NCBI RefSeq assembly: GCF_014524545.1
Contig: NZ_CP053557.1
Span: 645,501-709,500, forward strand
Source: Exiguobacterium sp. Helios
Lineage (GTDB): Bacteria > Bacillota > Bacilli > Exiguobacteriales > Exiguobacteriaceae
DNA length: 64,000 nt
Direction: 5' to 3'
The first letter of the stretch is position 1; each line of letters begins with the position of its first letter. This document shows positions 1 through 64,000 of the stretch, one piece after another. The translations under genes and the position numbers were made by a program. The notes under the pieces are model-generated. The model was not told the origin of the DNA and did no database searches. It saw nothing but the letters and a program-made list of their open reading frames with translations.

Positions 1-605
1 CCGGTGAAACATTACACTGGCCGTTGACGGTCGTTCGGTTGAGCAGCACCGATGCTGACGCATTACTCGATGCGGCGGACGACGTCTACCGGACGTGGCT
101 GACGTACGAAGATGCCGATCATCAGATTCTCGCGGCAACAAATGGTGTCCGTCACAACACGGTGACACCGATTGCCCGGATGCGAGGCGAACGGTTTGAA
201 CTGGATCTCGTCTTACGAAACAACCGGACATCGACGGATCATCCGGACGGAATCTTCCATACCCATGCCGATATTCACCATATCAAACGCGAAAACATCG
301 GTTTGATTGAAGTGATGGGACTCGCCGTTTTACCGGCCCGTCTGTTAGGTGAACTCGAGGAAGTCGAACAATTTGTGACAGGAACAGCCGCTTCGACGGC
401 TCCTTCCCACCACACATGGGCAACCGAATTAAAAGCAGCATACAACGGACAAGATGTGACGGAGTATGTCCGCCAAGCGGTCGCGGCCAAATTTGTCCGT
501 GGTCTTGAAGACTGTGGTGTCTTTAAACAAACGCCGGGCGGGCAGGCGGGACTTGACCGCTTCCTTGAAACGGTCAGCCGCCAAGTGGCAGGTGATCGAC
601 GATGA
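1..605 (+). CDS. galT: UDP-glucose--hexose-1-phosphate uridylyltransferase, C-terminal part (5' end outside window)
   Basis: The reading frame is open from the left edge (first codons read GETLHWPLTVVRL), so the gene starts upstream and about 200 C-terminal residues are visible. The segment HHIKRENIGLIEVMGLAVLP and the following acidic stretch are typical of the type 2 GalT of Firmicutes. This enzyme exchanges UMP between UDP-glucose and galactose-1-phosphate in the Leloir pathway. A TTG at base 24 is not the start, because the frame continues upstream with conserved sequence. The stop overlaps the start of galM (ATGA), which means translational coupling and fits a gal operon. The family call is secure; substrate use is inferred from the family. 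Confidence 0.9.
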   Translation, partial: GETLHWPLTVVRLSSTDADALLDAADDVYRTWLTYEDADHQILAATNGVRHNTVTPIARMRGERFELDLVLRNNRTSTDHPDGIFHTHADIHHIKRENIGLIEVMGLAVLPARLLGELEEVEQFVTGTAASTAPSHHTWATELKAAYNGQDVTEYVRQAVAAKFVRGLEDCGVFKQTPGGQAGLDRFLETVSRQVAGDRR

Positions 606-1621
606 CGAAGCAGACACAATTAATTCAGGAAACGGATCTCATTCGTCATACGCTGACGCAACCGGGAATCGAAGTCGAGATTTGGAATTATGGCGGCATC
701 ATCAACGATATCCGTGTTGCGGATCGGGACGGCCGGATCGAGAGTGTCATCCTGGGTTTTGATACGTTAAAGGAATACCAGGACCATTCTCCATATTTCG
801 GAGCCATCGTCGGCCGGGTCGCCGGGCGCATCGGACAAGCGCAAATGGAAGTGGAAGGAACCGTCTATCCGCTCGCAGTAAACGATGGAACGCATCATCT
901 GCACGGAGGAATCAAAGGGTTTGATCAAACATTTTTTGACATCGTCGAAGCCACAACGGACCGGCTTCACCTCCGGTTGTTCAGTCCGGACGGAACGGAA
1001 GGGTACCCCGGGAACGTCACGCTCGATGCCATCTATCAGCTGGAAGGTCTCGCCTTGACACTGACGATGCACGCGACGACGGATCAGACGACACCGTTGA
1101 ATCTGACGAATCATACGTACTGGAACCTGTCCGGAAACTTGAAACGGGATATCCTTGATCATCACTTGACGATCCCGAGTAAAACGTATTTACCTGTTGG
1201 AGAAGATTTGTTGCCGACCGGTGAGTTGCGGGACGTGACGGGGACTCCCCTTGATTTTCGAACGGGACGGCAGATTCGAAGCGGTGCGGAATCCGATCAT
1301 CCGGAAACGGTAGCCGCGGGACATGGATATGATCATCCGTTTCTCTTATCGGGACAGCCGATTCGCTTGGAAGACATGTCAAATGGCCGTTATGTAGAAG
1401 TGACGACGAATCAACCGGTCGTCATCCTATATACGGGGACGCAACTCGAGACGGATTATGAGATCCGCGGTGTCGGTGCTCGTCCTTCGCTCGGTCTGTG
1501 TCTCGAAACGCAAGTTCATCCGAATGCGGTGAACGAACCAAACTTCCCGGACATTTTGGTTGAACCGGATCAGACGTACCACTGGGAAACGACGTACCGG
1601 TTTGGTGTAAATTCGGTATAA
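602..1621 (+). CDS. galM: Aldose 1-epimerase (galactose mutarotase)
   Basis: This 339-residue protein has the usual length for GalM. It interconverts alpha and beta anomers of galactose or glucose in the cytoplasm so that galactose can enter the Leloir pathway. Visible family features are GAIVGRVAGRIG, the active-site histidine segment THHLHGG, NLTNHTYWNLSG with the second catalytic histidine, and the C-terminal LCLETQVHPNAVNEPNFP carrying the catalytic glutamate. It overlaps the end of galT by an ATGA, so the two are translated together. A hairpin terminator follows directly. Confidence is high from the motif set and the context. Confidence 0.93.
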   Translation: MTKQTQLIQETDLIRHTLTQPGIEVEIWNYGGIINDIRVADRDGRIESVILGFDTLKEYQDHSPYFGAIVGRVAGRIGQAQMEVEGTVYPLAVNDGTHHLHGGIKGFDQTFFDIVEATTDRLHLRLFSPDGTEGYPGNVTLDAIYQLEGLALTLTMHATTDQTTPLNLTNHTYWNLSGNLKRDILDHHLTIPSKTYLPVGEDLLPTGELRDVTGTPLDFRTGRQIRSGAESDHPETVAAGHGYDHPFLLSGQPIRLEDMSNGRYVEVTTNQPVVILYTGTQLETDYEIRGVGARPSLGLCLETQVHPNAVNEPNFPDILVEPDQTYHWETTYRFGVNSV

Positions 1622-1664
1622 AAAAAGAGAACGGATTCGATTGATGTCGAGTTCGTTCTCTTTT
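1621..1664. terminator. Bidirectional intrinsic terminator between galM and ogt
   Basis: An inverted repeat AAAAGAGAACG ... CGTTCTCTTTT lies directly after the galM stop. A-rich and T-rich flanks on both sides let it serve both galM (+) and the convergent alkyltransferase gene (-). Confidence 0.8.
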
Positions 1665-1670
1665 GCTATG

Positions 1671-2186
1671 TTAGTGCGGTTGAGAAGAGGAAGTCTGTTC
1701 GATCGCGAGCAGTTGTCGTTTCATGTTCAGACCACCCCAATAGCCCGTCAGATCCCCTTTTTTTCCGATGATTCGATGACAGGGGACGACGATCAGGACA
1801 CGATTTTTACTGATGGCGGTTCCGACGGCGCGTGTCGCACCCGGTCGATAAATCCGTTGGGCGATATCTGAATAAGTCACCGTCACACCGTATGGAATAT
1901 GGCATAAGGCCTGCCAGACTTCCAACTGAAAGGGCGTGCCGATCAAATGAAGCGGGAGAGAAAACCGGGTGCGTGTTCCGTCTAAGTATTCGATGAGTTG
2001 TTCCTGGTACGGTTGCATGATCTGCGGATGCTCAATCAGTTCGGCCCGGGGTAACTGTTTTCGGGCCCAGTCGCTAAATAAGTCCCGGGGTTCGTTCAAT
2101 GCCCCGACATAACACAGGCCATCCGTTGTTGCCGCGATTGGAAACGATGTTTCGTTCCAGCGTAACGTCGTGAAGTATAAGTCCAT
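1671..2186 (-). CDS. ogt: Methylated-DNA--protein-cysteine methyltransferase
   Basis: This suicide DNA-repair protein transfers alkyl groups from O6-alkylguanine to its own cysteine. The active-site motif VVPCHRIIG is present, preceded by FQLEVWQALCHIPYG and TRAVGTAISKN, which form the DNA-binding helix-turn-helix and the Asn hinge. It is 171 residues long from the chosen start, the standard length for single-domain Ogt. The frame is open further upstream to a TTG, but a strong AGGAGGT sits just before two ATGs at 2189 and 2186. The second ATG has the better spacing. It is convergent with galM and appears to be transcribed alone. Confidence 0.9.
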   Translation of the reverse strand: MDLYFTTLRWNETSFPIAATTDGLCYVGALNEPRDLFSDWARKQLPRAELIEHPQIMQPYQEQLIEYLDGTRTRFSLPLHLIGTPFQLEVWQALCHIPYGVTVTYSDIAQRIYRPGATRAVGTAISKNRVLIVVPCHRIIGKKGDLTGYWGGLNMKRQLLAIEQTSSSQPH

Positions 2187-2220
2187 CATCGTACCTCCTT
2201 CAACCAAAAGATTCGCGCAA

Positions 2221-2264
2221 GAAACCGGTCACCCCTTCTCCAAAAGAGGGCGGGGACCGGTTTT
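2221..2264 (-). terminator. Probable terminator of the 2-oxo-acid dehydrogenase operon
   Basis: A long inverted repeat AAACCGGTC...CCCC / GGGG...GACCGGTTT lies just past the E3 stop. The T-run on the minus strand is short, so termination strength is uncertain. Confidence 0.55.
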
Positions 2265-2268
2265 AGGA

Positions 2269-3669
2269 TTACGACTTCGTTAAGACATCTTGTTGGCGGG
2301 GCGACAGGTGAATTGCGTGTCCGATTAACGATTCGACGGCTTCTGTCCAGGCTTCGTTCCGGCTCGGATGCGGCATAATCGGGAAGCGGACATCTTCTTC
2401 CTTGGCAGCCATCTCAAGAGCTTGTGCAAACGTTCCGGCGAGATCGACGGCGCCTTCGCCCATCATATGAACGCCTAAAAGGAGATTCGTCGTCGCATCG
2501 GAGATGACCTTGATGAAACCACTTCCGGCTTCAATCATCGTTGTTCCATTGGCATTAAGGGGAAATTGGCCGGTCCGGATCGAATAACCGGCGTCCGTTG
2601 CCGCCTGTTCCGTCAAGCCGATGGAGACGATTGGCGGAAGAGACCGGATGATGGTCGGGTAATAGGGTACCGTCGCATCGGCCAGTTGTCCGGATAAATG
2701 TTCGGCCGTCCGTTTCGCTTCATGGATGGCGCGTGTCGCAATCGCAGGACCAGGTGTTACATCTCCGATGGCATAAATATGCGGACGGTTTGTCTGTCCG
2801 AATGGATCGACGGGAATCGTTCCGTCTTCTGCTACCGTCACACCAATCCGCTCGAGTCCGAGTTCCAACGTGTGCGGAACGCGAGGCAACGATTGAAACA
2901 AAAAAGGAGCGGACCAGGTCGTCTCCTGTCCCTGTTTGACGACCGTAACGGTCACTGCCTCTTCTGCTTCGATGGCTGTGACGGTCCCAGAGACAAGTTG
3001 AATCTTTTGTTTTTTTAAGAGGCGTCGGAGTTCTTTGTTTATACTCGAATCCAACTGGAAGTCGTCGGCAATCAACGTGACCGACGTACCAAGAGCTTGA
3101 AAACTCATTGCGGCTTCGACAGCGATATAGTCTTGTCCGATGATGACGAGACGTTCAGGTAATTCGGTCAGTTGGTATAACTGTTCGGCATTTAAGATAG
3201 AGGGAGAATCTTGTTCGATGCTGTGGCTTCCGGTCGCAATCACGACGTCGGTAAACCGGTACGTATCAAACTGATGCCCCAGCTCGACCCCAATCCGGTC
3301 GTCTGCTAAAAATGAAGCGGTTCCGTGCAAGATTTCAATCGCGTTTGCCTGACAGAGCGCTTCGACTCCCGTTCGTAATTGACGGATGGTCCGTTCCCGG
3401 TACTCGACCAATTGACTGAAATCGTGGGTCGGGTTGAAAGAAAAACCGAGAGCAGACATGTGATTCATCTGTTGTTTGATATCTGCGGCATGAGCGACGA
3501 CCTTGGACGGGATACATCCTTTGTTCAAGCAAAGTCCACCAAGCTGTGCCTGCTCAATCAAGGTGACGTTGCGGCCCAGTTGACTGGCACGGATGGCAGC
3601 GGTGTAACCGGCCGGACCACCACCAAGAATCACTAAATCACGTTCTTGTGTCAGTTCACCTACGACCAT
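2269..3669 (-). CDS. Dihydrolipoamide dehydrogenase (E3) of a 2-oxo-acid dehydrogenase complex
   Basis: This FAD flavoprotein reoxidises the dihydrolipoyl arm of the neighbouring E2 and passes electrons to NAD+. The 466 residues include the FAD site ILGGGPAGYTAAIRA at 14-28, the redox disulfide GGLCLNKGC with C47 and C52, the second dinucleotide fold near 170-200, the AIGDVTPGPAIATRA FAD segment, and HPSRNEAWTEAVE near the C-terminus with the catalytic His-Glu pair. Its ATG directly abuts the stop of the E2 gene. Being last in an operon with phenylalanine dehydrogenase and E1/E2, it is dedicated to that complex rather than a general Lpd. Substrate specificity lies in E1/E2, not here. Confidence 0.92.
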   Translation of the reverse strand: MVVGELTQERDLVILGGGPAGYTAAIRASQLGRNVTLIEQAQLGGLCLNKGCIPSKVVAHAADIKQQMNHMSALGFSFNPTHDFSQLVEYRERTIRQLRTGVEALCQANAIEILHGTASFLADDRIGVELGHQFDTYRFTDVVIATGSHSIEQDSPSILNAEQLYQLTELPERLVIIGQDYIAVEAAMSFQALGTSVTLIADDFQLDSSINKELRRLLKKQKIQLVSGTVTAIEAEEAVTVTVVKQGQETTWSAPFLFQSLPRVPHTLELGLERIGVTVAEDGTIPVDPFGQTNRPHIYAIGDVTPGPAIATRAIHEAKRTAEHLSGQLADATVPYYPTIIRSLPPIVSIGLTEQAATDAGYSIRTGQFPLNANGTTMIEAGSGFIKVISDATTNLLLGVHMMGEGAVDLAGTFAQALEMAAKEEDVRFPIMPHPSRNEAWTEAVESLIGHAIHLSPRQQDVLTKS

Positions 3670-4884
3670 TTAAATCAGCTCCATTAATAAAGTAGTGGGG
3701 TGTTCGATTAAGCCGGCGAACCGGTTCGTAAAAGCAACGGCCGTCGCGCCGTCAGCGACACGGTGATCAAAGGACATCGATAGATTCATCATCGAGCGGA
3801 TGACGATCTGATCGTGATCATCGACGCAGACCCGTTTTTTTGTTTTGTGGAAGGCAATTAAAGCCGTTTCCGGGTAATTGATGATCGGGGTCGCTCCTGT
3901 ACTTCCGAGGGGACCGACATTACTCATCGTAAAGGTGCTTGGTTTCAGATCGGCAGCTCGCAAGTCTCCTGTCTTGGCACGGGCGGACAGTTCCGCGACA
4001 CGCGTGTGCAACTGTTGCATCGTCAGCTTGTCTGCGTCACGAACGACCGGGACAATCAGTCCGTCCGCCGTCTCGGTTGCGACACCGATATGATACTGTT
4101 GCTCGAGGATGATCTGTTCGTTGGCTTCATCGAGTTTTGCGTTAAACACCGGGAAGTCCTGGAGTGCGACAATCAAGGCTTTGATGAAAAAGGCGTTGAC
4201 GCTGATCGGTTTACCGGCCGCCTTTAATTTTTCGCGCAAGGCGAGCAGGCGGGTCATATCCACTTCTTCAAAATGCGTGACGTGCGGAATCGTAAAGAGG
4301 GACTGTGTCATTTTTTTCGCAATCTGTTTCCGGATGCCGCGGAACGGAATCGTTTCGAACGGTTTAGCAGAAGGGGTACTTGTTTGTTCGACGACATCTG
4401 CCTTCTCGACAGAAGCAGTTGTATCGAGGAACCGCCGGACATCCTCCTCCGTCACGCGACCGGATGGATCGGAAGGTGGAACTTGTTCCAAATCAATCCC
4501 GTGTTCGCGCGCGATTTTACGCGTGTAGGGGGTAGCCAAGACACGCCGACTACTCGATGAAACAGCCGGTGTTAGGACAGACGGCCGGACTTTGATTTGT
4601 TCCGTCGTCTGCCGGATCGGTTGTTCCGCAGTTACGGCCGTTTCTGTTTCAAGGGCTTCAATCAATAATAGGACCGTACCGACCGAGACGGTTTGACCGA
4701 CAGGGATGATGAGGTCCGTAACGACACCGGAAACCGGTGCCGGTAATTCAGCGACCATTTTATCGGTCGACACTTCGACGACAGGCTGATCAATTGTGAC
4801 ACGATCCCCGACCCGGACCAGATAGTTCGCAATTTCACCTTCCGTCATCCCTTCACCGACGTCATGCAACTTTACTTCAATCAT
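3670..4884 (-). CDS. Dihydrolipoyl acyltransferase (E2) of a 2-oxo-acid dehydrogenase complex
   Basis: This is the core acyltransferase that accepts the acyl group from E1 on lipoyl-lysine and passes it to CoA. Domains in order are one lipoyl domain (about 1-80, with lipoylated K42 in STDKMVAELP), a linker, the peripheral-subunit binding domain (about 115-150, ATPYTRKIAREHGID), and the catalytic domain (about 175-404) with MSFDHRVADG holding the catalytic His-Asp. A single lipoyl domain fits BCKDH-like and Gram-positive complexes. The frame extends to 4893, but AAGGAG is placed for the ATG at 4884. There are 12 bases between E1 beta and this gene. Whether it handles branched-chain, phenylpyruvyl or both acyl groups cannot be read from sequence; the operon favours phenylacetyl-CoA formation. 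Confidence 0.92.
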   Translation of the reverse strand: MIEVKLHDVGEGMTEGEIANYLVRVGDRVTIDQPVVEVSTDKMVAELPAPVSGVVTDLIIPVGQTVSVGTVLLLIEALETETAVTAEQPIRQTTEQIKVRPSVLTPAVSSSSRRVLATPYTRKIAREHGIDLEQVPPSDPSGRVTEEDVRRFLDTTASVEKADVVEQTSTPSAKPFETIPFRGIRKQIAKKMTQSLFTIPHVTHFEEVDMTRLLALREKLKAAGKPISVNAFFIKALIVALQDFPVFNAKLDEANEQIILEQQYHIGVATETADGLIVPVVRDADKLTMQQLHTRVAELSARAKTGDLRAADLKPSTFTMSNVGPLGSTGATPIINYPETALIAFHKTKKRVCVDDHDQIVIRSMMNLSMSFDHRVADGATAVAFTNRFAGLIEHPTTLLMELI

Positions 4885-4896
4885 CACGTTCACTCC

Positions 4897-5895
4897 TTAA
4901 AAATCGACCGTACGCTGGATCGCTTCAAGCACACGCGTCGGCGTCGGGATGTAATGGTCCTCGAGGGCGAATAATGGAACGGGCACGTCGAACCCGGTGA
5001 CACGGGCTACCGGGGCACGTAAATATAAGAACGAGGTATCATTGATCAGCGCAAGCAAATCGTTGCCAAGACCCCCCATAGCTTGTGCTTCGTGGATGAT
5101 GACAGCCCGTCCGGTTTTTTGAACGGAGGCCGCAATCGTTTCACGATCAAGCGGATAGAGCGTCCGCAAATCAATCACTTCACAGGAAATACCGCGGGTC
5201 GCAGCTTCCGTTGCGGCTTTTTGTGCGACTTGGACCATCGCTCCCCAAGCAATCAGTGTCACGTCCTGACCTTCGGTGACACATTTCGCTTTCCCGATTT
5301 CAACCGTATAGGCTTCACTCGGAACCGGCTCCTTAAAGGCCCGGTAACTCCGCATCGACTCGAGGAATAAGACCGGATCCGGATCTTCAATGGCCGCAAT
5401 CAATAAACCTTTCGCATCATAAGGAGTGGAGGGACAGACGACTTTTAAGCCCGGCATCGAAGTGAAAAGGGCTTCCGTGCTGTCGGAATGAATCTCCGGC
5501 GCCCGAATGCCGGCGCCATAAGGGGCACGGATGACCATCGGCACGCCGTAACGTCCCATCGTCCGCATCCGGATCCGCGAGACGTGGGTCATGATTTGTT
5601 CGTAAGCAGGATAGATGAAGCCGAGAAATTGGATTTCGACAATCGGCTTAAACCCGTTGACCGCGAGACCGATTGACGTTCCGACGATTCCTGCTTCGCT
5701 CAGCGGCGTATCGATGATCCGGTCCTCCCCGAACTCTTCCTGCAGACCGTCCGTCGCCCGGAAGACACCGCCGTTTTTCCCGACATCTTCACCTAGTACA
5801 AGCGTCGTCTCATCGTCCGTCAGTTTTGTCCGTAAGGCATCGGTAACAGCCTGGACGAGCGTCATCTCCGTTTGTCGGTTGATTGGTGTCGCCAT
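4897..5895 (-). CDS. 2-oxo-acid dehydrogenase E1 component, beta subunit
   Basis: The 332-residue beta chain of the thiamine-diphosphate E1 decarboxylase carries the conserved LGEDVGKNGGVFRATDGL, DTPLSEAGIVGTSIGLAVNG, the potassium and TPP-contacting region around IRAPYGAGIRAPEIHSDS, and the C-terminal transketolase domain with VIDLRTLYPLD. It overlaps closely with E1 alpha: GGGGG upstream of its ATG lies inside the end of the alpha gene, so the two chains are likely made in equal amounts. Family members are annotated either as pyruvate or as branched-chain 2-oxo-acid dehydrogenase. Here the linkage to phenylalanine dehydrogenase and paa genes suggests phenylpyruvate as a main substrate, which is an inference. 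Confidence 0.92.
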   Translation of the reverse strand: MATPINRQTEMTLVQAVTDALRTKLTDDETTLVLGEDVGKNGGVFRATDGLQEEFGEDRIIDTPLSEAGIVGTSIGLAVNGFKPIVEIQFLGFIYPAYEQIMTHVSRIRMRTMGRYGVPMVIRAPYGAGIRAPEIHSDSTEALFTSMPGLKVVCPSTPYDAKGLLIAAIEDPDPVLFLESMRSYRAFKEPVPSEAYTVEIGKAKCVTEGQDVTLIAWGAMVQVAQKAATEAATRGISCEVIDLRTLYPLDRETIAASVQKTGRAVIIHEAQAMGGLGNDLLALINDTSFLYLRAPVARVTGFDVPVPLFALEDHYIPTPTRVLEAIQRTVDF

Positions 5896-5896
5896 A

Positions 5897-6949
5897 TCAA
5901 TTCCCCCTTGCGGTCAGATAATCTGTTTTTTGACGGACTAAATCGTCCGGTAATGTTGCGTACGTATGATCGAACAAATCGTTGACGTCAGGCGGCGGGA
6001 AAGCTTCCATCGTTTTGACGGCGGCTTCGACCTCTTCTTGATGCCGCGTCCGGATGGCTTCGATTTCCTGTTCATCGTAGAAACCTTGTTCTTTCATGAA
6101 ACCTTCCAAGCGGGTGAGGGGATCGATTCGGTCCCGGGAACGGTCCTGATCCCGGTATTTCGACGGATCATCCGCTGTCGTATGGGCACCGAATCGCCAC
6201 GTGACCGCTTCAATCAAGGTTGGTCCGCCACCGGAGCGTGCCCGTTCCAGTGCAGTCTGCATCGTGAAATAAACGGCGAAGACATCATTGCCGTCAATCC
6301 GGACGCTCGGCATCCCGTAAGCCAAAGCCTTTTGGGCAATCGTTTCCGAATGCATCTGTTTTTGAATCGGGACGGAAATCGCATACCCGTTGTTTTGATT
6401 AAACAGGATGACCGGAGCCTGGAAGACGCTGGCGAAGTTCATGCCTTCGTGGAAATCACCTTCCGATGTGGCCCCGTCCCCAAAGTAAGCGACGGCGACC
6501 TGGGTTGATCCTTTTCGTTTTTCTGCCCAGGCCGCACCGACCGCATGCGGGATTTGTGTGGCAATCGGAACAGCGGGCGGGAAGATATGCAACTCATCCG
6601 TCGGGACACAGCCTTCGACACGTCCGTTCCAATACAAAAATGTCCGGACCATGTCGGCGCCAAACGTCAGCGTCGCTCCGTGATCCCGGTACGTCGGGAA
6701 GACCCAGTCCTTGTCCTGCAGTGCATACGCACTGCCGACCTGTGCCGCTTCCTGTCCTTCGAACGGTGCATAGGTCCCGAGCCGTCCTTGACGCTGCAGA
6801 TTGATGGCTTTCCGGTCGAATGTCCGGATCCGGTTCATATGTGTGAAGAGTGCGAGACTCAAGTCTTTTGTCAGCAAATCATTTTTAGATGTATCAAGGA
6901 CGTGTCCTGCATCATCAAGTATCCGGTAAATCGGAAATTCGGTTTCCAT
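5897..6949 (-). CDS. 2-oxo-acid dehydrogenase E1 component, alpha subunit
   Basis: This is the TPP-binding alpha chain of the E1 decarboxylase. The TPP/Mg motif GDGATSEGDFHEGMNF ... NQNNGYAIS is intact, and the phosphorylation-loop region RFGAHTTADDPSKYR is recognisable. It opens with QGRLGTYAPFEGQEAAQVGSA, closest in feel to Gram-positive PdhA-like proteins rather than Bacillus BkdAA. Length is 350 residues from the ATG at 6949, which has GGAGGT seven bases upstream. An in-frame ATG at 6964 abuts the phenylalanine dehydrogenase stop but has no ribosome binding site. The 2-oxo acid side chain it accepts is the open question for this operon. Confidence 0.9.
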   Translation of the reverse strand: METEFPIYRILDDAGHVLDTSKNDLLTKDLSLALFTHMNRIRTFDRKAINLQRQGRLGTYAPFEGQEAAQVGSAYALQDKDWVFPTYRDHGATLTFGADMVRTFLYWNGRVEGCVPTDELHIFPPAVPIATQIPHAVGAAWAEKRKGSTQVAVAYFGDGATSEGDFHEGMNFASVFQAPVILFNQNNGYAISVPIQKQMHSETIAQKALAYGMPSVRIDGNDVFAVYFTMQTALERARSGGGPTLIEAVTWRFGAHTTADDPSKYRDQDRSRDRIDPLTRLEGFMKEQGFYDEQEIEAIRTRHQEEVEAAVKTMEAFPPPDVNDLFDHTYATLPDDLVRQKTDYLTARGN

Positions 6950-6964
6950 TCGTGTCACCTCCAT

Positions 6965-8107
6965 TTAGTCGTTCCGGATGTTCCATTTCGGTTTGATCGT
7001 ATTCGTAAAAATGTTGTTATGGCGTGAGCGGATTTGAATCCGTTTGTTGCACATCCGATTGGCTGCTTCGAGTGTCGTGATCGATTCCGCATGAGACTCG
7101 TGGAATACTTCGAGGACCGCATCATAAATATGTTTGGTTTTTAACAGGACACGTTCATGGTTCGCCCCGTATAGTTCGTCGGCAACCTGAATCAGACCGC
7201 CGCCGTTGACGATATAATCGGGTGCATATAAAATACCGCGTTGCTGTAATTCGAGCGCAAGGGCATCATCGGCAAGTTGATTGTTGGCCGATCCACAGAT
7301 TGCCTTACACTGGAGCTGTCCGATGTTCGCTGCTTGGATGACACCGCCATAAGCACAAGGCACAAAGATGTCGGCATCCGTCAGGTGAATTTCATGAGCG
7401 GCAATGACACGAACCGTTCCGGGTGTTTTTTCCGCTTGCTCGACGAGAGCAGCGAGAATGGATTCGCTCAAATCGGACACGTACAGGTTAGCACCGGCAG
7501 ACAATAACTGTTCCGCGACTTTATAGCCGACCTTTCCGAGTCCTTGGACAGCGTAACTGGCCCGGCTTAAATCATCGGATCCATATAACGTTTCGACCGT
7601 TGCCCGTAAGCCGTAAATGACGCCTTCCGCTGTTGGAATCGATGAATCGCCGCTTCCGCCGAAAGCTTCCGGAATCCCGACGATCCGTGACGTTTCCCGG
7701 CTGGCATGGACGAAATCTTCCATCGTCGTGCCCATATCCGTTCCGGTGTAGAAACGTCCGCCGAGTGAATCGACGAATCGTCCGAAGGCACGGAACAATT
7801 CGGGTGTTTTGTCCGTCGCCGGATTACCGATGATGACGGCTTTCCCGCCGCCGAAATCGACGTCAGCTGCTGCACATTTATACGTCATGCCACGCGACAG
7901 CCGCAAGACATCATCGAGTGCTTCGTCGACGGTCGAATACGGTGCCATCCGGCAACCACCGAGGGCGGGTCCGAGTGTCGTATCGTGAATGGCAATGATC
8001 GCCTGCAGACCGGACACAGGATCGTTACAAAAAACGACCTGTTCGTGACCGGAAATCTTCTCCATGATGGATGGTGATGGATCCGTGGATGGGTTCAACA
8101 TATTCAT
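6965..8107 (-). CDS. pdh: Phenylalanine dehydrogenase (NAD+)
   Basis: The enzyme oxidatively deaminates L-phenylalanine to phenylpyruvate with NAD+. Residues matching known PheDH rather than leucine dehydrogenase include [26 protein letters not shown] (LeuDH has an Ala in place of the second loop Gly), [29 protein letters not shown] and the dinucleotide loop [13 protein letters not shown]. The tail PKWNIRND is almost the same as my recollection of the Lysinibacillus sphaericus PheDH tail. It is 380 residues from the ATG at 8107, which has AGGAGG nine bases upstream. A longer frame reaches 8143, but that ATG lacks a binding site and lies within a cre element. It is second in the leftward operon, feeding E1-E3. 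Confidence 0.9.
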
Positions 8108-8116
8108 AGTAAACAT

Positions 8117-8122
8117 CCTCCT
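8117..8122 (-). promoter_or_regulatory. Ribosome binding site that fixes the phenylalanine dehydrogenase start
   Basis: AGGAGG on the minus strand with nine bases to the ATG at 8107 rules out the longer frame beginning at 8143. Confidence 0.8.
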
Positions 8123-8128
8123 GACTTT

Positions 8129-8143
8129 AGTAAGCGCTTTCAT
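8129..8143 (-). promoter_or_regulatory. cre site (CcpA operator) upstream of phenylalanine dehydrogenase
   Basis: The minus strand reads ATGAAAGCGCTTACT, a match at every defined position of the Bacillus cre consensus WTGNAANCGNWNNCW. It lies between the thioesterase stop (8152) and the phenylalanine dehydrogenase ribosome binding site. It would therefore act as a transcriptional roadblock or on an internal promoter. Glucose repression of phenylalanine catabolism is the expected effect. Confidence 0.75.
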
Positions 8144-8151
8144 TTTGCTCT

Positions 8152-8547
8152 TTAAAAAACACGCGGCGTCAACTTTTCCTGAATCAGCTGCTTATTTAAA
8201 ATGATTTGTTTGACTTCCCCAAGACCGATGACACGATCACCTTGTCTGACTTCGACTTTGGCTACTACGCGGCGGGATGTGAGCTCGCTGACAGTGGCTT
8301 CGATGCGGATATTGGATCCGAGTGTCGCCATTCCTAAATGCTTCAAGGAAACAGCACCACCGACTCCTTCTTCCTGTTCTTCCAGGTAGGGGAGGATGAG
8401 TTTTCGAGCGGCCCATTCCATATGATAGACCATCGAGACGGTGGAGTAAGCCGGGTGGACGACCACACCTTCGAACTGAGCGAACATTTCTTCTGTGACA
8501 ATCGCCTCGATGACAGCAGAGTCGCCGAGCGACAAACCGTTTTTCAT
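8152..8547 (-). CDS. Hotdog-fold acyl-CoA thioesterase, fluoroacetyl-CoA thioesterase (FlK) family
   Basis: A 131-residue single hotdog domain. The pattern [41 protein letters not shown]...[17 protein letters not shown] matches the FlK-like thioesterase family, including the conserved Thr/Ser, Glu and His of the active site. It is the first gene of the leftward operon and faces the paa operon across a shared control region. This position suggests a housekeeping role like that of PaaI: hydrolysing stalled aryl-CoA intermediates and releasing trapped CoA. PaaI itself belongs to a different hotdog subfamily, so the role is an inference. GGGGGAAACGAT precedes the ATG. Confidence 0.8.
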
Positions 8548-8592
8548 ATCGTTTCCCCCTTGCCTGTGACCACAGCTGGTCTTACCAAAAAT

Positions 8593-8624
8593 AGTATAAC
8601 ACTTGTCACACGATATTTTATCAA
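8593..8624 (-). promoter_or_regulatory. Promoter of the thioesterase-PheDH-E1/E2/E3 operon
   Basis: On the minus strand TTGATA (8624-8619) is followed after 17 bases by TGTTAT and after 20 by TATACT (8598-8593). Either can serve as a sigma-A -10 box. The promoter lies wholly inside the candidate PaaX site at 8595-8632. Confidence 0.6.
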
Positions 8625-8632
8625 TCAGTTAC
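8595..8632. promoter_or_regulatory. Candidate PaaX operator A (leftward promoter)
   Basis: Half-sites TATAAC (8595-8600) and GTTAC (8628-8632) are separated by exactly 27 bases and flank the -35 and -10 of the leftward promoter. The 11 bases ending in the left half-site (AATAGTATAAC, 8590-8600) recur exactly at 8806-8816 in operator B. The geometry resembles the E. coli PaaX site as I recall it (TGATTC-N27-GAATCA). Confidence 0.55.
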
Positions 8633-8776
8633 GAAATGAGCAAACATTTTCAGGAATATTTTCCAAAAAGAAATATCATTTTTAGTGTTTCTCTATAGGA
8701 AAGGTCTTTATTCAGACTTTTAATTGAAAAAAAGACCGGAATCAAGAAAGTTGGGAGCTTTTAACAAAATGAAGGA

Positions 8777-8813
8777 TTGACAACATTGTGAACGTATCGT
8801 AGTTTAATAGTAT
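8777..8813 (+). promoter_or_regulatory. Promoter of the paa operon
   Basis: A consensus TTGACA lies at 8777-8782 with TTTAAT 20 bases on (8803-8808). An alternative is TTGTGA (8786-8791) with TAGTAT 16 bases on (8808-8813). Either start would place operator B over or just after +1. Confidence 0.5.
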
Positions 8814-8850
8814 AACCGTTTTAAAACGGACGTTTGTTTATTGTGTTATA
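8811..8850. promoter_or_regulatory. Candidate PaaX operator B (paaK promoter)
   Basis: TATAAC (8811-8816) and GTTATA (8845-8850) form a perfect 6-bp inverted repeat around a 28-base spacer. Inside the spacer is the 14-bp palindrome CCGTTTTAAAACGG (8816-8829) and AAACGGACGTTT (8824-8835), which by itself resembles the TetR-type PaaR box of Thermus (CNAACGNNCGTTNG). No tetR-type gene is in the window, whereas paaX is. Confidence 0.55.
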
Positions 8851-8872
8851 TAGACGCGGGAAGGGGTGCCAC

Positions 8873-10183
8873 TTGTATAACGAAATCCTGGAAACGATGG
8901 AAGCGGAAGAACGATCCCGCTTACAGCTTGCAAGTTTACGTGAGACCGTTCGTCATGTGATGGAACATGTCCCGTTTTATCAAACCCGCTTCATGGAACG
9001 GGGACTTAATCCGGAGGAATTCCAAACGATGGCGGATATTCAAAAGTTACCGTTCACATACAAAAGTGATTTGCGGGAACAGTATCCGTTTGGCTTATTT
9101 GCGGTTCCGCCTCAGGAAACGGTCCGGATCCATGCTTCATCCGGAACAAGTGGAAAACCGACCGTCGTTGGTTATACACAAAGCGATTTGGATGATTGGT
9201 CGAAAGCTGTCGCACGTGGTCTGGTCGCCATCGGTGCTGAAAAAACCGACTTGTTGCACAATGCTTACGGATACGGTTTATTCACCGGCGGACTCGGTCT
9301 GCACAGCGGAGCCGAAAAACTCGGGATGACGATTGTTCCCGTGTCCGGCGGTAATACCGACCGGCAAATCACGTTGATTGAAGATTTCCAGCCCCGTGGA
9401 ATTTGCGGAACACCGTCTTATATGTTGCATCTTGCGGAACGGATGGAAGAAAAGGGGTTTAATCCGAAAGCGAGCAGCCTCCGGTACGGGATTTTTGGAG
9501 CCGAGCCATGGTCGGAAGAACTGCGGAAGACCCTCGAAAACAAGTGGGGGATCCGGGCTTTTGATATCTACGGTCTCAGCGAAATCATGGGACCGGGTGT
9601 CGCAATGGAGTGTCAGGAACAAAACGGATTGCATCTGATGGATGATTTGTTTATCACGGAAGTCATTGATCCCGCAACGGGCGAACCGCTACCAGAAGGA
9701 ATGGTCGGGGAACTCGTTTTTACAAGTTTGAAAAAGAAAGCGCTTCCAATAATTCGGTATCGTACCGGAGACTTGGCATCCGTCACGACAAAAATGTGCG
9801 GCTGTGGTCGGACGACGACCCGGATGTCGCGGGTCAAAGGGCGGACGGATGACATGATGATCATCCGTGGCGTCAACGTCTTTCCGTCCGAAATTGAACG
9901 GGTCTTATTACAGCAACCGGGTGTCACACCCCATTATCAAATTCACCGGATTCAACGGGCCGGTCTTGAAGCATTGGAACTGCACATCGAACTTGAACCG
10001 GGAACAGTTGCTGAAGAACTGAAACGGGGCATCTGTCATGCCATGAAAACCGAATGTCTGATCTCGGTGGATCTGATTTGTCACCCGCCATACGGTCTTC
10101 CGCGCTCTGAAGGGAAGGCTGTCCGGATCATCGACCGTCGCGCAATGTCCGAGAAGAAGTTGTTTAAGCAGAGGAGGAACTGA
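8873..10183 (+). CDS. paaK: Phenylacetate--CoA ligase
   Basis: This cytoplasmic AMP-forming ligase activates phenylacetate to phenylacetyl-CoA, the first step of the aerobic paa pathway. Motifs in order are HASSGTSGKPTVVGYT (P-loop of adenylate-forming enzymes), GIFGAEPWSEELR, YGLSEIMGPGVAMEC, YRTGDL and GRTDDMMIIRGVNVFPSEIE (C-terminal hinge). From the chosen TTG start it is 436 residues, the PaaK norm, and begins LYNEILETM as family members do. AAGGGG precedes that TTG. A longer frame to 8834 would run into operator B and is unlikely. It leads the operon, four bases from paaA. Confidence 0.93.
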   Translation: MYNEILETMEAEERSRLQLASLRETVRHVMEHVPFYQTRFMERGLNPEEFQTMADIQKLPFTYKSDLREQYPFGLFAVPPQETVRIHASSGTSGKPTVVGYTQSDLDDWSKAVARGLVAIGAEKTDLLHNAYGYGLFTGGLGLHSGAEKLGMTIVPVSGGNTDRQITLIEDFQPRGICGTPSYMLHLAERMEEKGFNPKASSLRYGIFGAEPWSEELRKTLENKWGIRAFDIYGLSEIMGPGVAMECQEQNGLHLMDDLFITEVIDPATGEPLPEGMVGELVFTSLKKKALPIIRYRTGDLASVTTKMCGCGRTTTRMSRVKGRTDDMMIIRGVNVFPSEIERVLLQQPGVTPHYQIHRIQRAGLEALELHIELEPGTVAEELKRGICHAMKTECLISVDLICHPPYGLPRSEGKAVRIIDRRAMSEKKLFKQRRN

Positions 10184-10184
10184 A

Positions 10185-11156
10185 ATGTACGATGCGACGC
10201 ATCTTTTTGAACCACCGGTCATGACTGAAGAAGAAAAATTGGAACGGTTTAAAGAACGAATCGAAAACGGGGAAAAAATCGAAGCGGACGACTGGATGCC
10301 TGATTTCTACCGCGACACGCTGATCAAGCTGATTTCCATGCACGGCATCAGTGAAATCATGGGGGCTTTACCGGAAAAGGAATGGGTGCCAAAAGCTCCG
10401 TCGTTACGCCGGAAGCTCGGCATCATGGCAAAAGTCCAGGATGAGATGGGGCACGGTCAACTCCTGCTTCGGGTCGTCGAGGATTTGATGAAGCCGTACG
10501 GAAAAACACGGGCCGACTTAATGGACGATTTATTTACGGGACGCCTCAAATTCCACAACGTCTTCCACATGCCGACGCGTTCGTGGGCAGATGCCGGAAC
10601 AATCGGCTGGCTCGTCGACGGAGCAGCCATCATTACTCAGACGAATATGCTCGGGGCTTCATATGGTCCTTATGCGCGGGCGTTGCAACGGATTTGTGCG
10701 GAGGAAGTATTCCATGCCCAGCACGGTGAGTCGATTATCATGGCACTGGCGGAAGGGACACCGGAACAAAAAGCGATGATTCAGGAATCCCTGGATGAAT
10801 GGTGGGAATCCCTCTTGATGTTCTTCGGTCCGGCGTCGAAAGAGACGACCGGTACGTCCAAACAGGACGTGACGATTGCCTACAAAATCCGGACGAAAAC
10901 GAACGAAGAGTTGCGTCAAAATTTCTTTACGAAATACGTTCCCCGGATCCGTTCGCTCGGACTCGTCATTCCGGATCCGACATTACGATTCGACGAGGAG
11001 ACAGGACAGTGGATTTACGCCCAGCCGGACTGGACGGAATTCAAGAAAATCATTCAAGGTGGCGGCCCCCGTTCGAAGGAACGGCTCGCCTTACGTCAAA
11101 CTTCGTATCAAAACAATGCGTGGGTACGCGAGGCACTTGCTGAGACGATCGGCTGA
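10185..11156 (+). CDS. paaA: Phenylacetyl-CoA 1,2-epoxidase, catalytic subunit A
   Basis: This is the diiron oxygenase subunit that inserts one oxygen into the ring of phenylacetyl-CoA to give the 1,2-epoxide. Ferritin-like diiron ligands are visible as DEMGHG in the first half and EEVFHAQHGES in the second. The 323 residues fit PaaA. GGAGGAACTGAA leads into the ATG, one base after the paaK stop. It acts with PaaC as a structural partner and needs an electron donor. The usual PaaE reductase gene is absent from this operon. Confidence 0.95.
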   Translation: MYDATHLFEPPVMTEEEKLERFKERIENGEKIEADDWMPDFYRDTLIKLISMHGISEIMGALPEKEWVPKAPSLRRKLGIMAKVQDEMGHGQLLLRVVEDLMKPYGKTRADLMDDLFTGRLKFHNVFHMPTRSWADAGTIGWLVDGAAIITQTNMLGASYGPYARALQRICAEEVFHAQHGESIIMALAEGTPEQKAMIQESLDEWWESLLMFFGPASKETTGTSKQDVTIAYKIRTKTNEELRQNFFTKYVPRIRSLGLVIPDPTLRFDEETGQWIYAQPDWTEFKKIIQGGGPRSKERLALRQTSYQNNAWVREALAETIG

Positions 11157-11169
11157 AGGAGGAGAGACC

Positions 11170-11514
11170 ATGACGGAAACGTTTTATCAGGAGTTCGAGA
11201 TTTTCAGTAAACGGACGCCGAATGCCGCTTTTACGCATCAGTTCAGTTTACTGGCACCGAATAAAGAGATGGCCCTTTTGATGGCGCAGGAAAACTTCAT
11301 GCGCCGGGAGCCGGTCGTCGACATCTGGGTCGTCAAACGGGAAGATATCCGGGGAATGACTCCGGATGAAAAGCTGATGCTGCAACGGCTGGATAACAAA
11401 GATTACCGGACGACGAAAGGGTACGGCTACCTTAAGAAAAAATGGCGTCATTATGAACAACAGATGCTCGACGAAAAAGAAATCATGTCCTGGCAAGGAG
11501 GCGATTCCAAATGA
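11170..11514 (+). CDS. paaB: Phenylacetyl-CoA epoxidase subunit PaaB
   Basis: PaaB is the small subunit that bridges PaaAC units of the epoxidase. The protein has 114 residues with the family pattern YQEFEIFSKRTPNAAFTHQFSLLAPNKEMALLMAQENFMRREP and VDIWVVKREDI. The reading frame is open far upstream into paaA, but AAGGAGGAGAGACC places the start at the ATG at 11170. Its stop overlaps the paaC start by ATGA. Confidence 0.93.
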   Translation: MTETFYQEFEIFSKRTPNAAFTHQFSLLAPNKEMALLMAQENFMRREPVVDIWVVKREDIRGMTPDEKLMLQRLDNKDYRTTKGYGYLKKKWRHYEQQMLDEKEIMSWQGGDSK

Positions 11515-12296
11515 CGGAAGCAGAACGTTTGGCCTTGGGCTCACTGCTCTATCAATTAGCAGATGATGACTTTTTATATGCCTACCGCGGATCGGAATGG
11601 TTGGGACTCGCCCCGCATATCGAAGAAGATGTCGCGTCGTCCTCGATTGCTCAGGATTCGATGGGGCATGCGGCCATGTACTACCAACTGCTCGAAGAAA
11701 TCGGCGAAGGAAAGGCTGATGCACTCGCTCATGTGCGGCTTGCGCATGAACGGAAAAACTCGGTCCTCGTCGAACGGGTCAACGGACCGGGATATTATAT
11801 GGAGAATCCGGAATATGACTGGGCGTATGCCGTCGTGCGCAACTATTGTTATACGCTTGCGAAAAAGGTACGGATTGACTCGTTGAAAAAAAGCAGTTAT
11901 GCGCCGCTCGCAGCACTCGCCGTCAAGGTCAACATGGAGTTGTACTATCATTTGTTGCACTGGCAAACGTGGTTCACCCAGCTGTATCAATCAACAGAAA
12001 CAGCCCGTCAGAAGATGGATGCGGCTCTTGAACGGGTATTGGCTGACTTCGGTGACCTGTTTGATTACGGGGAAGCAGCGGAAATGATTGACGAGATGCG
12101 CCTGATTGAGGGGAAGGGGATTTTACTGGATCGTTGGTATCAGGCACTGACACCGGTCCTCGTCGATCTGAACGTCACGTTGCCGGAAATGAACATGACC
12201 TACAACGGACGAAACGGTGAACATTCTTCTGATTTGAACGATGCCTTATCGACGCTCGGGGAAGTCTATCTGCTCGATCAGTCAGCGGTATGGTGA
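11511..12296 (+). CDS. paaC: Phenylacetyl-CoA epoxidase structural subunit PaaC
   Basis: This ferritin-like partner of PaaA (261 residues) shows EEDVASSSIAQDSMGHAAMYYQLL and ERVNGPGYYMENPEYDWAYAVVRN, both typical of PaaC. As in the family, the diiron ligands are degenerate, so the role is structural. It is coupled to paaB by a four-base overlap and followed by paaD. Confidence 0.95.
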   Translation: MTEAERLALGSLLYQLADDDFLYAYRGSEWLGLAPHIEEDVASSSIAQDSMGHAAMYYQLLEEIGEGKADALAHVRLAHERKNSVLVERVNGPGYYMENPEYDWAYAVVRNYCYTLAKKVRIDSLKKSSYAPLAALAVKVNMELYYHLLHWQTWFTQLYQSTETARQKMDAALERVLADFGDLFDYGEAAEMIDEMRLIEGKGILLDRWYQALTPVLVDLNVTLPEMNMTYNGRNGEHSSDLNDALSTLGEVYLLDQSAVW

Positions 12297-12310
12297 AGGA
12301 GGAACGGCAG

Positions 12311-12805
12311 ATGACGACAAGACTAGAACAGGACATCCGGGAAGCCCTGGATACAGTTAAAGATCCGGAAATCGATGCGGTAAGTATTCTCGATCTCGGA
12401 ATGGTCGAAGCGACGGAATGGACGGAGACACCGTTCGGATACGATATCCGGATTACGCTTCTCCCGACATTTTTAGGATGTCCGGCGCTTGATATCATCC
12501 AAAAGAACACCGAATCCGCTTTGTTACAAGTGCCCCAGGTCAATACGGTCGATGTCGTTTTCCTGTTTGATCCGCCGTGGACCTCGGACCGGATTACAGA
12601 ACAAGGAATTACCGGTCTGAAGTCCTTTGGAATTGCCCCGCCGCGGGTCGTCGACGGAAAGTGGGAAATCGACTGCCCGTACTGCGGATCGACGTTCGTC
12701 TCGATTGAAAATCTGTTTGGTCCGACGGCTTGCCGGAGTATTTTATATTGTAAATCATGCAAAAATCCATTCGAGGCGATGAAACCCGTCTCTACTCTCA
12801 TGTGA
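12311..12805 (+). CDS. paaD: PaaD, epoxidase maturation protein (MIP18/DUF59 family)
   Basis: PaaD is thought to help mature or insert metal centres of the epoxidase system. The 164 residues begin with the DUF59 core (TVKDPEIDAVSILDLGMVE, LLPTFLGCPALD) and end with a zinc-ribbon-like CPYCGSTF ... CRSILYCKSCKNPFE. The frame opens upstream at 12290, but AAGGAGG selects the ATG at 12311. In operons that have paaE this gene normally precedes it. Here a different gene follows. Confidence 0.93.
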   Translation: MTTRLEQDIREALDTVKDPEIDAVSILDLGMVEATEWTETPFGYDIRITLLPTFLGCPALDIIQKNTESALLQVPQVNTVDVVFLFDPPWTSDRITEQGITGLKSFGIAPPRVVDGKWEIDCPYCGSTFVSIENLFGPTACRSILYCKSCKNPFEAMKPVSTLM

Positions 12806-12820
12806 AGGAAGGTAATCATT

Positions 12821-13144
12821 ATGGTAAAACTAATCGCGCTTTATACACATCCGGAGAACAAGGAACAGTTTGACGAGCATTATTTCAATGTCCACGGTCC
12901 ACTGACGGCGAAGATTCCCGGTCTGCAGCAGATGACGGTCACGAAGATCGTCGGTTCACCAATGGGCGGAGACGGTAAATATTATCTGATGTGCGAAATG
13001 GTCTACGAAAACCATGAAACGATGAAAGCCGGCATGCGTTCGCTTGAAGGAAAAGCGTCCGGTAAAGATTTGATGGGCTTTGCGGGAGATCTTGTGACGC
13101 TGATGATTGGTGAAGAAGTCCATGCTGACGCCACAGTACGTTAA
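12821..13144 (+). CDS. EthD-family protein within the paa operon
   Basis: A 107-residue dimeric alpha+beta barrel protein of the EthD family: MVKLIALYTHPENKEQFDEHYFNVHGPLTAKIPGL holds the conserved FDEHY...HxPL pattern. EthD proteins are small stabilisers or lyase/isomerase-like partners of oxidative pathways, with no settled role in phenylacetate breakdown. AAGGAAGG precedes the ATG and the gene overlaps the following crotonase by 23 bases, so it is part of the operon. It sits where paaE would be expected, but it has no redox-cofactor motif and cannot replace it. Confidence 0.8.
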   Translation: MVKLIALYTHPENKEQFDEHYFNVHGPLTAKIPGLQQMTVTKIVGSPMGGDGKYYLMCEMVYENHETMKAGMRSLEGKASGKDLMGFAGDLVTLMIGEEVHADATVR

Positions 13145-13898
13145 GACAAGTATCGAGGGGCGAATCGGCCGGATTCGACTGAATCGCCCGGAACGTTACA
13201 ATGCCTTGAACCGGACGATGATTCGGGAAATCGTCGAAGCGATGGAACAGTTTGATCAGGACGAAGCGATTACAGTCATTGTCCTGAACGGGGAAGGAAA
13301 ATCCTTTTCAGCCGGAGCCGATATCGAGGAGATGGTCGACGCAACGCCGATTTCGATGGAATTACTCGATCCGTTTGCCGATTGGGACCGGATCAGCCGG
13401 TTGCATAAGCCGCTGATTGCTGCGGTTCATGGATTTGTGCTCGGCGGCGGGTTTGAACTGGCACTGGCCTGTGATTTGATTTATGCGACACCGGAGACTC
13501 AGTTCGGTTTCCCGGAAGTCGGACTCGGTGTCATGCCGGGCGCCGGCGGGACGCAACGCCTGACGAAACGGATCGGCCGGACCCGGGCCCTTGAATGGTT
13601 ATGGACGGGAGACCGGATGCTGGCATCGGAAGCAGAATGTCTTGGAATCATCAACCGGATTGTGGAAGCGGATCAACTCGAAGCAAGTGTTTTGGCCGTT
13701 GCCGAACGGATTGCGGCACAACCGGTGATGTCCGTGCGACTGATCAAAGATGCAGTCGATAAGGCAGGCGACCTGTCGTTGCAAGACGGCATGGATCATG
13801 AAAGAAGAAATTTCTACTTACTATTCGGGACGAATGATCAGACGGAAGGGATGCAAGCCTTTCTTGACAAACGTCAACCGACATTCAAAGGAAACTAA
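13122..13898 (+). CDS. Enoyl-CoA hydratase/isomerase (first crotonase of the paa operon)
   Basis: A crotonase of 258 residues from the ATG at 13122. It has the oxyanion-hole segments FSAGADIEEM and LGGGFELALACD, and both catalytic glutamates of a true hydratase (GGGFE and FGFPE), followed by GVMPGAGGTQRL. In paa pathways crotonases act as PaaG (epoxide to oxepin isomerase), PaaF (dehydroadipyl-CoA hydratase) or the ring-hydrolysing ECH-Aa type. E. coli PaaG lacks the first glutamate, so this protein looks more like a hydratase than a PaaG. The start lies inside the EthD gene; a TTG at 13107 is an alternative. Specific role unresolved. Confidence 0.85.
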   Translation: MLTPQYVKTSIEGRIGRIRLNRPERYNALNRTMIREIVEAMEQFDQDEAITVIVLNGEGKSFSAGADIEEMVDATPISMELLDPFADWDRISRLHKPLIAAVHGFVLGGGFELALACDLIYATPETQFGFPEVGLGVMPGAGGTQRLTKRIGRTRALEWLWTGDRMLASEAECLGIINRIVEADQLEASVLAVAERIAAQPVMSVRLIKDAVDKAGDLSLQDGMDHERRNFYLLFGTNDQTEGMQAFLDKRQPTFKGN

Positions 13899-13912
13899 GG
13901 GGAGTGGGAGCT

Positions 13913-15421
13913 ATGTCAACGGTACATGAAAAAACAATCGAGATGAAACGTTCCGTCTATCATCTGGTCATCAACGGCGAGCAAGTCGAAGGGACATCAG
14001 GGGAGACCTTCAAGACCTATAATCCGGCAACCGGCGAAGTCATCGCCGAAGTCGCAAAAGCTTCAAAAGAAGATGCCAATCGTGCGGTACAGGCGGCACG
14101 GGAAGCCTTCGATCACGGAAAATGGAAAATGTGGCCGGTTGGTCGCCGGTCGCAAGTCCTGAACAAAATTGCCGGTATCATGCGTTCACGTTTCAACGAA
14201 CTGGTGGAACTCGAGATTCTCGATACCGGAAAATCCCTCGCGGCAGCGCAAGGGCAAATCACGCAAGCGATTGAAGACTTTGAATTTTATGCCGGAGCCA
14301 TCGTCGGTCACCGTGGTGCCGTCAATAACGTGCCGGGGCAATTCCATAACTACACGGAAAAAGAACCGGTCGGTGTCTGTGCCCAAATCATTCCATGGAA
14401 CTATCCATTGATGATGGCGGCCTGGAAAGTCGCACCGGCGATTGCGGTCGGCTGTTCGGTTGTCGTCAAACCGGCGACGCTGACACCGTTGACAGCCATC
14501 ATCCTCGGCGAAATTTGTCTCGAAGCCGGTGTACCGGCAGGTGTCGTCAACGTTATTCCGGGATCGGGCCGCGAAATCGGCAACCACTTGGTGGAACACC
14601 CGAATGTCGATAAAGTCGCCTTTACCGGTTCGACACCGGTTGGAAAAGATATCATGGGCCGGGCGTCGGAAAGCTTAAAACGCGTTACGCTTGAACTCGG
14701 CGGTAAATCACCGAACCTCGTGTTTGAGGATGCCGACATCACGGCAGCCGTCGACGGGTCACTGTTTGGCATCTTCTATAACAGCGGACAGTCATGCGAA
14801 GCCCGGTCGCGCCTGTATGTCCATGAAGACATTTACGATACGTTCATGGAACAATTCGTCGCCAAAACAAAACAATTGGTACTCGGTAATCCGTTTGATA
14901 AAGGGACGCATGTCGGGGCAATCATCGATCAACAACAGCTTGATGTCATCGACGGTTATATCCAGTCGGCAAAAGCGGACGGAGCTACGATCTTGACGGG
15001 AGGTCAAATCGAGAAAGTGGCTGGTTTTGAAGAAGGTTTCTGGTATGCACCGACAATCATTGCCGATGTCACACACGAGATGAAAGTTGTCCAGGAAGAA
15101 ATCTTTGGACCGGTCGTCGTCGTGATGAAGTTCAAGGATGAAAAAGAAGCCGTTCGTCTGGCAAACGACACGGAGTTCGGACTTGGGTCGGCAATTTGGA
15201 CAAAAGACGGAGCACGCGCGACGCGGATTGCGAATCAGATCAAAGCCGGTATCGTCATGATCAACTGTCCGTTCTCAGCCTTCCCGGGCACACCGTTCGG
15301 CGGCTACAAACAATCTGGTTTCGGGCGCGAACTCTGCATCGAGACACTTGATTTATATACGGAAACGAAAAGTATCCTGTCGTATTACGGCAGTCGTCCA
15401 CTTAATCCGTTCGGACTGTAA
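13913..15421 (+). CDS. NAD(P)-dependent aldehyde dehydrogenase of the paa operon
   Basis: A 502-residue aldehyde dehydrogenase with VKPATLTPLTA, FTGSTPVGKDI, the catalytic Glu in VTLELGGKSPNLVF and the nucleophile in SGQSCEARSRL. It covers only the ALDH domain. The C-terminal MaoC-like hydratase domain of PaaZ is missing, because the protein ends at the normal ALDH length. By position it probably oxidises the ring-opened semialdehyde to 3-oxo-5,6-dehydrosuberyl-CoA, with the oxepin hydrolysed by a separate crotonase. AAGGGGAG precedes the ATG at 13913. A strong terminator hairpin follows its stop. Confidence 0.88.
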   Translation: MSTVHEKTIEMKRSVYHLVINGEQVEGTSGETFKTYNPATGEVIAEVAKASKEDANRAVQAAREAFDHGKWKMWPVGRRSQVLNKIAGIMRSRFNELVELEILDTGKSLAAAQGQITQAIEDFEFYAGAIVGHRGAVNNVPGQFHNYTEKEPVGVCAQIIPWNYPLMMAAWKVAPAIAVGCSVVVKPATLTPLTAIILGEICLEAGVPAGVVNVIPGSGREIGNHLVEHPNVDKVAFTGSTPVGKDIMGRASESLKRVTLELGGKSPNLVFEDADITAAVDGSLFGIFYNSGQSCEARSRLYVHEDIYDTFMEQFVAKTKQLVLGNPFDKGTHVGAIIDQQQLDVIDGYIQSAKADGATILTGGQIEKVAGFEEGFWYAPTIIADVTHEMKVVQEEIFGPVVVVMKFKDEKEAVRLANDTEFGLGSAIWTKDGARATRIANQIKAGIVMINCPFSAFPGTPFGGYKQSGFGRELCIETLDLYTETKSILSYYGSRPLNPFGL

Positions 15422-15426
15422 AAACC

Positions 15427-15458
15427 AAGCGTGCGGACGTTCGTCCGCACGCTTTTTT
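15427..15458 (+). terminator. Strong intrinsic terminator inside the paa operon
   Basis: A 13-bp GC-rich inverted repeat (AAGCGTGCGGACG ... CGTCCGCACGCTT) with a tiny loop is followed by six Ts. It lies between the aldehyde dehydrogenase stop and the paaH ribosome binding site, so it would reduce paaHJ transcription relative to the upstream genes. Confidence 0.88.
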
Positions 15459-15474
15459 AAAGGAGGAAAATCAG

Positions 15475-16347
15475 ATGATGGTTCAACAGATGGTGGTCGT
15501 AGGGTCAGGTGTGATGGGCAGAGGGATTGCATACGTAGCAGCAGCCAGCGGATTTGACGTGACATTGGTCGATGTCGAGCAACAGTTGCTGACGTCCGCA
15601 CAACAGGAATTGGAACAGGTTGCCGATAAAGCCATCGTCCGCGGGAAAATGACGACGGAAGAAGTCGGGCAACTGTTCGACCGTTTGCGTTATGCAACGG
15701 ATTTAAAGGAGTCTGTCAGAGACGCAGATCTTGTGATTGAAGCCGTTCCGGAACGGCTTGATATTAAGCGGACAGTCTTTGAGACACTGGACCGTTATGC
15801 GCCGGCAGGTTGTGTTTTTGCGACCAATACGTCGACGATGAGCCCGACCGAGATTGCTTCGTTTACGAAACGTCCGGAACGGGTCATGGCGATGCACTTC
15901 TTTAATCCGGTTCATCGGATGCCGCTCGTCGAACTGGCACGGGGGCTTGAAACGTCAGAAGAGACCGTGTCGATTTGTGAAACCGTTGCGCAACAAATGG
16001 GGAAAGAGACAGTTGTCATCCGTGAGTTTCCCGGACTCGTCACGTCACGCATCAGTGCCCTTGTCGGCAATGAAGCATTTTATATGTTGCAGGAAGGACT
16101 CGGCACACCGGAAGAAATTGATAAAGCAATTAAGCTCGGACTGAACTATCCGATGGGACCGTTCGAACTCGGGGATCTCGTCGGACTCGACACCCGCTTA
16201 AACAATCTACGGTATCTTCACGAAAAGTTAGGCGAAAAATACCGTCCGGCACCGCTCCTCGAACAATACGTCAAAGCAGGACGTCTCGGACGGAAAACCG
16301 GGCGCGGCGTCTATGATTATTCGGACAGCGGGGTGAAGAGCCGATGA
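15475..16347 (+). CDS. paaH: 3-hydroxyacyl-CoA dehydrogenase (3-hydroxyadipyl-CoA)
   Basis: This NAD+-dependent dehydrogenase of the lower, beta-oxidation-like part of the pathway oxidises 3-hydroxyadipyl-CoA to 3-oxoadipyl-CoA. The Rossmann motif VVGSGVMGRGIA is at the N-terminus, with FATNTSTMSPTEIA and the catalytic HFFNPVHRMPLVE. The C-terminal domain shows NYPMGPFELGDLVGLD. The 290 residues match the family. AAGGAGG precedes tandem ATGs at 15475 and 15478. It overlaps paaJ by ATGAG-type coupling. Confidence 0.9.
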   Translation: MMVQQMVVVGSGVMGRGIAYVAAASGFDVTLVDVEQQLLTSAQQELEQVADKAIVRGKMTTEEVGQLFDRLRYATDLKESVRDADLVIEAVPERLDIKRTVFETLDRYAPAGCVFATNTSTMSPTEIASFTKRPERVMAMHFFNPVHRMPLVELARGLETSEETVSICETVAQQMGKETVVIREFPGLVTSRISALVGNEAFYMLQEGLGTPEEIDKAIKLGLNYPMGPFELGDLVGLDTRLNNLRYLHEKLGEKYRPAPLLEQYVKAGRLGRKTGRGVYDYSDSGVKSR

Positions 16348-17552
16348 GACGTGTCGCCATCATGGATGCGGTCCGTACACCAATCGGCCGCTATAACGGA
16401 GTACTCAAAGACGTCCGGCCGGATGATTTAGGGGCTTGTGTCATCAAAGCGCTCGTTGATCGAAATCCGGAGTTGGATCCGCATTTAATCGAAGAAGTGA
16501 TTTTTGGAAATGCCAATCAGGCAGGGGAAGACAACCGGAATGTCGCCCGCATGTCTGGCCTGCTTGCCGGTCTGCCGGTCGAAGTTGCCGGAACAACCGT
16601 TAACCGGTTGTGCGGTTCCGGACTCGATGCTGTCATCGCCGCAGCCCGGGCGATTGCGATGAACGAAGGGGAGATTTATATTGCCGGCGGAACGGAAAGC
16701 ATGACCCGGGCTCCGCTCGTCATGGGCAAGCCGGAAACCGGTTTCGCCCGCGGGAATCCGGCGATCTACGATACGACGATCGGGTGGCGGTTCGTCAATG
16801 AAAAACTGCGAGATATGTACGGAACAGACTCGATGCCGGAGACGGCGGAACACGTCGCAACCCGGTATGGGATTTCACGGGAAGCGCAAGATGATTTTGC
16901 CTTTTTAAGTCAGCAACGGGCGAAACAGGCGATGGAGACACATCGTTTTCAAACAGAACTTGTTCCGGTGCAGTATACGACACGCAAAGGACAGATCGTC
17001 GAAGTGAAGACGGATGAACATCCACGTCCTGACACGAGTCGCGAAAAACTGGGCACGCTTAAAAGCCTGTTTCCGAACGGCACCGTCACGGCAGGGAATG
17101 CTTCCGGTATCAACGACGGGGCAGCTGCCTTGTTATTGATGAGTGAAGAAACAGCGGAACGTCTCGGATTGACACCGCTCGCCTATTACCGGGCCAGTGC
17201 CGTTGCCGGCGTCGAACCGGCTGTCATGGGAATCGGACCGGTTGATGCGACGCGCAAAGCGCTGAACCGGGCAGGATTGACGGTCAACCAGCTGGATTTG
17301 ATTGAACTCAACGAAGCGTTTGCCGCACAAAGCGTCGCCTGTATGCAAGAACTCGGATTACCGCCGGAAAAAGTCAACGTCAACGGAGGAGCCATTGCCT
17401 TTGGTCATCCGCTCGGTGCAAGCGGAGCACGGATTTTAACGACGTTAATCCACGAGATGTGCCGCACGAATCAGACATATGGTCTGGCGACGATGTGTGT
17501 CGGGGTCGGACAAGGCATTGCCCTCGTCGTGGAACGGGAGGGACTCACATGA
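16344..17552 (+). CDS. paaJ: 3-oxoadipyl-CoA / acyl-CoA thiolase
   Basis: A thiolase of 402 residues with the nucleophilic cysteine in VNRLCGSGLDAV (around residue 90), NVNGGAIAFGHPLGASGARI with the active histidine, and the second cysteine in ATMCVGVGQG. In phenylacetate breakdown it cleaves both 3-oxo-5,6-dehydrosuberyl-CoA and 3-oxoadipyl-CoA to acetyl-CoA and succinyl-CoA. It overlaps paaH at its start and the second crotonase at its end (ATGA). The substrate is inferred from context; the thiolase fold is certain. Confidence 0.92.
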   Translation: MRRVAIMDAVRTPIGRYNGVLKDVRPDDLGACVIKALVDRNPELDPHLIEEVIFGNANQAGEDNRNVARMSGLLAGLPVEVAGTTVNRLCGSGLDAVIAAARAIAMNEGEIYIAGGTESMTRAPLVMGKPETGFARGNPAIYDTTIGWRFVNEKLRDMYGTDSMPETAEHVATRYGISREAQDDFAFLSQQRAKQAMETHRFQTELVPVQYTTRKGQIVEVKTDEHPRPDTSREKLGTLKSLFPNGTVTAGNASGINDGAAALLLMSEETAERLGLTPLAYYRASAVAGVEPAVMGIGPVDATRKALNRAGLTVNQLDLIELNEAFAAQSVACMQELGLPPEKVNVNGGAIAFGHPLGASGARILTTLIHEMCRTNQTYGLATMCVGVGQGIALVVEREGLT

Positions 17553-18319
17553 TTCATTTGGAACGACGCGACTACGTCGTCATCATTCGGATTGACCGGC
17601 CGGAACGGATGAACTGCTTTGATTATCCGACGCTGGTTGAGCTGCAACAGCTGGTCACGACCGTTCGTCACGATCCGACCATCCGGGTTGTCATCTTTAC
17701 CGGAACAGGGAAGGCGTTCAGCGCCGGTGCTGACTTGAAGGAACGGGTGACGTTAAACGAAACGGAAGTCCGGCGAAACGTCGAAGCCATTCGTGACGTC
17801 TTCACAGATATCGCCCATCTGCCGCAACCGACGATTGCTGCGGTCAACGGTCATGCACTCGGCGGCGGTTTCGAATGGATGCTCGCCTGTGATTTCCGGA
17901 TCATCGTCGAAGGGGCATTGGTCGGATTGACAGAAACCAGTTTCGGCATCATTCCCGGTGCCGGCGGGACACAACGGTTGCCGCGGTTGATTGGAGAGAC
18001 CCGGGCGAAAGAACTGATTTTCACAGCCAGGAAAATTGATGCACAGACCGCTGAACAGTACGGGATTGTCTCGCGTGTCGTCGCAACAGGGGAAGAATTG
18101 ATGGCAGTTTGTCTTTCGTTTGCGGATGAGATGTTACAAAATGGACCGGTTGCCATCCGACAGGCTAAACAGGCGATTGACCAAGGACTCGATCAATCTC
18201 TCTCGGAGGGCTTGAAAATTGAAACATCCGCTTACGAAGCGGTCATCCCGACGGAAGACCGGCTGGAAGCGTTACGCGCCTTCGCCGAAAAACGGACGCC
18301 ACAGTTTCAAGGAAAATGA
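17549..18319 (+). CDS. Enoyl-CoA hydratase (second crotonase, PaaF-like)
   Basis: A 256-residue crotonase starting at the ATG that overlaps the thiolase stop. The motifs FSAGADLKERV, LGGGFEWMLACDFRI and GLTETSFGIIPGAGGTQRLPRLIG place it near methylglutaconyl-CoA or 2,3-dehydroadipyl-CoA hydratases, and both catalytic glutamates (GGGFE and GLTE) are present. Next to paaH and paaJ it best fits PaaF, which hydrates 2,3-dehydroadipyl-CoA. Whether it or the first crotonase also does the PaaG step cannot be told from sequence. Confidence 0.85.
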   Translation: MIHLERRDYVVIIRIDRPERMNCFDYPTLVELQQLVTTVRHDPTIRVVIFTGTGKAFSAGADLKERVTLNETEVRRNVEAIRDVFTDIAHLPQPTIAAVNGHALGGGFEWMLACDFRIIVEGALVGLTETSFGIIPGAGGTQRLPRLIGETRAKELIFTARKIDAQTAEQYGIVSRVVATGEELMAVCLSFADEMLQNGPVAIRQAKQAIDQGLDQSLSEGLKIETSAYEAVIPTEDRLEALRAFAEKRTPQFQGK

Positions 18320-18337
18320 GGATGGTCGTCCTCTGAA

Positions 18338-18375
18338 ATAACACGTATACTAACGGTACACAAAAAAACGTTATA
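18338..18375. promoter_or_regulatory. Candidate PaaX operator C and promoter of paaX
   Basis: ATAAC (18338-18342) and GTTAT (18370-18374) are separated by 27 bases, the same arrangement as operators A and B. A TATACT -10 box (18346-18351) lies inside, with only a weak -35, so paaX would be autoregulated. The spacer also holds TAACG ... CGTTA. Confidence 0.5.
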
Positions 18376-18395
18376 TTAAAGAGAGAGTGAATGAC

Positions 18396-19280
18396 ATGAG
18401 TGCGAATACCCAATCGATGATTTTTACGGTATACGGAGATTACATCCGCCATTACGGCAATCAAATCTGGGTCGGCAGTCTGATCCGCCTATTGAAAGAA
18501 TTCGGTCATAATGAACAGGCGGTCCGGGTTGCCGTTTCCCGGATGGTCAAACAAGGCTGGTTGACGTCACAAAAACAAGGGACAAAAAGTTTTTATTCGT
18601 TGACCCCGCGCGGTGTTGAGCGGATGGAAGAAGCCGCGCGACGGATATACAAATCGACGCCTCATGTCTGGGACGGGAAATGGCGGACCTTGATGTACAC
18701 GATTCCGGAGGACAAACGGCAAATTCGGGATGAATTACGAAAAGAGTTGTCCTGGAGCGGTTTCGGGAATTTATCGAACGGGGTCTGGATTTCACCGAAC
18801 CCGCTCGAAAAAGAAGCGGAGCGGTTGATTGACGCCTACGGTATCACCGAGTACGTCGATTTTTTCGTCGGCGAATATCATGGACCGCAACCGGATCAAT
18901 CGCTGGTCGAACGCGCTTTCCCACTGGATGAGTTGCAAGAACGGTATGAACGGTTCATTGCGGAATACAGCCGGCGTTATATCGTCCATCAAAGCCGGAT
19001 TCAGCTTGGCGAGATGGACGAGGAGCAGTGTTTTGTCGAACGGACGACACTTGTCCATGAATACCGGAAGTTTTTGTTTACCGATCCCGGTCTGCCGCAA
19101 GAGTTGTTGCCGGATGAGTGGAGCGGTCATCATGCCGCTTTGCTGTTTGAACAATACTACCGGCTACTCGCGGAACCGGCGAGCCGGTTTTTTGAATCGA
19201 TCTTCCGTGAAACACATGATGTGACGCAAAAAAGTGCTGATTATGATGCATCGGAACATCCGTTGTTCGCGGAACGATAA
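18396..19280 (+). CDS. paaX: PaaX-family transcriptional repressor of phenylacetate catabolism
   Basis: A 294-residue PaaX-type regulator. The N-terminal winged helix (about 1-90) has FTVYGDYIRHYGNQIWVGSLI and AVRVAVSRMVKQGWL; the middle and C-terminal PaaX domains follow (DGKWRTLMYTIPED, WSGFGNLSNGVWISPNP). In the best studied member, phenylacetyl-CoA releases the repressor from DNA. The ATG at 18396 has GAGAGAG upstream; a GTG at 18387 lies too close to it. It has its own promoter after the structural genes and is followed by a bidirectional terminator. It is the obvious candidate to bind the three inverted repeats listed here. Confidence 0.92.
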   Translation: MSANTQSMIFTVYGDYIRHYGNQIWVGSLIRLLKEFGHNEQAVRVAVSRMVKQGWLTSQKQGTKSFYSLTPRGVERMEEAARRIYKSTPHVWDGKWRTLMYTIPEDKRQIRDELRKELSWSGFGNLSNGVWISPNPLEKEAERLIDAYGITEYVDFFVGEYHGPQPDQSLVERAFPLDELQERYERFIAEYSRRYIVHQSRIQLGEMDEEQCFVERTTLVHEYRKFLFTDPGLPQELLPDEWSGHHAALLFEQYYRLLAEPASRFFESIFRETHDVTQKSADYDASEHPLFAER

Positions 19281-19282
19281 AA

Positions 19283-19322
19283 CGAAAACGCTCATCCCGA
19301 AGAAGCGAGATGAGCGTTTTCG
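19283..19322. terminator. Bidirectional terminator after paaX
   Basis: A 14-bp perfect inverted repeat CGAAAACGCTCATC ... GATGAGCGTTTTCG lies between the convergent paaX and gamma-carbonic-anhydrase genes. Confidence 0.8.
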
Positions 19323-19331
19323 TGCCGACAA

Positions 19332-19850
19332 TCAATTTTCAGCAAGCTGTTTGCGGAAGGCGTATCCTTTATCGACATACGAATCGATGGATTCCTGAAT
19401 CATCTCAAGGTCTGCTGCCGTGAGTTCCCGCACGACCTTGCCCGGTGATCCGATGATGAGCGAACGAGGCGGGAATTTTTTGCCGGATGGGATTAAGGTG
19501 TTGGCACCGATGATACATTCTTCACCGATTTCAGCATGATCGAGAACAGTGGCCCCCATACCGACAATCGAGCGCCGACCGATTTTACAACCGTGCAAGA
19601 TGGCATTGTGACCGACCGTCACTTCATCTTCGACGATGACCGGTGCACCCTCGTAGAGATGGATGGTCGCATTGTCCTGGATACTGCAACGTTTGCCGAT
19701 CGTAATCGGTCCTTCATCGCCGCGCAGGACGGCATTGAACCAAATCGTCGATTCTTCGCCGACGGTCACGTCACCAATCAAAAAAGCACCGGGGGCGACA
19801 AACACATGTGTGGCTAGCTTTGGTGAAACATCGCGGTACGGAATATTCAT
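19332..19850 (-). CDS. Gamma carbonic anhydrase family protein (left-handed beta-helix; PaaY/YtoA-like)
   Basis: A 172-residue hexapeptide-repeat protein. All three zinc histidines of the gamma-CA site are present (NATIHLYE, VGHNAILHGC), and SLIIGSPGKVVRELT is the usual C-terminal signature. In E. coli the paralogue PaaY is encoded beside paaX and acts as a thioesterase of the phenylacetate pathway. Bacillus YtoA is a general homologue of unknown role. Here it is convergent with paaX and has its own start, so membership in the pathway is only suggested by position. Confidence 0.82.
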   Translation of the reverse strand: MNIPYRDVSPKLATHVFVAPGAFLIGDVTVGEESTIWFNAVLRGDEGPITIGKRCSIQDNATIHLYEGAPVIVEDEVTVGHNAILHGCKIGRRSIVGMGATVLDHAEIGEECIIGANTLIPSGKKFPPRSLIIGSPGKVVRELTAADLEMIQESIDSYVDKGYAFRKQLAEN

Positions 19851-19932
19851 AAGGACGCCTCTTTTCTAAAAATGAATTAAAATTCAGTCCTACTTAGTAT
19901 ACCATTCTTAACAACGGAAACGGAGGGAGACC

Positions 19933-20868
19933 ATGTCTCGTCTATGTACCACATTACAGATTGATGTGCCGATCATTCAAGGGGGTATGGGGAATATCAG
20001 CCATGCCGAACTGACGGCGGCGGTCTCGAATGCCGGAGGTCTCGGAACGATTGGATGCGGAACGATGACGCCTGTCGAGGTCAAACAATTGATTGACGCG
20101 ACACGAAGCTTGACGTCGCGTCCGTTTGCCTTGAATATCGCCATCCGGGTCTCACCTTATACCGAACAGTTGATTGAGTTAGCAATCGAGGAACGGATTC
20201 CGGTCGTGTCCTTGTCAGCCGGTAATCCGGCTCCTTTTTTATCGAAGTTACGGGAGGCGGGAATCCGGACGATTGGTGTCGTTGCTTCCGTCAAACAGGC
20301 AATTAAAGCCGAGCAGTCCGGAGTGGACATACTGGTAGCGGAAGGCGTCGAGGCGGCGGGAATCAATTCACCGCTCGAGTTGACGACGATGACCCTGATT
20401 CCGCAAATCACGGATCATGTCACGCTTCCTGTCCTTGCCGCGGGCGGCATCGGCGACGGACGTGGTCTTGCAGCAGCCTGGATGCTCGGAGCAGAAGGCG
20501 TGCAGCTCGGAACCCGGTTGATTGCGACACAGGAATCCCGTGTCCATGAGCACTATAAAAGACACCTCGTGCAGGCGGATGATCTCGGGACACGAATCAT
20601 CGGCCGAGAAGTCGGACAAGTCCGGCGGGTATTGAACGGACCGTATGTCGATGCGTTGCAGCCGACATCACTCGCTGCCTTTCAGGAACAGACGAACGAA
20701 TCGTTTCATATCAAAGGGGCACTCGAAGGCGACGAAACAGCAGGATACGTCAATGCCGGTCTCGTTTCCGGTTTGATTGATGATGTTCCGACCGTTGCGG
20801 AACTCTTTAACCGGATGATGGATGATGCTTTCGGACGAATCGAACGGACATACCGGGCACTCCAGTAA
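19933..20868 (+). CDS. Nitronate monooxygenase / FabK-like flavoprotein
   Basis: An FMN-dependent TIM-barrel protein of 311 residues. IIQGGMGNISHAELTAAVSNAGGLGTIG at the start, VAEGVEAAGIN, and VLAAGGIGDGRGLAAAWMLGAEGVQLGTRLIAT (FMN phosphate site) are shared by nitronate monooxygenases and enoyl-ACP reductase II (FabK). The two cannot be separated from motifs alone; the short length slightly favours the FabK-like NPD group. It stands alone between two terminators. GGAGGGAGACC precedes the ATG. Confidence 0.85.
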   Translation: MSRLCTTLQIDVPIIQGGMGNISHAELTAAVSNAGGLGTIGCGTMTPVEVKQLIDATRSLTSRPFALNIAIRVSPYTEQLIELAIEERIPVVSLSAGNPAPFLSKLREAGIRTIGVVASVKQAIKAEQSGVDILVAEGVEAAGINSPLELTTMTLIPQITDHVTLPVLAAGGIGDGRGLAAAWMLGAEGVQLGTRLIATQESRVHEHYKRHLVQADDLGTRIIGREVGQVRRVLNGPYVDALQPTSLAAFQEQTNESFHIKGALEGDETAGYVNAGLVSGLIDDVPTVAELFNRMMDDAFGRIERTYRALQ

Positions 20869-20892
20869 CTCCAGTAACGTGAATATAAGCGC

Positions 20893-20918
20893 AGCTGACC
20901 GATCAGGTCGGCTTTTTT
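20893..20918 (+). terminator. Terminator after the FabK/nitronate monooxygenase gene
   Basis: AGCTGACC pairs with GGTCGGCT around a GATC-A loop and is followed by seven Ts. Confidence 0.85.
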
Positions 20919-20995
20919 TGTGTTTCAGGACATTTGTCCTTTAAAAAGATGACAGAATAGGGTCTACTCGTAACTAGAGAAAAAGGAGGATGAAG

Positions 20996-21424
20996 ATGCA
21001 AGGAATCGTGTTTGCCTTATTCAGTGGATTGTTTATTGCCTTACAAGGCATCTTTAATGCCCGGCTCGGTGACGCGGTTGGTCCATGGTTATCCGTAACC
21101 ATCGTCCATTTCGTTGGTCTGATCGGATGTTTATTGATTTACGGCTTTGTTCGGGATCGTAAAATCGGCGGTTTTCGCACGTTACCGCTTATTTATGCGA
21201 GCGGCGGATTGCTCGGTGTTTTAGTCGTCGTTACGGAACTGACGTCAATTCAATTACTCGGCATGACATGGGCAATGTCGCTGTTGCTCGTCGCACAGAT
21301 TCTGTGTGCCTTTGTAATTGATTTGAACGGCTGGTTCGGAGTCATTAAAAAAAGCAGTAACAAAGGGCAGTGGATCGGAGTCGGTTTGATGTTGACCGGC
21401 GTCCTGATCTTTTCATTTACCTGA
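20996..21424 (+). CDS. DMT-superfamily small membrane transporter (DUF606/YdcZ), first of pair
   Basis: A 142-residue protein with about five hydrophobic helices, opening with MQGIVFALFSGLFIALQGIFNARLGD. This is the DUF606 (YdcZ) half-size transporter family, which usually works as two adjacent genes; substrate unknown. A strong AAGGAGG six bases before the ATG at 20996 decides against the in-frame ATG at 20990. The second half follows 16 bases later. Confidence 0.85.
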   Translation: MQGIVFALFSGLFIALQGIFNARLGDAVGPWLSVTIVHFVGLIGCLLIYGFVRDRKIGGFRTLPLIYASGGLLGVLVVVTELTSIQLLGMTWAMSLLLVAQILCAFVIDLNGWFGVIKKSSNKGQWIGVGLMLTGVLIFSFT

Positions 21425-21440
21425 GTAGGAGGAGATAGAA

Positions 21441-21920
21441 ATGGGATTAGGCATGTTTTGTGCCATCGTCGCAGGGATGATGATCAGTTTACAAACTGTT
21501 TTGAACGCACGGATGAGTCATGTCTTTGGTGCCTGGGCGACGACGACGTTAGTCTTTTTGGTCGGTCTGATTGGTTCGTTGCTTGCCTTGGTTTTCTTTC
21601 GGGGCGGGGAGGTCGCAGCGCTTACGGAGGTCGAACCGCTTTATCTATTTGGCGGTTTCGTCGGTGTCGGTGTCGTATTTTGTGTCATGCGGGGTATTCA
21701 ACTGCTCGGTCCGTCCATCGCGATTTCCGTCGTCCTGATTTCGCAACTCAGTTTTGCGTTGTGTGTCGACGTTTTTGGCTGGTTTGGTTTACCAAAAGTC
21801 GATTTATCGTTTGGGCAGATCATCGGCCTGGCCGTCATGCTGAGCGGCATTTTCGTCTTAAAACGGTATCAGGTCGTGGACGAGTCAAATCAAACAGATG
21901 AAATCAAAGCGATTTCTTAA
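21441..21920 (+). CDS. DMT-superfamily small membrane transporter (DUF606/YdcZ), second of pair
   Basis: A 159-residue partner of the preceding gene with the same start pattern (ISLQTVLNARMSHVFGAWATT) and five predicted membrane segments, ending in a charged tail. The two proteins share the NARLGD/NARMSH region, so they look like a diverged tandem duplication that forms a heterodimer. AGGAGGAGATAGAA precedes the ATG. Confidence 0.85.
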   Translation: MGLGMFCAIVAGMMISLQTVLNARMSHVFGAWATTTLVFLVGLIGSLLALVFFRGGEVAALTEVEPLYLFGGFVGVGVVFCVMRGIQLLGPSIAISVVLISQLSFALCVDVFGWFGLPKVDLSFGQIIGLAVMLSGIFVLKRYQVVDESNQTDEIKAIS

Positions 21921-21938
21921 AAACATCGTCAACCACTC

Positions 21939-22000
21939 AAAAGAGATCACGGCTTTCACGCGACTTTTACAGTAAAGTGCGTGAAAGGGTGATCTCTTTT
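21939..22000. terminator. Long bidirectional hairpin between the DUF606 pair and msrA
   Basis: Arms of about 27 bases (AAAAGAGATCAC ... GTGATCTCTTTT, continuing as CTTTCACGC ... GCGTGAAAG) form a nearly unbroken stem between convergent genes. Confidence 0.85.
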
Positions 22001-22019
22001 AAAAGACGCTTCGTTTAAA

Positions 22020-22550
22020 TCAGACGGATACTTCTTCTTTCCAGGCGACGTCGATAAAGGCATCACGGCCGGAGGCTTTCCGGTCTTTTTTGTAGTGGGC
22101 CGGATTTTTTTTATGGAAGTCCTGATGGTATTCTTCCGCCGGATAGAAAGCAGCTGCCGGTTCGATCCGTGTAACGATCGGTTGTTTGAAACGGTTTGTT
22201 GCAGCCAGCGCATCACGTGACGCAATCGCTGCAAGGCGTTGTTCTTCCGTATGGTAAAAAATCGCCGGGGCATACTGTGTACCACGGTCCTGGAATTGTC
22301 CGCCGGCATCGGTCGGATCCGTTTGCGGCCAATACAGTTCGAGTAACCGTTCGTATGAGAACAGTGCCGGGTCAAATGTAATCTCGACGACTTCGGAATG
22401 TCCGGTCGTTCCGGTTTTGACCTGCTCATATGTCGGATTGTCGACGTGTCCTCCTGTATAACCGGACACGATACTGTGAATCCCCGGTAATTCCTCAAAT
22501 GGTGTCACCATGCACCAGAAACATCCTCCTGCAAATGTTGCTTTTTCCAT
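22020..22550 (-). CDS. msrA: Peptide-methionine (S)-S-oxide reductase
   Basis: The enzyme reduces methionine-S-sulfoxide in proteins and free methionine. The catalytic GGCFWC motif (C10, C13) and [12 protein letters not shown] are clear. The 176-residue length is normal for stand-alone MsrA, and no MsrB domain is fused. The transcript begins with a SAM-I riboswitch and an intrinsic terminator, so the gene is expected to be expressed when methionine/SAM is low. That is an unusual control for this gene. Confidence 0.95.
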
Positions 22551-22619
22551 GTCATCTCTCCCTTTCTCCTGGCCTCTTGAGCCGTAATGCTCTCATTTCT
22601 GACAGCGAGAAAACGAAAA

Positions 22620-22650
22620 CGACTCCTTTGCTTGGTTGCAAAAGGAGTCG
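22620..22650 (-). terminator. Expression-platform terminator of the msrA riboswitch
   Basis: On the minus strand CGACTCCTTT pairs with AAAGGAGTCG and is followed by TTTTCGTTTT, directly downstream of the aptamer. Confidence 0.85.
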
Positions 22651-22657
22651 CCGCTTT

Positions 22658-22756
22658 TTATCAACCAAAGCTTTCGCTTTGCTGGTCGTAGCACCTTGCT
22701 GTGCGCAGGTTGCTGGGACGTCATCGATCCAGATCTCTCGGTCCACTCTTGATAAG
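22658..22756 (-). promoter_or_regulatory. SAM-I (S-box) riboswitch upstream of msrA
   Basis: The minus strand reads CTTATCAAGAG ... CCCAGCAACC ... AAGGTGCTACGACC ... GGTTGATAA. These are the conserved P1 strands, the GCAACC kink-turn/pseudoknot region and the GGTGCTA core of S-box aptamers. A terminator hairpin follows. Confidence 0.85.
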
Positions 22757-22796
22757 TGTTATATGAAGTTGATGTAAGTTCGTTATCATTGGGATG

Positions 22797-22826
22797 ATAA
22801 TACCATTCATAAAAGTGGAAAGTCAA
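22797..22826 (-). promoter_or_regulatory. Promoter of the msrA transcript
   Basis: On the minus strand TTGACT (22826-22821) and TATTAT (22802-22797) are separated by 18 bases, about 40 bases before the aptamer. Confidence 0.65.
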
Positions 22827-22829
22827 TTC

Positions 22830-24002
22830 TTATGTTTGCAGGGCACGAAGAACTGTCGCCCCTAACGTTTTCGCCCCGATCAGTAAAGCCCGCTCATCGA
22901 TTTCGTACTTCGGATGGTGTTGCGGATAAATCGTGCGTCCATCTGTTTTCGCGGAGCCGGTAAAGAAATAACTGCCCGGAACCTGTTCCAGGTAATAGGC
23001 AAAATCATCGGCTGCCATCATCGGTTTCATTTCACGGACCTGTGCTTCCGGCAAAAAACCGGCCGCTTCCCGGACGAGCTTCGTTTCATCCGGATGATTC
23101 CAAAGGGACGGGTAACCTGTCGTGAAATCAATGGAATAATCAGCGCCGATTCCGGTGCAGGTCGTCCGTGCGACGAGATCCACCTGTTGGCGCAACTGAT
23201 GCCGGAGTTGTTCGTTGAACGTCCGGATTTCTCCGACAATCCGGGCTTCGCCGGTCACGATGTTCGGTGCGGTTCCGGCATGAAATGAACCGATTGCAAC
23301 GATGGCCGGCTCAAACGGATCAACGCGCCGGCTGACGAGGTGCTGAAGATTACAGACAAGCTGTGCACCGGCGACAAGTGCGTCCTGCGTCCGGTGTGGC
23401 GCTTGGGCATGACCGCCTTGACCATGAACAACGATTTCAAATTCATCGATCGCACATAATGTATGCCCGCTGTGATAACCGATCGTTCCGACCGGAAGAT
23501 CATTTTCGAGGTGTGTGCCGAAAATCGCATCGACACCGTCGAGACAGCCGTCCTCAATCATTTGAATCGCACCACCCGGAAATACTTCTTCACCGTGTTG
23601 GTGGATAAAGACGACAGTACCTGTTAATTCATCCCGGATGGCTTGAAAAGCAGCGGCGAGTCCAAGGACAATCGCCGTGTGTCCGTCGTGTCCGCAAGCA
23701 TGCATGACACCGGGACGGATTGAGCGGAACGATAATTCCGTTTCTTCCTGGAGCGGTAACGCATCAAAATCGGCCCGGACCGCAATTGTTTTTCCGGGAC
23801 GGGTGCCGGTCAGTGTCGCGACGATTCCGCTGCCACCGACGTTCGCACGGTAAGGAATACCGAGTGCATCATAAAACGCAGAAATTTTAGCAGGCGTCCG
23901 GACTTCCTGGAACGATAATTCCGGATGGCGGTGAAAGTCACGGCGTAAACGAATCATCTCTGATTCATACTCAGTTAAGTAGGTGAATAAATTTTCTTGC
24001 AT
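22830..24002 (-). CDS. M20D-family amidohydrolase (N-acyl-amino-acid hydrolase type)
   Basis: A zinc amidohydrolase of 390 residues related to hippurate hydrolase and Bacillus YxeP/YkuR. Metal ligands and catalytic residues are visible in RADFDALPL, GVMHACGHDGHTA, HQHGEEVFPGG and GTHLE, with a dimerisation domain in the middle (GQGGHAQAPH) and PMMAADDFAYYLEQVPGSYFF near the end. It cleaves N-acylated amino acids; the true substrate is unknown. AAAAGG fits the ATG at 24002 better than the one at 24011. Confidence 0.88.
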   Translation of the reverse strand: MQENLFTYLTEYESEMIRLRRDFHRHPELSFQEVRTPAKISAFYDALGIPYRANVGGSGIVATLTGTRPGKTIAVRADFDALPLQEETELSFRSIRPGVMHACGHDGHTAIVLGLAAAFQAIRDELTGTVVFIHQHGEEVFPGGAIQMIEDGCLDGVDAIFGTHLENDLPVGTIGYHSGHTLCAIDEFEIVVHGQGGHAQAPHRTQDALVAGAQLVCNLQHLVSRRVDPFEPAIVAIGSFHAGTAPNIVTGEARIVGEIRTFNEQLRHQLRQQVDLVARTTCTGIGADYSIDFTTGYPSLWNHPDETKLVREAAGFLPEAQVREMKPMMAADDFAYYLEQVPGSYFFTGSAKTDGRTIYPQHHPKYEIDERALLIGAKTLGATVLRALQT

Positions 24003-24079
24003 CGAAATCATCCTTTTCGGTATGTCTTGAGTAAAAACGGGTACAGATAGAAGTAATCAATTAGAGGAGGAATCAACAT

Positions 24080-24373
24080 ATGGGTGAAATCATTGTCAAT
24101 GCCGTTCTTACAGTCAAAGCAGGATTAGCTGATCAAGTCTTTCCGATTCTAAGTACAGTCTACAAAGCAGCGCAAAACGAGCCGGGCTGCCTACGTTATA
24201 CGTTACATCAATCGATTGAAAATGAACATCAGTTCATGCTCTATGAAGTCTACCAAGACGAAGCAGCACTTGAGGCTCATATTGCATCGGACCACTATAA
24301 AGCATACCGCGAACAAATTGAGTTGTATCTTGAGGATCGTCAAGTGACAAAGTATGTCGAGATGACATTCTAA
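24080..24373 (+). CDS. Antibiotic biosynthesis monooxygenase (ABM) domain protein
   Basis: A 97-residue single ABM/YgiN-type domain with NEPGCLRYTLHQSIENEHQFMLYEVYQDEAALEAHIASDHYKAY, the hallmark W/FxLYExYxDxxAxxxHxxSxHY pattern. Members are quinol monooxygenases or LsrG-like enzymes; the substrate cannot be assigned. It appears monocistronic, with GAGGAGGAATCAACAT before its ATG and a terminator just after. Confidence 0.85.
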   Translation: MGEIIVNAVLTVKAGLADQVFPILSTVYKAAQNEPGCLRYTLHQSIENEHQFMLYEVYQDEAALEAHIASDHYKAYREQIELYLEDRQVTKYVEMTF

Positions 24374-24380
24374 ATCAATG

Positions 24381-24425
24381 AAAGAAGGGCGTATGGATCC
24401 GGAAGGGTCCATACGCCTCTTTTTG
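24381..24425. terminator. Bidirectional terminator
   Basis: GGCGTATGGA ... TCCATACGCC followed by CTCTTTTTG separates the ABM gene (+) from the convergent wall-protein gene (-). Confidence 0.85.
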
Positions 24426-24427
24426 TG

Positions 24428-26980
24428 TTACATCGATTTGAAGCCAAGAAAGTGTTCCCGCCAACGCGGTTCATAGATCGAGTTGATTTGCAGCTGTGAG
24501 CCACCCGCATGAATGAAATATTCATTGTCGAGCATGATGCCGATATGCGATGGTCCATCCGTATACGTATTTTCGAAAAAGACGATATCCGATCGTTTCC
24601 CGCTACTGATTGTCGTCCGCCGGTTCGTAAAGAAAGCCCCGTACCAGTAACCACTGACGTTCGTCCGGCCGCCGTACTTTCCGGCTTCGTTCGTTGCATA
24701 GTGAATCAGTCCCGAACAATCAAAACCGCCGTTGGCTGCCGTTTGAGAACCCCACGTATACGGCGTTCCCAAGTGTTTCGCGGCTGCTTGGATTAACTTT
24801 TCACCACGCGATGTATTCTTCTGTGCGATCCGTGCATCCGTCTTGACGGTGACAGCGCTGACCGGCAGATAAACAGGTGACCAGCCGGACTGAATGACAT
24901 AAAAATTGCCGACCCGATACCGGGGATAGACGCGTTTTCCCTGTTCAATCAATCCGGCACTTTTCGGACTGACGGGTGTTGCAAAATAAGACGTCGTTGT
25001 TTTGACTGTGTAGATTTTTTGACGGTTGATTGCTTGTTGGGCGTAACGCATATCCGGTTTCGTCGTCCCGATGTATGGATTGATGATGTAACCGGTCGTT
25101 CCGTTCGGTAGGCGAACCTTCCAAAAGTCATCGTCAATCGCCTTTAGACCAATCAGTTTCGTGCCTTTGCTTAAATAACCGGCAGGGCGGCTATACGCGA
25201 CATCGGCTGAAAAGAGTGGGGTCTGATCAAAATGGACATAAAAGACCGTTCCGACTTTCGGACGCGCGACCGGTTTGTTTAAGCCGAGTTTGCTCGAGTC
25301 GACAAAACCAAACGTCGTACCGATCTTAACGCGGGTGTAATAGCCGCTTGTGCCGTAAATCGACAGCAGGGTATTTTTCTTCAGTGTACCGATTTTCCCT
25401 GTCAGACTGGCTTTCGGATGAACGACTAATTTATCTTCGAGGACGTAACGTGTTCCGGTGACATCATACAAATCCGGTTTTCTCGTCACAAGATCCGTTG
25501 TCTTGACGTAGCCGTACACCGATCCGACTTTGACGCGTGTATACACGCCACTTGTGCCGTAAATATCGATGGATTCCGCCCGTTTTATAGAGCGAAGAAC
25601 ATTTTTGGCTGTCGTATCTTTAAAGATCGATGTGTTTTTGTTCGCATAACGAAGTCCTGTTTTAACGAAGACTTTTGTTGGGGCAAGCGTATTTGTTAAG
25701 ACGTACGCATATTGTCCGCGGAATAAAATTCGGCTGTATGCACCGCTCGTTCCATAAACCGTCAGCAGGGTATTCGTCTGATGCTGCTTTAAGACGGGAC
25801 TGGATACATTGGGAGCAGAACGGATTGCTGTCGGTGTCTGAACGTATAAACGATTTGTTTTGGCATAGACTTTTAATGGAGCGAGCGTATTTGTCAAAAC
25901 GTACGCATATTGTCCGCGGAATAAGATCCGGCTGTACGCACCGCTCGTCCCGTAGACCGTCAGCAGGGTATTCGTCTGGTGTTCTTTTAAGACGGGACTC
26001 GATGCGTTGGGTGCTTGGCGGATTGGAGTAGGAGACTGGACATACAAACGGGCTGTTTGTGCAAAAAACTCCAAATCTCCTAACTGAGCTGTCAGGACAA
26101 ATCCATAGACACCGTTTAAGCGGACTCGTGTATAAGCACCGGATACACCGTAGATGTCGACTAATTGATTTTGTGCCAATGTCCCAAGCAGTTTCCCGGT
26201 CGCCGTAGCGGTTGGGTAGACGTTGGCAAGTTGTTGACTGTACTTTTTGCCGGTTGCTTCATACGAGACGACCGGTTTCGTTCCGAGGTGAGCCGTTAAG
26301 ACAAAAGCATATGTACCGTTCCACTCGATCCGGGTAAAAGTCCCTGACGTCCCGAACGTCTTGATGGAATCGTTTTGTTTCAACGTGGTGAGCGGTGTTC
26401 CAACTGCATCGGCTGTTGGATAAACCGACGTTTTTTCTTGAACGAACCGTTCACCGGTCATCGAGTACACAGGGGTTGTACTTAAATCCGCTGTCAGGAC
26501 GAACAGATAGCCGGTATCCTGTTTAATCCGGCTGAAGAGACCGACCTGACCGTATGTATCAAGCTGCTTATTTTGATCAAATGTTTGTGCTGTCGCCGTT
26601 GAAGAATCTGCTGCTGTATAAAGAACTGTGACCTTATTCGTATACCGGCTATCGATTCTTGGATATGTAGGTGTATCCGCTAATTGATCTGTCTTCACGA
26701 AACGATAGACGCCATCGAGCAGGATGCGTGTAAACAGACCTTCTGTCCCGAACGTCTCGACTTCAGTTGTGGCAGAAAGGGTAGCGACTGCTTCTGTACT
26801 TTCCGGTGTTTCGAAGACCGGGGTATCGGTTTGGGTAAACAGTTTACCGGTTGCAAGTTCCGTTTTCTCGTCGACGACCGTTTGCGAAATGTCTCCTTCT
26901 GCCAAGGCACTGATCGGGAATGAACTGAACAGCATGACGGAAGCAGCAAGTGTCGTGAACCATTTTTTTGAAAGAGGCAT
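24428..26980 (-). CDS. Secreted SH3-repeat protein with C-terminal NlpC/P60 peptidase
   Basis: An 850-residue exported cell-wall hydrolase candidate. Residues 1-28 form a signal peptide (KK, hydrophobic core, ALAEG cleavage region). About nine modules of 65-75 residues follow (roughly 44-645), each with the pattern LxxYGTSGxYTRVKxxxxYGYVxTxxL, typical of bacterial SH3-like wall-binding units. Modules 5 and 6 (307-372 and 373-438) are identical at about 57 of 66 positions. Residues about 722-850 are an NlpC/P60 domain with catalytic C755 (FDCSGLIH), H812 (GPSHIGIML) and H824 (YFIHAGG). It probably cleaves peptidoglycan stem peptides. It is transcribed alone. Confidence 0.9.
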   Translation of the reverse strand: MPLSKKWFTTLAASVMLFSSFPISALAEGDISQTVVDEKTELATGKLFTQTDTPVFETPESTEAVATLSATTEVETFGTEGLFTRILLDGVYRFVKTDQLADTPTYPRIDSRYTNKVTVLYTAADSSTATAQTFDQNKQLDTYGQVGLFSRIKQDTGYLFVLTADLSTTPVYSMTGERFVQEKTSVYPTADAVGTPLTTLKQNDSIKTFGTSGTFTRIEWNGTYAFVLTAHLGTKPVVSYEATGKKYSQQLANVYPTATATGKLLGTLAQNQLVDIYGVSGAYTRVRLNGVYGFVLTAQLGDLEFFAQTARLYVQSPTPIRQAPNASSPVLKEHQTNTLLTVYGTSGAYSRILFRGQYAYVLTNTLAPLKVYAKTNRLYVQTPTAIRSAPNVSSPVLKQHQTNTLLTVYGTSGAYSRILFRGQYAYVLTNTLAPTKVFVKTGLRYANKNTSIFKDTTAKNVLRSIKRAESIDIYGTSGVYTRVKVGSVYGYVKTTDLVTRKPDLYDVTGTRYVLEDKLVVHPKASLTGKIGTLKKNTLLSIYGTSGYYTRVKIGTTFGFVDSSKLGLNKPVARPKVGTVFYVHFDQTPLFSADVAYSRPAGYLSKGTKLIGLKAIDDDFWKVRLPNGTTGYIINPYIGTTKPDMRYAQQAINRQKIYTVKTTTSYFATPVSPKSAGLIEQGKRVYPRYRVGNFYVIQSGWSPVYLPVSAVTVKTDARIAQKNTSRGEKLIQAAAKHLGTPYTWGSQTAANGGFDCSGLIHYATNEAGKYGGRTNVSGYWYGAFFTNRRTTISSGKRSDIVFFENTYTDGPSHIGIMLDNEYFIHAGGSQLQINSIYEPRWREHFLGFKSM
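25667..26062 (-). repeat. Two tandem 198-bp repeats encoding SH3 modules 5 and 6
   Basis: Bases 25865-26062 and 25667-25864 encode consecutive 66-residue modules. They share long identical stretches, including the region coding TNTLLTVYGTSGAYSRILF. This indicates recent duplication or gene conversion. Confidence 0.85.
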
Positions 26981-27111
26981 CGTATGTAAAACTCCATTTC
27001 TCTAGAAAATTAATTTTTACTCCAGTTAAAACTAAGTTTACCATGTTCATTTTTAAAGGTGTAAAAAGATATCAAAAAAAGTCAATCATCAACCAAATGC
27101 TATACAAGGAA

Positions 27112-27160
27112 ATGAAAAACCGGTCCCTCCTGGATAAGAGGCACCGGTCTGGTTTATTTT
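27112..27160 (-). terminator. Terminator of the GNAT acetyltransferase gene
   Basis: On the minus strand ACCGGTGCCTC pairs with GAGGGACCGGT (ACCGGT at 27119-27124 and 27143-27148), followed by TTTTTCATTT. Confidence 0.75.
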
Positions 27161-27711
27161 TAATCGTCTTCATGGTCGACCTGCCACTCCCAATCGAGCA
27201 TGCCGTAAATGAGGGAATCGCGCCAATGGTCTTCGAGATAAACCGTTTCGCGGAGTTGACCTTCTTTCGTCATCCCGACTTTCTGGAGGACACGTTCTGA
27301 AGCGACGTTTCGCGGATCACATGTTGCTGTAATCCGGTGTAACTCCAGTTTCTCGAATCCGAATTCGAGTAAAAATGCGGCAACGGATGTCGCATAGCCG
27401 TTTCCCCATTCATCCGGCGACAGAATGTAACCGATCTCCGCCGTTTTGTGTTCGGTATCGGTGATCACCAGTTCACCGGCTCCAATCACACGATCATCCG
27501 GGAAGGTGACGGCGAAGACATACCGGCGGCGCGGATTCTCAAGTTCGCTTTCAAGTGCGTCATGAATAAATTGTTTGCTGTCACTTTCGGAGTTGGGTCC
27601 CCACGATTGATACTGACTGACGATGGGTTTTGAGGCATAGGCATGGACAGCTTCTAAATCTTCTGGAGTAAAACGACGGATCCGTAGTTGCTCATTGATT
27701 TTGTAGCGCAT
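27160..27711 (-). CDS. GNAT-family N-acetyltransferase (RimJ/RimL type)
   Basis: A 183-residue acetyltransferase: LRIRRFTPEDLEAVHAYASKP at the start, the acetyl-CoA loop DEWGNGYATSVAAFLLEFGF, and LHRITATCDPRNVASERVLQKVGMTKEG, which is typical of the RimJ/RimL and ribosomal-protein acetyltransferase branch. The target is unknown. The frame is open back to 27981, but GAGGAGGAG before the ATG at 27711 sets the start. It is divergent from the guanidine riboswitch. Confidence 0.87.
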   Translation of the reverse strand: MRYKINEQLRIRRFTPEDLEAVHAYASKPIVSQYQSWGPNSESDSKQFIHDALESELENPRRRYVFAVTFPDDRVIGAGELVITDTEHKTAEIGYILSPDEWGNGYATSVAAFLLEFGFEKLELHRITATCDPRNVASERVLQKVGMTKEGQLRETVYLEDHWRDSLIYGMLDWEWQVDHEDD

Positions 27712-27775
27712 GATGGACTCCTCCTCTATAGTTGACTCTTTATAAGATATTGGCTGTTCAGCCGGATTTTCCTGT

Positions 27776-27804
27776 TTGACAGGCAAAATCGGGCGTGCTA
27801 AAGT
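27776..27804 (+). promoter_or_regulatory. Promoter of the guanidine-regulated exporter operon
   Basis: TTGACA (27776-27781) and TAAAGT (27799-27804) are separated by 17 bases and lie just before the riboswitch. Confidence 0.65.
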
Positions 27805-27827
27805 CGGGATATCGAATGAACAGAATA

Positions 27828-27912
27828 GTAATCCTCTAGGGTTCCGTTCGGCTGGACCAAGGGAGGAACATAAGGGGAACCTTATGCAACGGAGGGATAA
27901 AAGCCCGGGAGT
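27828..27912 (+). promoter_or_regulatory. Guanidine-I (ykkC) riboswitch
   Basis: The sequence CTCTAGGGTTCCG ... GGCTGGACC-AAG-GGAGG ... ACGGAGGGATAAAAGCCC carries the conserved blocks of the ykkC class: the UCUAGGGUUCCG hairpin, the CUGGACC segment and the ACGG-(N)-GGGAUAAAAGCCCGGGAG 3' block. It overlaps the following terminator, as expected for an ON switch that senses guanidinium. Confidence 0.9.
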
Positions 27913-27946
27913 AAAGCGTTTAGGCGCTTGCTCCCGGGCTTTTTTG
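27902..27946 (+). terminator. Expression-platform terminator of the guanidine-I riboswitch
   Basis: AGCCCGGGAG pairs with CTCCCGGGCT and is followed by TTTTTTG. The left strand is part of the riboswitch 3' conserved block. Confidence 0.88.
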
Positions 27947-27974
27947 TTTGATTCGAAACAGAGGAGGAAACAAC

Positions 27975-28304
27975 ATGGCAAAATATTGGTTAAGCATCAT
28001 CCTGGCATCCTTTTTTGAAGTCGGTTGGGTCATCGGATTAAAACACGCAGCGACCCCACTCGAGTGGGGAGCGACGATTGTCAGCATCATCGTCAGCTTC
28101 ACGGTGTTAATCAAGGTCAGTAATCATCTGCCGGTCGGAACGGTCTATGCGGTGTTCGTCGGACTCGGAACAGCGGGTACGGTCGTAACGGATATCGTCT
28201 TATTCGGTCAGTCGGCATCCATCATCAAGTTGATGTTGATTGCAGTCCTGTTAGTGGGTGTGATTGGTTTGAAATTAGTCAGTGGGGAGGGGGAACAACA
28301 ATGA
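27975..28304 (+). CDS. SMR-family guanidinium exporter subunit (YkkC-like)
   Basis: A 109-residue four-helix small multidrug resistance protein with the conserved membrane glutamate in ASFFEVGWVIGLKHA and the GTVYAVFVGLGTAGTVV segment. Control by a guanidine-I riboswitch and pairing with a second SMR gene point to guanidinium export by a heterodimer, as for YkkCD-type pairs. GAGGAGGAAACAAC selects the ATG at 27975. The two genes overlap by ATGA. Confidence 0.9.
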   Translation: MAKYWLSIILASFFEVGWVIGLKHAATPLEWGATIVSIIVSFTVLIKVSNHLPVGTVYAVFVGLGTAGTVVTDIVLFGQSASIIKLMLIAVLLVGVIGLKLVSGEGEQQ

Positions 28305-28618
28305 GTTGGTTCTATTTGATTCTGGCAGGACTATTTGAAATGTTAGGTGTCGTCCTGATCAATACGTTTAATCAGCAAAAAAACACCAAAAATCTGTTGT
28401 TGATGTTCGCTGGTTTTGGTCTCAGTTTTTTATTCCTCACTTTGGCGATGAATGAGCTGCCGATGGGGACGGCCTATGCGGTGTGGACCGGAATTGGAGC
28501 AGCAGGCGGTACGATTCTCAGCATGATTTTTTACAACGAAGCGAAGGATTGGAAACGGATTGTTTGTATCGGTTTAATTCTCAGTGCGACGATCGGTTTG
28601 AAGCTGGTCGGAGAATAA
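28301..28618 (+). CDS. SMR-family guanidinium exporter subunit (YkkD-like)
   Basis: The 105-residue partner of the preceding gene has the membrane glutamate (LAGLFEMLGVVLINTF) and GTAYAVWTGIGAAGGTILSM. The two halves differ in charge distribution, as needed for dual-topology heterodimers. A four-base overlap couples translation. No terminator is obvious in the short gap before the next gene. Confidence 0.9.
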   Translation: MSWFYLILAGLFEMLGVVLINTFNQQKNTKNLLLMFAGFGLSFLFLTLAMNELPMGTAYAVWTGIGAAGGTILSMIFYNEAKDWKRIVCIGLILSATIGLKLVGE

Positions 28619-28741
28619 ACATATCATTTAGATTACTTTTCCTGTTTGAGCCGACTGGGTGGCATATTTTAGCTGAAAAAAGGAAATACTCCTTATAAGA
28701 CAAGTACGTCATTAAATTCGTGCATAAGGGGATGGATTGGT

Positions 28742-29497
28742 ATGAAAACGAAACAGTATATCGGAACGTTTTATAAAGAAGAAGAACTGATTTCAAAAAT
28801 GGATGAGTTGCATCAGCAAGGTCATCGCGAAGAAGATTTTTATATCATCGTTAAAGAAAAATCGAATCTTCAACTGGTCCGCAGTCAGATGGACGCGGAA
28901 ATCGCGACGACGAAACCGTCGTGGATTGACCGGATTCGCGGGAATCAGGGACGTGATCAGGAAGTAAATGATCTGTTTGGTTCACTCGATTTACCGGCGG
29001 ATCAAGTCGAGGTCCATAAGACGGAAGTCGAAGGCGGTGGATTCGTTCTGTTACTGGAAGTTCAGGACATTCAGTTCGATCCCCACTTAAACACGGACAA
29101 TACACATCCTGACGTCAAAGTACGTTACGGCAGTTACGAAGAAACGCATACATCGGACGATGCCAATTCAAATGCCCAACTCGGATCGGGAAATCCGCTT
29201 GATGTCGATAAAGACTCAAAAGAAGAACACGCGGAGATTGATTTGCACCGTGCGGGTACGGATAAGATGCCGCAAGACGAAGAAGCCATTCATCATGCCA
29301 AGTTAAAAGAAGATCGTAAACCGGATATCGCGATGCGCCGGGACGATGATTTTAAGCGTCCGGAGTGGGAAGAACAAAAAGTACGTCACGAAGAACAGCA
29401 GGACGGGAAAAAAGACGACATCCACCGTCCGAACCGTTCGGCGGATCATTCCGATGATTTAGCAAAACAAGATCACGGAAATGATTTGGACCGTTAA
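28742..29497 (+). CDS. YflT-domain general stress protein with long hydrophilic tail
   Basis: A 251-residue protein. The first 110 residues form a YflT/GsP17M-like domain (YIGTFYKEEELISKMDELHQQGHREEDFYIIVKEKSNLQLVRSQ). The remaining 140 are strongly charged, poor in hydrophobic residues and likely disordered (many D, E, K, H), resembling desiccation-protective tails. It ends GNDLDR, a sequence type that recurs as a repeat at the end of the other YflT protein at 59406. AAGGGGATGGATTGGT precedes the ATG. No clear sigma-B promoter was found. Confidence 0.8.
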   Translation: MKTKQYIGTFYKEEELISKMDELHQQGHREEDFYIIVKEKSNLQLVRSQMDAEIATTKPSWIDRIRGNQGRDQEVNDLFGSLDLPADQVEVHKTEVEGGGFVLLLEVQDIQFDPHLNTDNTHPDVKVRYGSYEETHTSDDANSNAQLGSGNPLDVDKDSKEEHAEIDLHRAGTDKMPQDEEAIHHAKLKEDRKPDIAMRRDDDFKRPEWEEQKVRHEEQQDGKKDDIHRPNRSADHSDDLAKQDHGNDLDR

Positions 29498-29500
29498 TGC

Positions 29501-29538
29501 ATACAAAAAGGCTGACGCTCATGTCAGCCTTTTTGTAT
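29501..29538. terminator. Bidirectional terminator
   Basis: A 16-bp perfect inverted repeat ATACAAAAAGGCTGAC ... GTCAGCCTTTTTGTAT lies between the convergent stress-protein and aldo/keto reductase genes. Confidence 0.9.
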
Positions 29539-29570
29539 GGGGCGATGTTTACGTTGATGTAAGCCTCGTC

Positions 29571-30395
29571 TTATTTTTTATGCATGTCGTCCGGATTCGA
29601 GCCGGTCCGCTCATTCCGATTGAGCTGATCGATTTGTCGCATGTCATCCGGTGATAACACAAAATCAAAGATGTCCAAGTTTTCCTGAATCCGGCTTGGT
29701 GTGACGGATTTCGGGATCGCGATGATGTCATGCTGAAGATGCCAACGGAGAACGACTTGAGCAGGTGTCTTACCGTGACGTGCCGCGATGTCTGTGATGA
29801 CCGGGTCTGTTAAGGCATCGCGTCCCTTCATCAACGGGCTCCAGGCTTCGACGACAATCCCGTTCTTTTGGCAAAATGCGCGAATCGCTTCCTGACTTAA
29901 GAACGGATGCAGTTCGATTTGATTGACGGCAGGGACGACGGTTCCTTCTTCCAATACCCGTGTTAAATGCGGAATGTGGAAATTCGATACTCCGATCGCT
30001 TTTGTTTTGCCATCTCGATACAGCTGTTCTAAAGCACGCCACGTATCCATATACAAATCCTCGTCCGGCATCGGCCAATGAATTAAGTATAAATCAACGT
30101 AATCAACCCCGAGCTTTTGGAGACTGGTTTCAAACGCGGCCAGTGTCCGTTCATAACCTTGATCCTTATTCCAAACCTTTGTCGTCAAAAAGATATCTTC
30201 CCGTGGAATCCCCGAATCCTTTAAGGCGCGACCGACACCGGCCTCGTTTTCATAAATCATTGCCGTATCAATGGAACGGTAGCCGACCCGTAAAGCTTCC
30301 CGCACCGCTTCATACACTTCCTGTTCCGGGACTTTAAACACACCGTATCCGAGTTGCGGCATGACCACCCCATTGTTCAACGTAACGAATTCCAT
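29571..30395 (-). CDS. Aldo/keto reductase (YvgN/YtbE-like, glyoxal/2,5-diketogluconate reductase group)
   Basis: A 274-residue NADPH-dependent TIM-barrel reductase. The catalytic tetrad is visible as D and Y in SIDTAMIYENEAGVGRAL, K in FLTTKVWN and H in DLYLIHWPMP; IPKSVTPSRIQEN is the NADPH-binding segment. These enzymes reduce methylglyoxal and other carbonyls. It is transcribed alone with GGGGGAATTCAA before the ATG. Confidence 0.92.
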   Translation of the reverse strand: MEFVTLNNGVVMPQLGYGVFKVPEQEVYEAVREALRVGYRSIDTAMIYENEAGVGRALKDSGIPREDIFLTTKVWNKDQGYERTLAAFETSLQKLGVDYVDLYLIHWPMPDEDLYMDTWRALEQLYRDGKTKAIGVSNFHIPHLTRVLEEGTVVPAVNQIELHPFLSQEAIRAFCQKNGIVVEAWSPLMKGRDALTDPVITDIAARHGKTPAQVVLRWHLQHDIIAIPKSVTPSRIQENLDIFDFVLSPDDMRQIDQLNRNERTGSNPDDMHKK

Positions 30396-30474
30396 TTGAA
30401 TTCCCCCTTAAGATAATAATCCTGTCTTACCCAGTTTACGCTTTTCACTTTCGAAAATCGAATCAAAGGAAGGG

Positions 30475-30503
30475 TTGAATTGGCACAAGGAAATCCGTAT
30501 ACT
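30475..30503 (+). promoter_or_regulatory. Promoter of the iron-containing alcohol dehydrogenase gene
   Basis: TTGAAT and TATACT are separated by 17 bases, about 30 bases before the ATG. Confidence 0.6.
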
Positions 30504-30533
30504 GAGCGTTAACAAATAATGGGAGGGATCAGG

Positions 30534-31559
30534 ATGATTCGTCAAGCCGTTTTACAATACATACACGAAGAACAAGCCGTCGATCGGCTTTCAGAACTGT
30601 TACGGGGGAGAAAAGCGGTGCTGATTCACGGTGAACAGGCATTAAAATCGTCCGAACAGTATTTGCCGGAATTGCCGAAGCTGCTGTTTTCCGGACATTG
30701 TACAGATCAGCAGGTAATAGAGCTTACAGAACAATGTGCCGCGTACGAAATGATCATCGCTCTTGGCGGCGGGTCCGTCATTGATACGGCCAAACAAGTG
30801 GCCGTCAAACGAAATTGCCCGTTGATTGTCATTCCGACGATCGTCTCGAACTGTGCCCCGTGGACACCCCTTAGTGTCATGTATGATGAACGGGGTCGGT
30901 ACCTTCGTTTTGACACGATTCCTGTCGTCATTGAAGCATTATTGCTCGACCATCGGATTTTAGCAGCCAGTCCATATGATTATTTTGTTGCCGGACTGGT
31001 CGATACATTAGCGAAATGGTACGAAGCCCGGGCGCTGAGCGGATCGACTTCTGACCATCCTGTCGTCGAATCGGCCTTACGGATGGCAGAACACTGTAAA
31101 CGATTAATTTTGCAGACACCGATCAGTCCAAAACAATTTCAGGAGTATTCGTCCCCGATTCAACATCTGGTGGAGACGGTCATTCCGCTTGCCGGAAGTG
31201 TCGGTGGATTCGGTGACGAAGCAACACGTGGGGCGATTGGTCACGGTGTTCATAATGCGTTATCTCCGTTCCCGTCGACGAACCGGATTTTACACGGAAG
31301 TAAAGTCGGTTACGGCTTGTTGATTCAGGAGTTATTGTTAGGTGAAACAGTGTCCTATACAGAGTTGCGAGAGTATTTGATTGAAAACAAACAACCGACG
31401 ACGAGTACAAATCTAGGATTGACGGAAGCGGAGCGAGCCGACTTGGCGCAACGAATTGGTCAGGAACCGCTCTGTCAACTGATTGCGACGGATTGGTCGA
31501 AGGCGACCGTTCTTTCGGCCTTAATGAAAAATGACCGGGAAGCAGTACTCATATCTTGA
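30534..31559 (+). CDS. Iron-containing alcohol dehydrogenase (glycerol-dehydrogenase-like)
   Basis: A 341-residue member of the GldA/YbdH branch. IALGGGSVIDTAKQVA is the NAD-binding loop, PTIVSNCAPWTPLSVMYDE is the nucleotide-contacting region, and metal ligands are in GLVDTLAKWYEA (Asp), GAIGHGVHNAL (His) and RILHGSKVGYG (His). It probably oxidises a hydroxy-carboxylate or polyol; the substrate is unclear. GGGAGGGATCAGG selects the ATG at 30534. Confidence 0.87.
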   Translation: MIRQAVLQYIHEEQAVDRLSELLRGRKAVLIHGEQALKSSEQYLPELPKLLFSGHCTDQQVIELTEQCAAYEMIIALGGGSVIDTAKQVAVKRNCPLIVIPTIVSNCAPWTPLSVMYDERGRYLRFDTIPVVIEALLLDHRILAASPYDYFVAGLVDTLAKWYEARALSGSTSDHPVVESALRMAEHCKRLILQTPISPKQFQEYSSPIQHLVETVIPLAGSVGGFGDEATRGAIGHGVHNALSPFPSTNRILHGSKVGYGLLIQELLLGETVSYTELREYLIENKQPTTSTNLGLTEAERADLAQRIGQEPLCQLIATDWSKATVLSALMKNDREAVLIS

Positions 31560-31572
31560 TGGAAATATAAGA

Positions 31573-31610
31573 TAAAGCCCCTCTCCTCGAAGCGGAGGAG
31601 AGGGGCTTTA
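31573..31610. terminator. Bidirectional terminator
   Basis: A 16-bp perfect GC-rich inverted repeat TAAAGCCCCTCTCCTC ... GAGGAGAGGGGCTTTA lies between convergent genes. Confidence 0.9.
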
Positions 31611-31613
31611 CGA

Positions 31614-32576
31614 TTACTGTGCTTTTGCCAGTTCTGAGTACGGTGCGGGACGGCCGAGCAGATAACCTTGTCCGAGATCAAATCCAAGTTCGCGGCAGAG
31701 ATCGAGTTCTTCCTGACGTTCGATGCCTTCCGCAAGAATCTGAATCCCCATCTCTTTTGTTAAATGACGCGCTTTTCGTAAAAAGGCTTCATTTTCTGTT
31801 ACAGTGTCACAGTTTGAGATGAAGGCACGATCAATTTTGACATAATCCGGTTGGAGTAACGACAACATATCAAGCGTCGAGAAGCCGGCACCGACATCAT
31901 CGAGTGCTACTTGGATGCCTTGTTTTTTATATTGTTCGAAGACATGTTTCAAGTGATTGACGTCTTCGATTTTTTCCGTCTCGACGACTTCGAACACGAG
32001 CCGGCTTGGATCCACGTTATACCGTTCGACGATTTCGAACGTATGACGCAGGCAGTACTCCGGATTGTAGATGGTCGAAGGGAGGAAGTTAATAAAGGTT
32101 TTTTGCGTTCCACCGACCAGATGTGTTGCCCGAATCGCTTCTTCACGCGCCCGTTGATCGAGTCGGGAATGAAGCCCCATTTTGGAAGCGGTCGAAAAGA
32201 GCAGACCCGGGGACATCGGAATCGTTTGGTCAGCGGCCCGAAGCAACGCTTCATTCGCAAAAAGTGAGTTGTCTTGAATGTTGAAGATTGGTTGCAGATG
32301 ACTCGTCATGATGCCGTTTTGAATGAAATCAATGGCTTGTCGGCTCTTCAACTGTTCGAGCAAAACAGAAGCTGCAAGTACAGGTGTCACGAGACGTGAT
32401 CCGTTCGCCCGGCAGGAAACCGGAAAATCCCCAATCTGTAACGTAGAGCTAAGGATTTGTTCCAACTGCTCAAATGAACTGTAAGAAAATACTTCTGGCG
32501 CAGGCGATTGAATATGTAAAGAACCGGCCTCGATAAAACGGATTGTTGTTGTACATTCGGCGCAAGGATGCCACAT
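31614..32576 (-). CDS. EAL-domain cyclic-di-GMP phosphodiesterase
   Basis: A 320-residue protein whose last 240 residues form an EAL domain that hydrolyses c-di-GMP. Catalytic positions look intact: NEALLRA, FINFLPSTI, FEVVETEKI, ALDDVGAGFSTLDML, YVKIDRAFI, ILAEGIERQEEL and LGQGYLLGRP. The first 80 residues start MWHPCAEC, a compact His-Cys-Cys set that might bind metal, and contain no membrane segment or known sensor. It stands alone, with no GGDEF gene nearby. Confidence 0.88.
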   Translation of the reverse strand: MWHPCAECTTTIRFIEAGSLHIQSPAPEVFSYSSFEQLEQILSSTLQIGDFPVSCRANGSRLVTPVLAASVLLEQLKSRQAIDFIQNGIMTSHLQPIFNIQDNSLFANEALLRAADQTIPMSPGLLFSTASKMGLHSRLDQRAREEAIRATHLVGGTQKTFINFLPSTIYNPEYCLRHTFEIVERYNVDPSRLVFEVVETEKIEDVNHLKHVFEQYKKQGIQVALDDVGAGFSTLDMLSLLQPDYVKIDRAFISNCDTVTENEAFLRKARHLTKEMGIQILAEGIERQEELDLCRELGFDLGQGYLLGRPAPYSELAKAQ

Positions 32577-32710
32577 GAATGGGTGTCCACCTCTCTTGGT
32601 AAAATACGTCTGTAAAAGATGTATTTATTAAATTAGTTAAAGTCTTTACCCGAAGATAATCTATAAATAAACCTGATATCAACTATTTGTCCTTCAATTG
32701 ACCAAAGTAA

Positions 32711-32760
32711 AAAAAAGATAGGTACAGTTCATCTTTTGATGAACCATCCTGTCTTTTTTA
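32711..32760 (-). terminator. Terminator of the lemA-TPM-DUF1294 operon
   Basis: A nested inverted repeat AAAAAAGATAGG...AGTTCATC / GATGAAC...CCTGTCTTTTTT lies after the DUF1294 stop, with T-runs on both strands. Confidence 0.75.
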
Positions 32761-32788
32761 TCGGTTAATCGGTACATAATTTAAAGGA

Positions 32789-33061
32789 TTACGATCGAAT
32801 CCACAAAATCCAAAGCGTAGCATGAAGTAAAATTGCTAACGGTACAAAGAGTTGGAATTTGGCGGTCCGTGTTTTATGCCGGACGAGTTGCATTGCCAAA
32901 AGCGTCCCGAGAGCGCCGCCTAAAAAAGCAATTGTCAACAAGGTGGCTTCCGGCGTCCGCCATTCGTGTTGCTGCGCTTGGCGTTTATCCCGCCACATTG
33001 AAACAAATCCAATGACGGTCATGATGCCGTAAAATACAACGATACCTGAAAAAATAGTCAT
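32789..33061 (-). CDS. DUF1294 small membrane protein
   Basis: A 90-residue protein with three hydrophobic segments and the DUF1294 pattern (SMWRDKRQAQQHEWRTPEATLLTIAFLGGALGTLLAMQLVRHKTRTAKF). Function unknown. The reading frame runs upstream into the TPM gene, but the ATG at 33061 gives the family length. It lies eight bases after the TPM protein stop, so it belongs to that operon. Confidence 0.85.
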   Translation of the reverse strand: MTIFSGIVVFYGIMTVIGFVSMWRDKRQAQQHEWRTPEATLLTIAFLGGALGTLLAMQLVRHKTRTAKFQLFVPLAILLHATLWILWIRS

Positions 33062-33069
33062 AGCAGTCC

Positions 33070-33807
33070 TTACCTTTCCGCACCGCCGCCGCCGGAACTG
33101 CCGCCACCGCCCCGGCTGCCGCCACCGCCTCCACCACCACGCATGATAGCGGAAAAGATGTTGATGATGGCAAAAAAGAACATCCCGCCGGTGAACTTCA
33201 TATCGAGGAATAACAAGAGAACGAGACCTGCGCCAATCAGGACTTTTGCCCATGTACTCAAACCGTCGTCCGCACTTTTCTTAACCGGATCCTGCGATTC
33301 AAGCGATTGTTCTTTCGAAACGACACTGACGACCGCTTTATATGTTTCGGACGCTGCTTTACCATACTCGCCTTGATCACGATAGGGAACAGCGTACTTG
33401 TCGAGGATGCGTCCGGCTGTGATGTCGGTCAGAATGCCTTCGAGCTTATAGCCGACTTCGATCCGGAAGTTCCGGTCTTTTTCGTTTGGTGCCACGACAA
33501 CGAGAATTCCGTTATCTTTTCCGGCCTGTCCAATACCTTGAGCCCGGAACGTTTCATTGGCATACGTGCTTAGATCTTGTCCTTTTAAATCCGGCACAGT
33601 CTTGAGCACGACCTGTGCCGTTGTATATTGTTCGAGTTCTTGCCCGAGACGAGCGAGTTCCGCTTCTTCCGACGCGGTCAGCAGCTGTGCATCATCCTGA
33701 ATGAAGAATGCTGCGCCCGTGCGTTCTGACACGGCTTCGGCAGTCGGAGTCAGAAGGAAGAAGACGAGGAACGCGGTAAAAAGCAGTCGCGTTCGTCGCC
33801 AAATCAT
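33070..33807 (-). CDS. TPM-domain membrane protein (YgcG family)
   Basis: A 245-residue exported protein: signal peptide about 1-25 (RRTRLLFTAFLVFFLLTPTAEA), an extracytoplasmic TPM domain about 30-170 (DDAQLLTASEEAELARLGQELE, DNGILVVVAPNEKDRNFRIEVGY), a membrane segment about 190-220, and a glycine-rich low-complexity tail ending GGGGAER. TPM proteins pair with LemA. Here its start overlaps the lemA stop by four bases. The role is thought to be in envelope stress or cytochrome/photosystem maintenance in other bacteria, but is not settled in Firmicutes. Confidence 0.88.
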   Translation of the reverse strand: MIWRRTRLLFTAFLVFFLLTPTAEAVSERTGAAFFIQDDAQLLTASEEAELARLGQELEQYTTAQVVLKTVPDLKGQDLSTYANETFRAQGIGQAGKDNGILVVVAPNEKDRNFRIEVGYKLEGILTDITAGRILDKYAVPYRDQGEYGKAASETYKAVVSVVSKEQSLESQDPVKKSADDGLSTWAKVLIGAGLVLLLFLDMKFTGGMFFFAIINIFSAIMRGGGGGGGSRGGGGSSGGGGAER

Positions 33808-34397
33808 TTCGAGTCACTATTGAAGTCGACCGTCGGATTTTCACGGTCACTTTCGGAGATTTCATAATATGGTTTTTTCTCGAAACCAAATGCCGAAGCA
33901 TAAAGCGAAGTTGGGAAACTGCGACGTTTTTTGTTATAGACTGTCACAGCATCATTATAATCTTTACGGGCAATACCCAGACGATTTTCCGTTCCTTCGA
34001 GTGTATCCATCAACGATTGGAACCGTTCGCTTGATTTTAAGTCCGGATATGTCGTTTGCAACGCGATTAATCCACGAAGCGAAGATGTGACCTGTTGATC
34101 GGCTTCAATCCGTTGTTCTGTTGAAGCAGCACGTGCTAAGCCGGCTTGTGCTTCAGCGATATCACCATACACTTTTTGTTCCTGACCGGCGACACCTTTG
34201 ACGGTTTCGACGAGATTCGGAATTAAATCCGCCCGGCGTTTGATTTGATTATCGACTTGCGACCACTTATTTGAAACATCTTCTTCCACATTGACGAGAC
34301 TGTTGTATTGTCCGATTGCTAAAAATGCAATGAGGACGACGACCGCAATCCCGATGATGAGAGGTAACTTGGAACCTCCACGATTTCTACGAGCCAT
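33804..34397 (-). CDS. lemA: LemA family membrane protein
   Basis: A 197-residue protein with an N-terminal membrane anchor (LPLIIGIAVVVLIAFLAIG) and a helical domain showing YNSLVNVEEDVSNKWSQVDNQIKRRADLIPNLVETVKG and AGLARAAS, the family signature. AAGGAG precedes; the ATG at 34397 is preferred over a GTG at 34409 that overlaps the binding site. Operon order is lemA, TPM, DUF1294. Confidence 0.92.
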   Translation of the reverse strand: MARRNRGGSKLPLIIGIAVVVLIAFLAIGQYNSLVNVEEDVSNKWSQVDNQIKRRADLIPNLVETVKGVAGQEQKVYGDIAEAQAGLARAASTEQRIEADQQVTSSLRGLIALQTTYPDLKSSERFQSLMDTLEGTENRLGIARKDYNDAVTVYNKKRRSFPTSLYASAFGFEKKPYYEISESDRENPTVDFNSDSK

Positions 34398-34471
34398 AAC
34401 GATGACCACTCCTTTTTTCTGTATCTCAACTATATATACCCTAATCGTTCTTAATTAGTTTCATGAAAATG

Positions 34472-34502
34472 AAAAACTACCAACGATTCGCTGGTAGTTT
34501 GA
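34472..34502 (-). terminator. Terminator of uppP
   Basis: On the minus strand AAACTACCA pairs with TGGTAGTTT, followed by TTCATTTTC, just past the uppP stop. Confidence 0.8.
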
Positions 34503-34505
34503 GGA

Positions 34506-35342
34506 TTACATGTAGACGATGACCGCAAGAATGGCTGCCAGGACAAGGCGGTAAATCGCAAACGGAACGAGTTTGATTTTGTTGATCAGTTTCAGGAAGA
34601 AACGAATCGACAGTAACGCAAAACCGAACGAAGCGATGAAACCGACGATGTAAAAGCTGAGGTGTGCCATTTCGATGTACTGCCAATTTTTAACGAGTGA
34701 CAGGGCACTTGCACCAAACATGATCGGAACAGCCATGATGAACGTAAAGTCTGCTGCCGTCCGGTGATTCATCCCGAGGAAAACCCCTCCGGAAATCGTC
34801 GAACCCGACCGTGAGAAGCCCGGCCAAAGCGAGATACATTGGAATAGACCGACAAGTGCAGCCTGGCGGTACGAAATCTGATCAAGCGTCGTTGTTTTCG
34901 GTTCTTTTGGTCCGAATTTGTCGGCGGCAATCATCAAGATGGCGCCGGTTGCAAGACCGATGATGACGGTATCAATCGAGAAGAGGTTCTCATCGATGAA
35001 GTCTTCAAACAACAGACCGAGAACAGCCGCCGGAAGTAGACCAATCAGGACGTGACGTAATTTTAACTTGTGAGTACCGGTTGCATCATGTTCGCCTTCG
35101 ATCTTGTAGAGACCAATCAGGCTGAACAACCGTTTCCAAAAGACGACGATGACGGCTAAAATCGAACCGAGCTGGATGACAATCTTAAATGTATTCGCGG
35201 AGTACTGAGTTAAGAACTCTGAAGTCTGCAGCCACATATCATCGACGATGATCATATGTCCGGTCGAGGAGACAGGGGCGAATTCCGTCATTCCTTCGAC
35301 GAAACCGAGTAAAAGTGCTTTAAGTAATTCAATGATAGTCAT
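34506..35342 (-). CDS. uppP: Undecaprenyl-diphosphatase
   Basis: A 278-residue polytopic membrane phosphatase that recycles undecaprenyl pyrophosphate for wall synthesis and confers basal bacitracin resistance. The two signature motifs are present: LGFVEGMTEFAPVSSTGHMII with the glutamate-rich stretch near the N-terminus, and SLWPGFSRSGSTISGGVFLGMNH. GAAGGAGAATAAC precedes the ATG. Here the first motif reads MTEFAPVS rather than LTEFLPIS, within family variation. Confidence 0.94.
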   Translation of the reverse strand: MTIIELLKALLLGFVEGMTEFAPVSSTGHMIIVDDMWLQTSEFLTQYSANTFKIVIQLGSILAVIVVFWKRLFSLIGLYKIEGEHDATGTHKLKLRHVLIGLLPAAVLGLLFEDFIDENLFSIDTVIIGLATGAILMIAADKFGPKEPKTTTLDQISYRQAALVGLFQCISLWPGFSRSGSTISGGVFLGMNHRTAADFTFIMAVPIMFGASALSLVKNWQYIEMAHLSFYIVGFIASFGFALLSIRFFLKLINKIKLVPFAIYRLVLAAILAVIVYM

Positions 35343-35479
35343 GTTATTCTCCTTCTATATTTTACTATCTAAAAACATATCACGTTTTATTCTTCTGAGA
35401 TAGAACTAATCAAAATATCGGGCGCAAGTCTGAGACAAAAGTGACTTGTTGAAAAATCAAAAAGAGCGTAAACTATTCT

Positions 35480-35500
35480 TATAATCAAACTATCGTTTGA
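35480..35500 (+). promoter_or_regulatory. -10 box and candidate CadC/CzrA-type operator of the P-type ATPase gene
   Basis: TATAAT (35480-35485) runs into the inverted repeat TCAAAC-TATC-GTTTGA (35485-35500), followed by ATGAGG. This closely resembles the ArsR/SmtB-family cad operator (TCAAATAAATATTTGAATGA in pI258, from memory). No ArsR-type gene is adjacent. The -35 region is weak. Confidence 0.6.
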
Positions 35501-35513
35501 ATGAGGTGAGAGA

Positions 35514-37637
35514 ATGGAAGCAAAAACAGAACGTCTTCAGATTACAGGAATCGATTGTGCGAACTGCGCGGCAAAAGTGGAGCGGGGTGTTGCGAACGTA
35601 ACAGGCATTGAACAGGCAGATTTGGATTTTGCCGGTCAGAAACTTTATCTGACGTATGAAAAGGACGTTGCATACGACGAGACGTATCAGGCAGTCATTG
35701 AACGGATTCAGCAGCTCGAACCGGATGTACAAGTGATACGGACAGCATCCGCAGAAGCAGTTGATCCGCATCAACAGGTGGGACATGACCATAGTCATCC
35801 GCACGATCACGGTCCATTTTTAAATCGTACGAAAAAAATACAATATAGTATCGGGATGATATCCTTCATCGGTGCCTTTTTTGTTCCGGGATCAATTGAC
35901 CTTCTATTTTTTACGATTGCCTACTTTTTAATCGGTTGGGATGTCCTTCGAACCGCTGTAAGAAATATCCGGCAAGGTCAAGTGTTTGATGAGAACTTTT
36001 TAATGGTCATTGCGACGGCTGGTGCTTTTTTAATCGGAGAATATCCGGAAGCCGTCGCTGTGATGCTGTTTTATCAAGTCGGTGAGTTTTTCCAACACCG
36101 TGCCGTCGATCAGTCGCGTAAATCGATTGCCGCGTTGATGGACATCCGGCCGGATATCGCGACGCTTGAGGATGGCCGGCGTGTGAGTCCGGAACAGGTG
36201 AACATCGGTCAACGGATTATTGTCCGGGCAGGGGAGAAGATTCCACTGGATGGGACTGTTCTTGAAGGGGAAGCGTTCATCGATACGACGGCATTGACCG
36301 GTGAATCGGTCCCGCGGCGTGTCCGTCCGACCGAGCCGATTTTAGCCGGGACGATTAATACCGATGGTCATCTGTTGATTCAGGTCGATCGACGATACAG
36401 TGAGTCGACCGTCGCTAAAATTCTGGATTTAGTCGAAAATGCGTCACGCCATAAAGCACCGACGGAAAAATTCATTACACGATTTGCACGGATTTATACA
36501 CCGATTGTCGTCGTGATTGCAACACTTCTTGCCATCGTGCCGCCACTCGTTGTGACGGGAGCAGCTTGGAACGACTGGATTTACCGGGCACTTGTGTTCC
36601 TTGTCATCAGTTGTCCCTGTGCGCTCGTGATTTCAATCCCGCTCGGCTTCTTTAGTGGAATCGGTGTTGCTTCGAAACGCGGTATTCTTGTCAAAGGCGG
36701 AAATCATCTCGAAGCGTTACAACAACTCGATACGGTCGTCTTCGATAAAACGGGAACGTTGACGGAAGGTGTGTTTGAAGTCGTCGAACTGAAAGCCGTG
36801 CATGGATCGGAAGACGAACTGCTTCGCGTCGCAGCGACCGTTGAGCAACACTCGAATCATCCAATCGCAAAATCGATTCAACGGATGTATGCCCTGCATG
36901 GTTCTATTCCGACCGCTGTTCAAGACTATCAGGAAGTAGCCGGTTCCGGCGTCGCCGGACGGTTCGGCACGGATCAGATTCAGGCGGGAAATGCCCGGTG
37001 GTTCAAAGAACTCGGCTTGATGCCGCTCGATCAGACCGAAGACGGGACTTATGTGCATGTTGCCCGAAACGACAGCTACCTTGGATATATCCGGATTGCC
37101 GACCGTATTAAAGATACGACGATAGAAGCATTACGCGAACTAAAAACACTCGGGATTCGCCAGACAATCATGTTGACCGGAGACCGGCGGGAAACGGCGG
37201 AACGGATCGGGCAGCAAATCGGGATAACGCAAGTAAAGGCAGAACTGTTGCCACATCAAAAAGTGGAACAACTCGAAGCGATCTTAGATCAAGCAAAGGG
37301 ACGGGTCGCGTTTGTCGGGGACGGAATTAATGATGCTCCCGTATTGACGCGGGCGGATGTCGGGATTGCGATGGGTGGACTTGGAAGTGACGTCGCGATT
37401 GAAGCAGCGGATGTCGTCCTGATGACGGATGAACCGAAACAACTGGTCGAAGCGATTCGGATTGCCCGGTCGACACGCCGGATCGTCTATCAGAACATTA
37501 CGTTTGCATTAGGTATCAAAGGGATTTTCTTATTGCTTGGTGCCTTTGGTGTTGCGACGATGTGGGAAGCCGTTTTTGCCGATGTCGGTGTGACAGTCCT
37601 CGCTGTCCTAAATGCGATGCGGATTTTACGAAAATAA
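35514..37637 (+). CDS. cadA: Heavy-metal (Cd2+/Zn2+) exporting P1B-type ATPase
   Basis: A 707-residue metal pump. Domains in order: an HMA domain with ITGIDCANCAAKVERG, a His-rich linker (HQQVGHDHSHPHDHG), membrane segments, the actuator region TALTGESVPRRV, the metal-site SCPCALVISIPL, the phosphorylation site FDKTGTLTEG, the nucleotide-binding HSNHPIAKSI, GDGINDAPVLTRADVGIAMG and C-terminal helices. CPC plus one GxDCANC domain and the His linker fit Cd/Zn/Pb export (P1B-2). GAGGTGAGAGA precedes the ATG. The upstream inverted repeat suggests metal-responsive control by a regulator encoded elsewhere. Confidence 0.92.
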   Translation: MEAKTERLQITGIDCANCAAKVERGVANVTGIEQADLDFAGQKLYLTYEKDVAYDETYQAVIERIQQLEPDVQVIRTASAEAVDPHQQVGHDHSHPHDHGPFLNRTKKIQYSIGMISFIGAFFVPGSIDLLFFTIAYFLIGWDVLRTAVRNIRQGQVFDENFLMVIATAGAFLIGEYPEAVAVMLFYQVGEFFQHRAVDQSRKSIAALMDIRPDIATLEDGRRVSPEQVNIGQRIIVRAGEKIPLDGTVLEGEAFIDTTALTGESVPRRVRPTEPILAGTINTDGHLLIQVDRRYSESTVAKILDLVENASRHKAPTEKFITRFARIYTPIVVVIATLLAIVPPLVVTGAAWNDWIYRALVFLVISCPCALVISIPLGFFSGIGVASKRGILVKGGNHLEALQQLDTVVFDKTGTLTEGVFEVVELKAVHGSEDELLRVAATVEQHSNHPIAKSIQRMYALHGSIPTAVQDYQEVAGSGVAGRFGTDQIQAGNARWFKELGLMPLDQTEDGTYVHVARNDSYLGYIRIADRIKDTTIEALRELKTLGIRQTIMLTGDRRETAERIGQQIGITQVKAELLPHQKVEQLEAILDQAKGRVAFVGDGINDAPVLTRADVGIAMGGLGSDVAIEAADVVLMTDEPKQLVEAIRIARSTRRIVYQNITFALGIKGIFLLLGAFGVATMWEAVFADVGVTVLAVLNAMRILRK

Positions 37638-37652
37638 GAATTCAATCTACAA

Positions 37653-37690
37653 ATAAAACCTCTCCCATATTTACACGGGAGAGGTTTTAT
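37653..37690. terminator. Bidirectional terminator
   Basis: ATAAAACCTCTCCC ... GGGAGAGGTTTTAT lies between the convergent ATPase and ZIP transporter genes. Confidence 0.9.
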
Positions 37691-37700
37691 TGATGTTACA

Positions 37701-38513
37701 TCATCCAAGTGCGACGTCAAGAATCATCATAACAGTGAAACCGACCATCAGACCAAGTGTTGCCAAGTCTGATCCGTTTTCAGCCTGTGATTCGGGAATC
37801 AATTCTTCGACGACGACGAAAATCATTGCGCCGGCGGCAAACGCCAAAGCATACGGCAAGAGCGGTTGAATAAAGAAGACGGCAGCAGCTCCGACCATAG
37901 CGGCAATCGGTTCGACGATCGCCGACAATTGTCCGTAGTTAAAAGCCCGCCGACGTGACATGCCTTCTCCGCGAAGCGGAATCGACAAAGCAGCCCCTTC
38001 CGGCATGTTTTGAATCCCGATTCCAAGTGCCAGTGTCAAGGCACCGGCAACGGTCGCACCATCCATGTTCAGTGCGGCGGCACCGAAAGCGACACCGATC
38101 GCGAGTCCTTCCGGGATATTGTGGAGCGTAATCGCGAGAAACAGCAACGTTGTTTTTTTCAGACCGGTCGAAGGACCTTCAGCGGTTTCGAGCGGAGCGG
38201 ATAAGTGCAGATGGGGAGTTACAAAATCCAGGAGGCGGACAAAAAAACCGCCTGCCAGAAAACCGATTGCGGCCGGCAACCAGGCAATCCCACCATCTTT
38301 TTCCGTAAATTCAATTGCCGGGGCAAGCAAGGACCAAAACGACGCCGCAATCATGACACCGGCTGCAAAGCCGAGCATCATATTCATGACCCGTTTTTCA
38401 ATCGTCGTAAAGACGAAGACAAGTGCGGCCCCGAGTGCCGTCAATCCCCAGGTCATCATACCGGCAAGCAGGGCTTGCATGACGACCGGAAGTCCGGTAA
38501 ACCATTCCATCAT
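37701..38513 (-). CDS. ZIP-family divalent metal transporter (GufA type)
   Basis: A 270-residue membrane protein with eight hydrophobic segments and the metal-site helices TLHNIPEGLAIGVAFG and GIQNMPEGAALSIPL plus VVVEELIPESQ, the ZIP/GufA signature. It probably takes up Zn2+ or another divalent cation. The frame begins at a TTG (38540), but AGAAGGA nine bases before the ATG at 38513 sets the start. It is convergent with the metal-exporting ATPase, so import and export of divalent metals are side by side. Confidence 0.88.
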   Translation of the reverse strand: MMEWFTGLPVVMQALLAGMMTWGLTALGAALVFVFTTIEKRVMNMMLGFAAGVMIAASFWSLLAPAIEFTEKDGGIAWLPAAIGFLAGGFFVRLLDFVTPHLHLSAPLETAEGPSTGLKKTTLLFLAITLHNIPEGLAIGVAFGAAALNMDGATVAGALTLALGIGIQNMPEGAALSIPLRGEGMSRRRAFNYGQLSAIVEPIAAMVGAAAVFFIQPLLPYALAFAAGAMIFVVVEELIPESQAENGSDLATLGLMVGFTVMMILDVALG

Positions 38514-38582
38514 ACCAATCAATCCTTCTTTCAATGACAATTCTTAAAATAAGTGCGTATCGTACAGCAGCTTCTGTCTCTT

Positions 38583-38912
38583 CTACCCGTTTTCGATCCG
38601 GATGATTCGTCCGAGCGGAATTTCAATCCGTGAGGACCCGCGCAAAACAAGGTACGCGCGCTCACGGTGAACCTGCTCGATGAATCCGGATGTCGTGACA
38701 TAGCCTCTTTCACTATAATACGTGATTTCGAGCTCGGTTCCTTCTATTAATGATTGTTCGAGTAAAAAATGCCAAGGATACTGCAGTTGTTCATCGATGA
38801 CAGGAAAATCGATGTGATGTTTTTCAAGATAATAGGCTTTAAGCAACTGGATGTGTTCCGGCATCAAAAAGGGAAGCCACTTGAGATTTCCGCGGTCACG
38901 GTAACGTGTCAT
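38583..38912 (-). CDS. YolD-like protein
   Basis: A 109-residue YolD-family protein (RGNLKWLPFLMPEHIQLLKAYY ... YYSERGYVTTSGFIEQVHRERAYLVL). YolD proteins are partners or regulators of Y-family polymerases of the UvrX/YqjW type and are encoded after them. It overlaps the end of the polymerase gene by 17 bases. GGGAGGTGATTTAC is an ideal binding site for the ATG at 38912; the longer upstream frame is not used. Confidence 0.87.
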   Translation of the reverse strand: MTRYRDRGNLKWLPFLMPEHIQLLKAYYLEKHHIDFPVIDEQLQYPWHFLLEQSLIEGTELEITYYSERGYVTTSGFIEQVHRERAYLVLRGSSRIEIPLGRIIRIENG

Positions 38913-40221
38913 GTAAATCACCTCCCGGATGTCCGCCGACGAATCGGAGCCGGCGTTTCGCGACACTTGTATCGAGGAAAGACACCGCCAGCCGGATCGT
39001 TCCTTTTCCGTAACGTAAATTGACATGGTCGATGGCTTTTAATAACCGTTTTCTGCGCCAGACCTTTGTATTGTCCTCAAACAAGGACAATTGAAGTGTT
39101 CCTTGATCCGGGGTGAGTTGTCCGAGGGCGACCGATAGAAAGCGAACCGGTTCACCGTCGAGCCAATTCGGTTCGAACAATTGGAGGACGTAACGCAACA
39201 ACAGCCGTTCATCGGCTGTCGGATAAGGCAGGCGGAGCTGTTTCGAAAAGCCATCCCGGGTGACATGGCGGGAGTAGCGAACGCCGAGATGCACCGTCCA
39301 ACCGACTTGATTAGAAAAACGGACCCGTGCCGCGACATCACCTGCTAATTCGGAGAGGACTAAACGAATCTGTTCGTACTGGTAATAGTCACGCATCAAG
39401 GTCACTCCATGGCCGATCGTTCGTTTGGCATCGGATGTGGTCTGAAATAAAGTCAGGGGATTGATGATCGTCGGAGAACTGTCAATTCCCCAGGCGTGAT
39501 GCCAAAGTTCTGCCCCGATTACGCCGAACCGTTCGTGCAGATCTTCCACCCGTGCTGCTGCCAGGTCACCAATCGTTTCGATACCAAGCGCCAGCAAATT
39601 CTGTTCCATCATCCGTCCGATGCCCCACATTTTACGAATCGGAAAATCGTGCAGCAACCGGGAAACATCCGCATATCCGCATCGTGCGATGCCTTCACGT
39701 TTTCCACGTAAATCAAGGACCAGTTTTGCGATGACATTGTTCGGACCAATCCCGATCCGGACCGGAATGCCGGTCTGATGCCAAATCGCCGTCTGGATTT
39801 TTTGAGCCGTTTCAACATCTGAGCCAAAAAGCCGTTCCGTTCCGGTCATATCGATAAAGTTTTCGTCAATCGAATAGATCCGGATCGCGTCGGGAGGTGC
39901 AAACTGATGCAAGACATCCAGTACTTCGATTGATGTTTTCATGTATGCCAGCATCCGCGGTTCGACGAGCACAATCTGTTTCCGCTCACGAGAAGGCAGC
40001 TGCTCAATTTGATAAAGACGACTAGCTGTCTTAATGCCAAGTTGTTTTAAGGCGGGACTGGCCGCAAGAATAACGGATCCGGATCGATGAAGGTCTGATA
40101 CGACAGCGAGTTTCGTCGTCAAAGGAGGAAGGTTTCGGTAACGGCATTCGCAACTGGCATAGAAGGAGACACTGTCGACACAAAAGATGCGTCGATCGGG
40201 AAAAGAGATAGTCGGGTTCAT
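38896..40221 (-). CDS. Y-family DNA polymerase (UvrX/YqjW, ImpB/MucB/SamB type)
   Basis: A 441-residue error-prone lesion-bypass polymerase. FCVDSVSFYASCE holds the first catalytic Asp and IYSIDENFIDMTG the second acidic pair. The thumb shows KMWGIGRMMEQNLLALGIETIGDLA (helix-hairpin-helix), and LQLSLFEDNTK near the C-terminus is a sliding-clamp-binding motif (QLSLF). AAGGAG selects the ATG at 40221. The promoter carries a LexA-type box, so it is SOS-inducible, together with yolD. Confidence 0.92.
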   Translation of the reverse strand: MNPTISFPDRRIFCVDSVSFYASCECRYRNLPPLTTKLAVVSDLHRSGSVILAASPALKQLGIKTASRLYQIEQLPSRERKQIVLVEPRMLAYMKTSIEVLDVLHQFAPPDAIRIYSIDENFIDMTGTERLFGSDVETAQKIQTAIWHQTGIPVRIGIGPNNVIAKLVLDLRGKREGIARCGYADVSRLLHDFPIRKMWGIGRMMEQNLLALGIETIGDLAAARVEDLHERFGVIGAELWHHAWGIDSSPTIINPLTLFQTTSDAKRTIGHGVTLMRDYYQYEQIRLVLSELAGDVAARVRFSNQVGWTVHLGVRYSRHVTRDGFSKQLRLPYPTADERLLLRYVLQLFEPNWLDGEPVRFLSVALGQLTPDQGTLQLSLFEDNTKVWRRKRLLKAIDHVNLRYGKGTIRLAVSFLDTSVAKRRLRFVGGHPGGDLHDTLP

Positions 40222-40245
40222 CGGAAACACTCCTTGATACATAAA

Positions 40246-40259
40246 AGAACGTTTGTTCT
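40246..40259 (-). promoter_or_regulatory. LexA (SOS) box
   Basis: AGAACGTTTGTTCT is a near-perfect match to the Bacillus SOS box core GAAC-N4-GTTC, located between the promoter and start codon of the Y-family polymerase gene. Confidence 0.85.
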
Positions 40260-40272
40260 TGTTTTTGATTTG

Positions 40273-40300
40273 ACTATATCATGGTCTCAGTCGGTCTCAA
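40273..40300 (-). promoter_or_regulatory. Promoter of the Y-polymerase-yolD operon
   Basis: On the minus strand TTGAGA (40300-40295) and TATAGT (40278-40273) are spaced by 16 bases, just upstream of the LexA box. Confidence 0.6.
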
Positions 40301-40378
40301 ATCAAAAAACCAAAAAAAGAGTCAATCTTTGCTACACTAAGAAAGATGAAAGTGAAGTAAAGAAAGAAGGGGAAGTAC

Positions 40379-41026
40379 GTGAAAAAACAAATCATTCAAT
40401 TACCCGAGTTACCGCATCAATTGACAGCAGAAACCTTTGAGGATGTCGAAATCGATGACCCGTATCTGTACCAAACGCTGTATGAAAAAGAGACATTACC
40501 GGTCGAGCTGACAGAACGGCTGGACGTCAATCAAGTCTGTTTTCGGAACGTCTCGTTTGCAGGACTGGTTTTTGAACGGGCTTCATTTGAAAATGTCCGG
40601 TTTGAACAATGTGACTTGACGGGCTGCCAGTTTCAGGACAGTCGTTTTCACCGGATCGTCTTTGAGGATTGTCGTCTGACCGGGATTCACTTTGAGTCCA
40701 ATACAATCGATCATGTGACGATCAAAAACTGTCAGGCTAATTATGCTCAAGTTATCCGGACAGCGTTACGTCACGTCGCACTGGAGCAGACGACGATGCG
40801 GGAAAGCCATTTCTTTGAAATGAAGCCAACCGATTTCCGTCTGCATGAAGTTGATTTATCGGAAAGCCAATGGGTCGAGACGGCGTTAAAAGGACTCGAT
40901 CTGCGGCATGCCGATCTGTCCGGAATCACGATTGATCCACGCTTCTTACCGGGTGCCGTCGTTACGGAAAGCCAGGCCATCACATTTGCCCGTTTACTCG
41001 GACTCGTCATTCCAAGTCACGATTAA
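40379..41026 (+). CDS. Pentapeptide-repeat protein
   Basis: A 215-residue protein with consecutive A(D/N)LxF-type repeats: VCFRNVSFAGLVFERASFENVRFEQCDLTGCQFQDSRF and so on, folding as a right-handed quadrilateral helix. It resembles Qnr-like and McbG-like proteins, some of which protect DNA gyrase, but many homologues have no known role. It starts with GTG (AAAGAAGGGGAAGTAC upstream) and is divergent from the SOS-regulated polymerase operon. Confidence 0.85.
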   Translation: MKKQIIQLPELPHQLTAETFEDVEIDDPYLYQTLYEKETLPVELTERLDVNQVCFRNVSFAGLVFERASFENVRFEQCDLTGCQFQDSRFHRIVFEDCRLTGIHFESNTIDHVTIKNCQANYAQVIRTALRHVALEQTTMRESHFFEMKPTDFRLHEVDLSESQWVETALKGLDLRHADLSGITIDPRFLPGAVVTESQAITFARLLGLVIPSHD

Positions 41027-41030
41027 CGAT

Positions 41031-41088
41031 AAACAAAATGAAGTCCACTGTCCCGGTAGTACTCGGGACAGTGGACTTCATTTTGTTT
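41031..41088. terminator. Bidirectional terminator with 24-25 bp perfect arms
   Basis: AAACAAAATGAAGTCCACTG... is repeated in inverse orientation up to 41088, overlapping the stop codon of the convergent hydrolase gene. It is unusually long and perfect. Confidence 0.88.
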
Positions 41089-41842
41089 AGAAGGAAATGG
41101 TTTCACCGTCATCCGGGATGAGGAAATGTGCGGACAGATGATGAGCGGCCAGAAAGTCGGCAATCATATCGCGGCGCAGGAGACAATGGTTGACGGACTC
41201 GAGATGCGAGACGATGATCGTGGCTTCAGCCGCCGCTTCATGAACAGCAAGCAGATCACGCTGGGACATCGTAATCGGTTCGCCGGTCAGGAATTGTGCA
41301 GCACCACTGTTGACGATGATGATATCCGGCGCATGTTGTTCGATTGCCTTCGCGACTTCATCACACCAAATCGTGTCACCGGTGATATAGAGCGTCGGTT
41401 CGTCAGGATGTTTCAAGACGAGACCGGACACCGTACCCATCCGTTGACCGATTTCACCGACACCGTGTTGTCCCGACGTATGGGAGACACGGATATCACC
41501 GAGCGACAGTCCGTTCTCAAACGAAGATACATTCGTGAACCCGGATTCGCGGATCGTGGCCGCATCCGACTCATTTTGTGCATAAAGCGAAATTTGTTTC
41601 GGTAACACTTCTTTTGCCGTCTCGTCAAAATGGTCGGCATGCAGATGGGTGACGAAAATCGCGTCCGGATCAAGTAACGTTGCGATATCGACCGGTAAGT
41701 CGACGAGCGGGTTCGGAACGGCATTAGGTGTGTGACCAAACGGCGGTAAGGTTCCTTTTTCACCGAGAAACGGATCGATTAAAAATACTTGATTGGCATA
41801 AGTAACGACGAGTGTCGCATTACGGATCTGTTGAATATCCAC
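41087..41842 (-). CDS. Metallo-beta-lactamase-fold hydrolase (UlaG-like)
   Basis: A 251-residue MBL-fold protein with the dinuclear zinc motif THLHADH, further ligands in HTSGQHG and YITGDTIW, and a terminal HLESVNHCLL. It belongs to the L-ascorbate-6-phosphate lactonase/UPF0173-like branch of small-molecule hydrolases; the substrate is unknown. Its stop lies inside the shared terminator. Confidence 0.83.
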   Translation of the reverse strand: MDIQQIRNATLVVTYANQVFLIDPFLGEKGTLPPFGHTPNAVPNPLVDLPVDIATLLDPDAIFVTHLHADHFDETAKEVLPKQISLYAQNESDAATIRESGFTNVSSFENGLSLGDIRVSHTSGQHGVGEIGQRMGTVSGLVLKHPDEPTLYITGDTIWCDEVAKAIEQHAPDIIIVNSGAAQFLTGEPITMSQRDLLAVHEAAAEATIIVSHLESVNHCLLRRDMIADFLAAHHLSAHFLIPDDGETISF

Positions 41843-41910
41843 AGGCAGTCTTCCTTTCGGGTTGGGAATGTTTCACTGTTCGTTCATTTCCCATTCAGAC
41901 GCCGGACTAA

Positions 41911-42420
41911 TCATATCTGCTCGTCGATCGTTTTCGGAAGCAACTTTTCCATCGCCAGGACATCGACATAATACCCGTTGAGCATACCCTGTTCCTTAAA
42001 TGTTCCAACAATCCGGAAACCGGACCGGATGTACAGTTTTTGACCGAGTCTGTTAAACGGAAACGTAAACAGAATCAACTTGTGGAACCCTTGCGTAATC
42101 GCGTGTTCTTCAATGACATGGAGCAGCTGACGCCCGATGCCTTGTCCGCGGTGGGTCCGGGTGATGTAGACCGACAGTTCACCGACCGATTGATAGACGG
42201 GGCGCGGATTGTAGGGGTCAAGTGAGATGAAGCCAAGGATCGTCGTTCCTTCATACGCTACAAACCCGGCATAGCGGGGTGTCCGTTCCTGATACCAGTC
42301 CTGCATGAAAGATAATTCCTTGGTATCCGTTTCAAGCGTCGCGATCCGATCTTCGATGCCTTCGTTATAGATGTCGAGGATGTCTTGTAAATCAGCTTCT
42401 TGGACAGGACGAATCATCAT
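41911..42420 (-). CDS. GNAT-family N-acetyltransferase (phosphinothricin-acetyltransferase-like)
   Basis: A 169-residue acetyltransferase: MIRPVQEADLQDILDIYNEGIEDRIATLETD is typical of the PAT group, and RTHRGQGIGRQLL is the acetyl-CoA loop. Such enzymes acetylate small amines such as methionine sulfoximine; the substrate here is unknown. GGAGGT lies seven bases before the ATG at 42420, so the longer TTG start at 42435 is rejected. Confidence 0.85.
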   Translation of the reverse strand: MMIRPVQEADLQDILDIYNEGIEDRIATLETDTKELSFMQDWYQERTPRYAGFVAYEGTTILGFISLDPYNPRPVYQSVGELSVYITRTHRGQGIGRQLLHVIEEHAITQGFHKLILFTFPFNRLGQKLYIRSGFRIVGTFKEQGMLNGYYVDVLAMEKLLPKTIDEQI

Positions 42421-42510
42421 ACACGTGACCTCCAATTCAAAAGAGTCTTTTCTTCATTATATAGGAGGAAACGAAAACAAGCGGTATGTTTGTAAGATAG
42501 GAATGGAGCA

Positions 42511-42546
42511 GAAAAAAACAGACAGCCGGATGGACCGGGCCGTCTG
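42511..42546 (-). terminator. Terminator of the mtnWXBD operon
   Basis: On the minus strand CAGACGGCCCGG pairs with CCGGCTGTCTG and is followed by seven Ts. Confidence 0.85.
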
Positions 42547-42562
42547 CTATTCGGATGTTTCC

Positions 42563-43102
42563 TCAGTTTGTAGTTTCGATCGGATCTTTTTCATAAATTG
42601 GAACCCAACCATCCGTTGTCACGAAAATCCGGACCGCAACGACTTGGCGATCGTCCTGTAGTGTGAAGTAATGACGTGTATTGACGGGAACGGAAATCAA
42701 ATCTCCGGGGTTCAGTTCAATGTTGTAATAGCCGACTTCGTCGTCCTGGATCGCAAAGACGCCGTGACCGCTGACGATGAACCGGACTTCGTCATCCGTA
42801 TGGTGGTGCTCTTTTTGGAAGTTGACGAGCAACTCATCCAAGTTCGGTGTCGCATCGGACAGTGAGATGATATCGGCCGTCTGGTAGCCGCGGCGTTCCG
42901 AGACGTCCGTAATTTCCGGCTCGAACGTATCGAGAATCGTTTGTTTGTCCGCGTCCGTCAGCGTATAGGTGTCGACCAGTTCTGCCGGGAGTTTCGAGAC
43001 ATCCCATTGTTCATACAGGACACCACGTGAAGAAAGAAAAGCGGAAACCTCGTTTTGATCCGTATACCGTTCGTTTGTCTGTTGGAAAAGTACTGTTGCC
43101 AT
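42563..43102 (-). CDS. mtnD: Acireductone dioxygenase
   Basis: This metal-dependent cupin of the methionine salvage pathway converts acireductone and O2 to 4-methylthio-2-oxobutyrate and formate (Fe form). The 179 residues include the metal-binding EHHHTDDEVRFIVSG and the second His in NTRHYF. It is the last gene of the leftward mtn operon, 15 bases after mtnB, and followed by a strong terminator. Confidence 0.94.
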   Translation of the reverse strand: MATVLFQQTNERYTDQNEVSAFLSSRGVLYEQWDVSKLPAELVDTYTLTDADKQTILDTFEPEITDVSERRGYQTADIISLSDATPNLDELLVNFQKEHHHTDDEVRFIVSGHGVFAIQDDEVGYYNIELNPGDLISVPVNTRHYFTLQDDRQVVAVRIFVTTDGWVPIYEKDPIETTN

Positions 43103-43117
43103 TTTAAATTCCTCCTT

Positions 43118-43738
43118 TTAATGAATCGCCTGTCGGCACGTTTGCAGTTTTAACGTGTAGCTGAATAAAAATTCAAAGGCTTCCAACTGTTTTTTCGCTT
43201 CAAAGGCAGTCGGTGCCCAGACGGTGATCCCGTGATTGCGAATCAGGACGGCACCGCTTTCCGTTTTTACATGCCTGGCAAACACTGCGGCAAGAGTCGG
43301 GATATCCGCATGGTTCTCAATAACCGGTACGACGACTTCCGCATCTTCTTCCCAGCGGCCGAGTGCCTTGATGATTTCCTGACCGGTAAACCGGATTTCC
43401 CCGCGGTCTCCGTAGAGTTCTGAAATGACATTGTTGTCGACGGTATGGACGTGAAGCGAGCAGCCGGCCGACGTCCGGTTAAACACCTCGACATGAAGTA
43501 AGGTCTCAGCAGACGGACGTCCGTTTTGTTCGCCGATCAATTGACCGGTCGCGTCAACATGGACGAAATCGTTCGGCGTGTCCTGCCGTTTATCTTTGCC
43601 GCTGGCTGTCACAAGAAATTCCGTCGGACTGCTGTTCGTTCGAATGGCGAGGTTACCGCTCGTGCCGGGAAACCAGTCGCGTACGGCGAACTCCTGCTTG
43701 ATGGCGCGGAGTTCTTCGTATCGTTTCAAGAATGTCAT
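43118..43738 (-). CDS. mtnB: Methylthioribulose-1-phosphate dehydratase
   Basis: A 206-residue zinc class II aldolase-like enzyme that dehydrates methylthioribulose-1-phosphate. The zinc ligands are in [10 protein letters not shown] and [11 protein letters not shown], with the catalytic Glu in [10 protein letters not shown]. It overlaps mtnX by four bases. Confidence 0.93.
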
Positions 43739-44394
43739 GCATGCACCCCCGTGGTCTGTAAGTGTTTGACGATGTCATAAAACGTTTCAAACGGCGTATA
43801 GGGAATACCGTGCTGTTCACAGAGTGTTATCAGATAATCCCGGGCATAGACGTGATCAGCCTTTTTCGCCAGTTCAAAATCCGTCACGGAATCGCCGATT
43901 GCGATGATCGAATCGCCGTCCTGCTTCAACTTCCGGGCGATTGACGTTTTACAACAGCCGCATTGATTGTTGCATGCCGCATCGCAAGCGTGTGGCCATT
44001 CAATCCGGACCGTCTCTTCACTGAAGTCACTGCCGTTGCAGTAAATCGTTTCATCTGTCAGTAAATCGGCAAGAATCGGTTGGACAAAAAAGTCAATCCC
44101 GCCGCTGACAATCGCAAAGTCGATTCCGTTTGATTTGGCAAAGGCGAGTAAGGTGTCGAAGCCGGGACGGATGACTGCCCGATTAATCAAAAAATCGATA
44201 TACTCCTGTTTTCGATCTGAGGGCAACAATCGGAACATCTGTCCGACCCCGGACCGGATCGACAGCGAACGGTCGAGCACACCTTTTTTTAATGGTTCAA
44301 ATGCTTCTTGCGGGGCAAACTCTTTCATCAAGGCGATGATGTTGTCGTGTTCCGTCACCGTGCCGTCGAAGTCACATAAAATCCGAGTCGTCAT
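43735..44394 (-). CDS. mtnX: 2-hydroxy-3-keto-5-methylthiopentenyl-1-phosphate phosphatase
   Basis: A HAD-family phosphatase of 219 residues: nucleophile motif [12 protein letters not shown], motif III region near SIARKLKQ and motif [18 protein letters not shown]. Together with MtnW it replaces the fused MtnC enolase-phosphatase, the Bacillus-type arrangement. Four-base overlaps with both mtnW and mtnB show tight coupling. Confidence 0.93.
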
Positions 44395-45581
44395 TTCGTG
44401 ATCCCCCAGGCGTCAAGGGCGACCCGTAATTCTTCCTGCCGCGTTGCGGCACTTGTCAGCGATTCTCCGGTCAGTGCGGCGTCGAGCGCCTGACGGAATG
44501 CAAGGACACCGGCCGCTGCCCCTTGCGGATGACCGTGAACGCCGCCTCCGGCATTGATGACCGAATCGGTACCGAAATCACGGACGAGCTGAGCGACGAG
44601 GCCGGGATGGATGCCGGCGGACGGAACCGGCAGAATCGTCTTCGTTTCTCCGATTCGCGTCGCTTCAACGGCGATCCCGCGGGCCAAATCTTTGGCGAGT
44701 GCAACGTTACCATAGGGAGACGGGAACAATGTCAAGTCAGCACCGGCCAGTCGGGGTAACGTTCCAAGCAGAACAGGAGCCGAAATACCGTATTCAGGAC
44801 TTGCGATCAAGGCACCGCTTAAGGCCGGGTGATTAAAAATCGGGACGGAAATGTCCGCATCGGCAGCCAACTCGCGCAGGACATCGAGTCCGTATGTAAA
44901 CGTGTTGAGCAGGAAGGCCGTGGCACCTGCTTCAATCAGGCGTTTTGCCTGTTCCTTCAAGCCGAAGACGGGACCGCTTAACGTAATCGCATAAAGCGCC
45001 CGTTTGCCGGTGCGTTCATAATGGGCGTCGAGGACTTCCCGTCCGATCCGTGCCCGGTCGAGTGCCGGCGTCAACGGATTGTCGTATAGAATCTCATCAT
45101 CTTTAACGAGATCGATGCCGCCCGCGAGCTGTGCTTCGAGTTGTTCCCGTAAAAAGACGAGGTCCCGTCCGATGACTCCTTTAAATATGCTCATCAACAG
45201 GGGACGGTCATGGACCTGAATCAATTGACGGACTCCTTCAATCCCGAATTTGGCACCGGGAAAGTCGTTCGTGAATGACGGGGGAAGCTGTAAGTCGGTT
45301 AACTTGATTTGTCCATCGAGCGACAGTTTACCGAAGACCGTCGTTAAGATAGCGGAAAAGTCCCGTGAGACGTTGTGTTCCGGATAACGGATCGTAATGT
45401 AACCTTTGCCGTCATGTTCTTCTGTATGGACGACCTGTCCTTTAAAGGATTCCAGTTGTTGTTGTTCCAAGTGATTTAAATCGGTCCATGAACCGACCGT
45501 CAGACCGAGCGCGATTTGCTCTGCCCGTTTCGGCAACTGATCGGTCGTTCCGAGTTGGTATGTTGCGGTAATGTACGCCAT
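44391..45581 (-). CDS. mtnW: 2,3-diketo-5-methylthiopentyl-1-phosphate enolase (RuBisCO-like protein)
   Basis: A 396-residue RuBisCO-like protein that enolises diketo-methylthiopentyl-phosphate. The Mg-binding lysine/acid region GGIDLVKDDEILYDNPLTP is clear, as is GVHGHPQGAAAGVLAFRQA in the phosphate loop area. It is the first gene after the leftward SAM riboswitch. It is not a carbon-fixing RuBisCO, since several carboxylase residues are replaced as in Bacillus MtnW. Confidence 0.94.
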   Translation of the reverse strand: MAYITATYQLGTTDQLPKRAEQIALGLTVGSWTDLNHLEQQQLESFKGQVVHTEEHDGKGYITIRYPEHNVSRDFSAILTTVFGKLSLDGQIKLTDLQLPPSFTNDFPGAKFGIEGVRQLIQVHDRPLLMSIFKGVIGRDLVFLREQLEAQLAGGIDLVKDDEILYDNPLTPALDRARIGREVLDAHYERTGKRALYAITLSGPVFGLKEQAKRLIEAGATAFLLNTFTYGLDVLRELAADADISVPIFNHPALSGALIASPEYGISAPVLLGTLPRLAGADLTLFPSPYGNVALAKDLARGIAVEATRIGETKTILPVPSAGIHPGLVAQLVRDFGTDSVINAGGGVHGHPQGAAAGVLAFRQALDAALTGESLTSAATRQEELRVALDAWGITK

Positions 45582-45616
45582 ATGAATCGTCTCTCCCTTA
45601 TTGAAAAATACAAAAA

Positions 45617-45643
45617 TGGTCCCTCGTCAATGACAAGAGACCA
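45617..45643 (-). terminator. Expression-platform terminator of the mtnW SAM riboswitch
   Basis: On the minus strand TGGTCTCTTGTC pairs with GACGAGGGACCA (loop ATT), followed by TTTTTGTATTTTT. Confidence 0.85.
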
Positions 45644-45662
45644 TGAAAAATTGCGCGTGGAC

Positions 45663-45761
45663 TCTTATCTGTCAGCGTATTAGCTGCAAGAATTAGCACC
45701 GTGCCAAGTGGTCGGTTGCTGCGACATCGTAGGGCTCGTCCCTCCGTCTGCTCTTGATAAG
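45663..45761 (-). promoter_or_regulatory. SAM-I riboswitch upstream of mtnWXBD
   Basis: The minus strand reads CTTATCAAGAGCAGACGGAG ... GCAGCAACCGACC ... CACGGTGCTAATTCTTGC ... AGATAAG, an S-box aptamer with all conserved blocks. Confidence 0.93.
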
Positions 45762-45971
45762 AATTGGATGAAATTGTGAAATCTAATTGCAATTTTTACA
45801 TGAGATCCATCACTTGTCAAACTATATTTTGAAAATTTATTTTTTTGAAAATACTTCTTCTATAGACGGTTCCGTTTTTGAATCCGTTTCACTAAAAATT
45901 GGAATTGACAGACGGCCAGCAACGCACGTAGTATTCAAATCAACATCAAATCACATGACAACTACATATGA

Positions 45972-46074
45972 CTCTTATCGTGAGTTGGCAGAGGGAATTG
46001 GCCCGAAGACGCCGCAGCAACCGACCATCCGGCACGGTGCTACATCCAACAGACATTCGTCTGAGAGATAAGAG
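45972..46074 (+). promoter_or_regulatory. SAM-I riboswitch upstream of mtnKA and the ABC importer
   Basis: CTCTTATCGTGAGTTGGCAG ... AATTGGCCC-GAAGACGCC-GCAGCAACCGACC ... GGCACGGTGCTACATCC ... GAGATAAGAG has the full S-box conserved set. Confidence 0.93.
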
Positions 46075-46091
46075 GACGGAGTATTCTGCCG

Positions 46092-46125
46092 CGCCTCTTT
46101 TCTTTGACGAAAAGAGGCGTTTTTT
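46092..46125 (+). terminator. Expression-platform terminator of the mtnK SAM riboswitch
   Basis: CGCCTCTTTT pairs with AAAAGAGGCG and is followed by six Ts. Confidence 0.9.
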
Positions 46126-46152
46126 CGTGTGATCAACAAGGAGGAAACCAGA

Positions 46153-47322
46153 ATGGGATACCAAGCATTTACAGTACAGGACGCGATTGAACGGGTCCGG
46201 ACACTCGGATTAATCGGCAATGAACCGGTGACGGCAGAAGAGATCGGGGACGGGAATTTAAATCTCGTTTTCCGGATTCAGGAAGGAGAAAAACGGCTGA
46301 TTTTAAAGCAGGCGTTGCCATATGCGAAAGTCGTCGGGGAAAGCTGGCCGCTGTCGCTCGAACGGGCCTGGATTGAACAATCGGCCTTAAAAGAATTCGC
46401 AAAAGTCGCTGTTCCTTTCGTTCCGCACGTCTACCATGCGAGCAAGGAAGAAGCGTTTACGGTGATGGAGGATTTGTCGCATTTAACGATCGCCCGGACC
46501 GGCTTGCTCGAAGGGGAAAAGTATCCGTTACTCGCGGAACACATCGGTTCGTACCTGGCGCGGACACTGTTTTATACGTCGGATTTTGCGCTTGGACCGG
46601 TCGCGAAAAAACAAGTGGCGCGGAACTACTACAATCCGGATCTCTGTGATATCACGGAAAAATTGATCTTCACAGACCCGTTTTATGATGCGGAAACGAA
46701 TGCGATTGAAGCAGGCCTCGAAGCGGAAGCGGTTCGGTTATGGCAGGATGCAGAACTGAAACGCGAAGTCGCGAAACTGGAAACACTGTTCATCACAAAA
46801 GGTGATGCATTATTGCACGGTGACTTACATACCGGAAGTATTTTTGCTTCAGCCGATGAAACGAAAGTCATCGATCCCGAGTTCGCCTTTTACGGACCGT
46901 TTGGTTTTGATGTCGGACAATTCATCGCCCATCTCTGCTTTGCCGCGTATCCAAACTATGCCGAGTTACGGGATGGACGGGTGAAGGATATCGATACGTT
47001 TTGGCTGACCTTTGCGTCGACGTTCAAAGCATTATGGGAACGCGAAGCGGTAGAGCCGTTCCGTTCGGCGGGCGGACTTGTCGACGATGTCCTCAGTACG
47101 ATTTTACAGGACGCACTGGGCTTTGCCGGTTGTGAGTTGATCCGGCGGACGATTGGATTGGCACCGGTTGCGGACCTCGAGAACATCACGGACGCGGGGG
47201 AACGACTTGAGCGGAAACGTCATGCGTTACGTCTTGGAGTGGCATTGATCAAACGCCGGACCGAATGCAAGACGTTCACCGATTTACGGAACTTCGATTT
47301 GACGGAGGAACTCAGCCGATGA
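46153..47322 (+). CDS. mtnK: 5-methylthioribose kinase
   Basis: A 389-residue kinase of the choline-kinase-like fold that phosphorylates methylthioribose. Key segments are IGDGNLNLVFRI (G-loop), ALLHGDLHTGSIFA (catalytic Asp) and KVIDPEFAFYGPFGFDVGQF. AAGGAGGAAACCAGA selects the ATG at 46153. Its stop overlaps the mtnA start (ATGA). As methylthioribose can come from outside, the importer genes downstream make sense. Confidence 0.95.
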   Translation: MGYQAFTVQDAIERVRTLGLIGNEPVTAEEIGDGNLNLVFRIQEGEKRLILKQALPYAKVVGESWPLSLERAWIEQSALKEFAKVAVPFVPHVYHASKEEAFTVMEDLSHLTIARTGLLEGEKYPLLAEHIGSYLARTLFYTSDFALGPVAKKQVARNYYNPDLCDITEKLIFTDPFYDAETNAIEAGLEAEAVRLWQDAELKREVAKLETLFITKGDALLHGDLHTGSIFASADETKVIDPEFAFYGPFGFDVGQFIAHLCFAAYPNYAELRDGRVKDIDTFWLTFASTFKALWEREAVEPFRSAGGLVDDVLSTILQDALGFAGCELIRRTIGLAPVADLENITDAGERLERKRHALRLGVALIKRRTECKTFTDLRNFDLTEELSR

Positions 47323-48368
47323 GCCAATTCGTCCAAAGCATCATCTATGACAACGGGACGGTGACGATTTTGGATCAGACCCGGCTCCCGGAAGAAGAAC
47401 GATACGAGGTTATCCATGACTTGGCGCAAGCGATTGACGCCATCAAACAATTACGTGTCCGCGGTGCCCCGGCCATCAGCCTGTTCGGCGGCTTCATCCT
47501 TGTGCAGGAAGCATTCCGCCGGACGACAGGGTCACTTTCTGAAGCGAAACAGGAACTGTTGACGGTGTCGGCCCAATTGCTCGCAACCCGGCCGACGGCG
47601 GTCAATTTGCGGAACGTGCTTGATGAGCTGAATCAAATTATTGTCTCGAGTACGGCGCTTGCCGAGTTACCAAAACGGTTGGAACAAAAGGCGCTCGAAC
47701 TGTATGAAACGGATGCCAAGACATCCCGGCAAATCGGGATCCACGCATTGGAATTATTTGAGTCCGGTGACCGGGTTCTGACGATTTGTAATGCCGGATC
47801 GATTGCGACAGCGGCTTACGGGACGGCACTTGCCCCGTTTTATCTCGCGAAAGAACAGGAAATTCTGCTCTCCGTTTATGCATCGGAAACGCGGCCGTTA
47901 CTGCAGGGAGCGCGTCTGACGACATGGGAACTGCAACGGGCCGGTATTGACGTGACCTTGATTACCGATAATATGGTCGCCCATACCATCAAAGAAAAAA
48001 ACATCACCGCCATCATCGTCGGTGCCGACCGGATTACCCGAAACGGGGATACCGCGAATAAAATCGGGACGTTTCAACTGGCGTTACTGGCCCGTGCTTT
48101 CGGGATTCCGTTTTATGTCGCGGCACCCCTTTCGACCTTTGATTTGACGAGCTTGTCGGGAGACGAGATTGAGATTGAAGAACGCGATGCCCGTGAAGTG
48201 ACGCAATTCGCAGGGAAAGCAACGGCGCCGGCCGGTGTGGCCGTCTTTAATCCGGCGTTTGACGTGACACCGCACGAATTGATCACGGCAATCATTACGG
48301 AACTGGGAGTCATCAAGCATCCGTCCGTCGAAACGATCGAGCAGACAATCGGACAACAAATACGTTAA
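47319..48368 (+). CDS. mtnA: Methylthioribose-1-phosphate isomerase
   Basis: A 349-residue aldose-ketose isomerase of the eIF2B-alpha-like family. LRVRGAPAISLFGGF, TICNAGSIATAAYGTALAPF with the catalytic cysteine, and VGADRITRNGDTANKIGT with the catalytic Asp are present. The frame is open 18 codons upstream within mtnK, but the ATG in the ATGA overlap is the family start. Confidence 0.95.
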   Translation: MSQFVQSIIYDNGTVTILDQTRLPEEERYEVIHDLAQAIDAIKQLRVRGAPAISLFGGFILVQEAFRRTTGSLSEAKQELLTVSAQLLATRPTAVNLRNVLDELNQIIVSSTALAELPKRLEQKALELYETDAKTSRQIGIHALELFESGDRVLTICNAGSIATAAYGTALAPFYLAKEQEILLSVYASETRPLLQGARLTTWELQRAGIDVTLITDNMVAHTIKEKNITAIIVGADRITRNGDTANKIGTFQLALLARAFGIPFYVAAPLSTFDLTSLSGDEIEIEERDAREVTQFAGKATAPAGVAVFNPAFDVTPHELITAIITELGVIKHPSVETIEQTIGQQIR

Positions 48369-48387
48369 ACAGACTGGGGAGATCGAA

Positions 48388-49470
48388 ATGAAAAAATTAG
48401 CATTTGCGGTACTTGCACCGGCGGTCTTGCTGGCTGCTTGCGCCAATAGCGAAGCGACACCGACGAAAAAAATCAGTGGTGTACCGGAAAGTGTCCAGGG
48501 AGACGTCAAAATTGCCGTTATCCGCAATCTGGCATCCGATGACCATACGAAACAGTTTTTGGACGGAGCTCGTTCGGAAGGGGAAGCGCTCGGTTTTCAG
48601 GTTAACACGTTCATCTCGGAAGGCAATGACGTCAAATTCAAGGAACTCGTCGCCCAAGCCGTCCAACAGGATTATGACGGACTGATCATCTCGCACGGAA
48701 AAGAGGATTATGCCTACGACATGATCAAACCGGCAATCGACAAAGGAATCAAAGTCGTGACGTTCGATACAGTGACAAAGAAAAAGGACCAGACGTTAAA
48801 AGGCATCACGGAAACGTTCCAGGATGATCATAAACTGGCACAGCTTTCACTCGATGAAGTAACGAAAGTCAAAGACGATCAGCCGGTCCGGGTCATCAAA
48901 CTGTGGTTCGGTCCGGGATTTGCCCCGCTTGACCGCCGTCAGGAAATCTACAAGACATACGAAGCAGACGGAAAAATTAAAACGCTTGAAACAGTCGGAC
49001 CAACGAACTTCCAGGATGTCCAAGGCGATATTGCGGCGAAGATGAACGCGATTCTCGCCAAATATCCGAAAGGAAGTATCGATGCCGTCTGGGGTGCTTG
49101 GGATGAAGTCGCCAAAGGAGCCTATAAATCCTTAAAGGATAACAAACGTCAGGAGATTCCGTTGATTTCAATCGACGTTTCGAACCAGGACATCAATCTG
49201 ATGCGTGAAAAGGGCAGTAACTGGGTGTCGACGAGTGCCGTCGATCCGCATTTGATCGGACAGACGGATATGCGTCTGCTGGCGAAAAAGCTGGCCGGGG
49301 AAAACACACCGGACACTTTTGACCTAGACGCTAAACTGGTCGAACAAAAAGCACTGAAAGTCGATACGACGATGTACAATCTCGATACGATCATCAAAGG
49401 CTGGAGTACGTCCGAAAAGTTCAATGAACCGTGGATGGAAAAACTGCGGAAAGCGAATGACGGGAAATGA
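48388..49470 (+). CDS. Sugar-type ABC importer, substrate-binding lipoprotein (probable methylthioribose)
   Basis: A 360-residue lipoprotein: signal peptide with lipobox LLAAC (lipidated Cys18) and a periplasmic-binding-protein type I fold as in ribose/galactose binding proteins (VKIAVIRNLASDDHTKQFLDGARSEGEALGF, IDAVWGAWDEVAKGAY). It lies 19 bases after mtnA, within the transcript controlled by a SAM riboswitch. The likely ligand is therefore 5-methylthioribose, a pentose-like molecule; this is inferred from context. Confidence 0.85.
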   Translation: MKKLAFAVLAPAVLLAACANSEATPTKKISGVPESVQGDVKIAVIRNLASDDHTKQFLDGARSEGEALGFQVNTFISEGNDVKFKELVAQAVQQDYDGLIISHGKEDYAYDMIKPAIDKGIKVVTFDTVTKKKDQTLKGITETFQDDHKLAQLSLDEVTKVKDDQPVRVIKLWFGPGFAPLDRRQEIYKTYEADGKIKTLETVGPTNFQDVQGDIAAKMNAILAKYPKGSIDAVWGAWDEVAKGAYKSLKDNKRQEIPLISIDVSNQDINLMREKGSNWVSTSAVDPHLIGQTDMRLLAKKLAGENTPDTFDLDAKLVEQKALKVDTTMYNLDTIIKGWSTSEKFNEPWMEKLRKANDGK

Positions 49471-50990
49471 CCCGTCCGGTGAAGGAAAAACGACTGGAGA
49501 TGCAGGGAATTTCAATCGAATTCCCCGGCGTCAAGGCGCTGGACGATGTTGATTTTTCCGTGGGCCGTGGGGAAATCCATGCGCTTGTCGGAGCGAACGG
49601 AGCCGGTAAATCCACGCTGATGAAAGTGTTGGCCGGGGCGTACGATTCATATGACGGAACGATTTGGTTTGACGGTGTACCTCTGACAATCGATTCACCG
49701 GCTGCCGCAAAACGGGCCGGGATTGAAATCGTTTATCAGGAAGTCGATACGGCACTGGTCGGTTATTTGACCGTGGCGGAAAATATTTGTCTCGATGTGC
49801 TGACGAACGGACAGCTGAAAGGGTTCATCAGACGGCAGCGATACGAGGAAATAGCCGAACGTGCTTTACGGAAACTGAAAGCATCAATTGATGTCCGGCA
49901 GCGGGTCAGCGAGTTGCGTCTGGCCGAAAAACAACTGGTCTTGATTGCCCGCGCCTTGGTCCAGGAGAGCCGGTTCCTGATATTGGATGAGCCGACCGCC
50001 CCGCTCAGCGGACGGGAAACGGAGCAACTGTTTCGCATCATTCGTGAGCTGGCAGAGACGGAACAACTGGGCGTCATCTTCATTTCCCACCGCCTGCAGG
50101 AACTATTTGAGATTTGTGAATCCATTTCTGTCATGCGGGACGGCAAGCTGGTGTCACGTCAGCTTCTTGCCGGACAAACAAAGGAAACCGTCGTCGAACA
50201 GATGCTGGGCCGGCGTCTGCGCCAATCGAAACGGGAAGCGCGTCCGGCGGGTGCACCATCACTTGAACTCGACCGGGTCACAGTCGCCGGACAACTGGAT
50301 GATATCTCGTTAACCGTCCGTGCCGGAGAAGTGATCGGAATTGCCGGACTCGTCGGTGCCGGTAAGACGGAACTGTGTAAAACGATTTTCGGATCGCTTT
50401 CTGTCACTTCGGGATCGATTCGTCTGCATGGAGAAACACACCGCCTTCGTTCGCCGAATGATGCAGTCCGGCTCGGTATTGGGCTGGTGCCGGAAGAACG
50501 GCGGAAAGAAGGGATTTTAGTCGCAGATCCGATTGACCAAAACATGACGGCAGCCAGTCTCCAACAATTCGTCAACCGGTTCGGATTTATACAGAAAACA
50601 AAGGAGCGGACCGCAGCTCAAAAAATCGTGCAGCAACTGTCGATTAAAGTCAGCAGTACCGAGCAACGTGCCGCCGACTTATCCGGTGGGAACCAGCAAA
50701 AAGTCGCCATCGGGAAATGGTTGCTGGCAGACGCGTCCGTCCTGGTATTGGATGAACCGACAAAAGGCGTCGATGTCGGGGCGAAAGCGGAAATCTTCCA
50801 AGTGATTGATCAATTGGCTGCAGAACAGAAAGCCGTCATCTATGCGTCGAGCGAACTGGATGAACTGCTGGCTGTGACCGACCGGATTTATGTCATGTAT
50901 GACGGACGGATCGTGTTTGAAAAGACCACTGCGGAAACGACCGAAGAACAATTATTGTGGTATGCAACAGGAGGACAACAGAATGAATGA
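49467..50990 (+). CDS. Sugar-type ABC importer, ATP-binding protein (probable methylthioribose)
   Basis: A 507-residue protein with two fused nucleotide-binding domains, as in RbsA/MglA: Walker A GANGAGKST and Walker B LILDEPTAPLSG in the first half, and a second Walker A GLVGAGKTE, signature LSGGNQQKVAIGKWL and VLDEPTKGVDVGAK. The first half has a degenerate signature, usual for this family. It overlaps the binding-protein gene by ATGA. An in-frame ATG eleven codons further is a possible alternative start. Confidence 0.88.
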   Translation: MTRPVKEKRLEMQGISIEFPGVKALDDVDFSVGRGEIHALVGANGAGKSTLMKVLAGAYDSYDGTIWFDGVPLTIDSPAAAKRAGIEIVYQEVDTALVGYLTVAENICLDVLTNGQLKGFIRRQRYEEIAERALRKLKASIDVRQRVSELRLAEKQLVLIARALVQESRFLILDEPTAPLSGRETEQLFRIIRELAETEQLGVIFISHRLQELFEICESISVMRDGKLVSRQLLAGQTKETVVEQMLGRRLRQSKREARPAGAPSLELDRVTVAGQLDDISLTVRAGEVIGIAGLVGAGKTELCKTIFGSLSVTSGSIRLHGETHRLRSPNDAVRLGIGLVPEERRKEGILVADPIDQNMTAASLQQFVNRFGFIQKTKERTAAQKIVQQLSIKVSSTEQRAADLSGGNQQKVAIGKWLLADASVLVLDEPTKGVDVGAKAEIFQVIDQLAAEQKAVIYASSELDELLAVTDRIYVMYDGRIVFEKTTAETTEEQLLWYATGGQQNE

Positions 50991-52002
50991 TGTATTGCAA
51001 AAACCGACGGCAAAGCCGGACGCACCACGAACCGCACCGGGAAAACCGTTATTACGCTTTTTGAACGACTGGGGCATCGTCCTCGCGATTGTTGCACTTA
51101 TTCTGTTCTTTGCCATGACGGCGCCGAATTTCTTACAAGGGACGAACCTGGTCAATATTTTACGAAGCATCTCGATTGTGACCATCATCGCCATCGGATT
51201 AACGGTTTCGTTGACGGTCAACGGCTTTGACTTGTCCGTCGGTTCAACCGCAACCTTTGCCAGCTCGCTCGTCGTCTCTTTTTTTGTCTGGTACAGCCTG
51301 CCGCTCGGCGTCTCGATTGGTCTGGCCCTCGTAATTGCCTTGGCGGTCGCACTCGTCAACATTTTGTTGATTGTGAAGTTTAAGATTCCGGATCTGTTCG
51401 CCACACTTGCGACGATGTTCATTTTTGAAGGCGTCGCGATGACCTATACCGGTGGCGGATCAATCAGTGCCGGGATGCCCCGTCTCGACGGAACACCGAC
51501 GGTCGGATTGATTCCGGAGTCGTTTTTAAAAATCAGTCAGGCGCCTTGGATCATTCTGATCATGCTTGTCGTCGTCGCCGTGACGCATGTCTTTTTGAAC
51601 CATACCCGGCATGGACGTTTTTTGTACATCATCGGCGGAAATCCGGAAGCGGCCCATCTGACCGGAATCCGGGTCAACCGGTACCGGGCACTCGCTTATC
51701 TGATTGCCGGATTACTGGCGGCTGTCGGCGGGATCTTGCTGGCGTCGCAAGTCGGTTCCTCCCAAATCAATGCCGGATCCGGTTATTTGATGCCGGCTGT
51801 TGCAGCAGCGTTCATCGGTTCTTCATTTGCCGGACAAGGGAAGCCGAATGCGCTCGGGACACTGGTCGGTGCTTGTCTCGTCGGAATTCTTGAGAACGGG
51901 CTCGTCATGTTGTCGGTACCGTATTATTCACTGAACATCATCAAAGGTGCCGTTTTGGCGCTTGCCTTGGCTTCGACCTATTACCGTTTCAAAAAAAATT
52001 AA
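50983..52002 (+). CDS. Sugar-type ABC importer, permease (probable methylthioribose)
   Basis: A 339-residue membrane protein of the RbsC/AraH family: about nine hydrophobic segments, TVNGFDLSVGS in the conserved loop, and GGNPEAAHLTGIRVNRYRALAYLIAGLLAAVGGILLASQVG as the cytoplasmic EAA-like region. Only one permease gene is present, so it must homodimerise. CAGGAGG selects the ATG at 50983, inside the end of the ATPase gene (8-base overlap). It is the last gene of the mtnKA transcript. Confidence 0.88.
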   Translation: MNDVLQKPTAKPDAPRTAPGKPLLRFLNDWGIVLAIVALILFFAMTAPNFLQGTNLVNILRSISIVTIIAIGLTVSLTVNGFDLSVGSTATFASSLVVSFFVWYSLPLGVSIGLALVIALAVALVNILLIVKFKIPDLFATLATMFIFEGVAMTYTGGGSISAGMPRLDGTPTVGLIPESFLKISQAPWIILIMLVVVAVTHVFLNHTRHGRFLYIIGGNPEAAHLTGIRVNRYRALAYLIAGLLAAVGGILLASQVGSSQINAGSGYLMPAVAAAFIGSSFAGQGKPNALGTLVGACLVGILENGLVMLSVPYYSLNIIKGAVLALALASTYYRFKKN

Positions 52003-52066
52003 AAAAAAGTGGTTTAACTTCGAATAGAATAGGTAATATTCAGTATATGAAAGGATGGTGATGCAC

Positions 52067-52135
52067 ATGAATGATTATCAATGTATAGGGAACGATCGCA
52101 TGTCGCTTCGAGAAGAAGAGGATCACCGGACTTGA
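52067..52135 (+). CDS. Possible 22-residue leader peptide, or upper half of a 54-codon frame split by TGA
   Basis: AAAGGATGGTGATGCAC leads into ATG and the peptide MNDYQCIGNDRMSLREEEDHRT. After its TGA the same frame stays open for 31 more codons (RTQHDNRHEVIRVLRADCTV and on) to another TGA at about 52227. This could be a leader peptide, a nonsense-disrupted small gene or a readthrough gene. It also overlaps the structured region, so the frame may be accidental. Confidence 0.3.
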   Translation: MNDYQCIGNDRMSLREEEDHRT

Positions 52136-52237
52136 CGGACGCAACATGACAATAGACACGAAGTGATTCGTGTTTTACGTGCAGATTGCACGGTTCAAGA
52201 ACGGTTTACGATATGTGATCGTTCCTGAAAGCAGGAA

Positions 52238-52268
52238 GGGGGAGTCGCGAACAGCGGCGCCCCCTTTT
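52238..52268 (+). terminator. Intrinsic terminator before moxR
   Basis: GGGGGAGTCGC pairs with GCGGCGCCCCC (one mismatch, one wobble; loop GAACA), followed by four Ts. Confidence 0.8.
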
Positions 52269-52368
52269 GTGCGTATTCAGCTATCCCTATGCCTTTAAAA
52301 GCATCGACAGATATGAGATGATATAAAAAGTCAGAAAATTCAACTACTAAACAGCAAGGGGCCAGACA

Positions 52369-53325
52369 ATGCGAACATATACGAAGGAGATTCAAGCGAT
52401 CATCGACAACGTAGAAAAAGTAATCATCGGAAAAGAAAACGTGATTACACAATCTTTAGCAGCATTACTTGCCGGAGGTCACGTGTTACTCGAAGACGTA
52501 CCGGGTGTCGGAAAGACGATGCTCGTTCGCGCATTCAGCCGTTCGATTGGTTTGACATTTAAACGTGTCCAATTCACACCTGATCTGCTGCCGTCCGATT
52601 TGACGGGGGTTTCGATGTATAACCAAAAGACGAGTCAGTTTGAATACCGGCCGGGTCCTTTGATGGGAAACATTGTCCTGGCAGATGAAATCAACCGGAC
52701 CTCACCAAAAACACAATCTGCATTGCTCGAAGGGATGGCGGAAGCGAATGTCACGGTGGATGGAGAAATTCACACGCTTCCTAATCCCTTTTTTGTCATG
52801 GCGACTCAAAATCCGATTGAACATGAAGGGACGTATCCGCTTCCGGAAGCCCAACTCGACCGGTTTTTGATTAAGGTCAAGATGGGTTATCCCGACTTTC
52901 AACAAGAAATGAAGCTATTGACGCGGTTCGAACGGGATGAACCAATCGAGACGCTCGAGTCCGTCATCACACGTGACGAATTGTTACGGATGAAAGAGGC
53001 GGTGAAGGACGTTCATGTCTCTCAACCGGTTAAAAAATATATCGTTCAACTGGTCCAGGCGACACGGACGCATGCATCCCTTTATCTCGGAGCCAGTCCG
53101 CGGTCTTCGATCGCCCTGATGAAAGTGGCACAAGCCTGGGCGTACATGGAAGGACGGTCATTCGTCTTACCGGATGACGTCAAGGAGCTGTTGACGCCTG
53201 TGCTCTCGCATCGCCTGATTTTAACAGCGGACGCACGCTATCACGGACAGACGGCAGAACGAATTCTCGAACAAGTGAAAAAAGAAGTCACCGTGCCGAT
53301 TCAGCAGGATGTGGATTCCTTATGA
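52369..53325 (+). CDS. MoxR-family AAA+ ATPase
   Basis: A 318-residue chaperone-like ATPase: Walker A EDVPGVGKTML, Walker B ILADEINRTSPKTQSALLEGM, sensor region FFVMATQNPIEHEGTYPLPEAQLDRF. MoxR proteins act with DUF58/VWA proteins in assembly of enzyme or envelope complexes. It heads a three-gene operon with four-base overlaps (moxR, DUF58, transglutaminase), a widespread cassette of unclear substrate. AAGGGG precedes the ATG. Confidence 0.92.
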   Translation: MRTYTKEIQAIIDNVEKVIIGKENVITQSLAALLAGGHVLLEDVPGVGKTMLVRAFSRSIGLTFKRVQFTPDLLPSDLTGVSMYNQKTSQFEYRPGPLMGNIVLADEINRTSPKTQSALLEGMAEANVTVDGEIHTLPNPFFVMATQNPIEHEGTYPLPEAQLDRFLIKVKMGYPDFQQEMKLLTRFERDEPIETLESVITRDELLRMKEAVKDVHVSQPVKKYIVQLVQATRTHASLYLGASPRSSIALMKVAQAWAYMEGRSFVLPDDVKELLTPVLSHRLILTADARYHGQTAERILEQVKKEVTVPIQQDVDSL

Positions 53326-54404
53326 CGAGATGGCAAATCGGTTGGCGTTACGCCGTCTTGCTGATCACACTCACCGCGTTATGGGTCTATGCCCGGATTG
53401 ACGGCGGGAATGTCGCATCGCTGTTGGTTTATGTCATGGCAGGATTGACCTTGTACTGGACACTGTTTTTGATTTGGCCCGTCACGCAAGCGTTGGCGAC
53501 GCGGGAAGTCTCCAATAAGATGTTGATTGCCGGAACCGATATACCGGTCTCGCTTCAAGTACGACGGAAGTTTCCGTTCCTTGTCGGGGCCGTCGACGTG
53601 ACGGAAGCCGTTCCGGATGCACTCAGTGAAGAACCGCTGAATATCCGGCATCCGCTGCGGGCACATTACCGGAAAGTCGAACACATTGATTATTTGATTC
53701 CATCGATCCGTCGTGGACTGTATCAAATTCCCGGTTGTGTACTGGAAATACGCGATCCGTTCGGCTTGTTCATGCGGAAAAAGCTCTATCCGGTCGAAAC
53801 ATATCTGGCAGTCGAACCTGCCCGGTTGGCGGTTCAACTGCCGCACGAAGATGACCGTGGCGACGGCGGGATTTCTCCCGTTTCACTCGATCTCCGGCAA
53901 TCGTCCTTTACGGTCGTCGGTGTCCGCGAATACGTCAGCGGGGACCGGATGAATCAGATTGACTGGAAATCGACCGCGAAACGGCAGGGATTGATGACGA
54001 AAACGTTTGAACGGGAACAGGAACGCGAGACGACGATTGTATTTGACGAAGGAACGGTCAGTGATGAGAACTTTGAAAAAAGTATTTCCATGCTGGCTGC
54101 CGCGACGGATCAACTGAACAAACGTCATCTGAATTACCGGATTCACCTCGTCGGGCACGGTGTGCAGTCCTTATCGTTGCCGCTTGAAGGCGCGAAGTTG
54201 ACCCACTATCTGATGACGGCGCAACCGAGCCGGACCCGGTCATTCATCGAATCCTGGGAATACTCTTCGAAAGCGTTACGACTGAGCGGAAATGTCCTGT
54301 TCATCACACCGGATCTCGAATCCAACAATGAAATGTGGATTTCGAAAGTCCGGCAGGAAGCAAGCGTTCATGTCTACACACCAGAGAGGAGGACGACCGG
54401 ATGA
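53322..54404 (+). CDS. DUF58 membrane protein (YeaD-like)
   Basis: A 360-residue protein with two N-terminal membrane segments (about 10-60), a beta-rich domain, and the DUF58 core VGVREYVSGDRMNQIDWKSTAKRQGLMTKTFERE near residue 215. The core is followed by a von-Willebrand-like fold that includes TIVFDE in place of a full MIDAS. It overlaps moxR and the transglutaminase gene by four bases each. Confidence 0.9.
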   Translation: MTRWQIGWRYAVLLITLTALWVYARIDGGNVASLLVYVMAGLTLYWTLFLIWPVTQALATREVSNKMLIAGTDIPVSLQVRRKFPFLVGAVDVTEAVPDALSEEPLNIRHPLRAHYRKVEHIDYLIPSIRRGLYQIPGCVLEIRDPFGLFMRKKLYPVETYLAVEPARLAVQLPHEDDRGDGGISPVSLDLRQSSFTVVGVREYVSGDRMNQIDWKSTAKRQGLMTKTFEREQERETTIVFDEGTVSDENFEKSISMLAAATDQLNKRHLNYRIHLVGHGVQSLSLPLEGAKLTHYLMTAQPSRTRSFIESWEYSSKALRLSGNVLFITPDLESNNEMWISKVRQEASVHVYTPERRTTG

Positions 54405-56473
54405 TACGACGACTGATTTGGAATCTGCTTGCAGGATTACTGTTTGCGAGCTTCATGCCGCCGTTACTCGAACTGACGACATTTGAGAGTGTCATTCCGT
54501 TCTTGCCGCTCCTGTTGACCCCCCTCCTGTTGTCGCATCTGCGGCGCAGCTGGTTTTTACTCGGCAGTCTGCTTGCGTTACTCGTTTCGTTTTACTTTAT
54601 TTTGATTCCCGGAGAAGCACCGTGGAACTTGTTCCGTGAAATCGCGGGCGACATCAACCGTGTCATCAACGGAGAGTTACCGGGACGTCCGGCATTTGCC
54701 TTCTCGATTGGACTGATCAGTTTTTTGATCGGCTATTTGGCGCGGCGGACGTTTCCGAACCGAGGCTTTGTTTTCGGGCTGGCGCTCGGCGTCATCGGCT
54801 TCATTGCCTACTGCGACACATGGACGGATTACTCGGGAGAACAGTTCATCATCTATCCGATCGTCCTGGCACTGTTTCTGTTGTATGCGACAGAAGTCAG
54901 CGAACGTCCGACGGCGTCTTACGTCCGTCCGCTCAGTGCGTTGCTTATCATCGGAGCGACAGTGGTTGCTGCTGTTCAAAGCCCGGTCATTACGGCGACG
55001 TGGCAGGATAGCTGGTATGACTGGACCGATGGTTTCGAGAGTGAGGGCACATCGTCGAGCCGGATTCAAAAAGTTGGCTACGGCAACAACGACGAGCAGC
55101 TCGGCGGTCCGTTCCAGATGGACGACCGGGAAGTCTTTCAGGTCGAAAGTGAAGGCAGCCGTTACTGGCGTGTCGAGACAAAAGACGTCTATACCGGAAA
55201 AGGCTGGGTCCTGTCGAAATCAGAACCGGAAATCGATTCGCGGGGATTTTTCTCGCACTTCGGAGATGATGTCAAGACACGGGAAGAACGGGCGACATTT
55301 GAACTGTCACGGGAGCTGCCGTTTGTGCCGTATAACGGGGACAATGTCCGTTTGAGTGTAGATAAGCAACGGCAAAATCTGTTGATTGATCCGGAAAATC
55401 AAAAGGTCTCGTACCTGGATGATGCGGAACGCCAGCAAAATTATCAGATTCAATACACGTATCCGTTGTTTACGGAAGAATTGCTCCAGACGGATGAGCC
55501 GATTACATTGTCGGAGGTGGAGCAGGACCGGTATTTACAGTTACCGGATACGTTACCGAATCGTGTCCGAGATCTCGCGGAAGAGATCGTCGCGGACGAA
55601 GACAGTCCGTGGGACAAAGCGAAGGCGATCGAAAGTTATTTTGAGCAGGAAAACTTCGAATACAATACGGAAGAAGTCGCCGTACCGGAAGAAAATCAGG
55701 ATTATGTCGATCAATTTTTATTTGAGACGAAACTCGGCTACTGTGATAATTTTTCGACGTCCGCGACCGTGTTATTACGCGCTGCCGGTTTGCCGGCCCG
55801 CTGGGTAAAAGGATTTACGGGCGGCGAATCGGATGTCATCGGGGCAGCCGTGACGAGTTATACGGTCCGCAATAAAAATGCCCACTCGTGGGTCGAAGTC
55901 TATATCGAAGGACCGGGTTGGGTACCGCTCGAACCGACCGTCAGTTTTGACGGAGCCGGACAATATACGATTGATCAGGAAACGAATAATGAGACCGAAC
56001 AAGCGAATCCGCAACGCGATACGGAGACCGATACGGAAACCGCAACACCGGAACGTCCGCAGGAGAATCTGCTGGATGAAGAACAAACGACGACAGCAGC
56101 GCAGACCGAACAACAATCGTTTCCGATTTGGCCGGTTGTCGGTGTAATCGTCGGACTGGTATTCTTGTATCTGTTCCGGAAACCGTTGACCCGGACCGCG
56201 GCGATTTTATTTTTCCGCAACCAGCTTCATAGTCCGGAAGGATTCAAGCGGATGTACCGTTTCTTATTGCGCCGTCTCGACAAACAAGGCTTCCACTACA
56301 AGGACGGCCGGACACTGACGGAACTTGCGCATGAGGTTGACGGATATTACGAAACGTATGCGATGCGTCCGTTGACGGATGCCTATGAACGGATGGTCTA
56401 CGGAGGCGAATCGTTATCGGTTGATAAAAAACGTGAATATTTCGAAAATATCATTCGACGGATAGAGGGTTGA
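54401..56473 (+). CDS. Membrane-anchored transglutaminase-like protein with C-terminal DUF4129
   Basis: A 690-residue protein: five to six membrane helices in the first 210 residues, an extracytoplasmic region, and a transglutaminase-like core at about 415-530 with catalytic Cys in [28 protein letters not shown], His in [12 protein letters not shown] and acid in WVPLEPT. A Glu/Thr-rich linker follows (many TETET), then another helix (about 570-590) and a cytoplasmic DUF4129 domain. The ATG at 54401 overlaps the DUF58 stop. It may crosslink or cleave envelope proteins; the substrate is unknown. Confidence 0.9.
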
Positions 56474-56499
56474 TATTTTCGAATTGATACAGTTACAAT
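56470..56499 (+). promoter_or_regulatory. Promoter of guaA
   Basis: TTGATA (overlapping the upstream stop codon) and TACAAT are separated by 18 bases, about 30 bases before the riboswitch. Confidence 0.6.
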
Positions 56500-56525
56500 G
56501 GGAACAACGTAAATCATACATGCAT

Positions 56526-56600
56526 CTCCTTTGTATATACTCGCGAATATGGCGTGAGAGTCTCTACCGGGTCACCTTAAACGACCTGACTATGAAGGAG
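56526..56600 (+). promoter_or_regulatory. Guanine-type purine riboswitch upstream of guaA
   Basis: CTCCTT closes with AAGGAG as P1. Inside are TATACTCGCGAATATGGCG, TCTCTACCGGGTCACC, TTAAACGACC and TGACTATGAAG. The base equivalent to position 74 is C, the mark of guanine rather than adenine binding. Confidence 0.92.
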
Positions 56601-56645
56601 CAGACCCTTCGTATACACTTTTTTGTGAAGCGGCCTGCTCTTTTT
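56598..56645 (+). terminator. Expression-platform terminator of the guaA riboswitch
   Basis: GAGCAG pairs with CTGCTC around an inner hairpin and is followed by TTTTT. The left strand overlaps the P1 helix of the aptamer, as expected for an OFF switch. Confidence 0.75.
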
Positions 56646-56717
56646 CCATTTATCTATGGGGGAAGAGTGGGCTTTTTTCATCGGGGTACGCATGAAATTG
56701 GAAAGGCGGGAATAGAT

Positions 56718-58262
56718 TTGGAAGCACATTTGGACCAAGAAATGATCCTCGTCCTCGACTTTGGAGGTCAGTACAATCAATTGATCACACGCCGCATTCG
56801 TGATCTCGGAGTTTACAGTGAACTGCATTCGCATAAGATCACTGCAGCGGAAGTAAAAGACATCGCACCAGCCGGTATCATCTTCTCCGGTGGACCACGG
56901 AGTGTCTACGCAGAAGACGCGTACCGCTGTGATCCAGAAATCTTTGACCTCGGCATTCCGATTTTTGGAATTTGTTACGGTATGCAATTGATGTCGCAAC
57001 ACTTTGGTGGAACGGTTGAACGCGCCGGACACCGCGAGTACGGAAAAGCGACGTTGACACTCAACGATCCATCGCCGATGTATGCGAACCTCCCGCTCGA
57101 ACAGACGGTTTGGATGAGCCACAGTGACCTCGTCACATCGGTACCAAACGGTTTCGTCGTCGATGGAACAAATGTCTCGTGCCCAATTGCTTCAATCAAA
57201 AACGAAGAGCTGAAGATGTACGGCGTCCAGTATCATCCGGAAGTCAACCATACGATGTTCGGTAAAGAACTCTTGAAAAACTTCCTCTTCGAAGTCTGTC
57301 AGTGTACGGGCGACTGGTCGATGGAAAACTTCATCGAAATCGAAATCGCAAAAATTAAAGAAGAAGTCGGCGATAAAAAGGTCCTTTGCGCCCTTTCAGG
57401 CGGTGTTGATTCATCCGTCGTCGCGGCACTCATTCACGCAGCAATCGGTGACCAGTTGACATGTATGTTCGTCGACCACGGTCTCTTGCGAAAAGGGGAA
57501 GCCGAAAGTGTCATGAAGACATTTGCGGATCACTTCCACATGAACGTCATCAAGATTGACGCGCAGGACCGCTTCCTCAACAAGTTAAAAGGGATCTCGG
57601 ATCCGGAGCAAAAACGAAAAATCATCGGGAACGAATTCGTTTATGTATTCGACGAAGAAGCGTCGAAGCTGACGGATATGGACTTCCTGGCTCAAGGAAC
57701 GCTTTATACGGATATCATCGAAAGCGGAACAGATACGGCCCAAACGATTAAATCACACCACAACGTTGGTGGATTGCCGGAAGACATGCAGTTCAAGTTG
57801 ATCGAACCGATCAACACGCTGTTCAAGGACGAAGTCCGCGAACTCGGAAAAGAACTCGGTTTGTCGGACGAAATCGTCTGGCGTCAGCCGTTCCCGGGAC
57901 CAGGTCTCGGGATCCGTGTCCTCGGTGAAATCACAGACGAGAAACTTGAAATCGTCCGCGAATCCGATTTCATCCTCCGTGATGAAATCAAAAAAGCCGG
58001 TCTCGAACGCGAAATTTGGCAGTACTTCACGGTCTTGCCGCCGCTTCGTTCAGTCGGTGTCATGGGCGACGAGCGGACATACGACTATGCCGTCGGAATC
58101 CGTGCCGTTACGTCAATCGACGGTATGACATCGGACTGGGCACGCATCCCGTGGGACGTGCTCGAGAAGATTTCAGTCCGGATCGTCAACGAAGTACAGA
58201 ACGTTAACCGTGTCCTGTACGATGTGACGTCGAAACCACCTTCAACGATTGAGTGGGAGTAA
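56718..58262 (+). CDS. guaA: GMP synthase (glutamine-hydrolysing)
   Basis: The enzyme converts XMP, glutamine and ATP to GMP. A class I amidotransferase domain (about 1-195: [28 protein letters not shown] with the catalytic Cys, QYHPEVNHT) is followed by the ATP-pyrophosphatase domain ([15 protein letters not shown]-loop) and the C-terminal dimerisation domain ending KPPSTIEWE. From the TTG at 56718 it is 514 residues, the family length; AAAGGCGGG lies upstream. The frame is open back to 56484, but that part covers the riboswitch. Confidence 0.95.
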
Positions 58263-58371
58263 GAACTAGACTTGCTGAGGAGATTCGTCTCATGAAGCCT
58301 GTCCTACCAACGTGTTAAAGGACACAGGTGAAAGGAAGTCCGTTTCACCTTCAACAATTGTATTTCAAAAT

Positions 58372-58424
58372 GAAGCTCTCTTTTGTTCACATGATTTGTG
58401 AATGAAAGGGAGCTTTTTTCGCGA
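58372..58424 (+). terminator. Terminator after guaA
   Basis: AAGCTCTCTTTT...TTCAC pairs with GTGAA...AAAGGGAGCTTTTTT. Upstream, between 58263 and 58371, further hairpins are possible (CCTGTCC ... GGACACAGG and GGTGAAA ... TTTCACC), and no protein gene was found. Confidence 0.8.
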
Positions 58425-58562
58425 CTAAAATCATGGAACTGTTGAGTGACGTCAAACTGAACCAACAAATTCTAAGGAGTAAAATAAGACACACCGAGCT
58501 GTGTATCGTACAGTTGATATAATATGAAGTCAGTAATGAAATGGAATAGGTGGCGAACCACT

Positions 58563-59093
58563 ATGATTGATTGGACATGGCCTGAAGTTGATCGATTAGA
58601 GCATCAAGAGAATTGGAATGAAGCAAAAGAATATCTTATAAAAGCATGGCAACAAAATCCGACGGACTTAAAAACGACTGTACGACTTGGCTTTTTTTGT
58701 TGGTATGTCGTAGTCGAACAAGGGCCGCTTGGGATTACAGATGCAGATATAGATACGGATGAATTAGAGTCTGTGTTGACTGAAGTGACAAATTTCGGTT
58801 TGGCTCATTTTATAACGCATGAAGATTTTCTCTGGTGTTTTGGTTATATGATTTCCATGTTTCCTTATTACTTTGGAGACTATGAACAGTGGGAAGAAAA
58901 AGGGATTTCCATGTTAAAGCATGCTTATGAATTGTATCCTGAGGAACCTATATATAAATATTCTTACTTAGGATCTTTCACGAATACTTATCGAACACGT
59001 AAGAATGAATTAAAGCGGGTAAAACCTGTTTTAGAAGATCGATTTAGAGGAGAAGGCCTACTGTCTGAGTACTTTAAAAGTATATTTAGCTAA
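58563..59093 (+). CDS. TPR-like hypothetical protein
   Basis: A 176-residue soluble protein I do not recognise. Its start (WTWPEVDRLEHQENWNEAKEYLIKAWQQNPTDLKTTVRLGF) looks like a pair of TPR helices, and the rest is rich in Tyr, Trp and Phe (FLWCFGYMISMFPYYFGDYEQWEEKG). The DNA is visibly more AT-rich than guaA, with different codon use, suggesting later acquisition. Orphan proteins of this type occur as immunity proteins of polymorphic toxins, but no toxin gene is here. The ATG at 58563 follows AGGTGG; an in-frame ATG exists at 58524. Confidence 0.65.
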   Translation: MIDWTWPEVDRLEHQENWNEAKEYLIKAWQQNPTDLKTTVRLGFFCWYVVVEQGPLGITDADIDTDELESVLTEVTNFGLAHFITHEDFLWCFGYMISMFPYYFGDYEQWEEKGISMLKHAYELYPEEPIYKYSYLGSFTNTYRTRKNELKRVKPVLEDRFRGEGLLSEYFKSIFS

Positions 59094-59405
59094 CATTCCA
59101 GATGATTTTTAATCCTCAATTTTTTTGCAGGAGATCTGATGTATAAAAAATGTGAAGAAGTATAGAGGGGTTAAGGCGAAATATTAGTTTTTTTGTTGAT
59201 TAATGCAAAACATGGAATGCCAGAAGAAAGTCTGTTGCTAAACCAGCGCGGACTTTCTTTTAATTAAACATGTGAAAAAAATGTTTAATTAAAAAAGAAG
59301 TAGGGGAAATTCAAAATGTTGGTATCTAAAATTACTTGTAAGCGTTTGATATTTGATTTTAACATTGAATTTTAAACGCTGTTTATCCCAAAGGAGGAGA
59401 AGGTC
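59094..59405 (+). other. AT-rich gene-free stretch before the YflT-DUF2382 gene
   Basis: The 312 bases contain a terminator (59226-59262), a perfect 12-bp inverted repeat TTAATTAAACAT ... ATGTTTAATTAA (59260-59291), and a second pair AGCGTTT ... AAACGCT (59341-59380) just before the ribosome binding site of the next gene. No gene was seen. The repeats may be operator or RNA elements. Confidence 0.6.
59226..59262 (+). terminator. Terminator after the TPR-like gene
   Basis: AGAAAGTC pairs with GACTTTCT around TTGCT/AGCG, followed by TTTT. Confidence 0.7.
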
Positions 59406-60374
59406 ATGAGTAGAAAAGAAAATACATTTATCGACGTGTTTAATACCCAAGCGGAAGTATTAAGTAAAGTGAATGAATTAAAGGCACAGGGTTACAATGA
59501 AAGCGATATGTATGTTGTCGCACAAGATAAAGATTCGTTTTCTATGTTAAAAGACCAGACAGACGTCCATGTGGATACTACAGGTGAAGAGCAGCATCAA
59601 GGGTTCATGGGGAAATTTATGGCCGCCTTCTCTGAAGATTCTTCTGCGGGAGCATTCAGTGGTATGGGATTGGATCGTACTGAATCGGAAGAGTACCGCC
59701 GTCAAGTACAAAACGGCAAATTAGTATTGTATGTAGACAGTGAGTATGGGGATTCTTACGAAAAACACAATCAAAGTTATGGTGTTGCTTCAGATATGAA
59801 CGGGGATCAAGGATACGGTACGACTTCCGGAGTGGACCGGAATCAGGATTATGATAACTCTTCAAAAACGGATCGGACATCTGCTATTGCACCAGATGCT
59901 GGAACAGAGGAAGAACGTCTTCGCTTGCATGAAGAACGTTTGAACGTTGATAAAGAAAGAGTTCAAACTGGAGAAGTAAATGTTAGCAAACGTGTTGTCG
60001 AAGATCAACAATCCATCGAAGTACCTGTTGAACGCGAAGAAGTATATGTGGAACGTCGCCCGGTCAACGAGAGCGAAACAAGAACAGATGCTTTTGTAGA
60101 TGAAAATGATTCGATTCATGTTCCACTTTCTGAAGAACGCGTTGTCGTTTCAAAACAAGATGTTGTTACTGAAGAAATTGTCGTCGGGAAACGGAAAGTT
60201 CAGGATACGGAAACCGTCTCAGAAACAGTTCGCCGTGAAGAAGCAGATATTGATGATAGTGTGAGTACTACTAATAACCTGGACCGAGACAACGATCTTG
60301 ATCGGGATAACAGACTTGACCGAGATAATGATCTTGATCGAAACAACGGACTTAATCGAGATGACAGAAGATAA
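59406..60374 (+). CDS. YflT-domain stress protein fused to DUF2382, with hexapeptide-repeat tail
   Basis: A 322-residue protein. Residues about 5-115 are a YflT-like domain (FIDVFNTQAEVLSKVNELKAQGYNESDMYVVAQDKDSF). Residues about 170-285 are a DUF2382 domain (RLHEERLNVDKERVQTGEV, VPVEREEVYVERRPV, VVGKRKVQDTETVSETVRREE). The tail consists of six-residue LDRDND-type units. Such proteins are linked to general stress and sometimes to photosynthetic-type PRC partners in other bacteria; the molecular function is unknown. AAAGGAGGAGAAGGTC precedes the ATG. The gene is AT-richer than the rest of the window. Confidence 0.85.
   Translation: MSRKENTFIDVFNTQAEVLSKVNELKAQGYNESDMYVVAQDKDSFSMLKDQTDVHVDTTGEEQHQGFMGKFMAAFSEDSSAGAFSGMGLDRTESEEYRRQVQNGKLVLYVDSEYGDSYEKHNQSYGVASDMNGDQGYGTTSGVDRNQDYDNSSKTDRTSAIAPDAGTEEERLRLHEERLNVDKERVQTGEVNVSKRVVEDQQSIEVPVEREEVYVERRPVNESETRTDAFVDENDSIHVPLSEERVVVSKQDVVTEEIVVGKRKVQDTETVSETVRREEADIDDSVSTTNNLDRDNDLDRDNRLDRDNDLDRNNGLNRDDRR
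60281..60370 (+). repeat. 18-bp tandem coding repeats (LDRDND units)
   Basis: Five imperfect copies of an 18-base unit of the type CTTGATCGAGATAACGAT encode the C-terminal LDRDND/LDRDNR repeats of the stress protein. Confidence 0.85.
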
Positions 60375-60390
60375 TTTTTTAGTTAATGGT

Positions 60391-60425
60391 TAAGAGGGCG
60401 TAGCTTATGAGCTACGCTCTTTTTA
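60391..60425 (+). terminator. Terminator after the YflT-DUF2382 gene
   Basis: AGAGGGCGTAGCT pairs with AGCTACGCTCT (loop TATG), followed by TTTTTA. Confidence 0.85.
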
Positions 60426-60682
60426 TTTATATGGAATACGATATCTTGGTACAAAGACGCTGACCATCTATATATACATACTTTATAAGTTTGTGGTTAA
60501 AAGGCTCATCGCCTCTGCTTATTTTAATGAGCTTACGATAAGAAAAGGATACTGGCGATTGTTCTTGTAGTTGGCTTGGGAAGAATCACGATTCGTTTTC
60601 AGTTATCCCCGCTCTTGTTTAAGAACGACAGACGTAATTAGGAAAACTTGGAAGAAGTGAGTTAATTGAGAAAAACGCTTCC

Positions 60683-60730
60683 AAAACCGAACGTTCGGAT
60701 TATTTAAACGACTAAATTTCGTTTTTATGG
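60683..60730 (+). promoter_or_regulatory. Candidate PurR operator of pbuG
   Basis: AAAACCGAACGTT (60683-60695) fits the PurBox consensus AWWWCCGAACWWT except for one base. It is part of a perfect palindrome CCGAACGTTCGG (60687-60698). A weaker inverted copy (AAATTTCGTTTTTAT) ends at the -35 box. PurR plus G-box control of pbuG is known in Bacillus. Confidence 0.6.
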
Positions 60731-60759
60731 TTGACCCGCAATTTTGAGCATGCTACGAT
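60731..60759 (+). promoter_or_regulatory. Promoter of pbuG
   Basis: TTGACC and TACGAT are separated by exactly 17 bases, just upstream of the riboswitch. Confidence 0.75.
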
Positions 60760-60802
60760 GTGTCTGTTCTTATTTTAATTATCCACTAAAAAACAAAAAA
60801 TA

Positions 60803-60873
60803 ATGCCGTATAATTCTGGGGATATGGCCCGGAAGTCTCTACAGGAACACCTTAAAGGTTCCTACTACGGCGT
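60803..60873 (+). promoter_or_regulatory. Guanine-type purine riboswitch upstream of pbuG
   Basis: P1 is ATGCCGTA with TACGGCGT. Inside are TAATTCTGGGGATATGGCCC, GTCTCTACAGGAACACC and TTAAAGGTTCCTACTACGG. The discriminating position is C, so guanine or hypoxanthine is the ligand. Confidence 0.92.
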
Positions 60874-60899
60874 GCACTGATTCTGGTGTGCGCTTAAAG

Positions 60900-60937
60900 A
60901 AACGGCTTTTACCGCTTAGGTAACTGCCGTTTTTTTC
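60900..60937 (+). terminator. Expression-platform terminator of the pbuG riboswitch
   Basis: AAACGGC...ACC pairs with AGGT...GCCGTTT, followed by a run of Ts. Confidence 0.85.
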
Positions 60938-60973
60938 GTTTCTTGAGACGGCTTATTTGGAAAGAGGGCAATC

Positions 60974-62326
60974 ATGAGCACACAGATGAAACCGCAACAA
61001 CCAAAACAAAAGGAGAATGCGATTGCGCGTTACTTCGATTTTAATGGACTCGGTACGAATATGCGGACAGAGTTCATCGCCGGTATGACGACGTTCTTCG
61101 CGATGGCCTACATCTTGTTCGTCAATCCGAACACACTCGCAGAAGCGGGAATGGATGCGGGAGCGGTCTTCGGTGCAACAGCACTTGTTGCCATCATCGG
61201 TTCGGTTACGATGGGCTTACTCGCCAATTACCCAATCGCTCTGGCACCAGGTATGGGATTGAATGCGTTCTTCGCTTACAGTGTCGTCATCGGAATGGGG
61301 ATCCCATGGCAAACGGCTTTATCCGGTGTTTTAGTATCCGGTCTGGTCTTCATGGTGTTAACAGCGTCTGGTATTCGGGAAACAATCATCAATGCGATTC
61401 CAGAACCGCTTAAAATGGCAGTAGCTGCCGGAATCGGTTTATTCATTGCTTTCATCGGCTTAAAAACGGGCGGTATCGTCGTCGCCAATGAAGCAACACT
61501 CGTGTCACTTGGTAACCTGGGGCAGGGGACGACATTACTTGCTGTCTTCGGTTTAGTCATCTCAGCTATTTTGATGACACGCGGAATTAAAGGGGCGATC
61601 TTCTTCGGAATGATCATCACAGCCATTGCCGGTATGATCTTTGGTTTAATTCCGGTCCCGTCAGGTCTCGGTGAAATCGTCTCAGCACCACCAAGTATCG
61701 CACCGACATTCGGTCAAGCATTCTTACACTTTGACGAAATCTTCACAGTCCAGATGGCAGTCGTCATCCTGACATTCTTCTTCGTTGATTTCTTCGATAC
61801 AGCCGGAACACTTGTTGCGGTCGCAAACCAGGCAGGATTGATTAAAGAAAATAAAGTCCCGCGTGCCGGCCGCGCCTTGATTGCAGATTCGACGGCAACG
61901 GTCGCGGGTTCAATTCTCGGAACGTCGACTACGGTCTCTTACATTGAATCAAGTGCGGGTGTCGCAGCAGGCGGTCGTTCAGGAATGACGGCGATTGTTA
62001 CCGGTTTATTCTTCGGACTTGCATTGTTCTTCTCGCCACTCCTCGCAGTTATCACAGCACCGGTGACAGCACCGGCATTAATCATCGTTGGTGTATTGAT
62101 GGCTTCATCTCTTCTCCAGATTGACTGGAAGAAGTTCGAGTACGCGGTTCCGGCCTTCTTGACGGTCATCATGATGCCGCTTACGTATTCCATTGCAACC
62201 GGAATCGCTTTCGGATTCTTGTTCTATCCGATTACGATGATTGCAAAAGGTCGCGCGAAGGAAGTCCATCCGATCATGTACGCGATGTCACTCGGATTCC
62301 TTGCTTACTTCATCTGGTTACACTGA
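60974..62326 (+). CDS. pbuG: Hypoxanthine/guanine permease (NCS2/AzgA type)
   Basis: A 450-residue polytopic permease with about twelve membrane segments. TEFIAGMTTFFAMAYILFVNP, GLLANYPIALAPGMGLNAFF and FFVDFFDTAGTLVAVANQAG are signatures of the AzgA-like branch of purine permeases. Control by a guanine riboswitch and PurR box supports hypoxanthine/guanine uptake. GAAAGAGGGCAATC precedes the ATG. Confidence 0.94.
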   Translation: MSTQMKPQQPKQKENAIARYFDFNGLGTNMRTEFIAGMTTFFAMAYILFVNPNTLAEAGMDAGAVFGATALVAIIGSVTMGLLANYPIALAPGMGLNAFFAYSVVIGMGIPWQTALSGVLVSGLVFMVLTASGIRETIINAIPEPLKMAVAAGIGLFIAFIGLKTGGIVVANEATLVSLGNLGQGTTLLAVFGLVISAILMTRGIKGAIFFGMIITAIAGMIFGLIPVPSGLGEIVSAPPSIAPTFGQAFLHFDEIFTVQMAVVILTFFFVDFFDTAGTLVAVANQAGLIKENKVPRAGRALIADSTATVAGSILGTSTTVSYIESSAGVAAGGRSGMTAIVTGLFFGLALFFSPLLAVITAPVTAPALIIVGVLMASSLLQIDWKKFEYAVPAFLTVIMMPLTYSIATGIAFGFLFYPITMIAKGRAKEVHPIMYAMSLGFLAYFIWLH

Positions 62327-62342
62327 GTTTCCTTTTATAGTT

Positions 62343-62380
62343 AACGCCTTTCTTCTATATAGAAGAAAGGCGTTTTTTTT
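62343..62380 (+). terminator. Terminator after pbuG
   Basis: AACGCCTTTCTTCTATA pairs with TATAGAAGAAAGGCGTT, followed by eight Ts. Confidence 0.92.
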
Positions 62381-62417
62381 ATGCAGGAGGGAAAGGGAAA
62401 TAAGAGGAGGTGTTTCC

Positions 62418-63329
62418 ATGATTGAAAAAATTACAGGTCCTGTCTTTGAATACTTGGCGGAGCATAAAGGGTTGATTGAAACGGCGCGGAAGGTGGGGCT
62501 GCCGTTAGGGGGAACATTTTTTGTCGGTGGACAACGGACGGAAGAAACCATCGAGACGGTTCGAACCTTAAATCAGGACGGACGAGCAGTCACAGTGGAC
62601 TGTCTCGGTGAATTCATCGAAACGGAACAAGATGCAATCGGGATTGCTGATGAATGCATCAAAGTCATTCATCGGATTTCGGAAGAAAAGTTGAATGCGC
62701 AAGTCTCATTGAAACTGACTTCAGTCGGATTAAGGTTAAATCCGAAAATTGCAGTTGCGCAGATGACACGGATTTTGGAAACAGCAGAAACGTTTGATTT
62801 GCGTGTCACGATTAATATGGAAGAAGAAGCCGTATGTGAAAGCATCATTCAAGTTTTTGAACAATTGCATCGTCGTTTTTCAAATGTCGGAATCGCTTTG
62901 CAAGCCAATCTATACCGAACGCGTTTTGATCTTGAACGATTGCATTCGACGGTTCGTGTCGTCAAGGGTGCCTATACGGGTCCGGAAGACATTTATATCG
63001 AGCGGAAAGAAACGGTGGATGCGACGTATTTACAACTCGTGAAACAAAATCTTTTGCAAGGCTGTTATACGCAAGTCGCGACACATGACGAAGATATGAT
63101 TCAAGAAGTCATTCGATTCGTCCACCGACAGGGAATTGGATTCGATCAATTTGAATTCCAGATGCTGCAAGGGATGCGGCCGAAGCGGCAACAGGAATTA
63201 GCAGCTGAAGGATATCGTGTCGTCATTTATGTCCCTCATGGTGTCGACTGGTATACGTATCTGATGAAACGTTTGGCGGAACGACCGGCCAACATCGGCT
63301 TCACGGCAATGAGCATGTTAAGACTCTAA
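62418..63329 (+). CDS. fadM: Proline dehydrogenase
   Basis: A 303-residue FAD-dependent TIM barrel oxidising proline to pyrroline-5-carboxylate. The family features are VSLKLTSVGLRLNP, VTINMEEEAV, VRVVKGAYTGPED with the substrate/FAD-contacting segment, VATHDEDMI, and FEFQMLQGMRPKRQQELAAEGYRVVIYVPHGVDWYTYLMKRLAERPAN. The length equals the stand-alone ProDH of Bacillus (FadM/PutB). AGAGGAGGTGTTTCC selects the ATG at 62418. No P5C dehydrogenase is adjacent. Confidence 0.92.
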   Translation: MIEKITGPVFEYLAEHKGLIETARKVGLPLGGTFFVGGQRTEETIETVRTLNQDGRAVTVDCLGEFIETEQDAIGIADECIKVIHRISEEKLNAQVSLKLTSVGLRLNPKIAVAQMTRILETAETFDLRVTINMEEEAVCESIIQVFEQLHRRFSNVGIALQANLYRTRFDLERLHSTVRVVKGAYTGPEDIYIERKETVDATYLQLVKQNLLQGCYTQVATHDEDMIQEVIRFVHRQGIGFDQFEFQMLQGMRPKRQQELAAEGYRVVIYVPHGVDWYTYLMKRLAERPANIGFTAMSMLRL

Positions 63330-63330
63330 A

Positions 63331-63371
63331 GGCTTTACAAAGGGTTTTTAAATCCTTTGTAAAGTTTTTTT
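63331..63371 (+). terminator. Terminator after the proline dehydrogenase gene
   Basis: CTTTACAAAGG...CCTTTGTAAAG followed by seven Ts. Confidence 0.9.
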
Positions 63372-63381
63372 GAAATAATGC

Positions 63382-63509
63382 TTGTGTTTGTCGAATTTTG
63401 TTGGTATATTAATAAATGTTCCAGCGAGACGCCTTTTATAAACGGTTTGTTGGGGCTGAAAAATCTTTTCTAAAACGTGGTTGACATAATCGAAAGAACC
63501 TGTTAATCT
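63382..63509 (+). promoter_or_regulatory. Tandem promoters of the rRNA operon
   Basis: P1 is TTGTGT (63382-63387), 17 bases, TATATT (63405-63410). P2 is TTGACA (63481-63486), 17 bases, TAATCT (63504-63509). Tandem sigma-A promoters before 16S are typical for Firmicute rrn operons. Confidence 0.8.
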
Positions 63510-63656
63510 ATTGAAGTCGCTAACACGACGCGGAAGAAATGACGAACTTTGAAAACTGAACGATGAGGCAAAAAACGTATCTTCGGATACAAACAATGAA
63601 TGAAGCGCAAGCTTCGTCAACGTGACTTCGGTCACAACAACGAGCAAGTCAAACAC
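63510..63656 (+). other. rRNA operon leader
   Basis: About 147 transcribed bases precede mature 16S. They include GAAAACTGAAC, typical of Bacillales rrn leaders, short hairpins such as GAAGCGCAAGCTTC and GTGACTTCGGTCAC, and presumably the RNase III processing strand. No gene. Confidence 0.65.
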
Positions 63657-64000
63657 TTTATGGAGAGTTTGATCCTGGCTCAGGACGAACGCTGGCGGCG
63701 TGCCTAATACATGCAAGTCGAGCGCAGGAAGCTCACGGAACTCTTCGGAGGGAAGTGAAGGGAATGAGCGGCGGACGGGTGAGTAACACGTAAGGAACCT
63801 GCCCCAAGGATTGGGATAACTCCGAGAAATCGGAGCTAATACCGAATAGTTCTTCAGACCGCATGGTCTGATGATGAAAGGCGCTCCGGCGTCACCTTGG
63901 GATGGCCTTGCGGTGCATTAGCTAGTTGGTGGGGTAATGGCCCACCAAGGCGACGATGCATAGCCGACCTGAGAGGGTGATCGGCCACACTGGGACTGAG
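63657..64000 (+). rRNA. rrs: 16S ribosomal RNA, 5' part (continues beyond window)
   Basis: The mature start is placed seven bases before AGAGTTTGATCCTGGCTCAG. The following V1-V2 region (GAGCGCAGGAAGCTCACGG) and the 300-region (TGAGAGGGTGATCGGCCACA) are complete. The V1/V2 text matches Exiguobacterium of the sibiricum/antarcticum/undae group from memory. About 344 of 1,550 bases are inside the window. Confidence 0.98.

Follow-up and report, generated by a model that had tools for sequence, protein, structure and literature searches.

The minus-strand operon at positions 8547-2269 of a 64-kb window of Exiguobacterium sp. Helios DNA (the window being the whole stretch analysed) probably encodes a dedicated phenylpyruvate dehydrogenase complex together with its supplier, a phenylalanine dehydrogenase (PheDH), and its predicted product is phenylacetyl-CoA, formed without the phenylacetate-CoA ligase PaaK. 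A broader reading is likely too: that such a complex is widespread in Bacilli, that several lineages could drop PaaK because of it, that the supplier can be swapped (PheDH or a HisC-family aminotransferase), and that the paa genes there are primarily a phenylalanine pathway. If this is true, phenylalanine would be channelled to ring cleavage in Bacilli independently of PaaK and with a saving of ATP. There would also be a reason for the existence of PheDH, an enzyme with a long history in biotechnology, in these bacteria, and an enzyme from a non-pathogenic genus for the production of phenylacetyl-CoA from phenylpyruvate would become available.

Layout of the locus and proposed reactions

Six genes share the minus strand with intergenic gaps of 8 bp or less and are thus considered as one operon by layout. 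The first one codes for a FlK-type hotdog thioesterase (8152-8547; PF22636, 113 bits) and is followed by PheDH of the ELFV family (6965-8143; PF02812/PF00208), E1alpha of the proposed complex (5897-6964; PF00676), E1beta (4897-5895; PF02779/PF02780), the E2 dihydrolipoyl acyltransferase (3670-4893, GTG start as listed; PF00364, PF02817 and PF00198) and the E3 dihydrolipoyl dehydrogenase (2269-3669; TIGR01350 with 366 bits, below the cut-off of 409). By profile search, all four components of a complex are encoded, with lipoyl, E3-binding and catalytic domains in E2 and FAD/NAD domains in E3, the latter being the least conserved subunit (52-54% identity to Exiguobacterium flavidum).

Back to back with this operon, the plus strand carries a paaK-like phenylacetate-CoA ligase gene (8834-10183, listed with a TTG start that may not be the real one; TIGR02155 with 567 bits, cut-off 646), paaA (10185-11156; TIGR02156, 457 bits), paaB (11224-11514; TIGR02157), paaC (11511-12296; TIGR02158) and paaD with a C-terminal zinc ribbon (12290-12805; TIGR02159, PF23451). 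PaaA, PaaB, PaaC and PaaD all exceed the NCBIfam cut-offs. The plus strand continues with an EthD-family protein (12821-13144; TIGR02118), an enoyl-CoA hydratase/isomerase of the PaaF/PaaG type (13107-13898; profile match), an aldehyde dehydrogenase (13904-15421; PF00171) which perhaps performs the PaaZ-type ring-opening aldehyde step, a PaaH-type 3-hydroxyacyl-CoA dehydrogenase (15475-16347; NF006722, above cut-off), a PaaJ-type, 3-oxoadipyl-CoA-type thiolase (16344-17552; NF006551 with 590 bits, cut-off 605) and a second enoyl-CoA hydratase (17459-18319; profile match). The start of the latter is probably near 17531, since homology begins at about residue 30. The PaaX repressor gene (18387-19280, plus strand; TIGR02277, above cut-off) lies just beyond 2269-18319. 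Every gene was found where the original prediction had placed it. Its claim of a complete route held for the operons and the pathway genes present, but neither a paaE reductase gene nor a PaaZ fusion was found among the scanned cluster genes.

The identity of the operon dehydrogenase was deduced from family and signature. In its motifs TGTDMGT and GGLIQVADE it displays G and L, respectively, at the positions occupied by A and V in the LeuDH of the same genome; these positions are taken here to separate PheDH from LeuDH (Seah and colleagues). In a crude motif count, G and L were present in 89 of 96 PheDH-type stretches vs 4 of 21 readable LeuDH-type stretches (31 further LeuDH-type ones being unreadable), so the signature is helpful without being decisive. 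The enzyme is probably a phenylalanine dehydrogenase. Its true start may be downstream, since the alignment with many relatives begins only near residue 25.

PheDH would convert L-phenylalanine and NAD+ to phenylpyruvate and NH4+. By analogy with PDH and BKDH, phenylpyruvate would then be decarboxylated by E1alpha/beta with thiamine diphosphate, the phenylacetyl group transferred to CoA by E2, and the lipoyl group re-oxidised by E3 with formation of NADH (net reaction: phenylpyruvate + CoA + NAD+ -> phenylacetyl-CoA). Phenylacetyl-CoA would enter PaaABC epoxidation and the lower pathway; free phenylacetate and PaaK would be skipped, and the ATP-to-AMP cost of the PaaK step spared. The retained PaaK could act on phenylacetate taken up from outside or set free by the FlK-type thioesterase, which may release CoA from phenylacetyl-CoA or from dead-end thioesters.

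A fourth 2-oxo acid dehydrogenase complex

Profile search of the genome for E1_dh revealed four loci with strong matches and a fifth, weak match. The genome also carries a pdh operon, OGDH genes and a ptb-LeuDH-buk-lpd-bkd operon. Because of these separate pdh, bkd (with its own LeuDH) and 2-oxoglutarate dehydrogenase genes, the complex adjoining PheDH is a fourth one, and the possibility raised with the original prediction, that it could be the housekeeping copy in a genome without any other pdh or bkd operon, is ruled out.

Against the solved PDH chain 1w85, the genome's own PDH E1alpha reached 588 bits vs 268 bits for the operon E1alpha. Both pass the pyruvate dehydrogenase model TIGR03181 (464 bits for the operon E1alpha, 456 bits for the PDH one), and many operon-type E1alpha genes may be misnamed. 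In the tree, from which 7 of 103 loci with an E1alpha match were left out (L073, L077, L078, L117, L159, L170 and L175), the operon E1alpha groups with PheDH-linked E1alpha, and a branch with full support separates it from BKD. The E1 active-site pocket lies between E1alpha and E1beta. The residue before YR in E1alpha is T or S in 83/83 PheDH-linked proteins, Y in 4/4 BKD and G in the own PDH, with T also in two PDH-like rows. The combination of T/S before and H after YR also marks related E1alpha without PheDH; these residues hence indicate a difference from the own PDH and BKD, not the substrate, and were rejected as proof of specificity.

Four TPP_enzyme_N matches were obtained in the genome: two acetolactate-synthase-like, one MenD-like (assigned by eye from the translation and the neighbour gene) and one 632-aa alpha subunit of a 2-oxoacid:acceptor oxidoreductase. 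No indolepyruvate/phenylpyruvate decarboxylase was recognised among these four; as none of them reads as the required decarboxylase, the classical decarboxylase route was discarded for this genome. The oxidoreductase would count against the dedicated complex as the best explanation; its alpha subunit scored 702 bits with TIGR03710 and 92 bits with the IOR_alpha model, far below the cut-off of 651.

Distribution in Bacilli and genomes without PaaK

Within Exiguobacterium, orthologs of PheDH, E1alpha and paaA occur together in 19/19 genomes. In the 19 genomes of the sister genus paaA is missing, and the matches to the other two proteins are all distant, being LeuDH-like (47-49%) and PDH/BKD-like. 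The association was further followed in a class sample of 398 Bacilli genomes. Outside the host order, E1alpha lies on the same strand and no more than 5 kb away from PheDH in 61 of 71 genomes with PheDH, among the E1alpha matches listed and with two second, tandem PheDH copies (G290, G322) omitted from the count; in 56 of these 61 pair genomes the distance is 250 bp or less. The paaA gene is present in 55/61 pair genomes vs 73/299 others (Fisher p 2e-22, kinship uncorrected), the 73 including G052 and G105, whose PaaA matches at only 38-40% and which were removed before the PaaK-loss tables. Canonical paaA is missing in 6/61 pair genomes; in four of these six the cluster encodes a divergent PaaA-like protein, in two (G073, G089) it does not. 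Among the best 80 of 586 loci, which were examined by name, 27/28 PheDH-type loci hold E1alpha (in one locus a divergent E1alpha, encoded on the opposite strand), while the LeuDH-type loci have operon-type E1alpha in 0/52 and bkd E1alpha in 3/52 cases. The association of PheDH, complex and paa is not due to chance. In Bacilli at large, the complex goes with PheDH and, at the level of whole genomes, with the paa pathway. A match to paaA/B/C/D/X/K within about 10 kb was, however, detected in only 24/61 pair loci (three of these with only a weak PaaA-like match), so physical linkage of the pair to paa is not general.

Absence of PaaK was defined as no match at E<=1e-60. By this threshold, PaaK is absent from 15/63 pair genomes, 11 of which have paaA, and kept in 48/63 pair genomes examined (47/61 outside the host order). 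One of the eleven PaaK-less genomes with paaA is that of a congener. E1alpha, E1beta and E2 are open in ten of the eleven, E3 is in the cluster in six, and G104 has a transposase-like insertion. In Exiguobacterium flavidum, paaK is gone and the paa and complex genes are under purifying selection according to dN/dS, the paaA comparison spanning 267 codons with the C-terminal part left out. Among paaA-containing genomes, absence of paaK shows no significant excess with an adjacent pair (10/55 vs 7/71 without, p 0.20) and a significant one with PheDH anywhere (14/63 vs 3/63 without, p 0.008), kinship being uncorrected. PaaK is also lacking in G049, a genome that carries PheDH and paaA but in which no operon-type E1alpha reaches the threshold; this counts against the dedicated complex. 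The loss of PaaK in eleven genomes fits a product that already is a CoA thioester, and these relatives suggest that the direct route can work on its own. The predicted bypass of PaaK need not be exclusive in Exiguobacterium sp. Helios, since paaK is still present there. Surveys of the gene context around PaaK, such as that in PMC13186573, would miss such PaaK-less genomes.

In another lineage the supplier of the complex appears to be replaced. Of 23 selected loci that lack an intact adjacent PheDH, seven have a HisC-family aminotransferase gene in front of E1alpha, and five of these seven continue into paaABCD. The model matched by these aminotransferases bears the name histidinol-phosphate transaminase; their position in the place of PheDH points to an aromatic 2-oxo acid as substrate. 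The predicted role as phenylpyruvate dehydrogenase giving phenylacetyl-CoA gains support from this swap, from the PheDH/paa association and from the PaaK-less genomes.

Alternative readings and known systems

The complex might instead be an additional 2-oxo acid dehydrogenase, of branched-chain or general type, that stands beside PheDH and paa by happenstance; this is quite unlikely. 2-Oxo acid dehydrogenase complexes are often promiscuous, NCBIfam names the operon E1alpha pyruvate dehydrogenase, and 37/61 pair loci have no paa match within about 10 kb; the presence of a distinct bkd operon that includes a LeuDH, the proximity of E1alpha to PheDH in 61/71 genomes (among the E1alpha matches listed), the supported branch apart from BKD and the residue before YR all speak against it, even with T in the two PDH-like rows. 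A role in biosynthesis, for a phenyl fatty acid primer or a secondary metabolite, finds a precedent in the Streptomyces PglB/C pair (PMC7089894); it is very improbable here, given that the complex stands back to back with paa, lies inside paa operons elsewhere, and is present or absent together with paaA between the two sister genera. More weight, still at a low probability, is given to a path in which phenylacetyl-CoA made by the complex is hydrolysed by the FlK-type thioesterase, so that phenylacetate is the true intermediate and is re-activated by PaaK. A thioesterase as first operon gene, with relatives in 14/61 pair loci and 20/27 named PheDH loci, paaK kept in most pair genomes, and phenylacetate as the product given in PMC2615787 would agree with it. 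Forming and then hydrolysing a thioester would waste energy, however, and the eleven genomes with PheDH, paaA and the complex but no PaaK speak against this path, the thioesterase being still in the cluster in six of them (L138, L073, L074, L076, L077 and L078).

The classical route via phenylacetaldehyde and phenylacetate requires a decarboxylase, an aldehyde dehydrogenase and the ATP-dependent PaaK, while the ring-cleavage pathway thereafter is identical to that of the direct route. The LeuDH-bkd operon of this genome (ptb, LeuDH, buk, lpd, bkdAA, bkdAB, bkdB) similarly combines an amino acid dehydrogenase with E1-E2-E3 and an acyl-CoA product, but its substrates are branched-chain and its E1alpha is clearly separate. 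In PMC7089894, PglB/PglC of the pristinamycin L-phenylglycine pathway in Streptomyces pristinaespiralis are suggested as a PDH-like enzyme converting phenylpyruvate to phenylacetyl-CoA. The likeness, compared by description, lies in the alpha/beta pair and its suggested role; by contrast, that system is biosynthetic, sits in an antibiotic cluster, and its five named pgl genes include no E2, E3 or PheDH. Arylpyruvate:ferredoxin oxidoreductase performs the same direct oxidative decarboxylation, with a description from Pyrococcus and a prediction for Desulfococcus (PMC5109826), but this indolepyruvate/arylpyruvate-type enzyme is a ferredoxin-dependent iron-sulfur protein and not a lipoyl NAD complex. 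For Phaeobacter, direct conversion of phenylalanine to phenylacetyl-CoA is reported in PMC7497051.

The original suggestion that no such phenylpyruvate complex had been described in Firmicutes was too strong. The 2008 genome paper on Exiguobacterium sibiricum (PMC2615787) already named the same gene pair, PheDH beside a 'pyruvate dehydrogenase', plus a phenylacetate operon. There, phenylpyruvate is the substrate named for the pair and phenylacetate is stated as the product, and the section on phenylalanine degradation holds no test, genome comparison or PaaK bypass. In the open-licence literature, searched mostly at the level of listings, no paper on a direct complex route in Bacilli was found, and none combined 'phenylpyruvate dehydrogenase' with 'phenylacetyl-CoA'. 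The direct route is therefore not wholly new; new are its spread, the PaaK-less genomes and the aminotransferase swap.

Few minor features of the locus complete the picture. The palindrome CCGTTTTAAAACGG (8816-8829) in the divergent promoter was considered as a shared operator and dropped for want of a supporting second copy: within the window it has no second exact copy, its single copy with 2 mismatches is equalled by 6/100 shuffles, and no copy with up to 3 mismatches occurs in E. flavidum. The divergent-promoter scan revealed no shared operator. Beyond paaX, a PaaY-like protein with a gamma-carbonic-anhydrase fold (19332-19850, minus strand; NF050158 with 202 bits and TIGR02287 with 138 bits, both below cut-off) precedes a nitronate-monooxygenase-family FMN protein (19933-20868, plus strand; PF03060). 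The EthD-family protein recurs in 18/61 pair loci, and a nitronate-monooxygenase-family gene in 16/61 pair loci and 17/27 named PheDH loci; in many relatives its position is upstream of the PheDH genes.

The two divergent operons

The gene content and layout originally described for the two operons were confirmed in the window (G000:C1:645501-709500, from a genome of 3.15 Mb). The minus-strand operon carries, in order, a thioesterase, a phenylalanine dehydrogenase (PheDH) and the E1alpha (5897-6964), E1beta, E2 and E3 subunits of a 2-oxo acid dehydrogenase complex, with intergenic gaps of at most 8 bp. Inspection of the translations by eye revealed in E2 the lipoyl-lysine and DHRxxDG motifs, in E1alpha the thiamine-diphosphate motif and in E3 the redox cysteines. 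The plus-strand operon consists of paaK, paaABCD, an EthD-family gene, a hydratase, an aldehyde dehydrogenase, a hydroxyacyl-CoA dehydrogenase, a thiolase, a further hydratase and paaX. No paaE reductase (phenylacetate pathway reviewed in PMC9493321) was present among the paa operon genes at 10185-18319, and PaaD displays a C-terminal zinc ribbon (PF23451). A perfect 14-bp palindrome, CCGTTTTAAAACGG, is located immediately before paaK (8816-8829); no second exact copy was detected within the window, nor was it found in E. flavidum. If phenylacetyl-CoA accumulates, CoA may be released from it by the thioesterase, and PaaK may then re-use the phenylacetate.

The complex among the 2-oxo acid dehydrogenases of the genome

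The original prediction, that the complex acts as a phenylpyruvate dehydrogenase delivering phenylacetyl-CoA directly, presupposed that it was not the only or housekeeping copy. A housekeeping role was ruled out by separate pdh, bkd and OGDH loci: the E1_dh model identified four strong loci in the genome, namely the window operon, OGDH (1165 bits), a bkd operon and a pdh operon, and one weak match. Against the solved PDH chain 1w85, E1alpha of the pdh operon scored 588 bits versus 268 bits for that of the window, while the best match of the bkd E1alpha was the 2-oxo acid dehydrogenase 1um9. The bkd operon encodes a sigma-54-type activator, a phosphate butyryltransferase, a LeuDH-type dehydrogenase, a butyrate kinase, E3, E1alpha, E1beta and E2, and shares with the window operon the plan of an amino acid dehydrogenase next to a complete complex. 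By eye, the LeuDH of the genome matches PDB chain 8gxd, an Exiguobacterium enzyme. No dedicated phenylpyruvate decarboxylase was seen among the four TPP_enzyme_N matches of the genome (two acetolactate-synthase-like proteins, one MenD-like protein and the alpha subunit of a 2-oxoacid:acceptor oxidoreductase).

In a tree of 104 E1alpha sequences, the window protein grouped with PheDH-linked sequences, in starred sets comprising 3, 8 and 10 rows, and a branch with 100/100 support separated the BKD sequences from the others. The deep splits are unsure, since the genome's own PDH and two PheDH-adjacent PDH-like sequences sit together on a long branch inside the remaining ones. YR is preceded by T or S in all PheDH-linked (83/83) and unlinked (14/14) sequences of the window type; at this position the genome's own PDH has G, the two PDH-like sequences have T and 4/4 BKD sequences have Y. 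H follows D/E in 79/83 PheDH-linked and 13/14 unlinked sequences. These residues set the window type apart as a separate group but do not indicate its substrate.

Conservation of PheDH, E1alpha and paaA

At the order level, 38 genomes were searched. All 19 genomes of the genus contain PheDH (80-100%) and E1alpha (77-100%), whose matches are at most 20 bp apart, with paaA at a distance of about 1-2 kb. The 19 genomes of the sister genus gave only LeuDH-like (47-49%) and PDH- or BKD-like matches, and no paaA. Across a class sample of 398 genomes (E<=1e-106 for PheDH, 1e-84 for E1alpha, 1e-60 for paaA), PheDH was detected in 90, E1alpha in 157 and paaA in 147. Outside the order, 71 genomes have PheDH, and in 61 of these it forms a pair with E1alpha (same strand, within 5 kb), the distance being no more than 250 bp in 56; counted by matches, the figure is 61/72, two tandem second PheDH copies being left out. 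Among the 360 genomes outside the order, paaA occurs in 55/61 pair genomes versus 73/299 others, uncorrected for kinship. Physical linkage to paa is less general than co-occurrence at the genome level: at 24/61 loci the pair has a paaA, B, C, D, X or K match no further than about 10 kb away, which at three of them is solely a weak PaaA-like one. The linked blocks contain paa genes, PheDH and the complex, often with a thioesterase and a nitronate-monooxygenase (NMO)-family protein; in the unlinked arrangement, of which Thermoactinomycetaceae are an example, the locus consists of two hydratases, PheDH, E1alpha, E1beta and E2 by themselves.

The named loci, taken as the best 80 of 586 confirmed stretches, were assigned to PheDH or LeuDH type by best match. 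E1alpha accompanied PheDH at 27 of 28 PheDH-type loci (it is divergent on the other strand at L197, and L173 has none), while the 52 LeuDH-type loci showed the window-type E1alpha in no case and the bkd E1alpha in three. The nearest of these 80 belongs to Exiguobacterium flavidum, and the holders include Fictibacillus, Neobacillus, Rossellomorea, Sporosarcina, Mesobacillus, Heyndrickxia, Kroppenstedtia, Thermoactinomyces, Tumebacillus and Alicyclobacillus.

Several accessory genes recur in these clusters. The small EthD-family protein (window 12821-13144) was found at 18/61 pair loci. The NMO-family FMN protein, near paaX in the window (19933-20868), lies upstream of PheDH genes at 16/61 pair loci and 17/27 named loci, recurring at L073, L075-L084, L154-L156, L158-L160 and L162-L170. 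A tandem second PheDH copy is located upstream of the thioesterase at L077:11068-12210 and L078:7639-8781, and PheDH is split across two frames at L139. Tumebacillus-like clusters, in genomes devoid of canonical PaaA, harbour a stand-alone PaaA-like protein of 275-278 aa with 27-30% to PaaA (L122:5296-6132, L130:13789-14616, L133:3807-4634, L136:14207-15034). It fell far below the TIGR02156 cut-off (two scanned), reached 139 bits with PF05138 (one scanned) and is possibly a different oxygenase.

Loci with the window-type E1alpha and no intact adjacent PheDH were represented by 23 chosen ones, i.e. 20 of the 55 such matches listed and those of G184, G301 and G101, three genomes with a dehydrogenase match (49-52%) elsewhere. 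paaA is within 8 of the 23. At seven (L146, L150, L151, L245-L248), a HisC-family aminotransferase precedes E1alpha on the same strand, immediately except at L248, where the thioesterase alone intervenes, and five (L146, L151, L245-L247) have paaABCD downstream in the same direction. The three aminotransferases scanned all passed TIGR01141 (histidinol-phosphate transaminase); one of them has a histidinol-phosphate aminotransferase as its best solved relative, followed by 4r2n, which is labelled putative phenylalanine aminotransferase. Enzymes of the HisC family can often use aromatic amino acids. Phenylpyruvate is a plausible common product of PheDH and this aminotransferase, and their exchange hints at the substrate class of the complex.

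Genomes without PaaK

If the complex makes phenylacetyl-CoA, PaaK should be dispensable for phenylalanine. PaaK was searched (E<=1e-60) in 63 pair genomes, made up of the 61 from outside the order, the genome of the window and G025; it was present in 48 and absent from 15. Eleven of the latter keep paaA (G025, G267, G282, G298, G290, G322, G075, G104, G367, G391, G383), while canonical paaA is also missing in G089, G177, G187 and G206. The eleven belong to families f1, f3, f17, f19 and f32, and every one of these families also includes pair genomes with PaaK. Full open frames for E1alpha, E1beta and E2 were found in 10/11 and E3 in the cluster in six; the stops flagged in some E1alpha matches fall outside the open frames. 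G104 carries a transposase-like insertion, at a guess of the IS110 family, between E1alpha and E1beta (L092:6546-8236), and G367, G391 and G383 have paaABCD without paaK. In the congener E. flavidum paaK is gone, and the thioesterase and paaA, each taken as its longest frame, are 217 bp apart. Its paaA (dN 0.10, dS 2.1), E1alpha (0.18, 1.6), E1beta (0.11, 1.9) and PheDH (0.15, 2.8) are under purifying selection, with dS near saturation; E3 is the least constrained subunit (dN 0.43). The aminotransferase-type genome G388 (L151) also lacks PaaK.

As a control, 73 paaA-bearing genomes without the adjacent pair were considered: 64 have PaaK and nine lack it, of which two with a distant PaaA only were dropped. 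Four of the nine contain PheDH (G049, G194, G204, G288) and three the window-type E1alpha beside paa (G240, G277, G388). The count covered 126 genomes: PaaK is absent from 14/63 with PheDH versus 3/63 without (p 0.008), and from 10/55 with the adjacent pair versus 7/71 without (p 0.20). PaaK is present in all 12 paaA-bearing genomes that lack both PheDH and this E1alpha, a small number (p 0.37). The statistical tie of PaaK loss to the complex is only suggestive, the individual PaaK-less genomes being the stronger argument. These could in principle obtain phenylacetyl-CoA via another ligase or an oxidoreductase. Taken together, the genome comparison supports the predicted direct conversion of phenylpyruvate to phenylacetyl-CoA by the complex.

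The interpretation was partly anticipated in print. A direct complex route in Bacilli was not found stated in the open-licence literature searched. The 2008 genome paper on E. sibiricum assigns phenylpyruvate to a 'pyruvate dehydrogenase' next to PheDH, but gives phenylacetate as the product (PMC2615787). PglB/C of Streptomyces is a suggested enzyme for converting phenylpyruvate to phenylacetyl-CoA (PMC7089894), a ferredoxin enzyme does so in Pyrococcus and is predicted in Desulfococcus (PMC5109826), and Phaeobacter reaches phenylacetyl-CoA from phenylalanine without phenylacetate (PMC7497051). The sections consulted of a polystyrene paper on Exiguobacterium cover the paa cluster with no mention of the complex (PMC9416434); a Rhodococcus ruber genome paper mentions a cluster having a PheDH (PMC6498646), and a 2026 survey examines the genes surrounding PaaK (PMC13186573).

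At L095 and L096 (about 9350-13900), PheDH comes directly after a PDH-like set of E1alpha, E1beta and E2 that falls outside the main group, both genomes being without PaaK; a PDH may have been recruited independently here.
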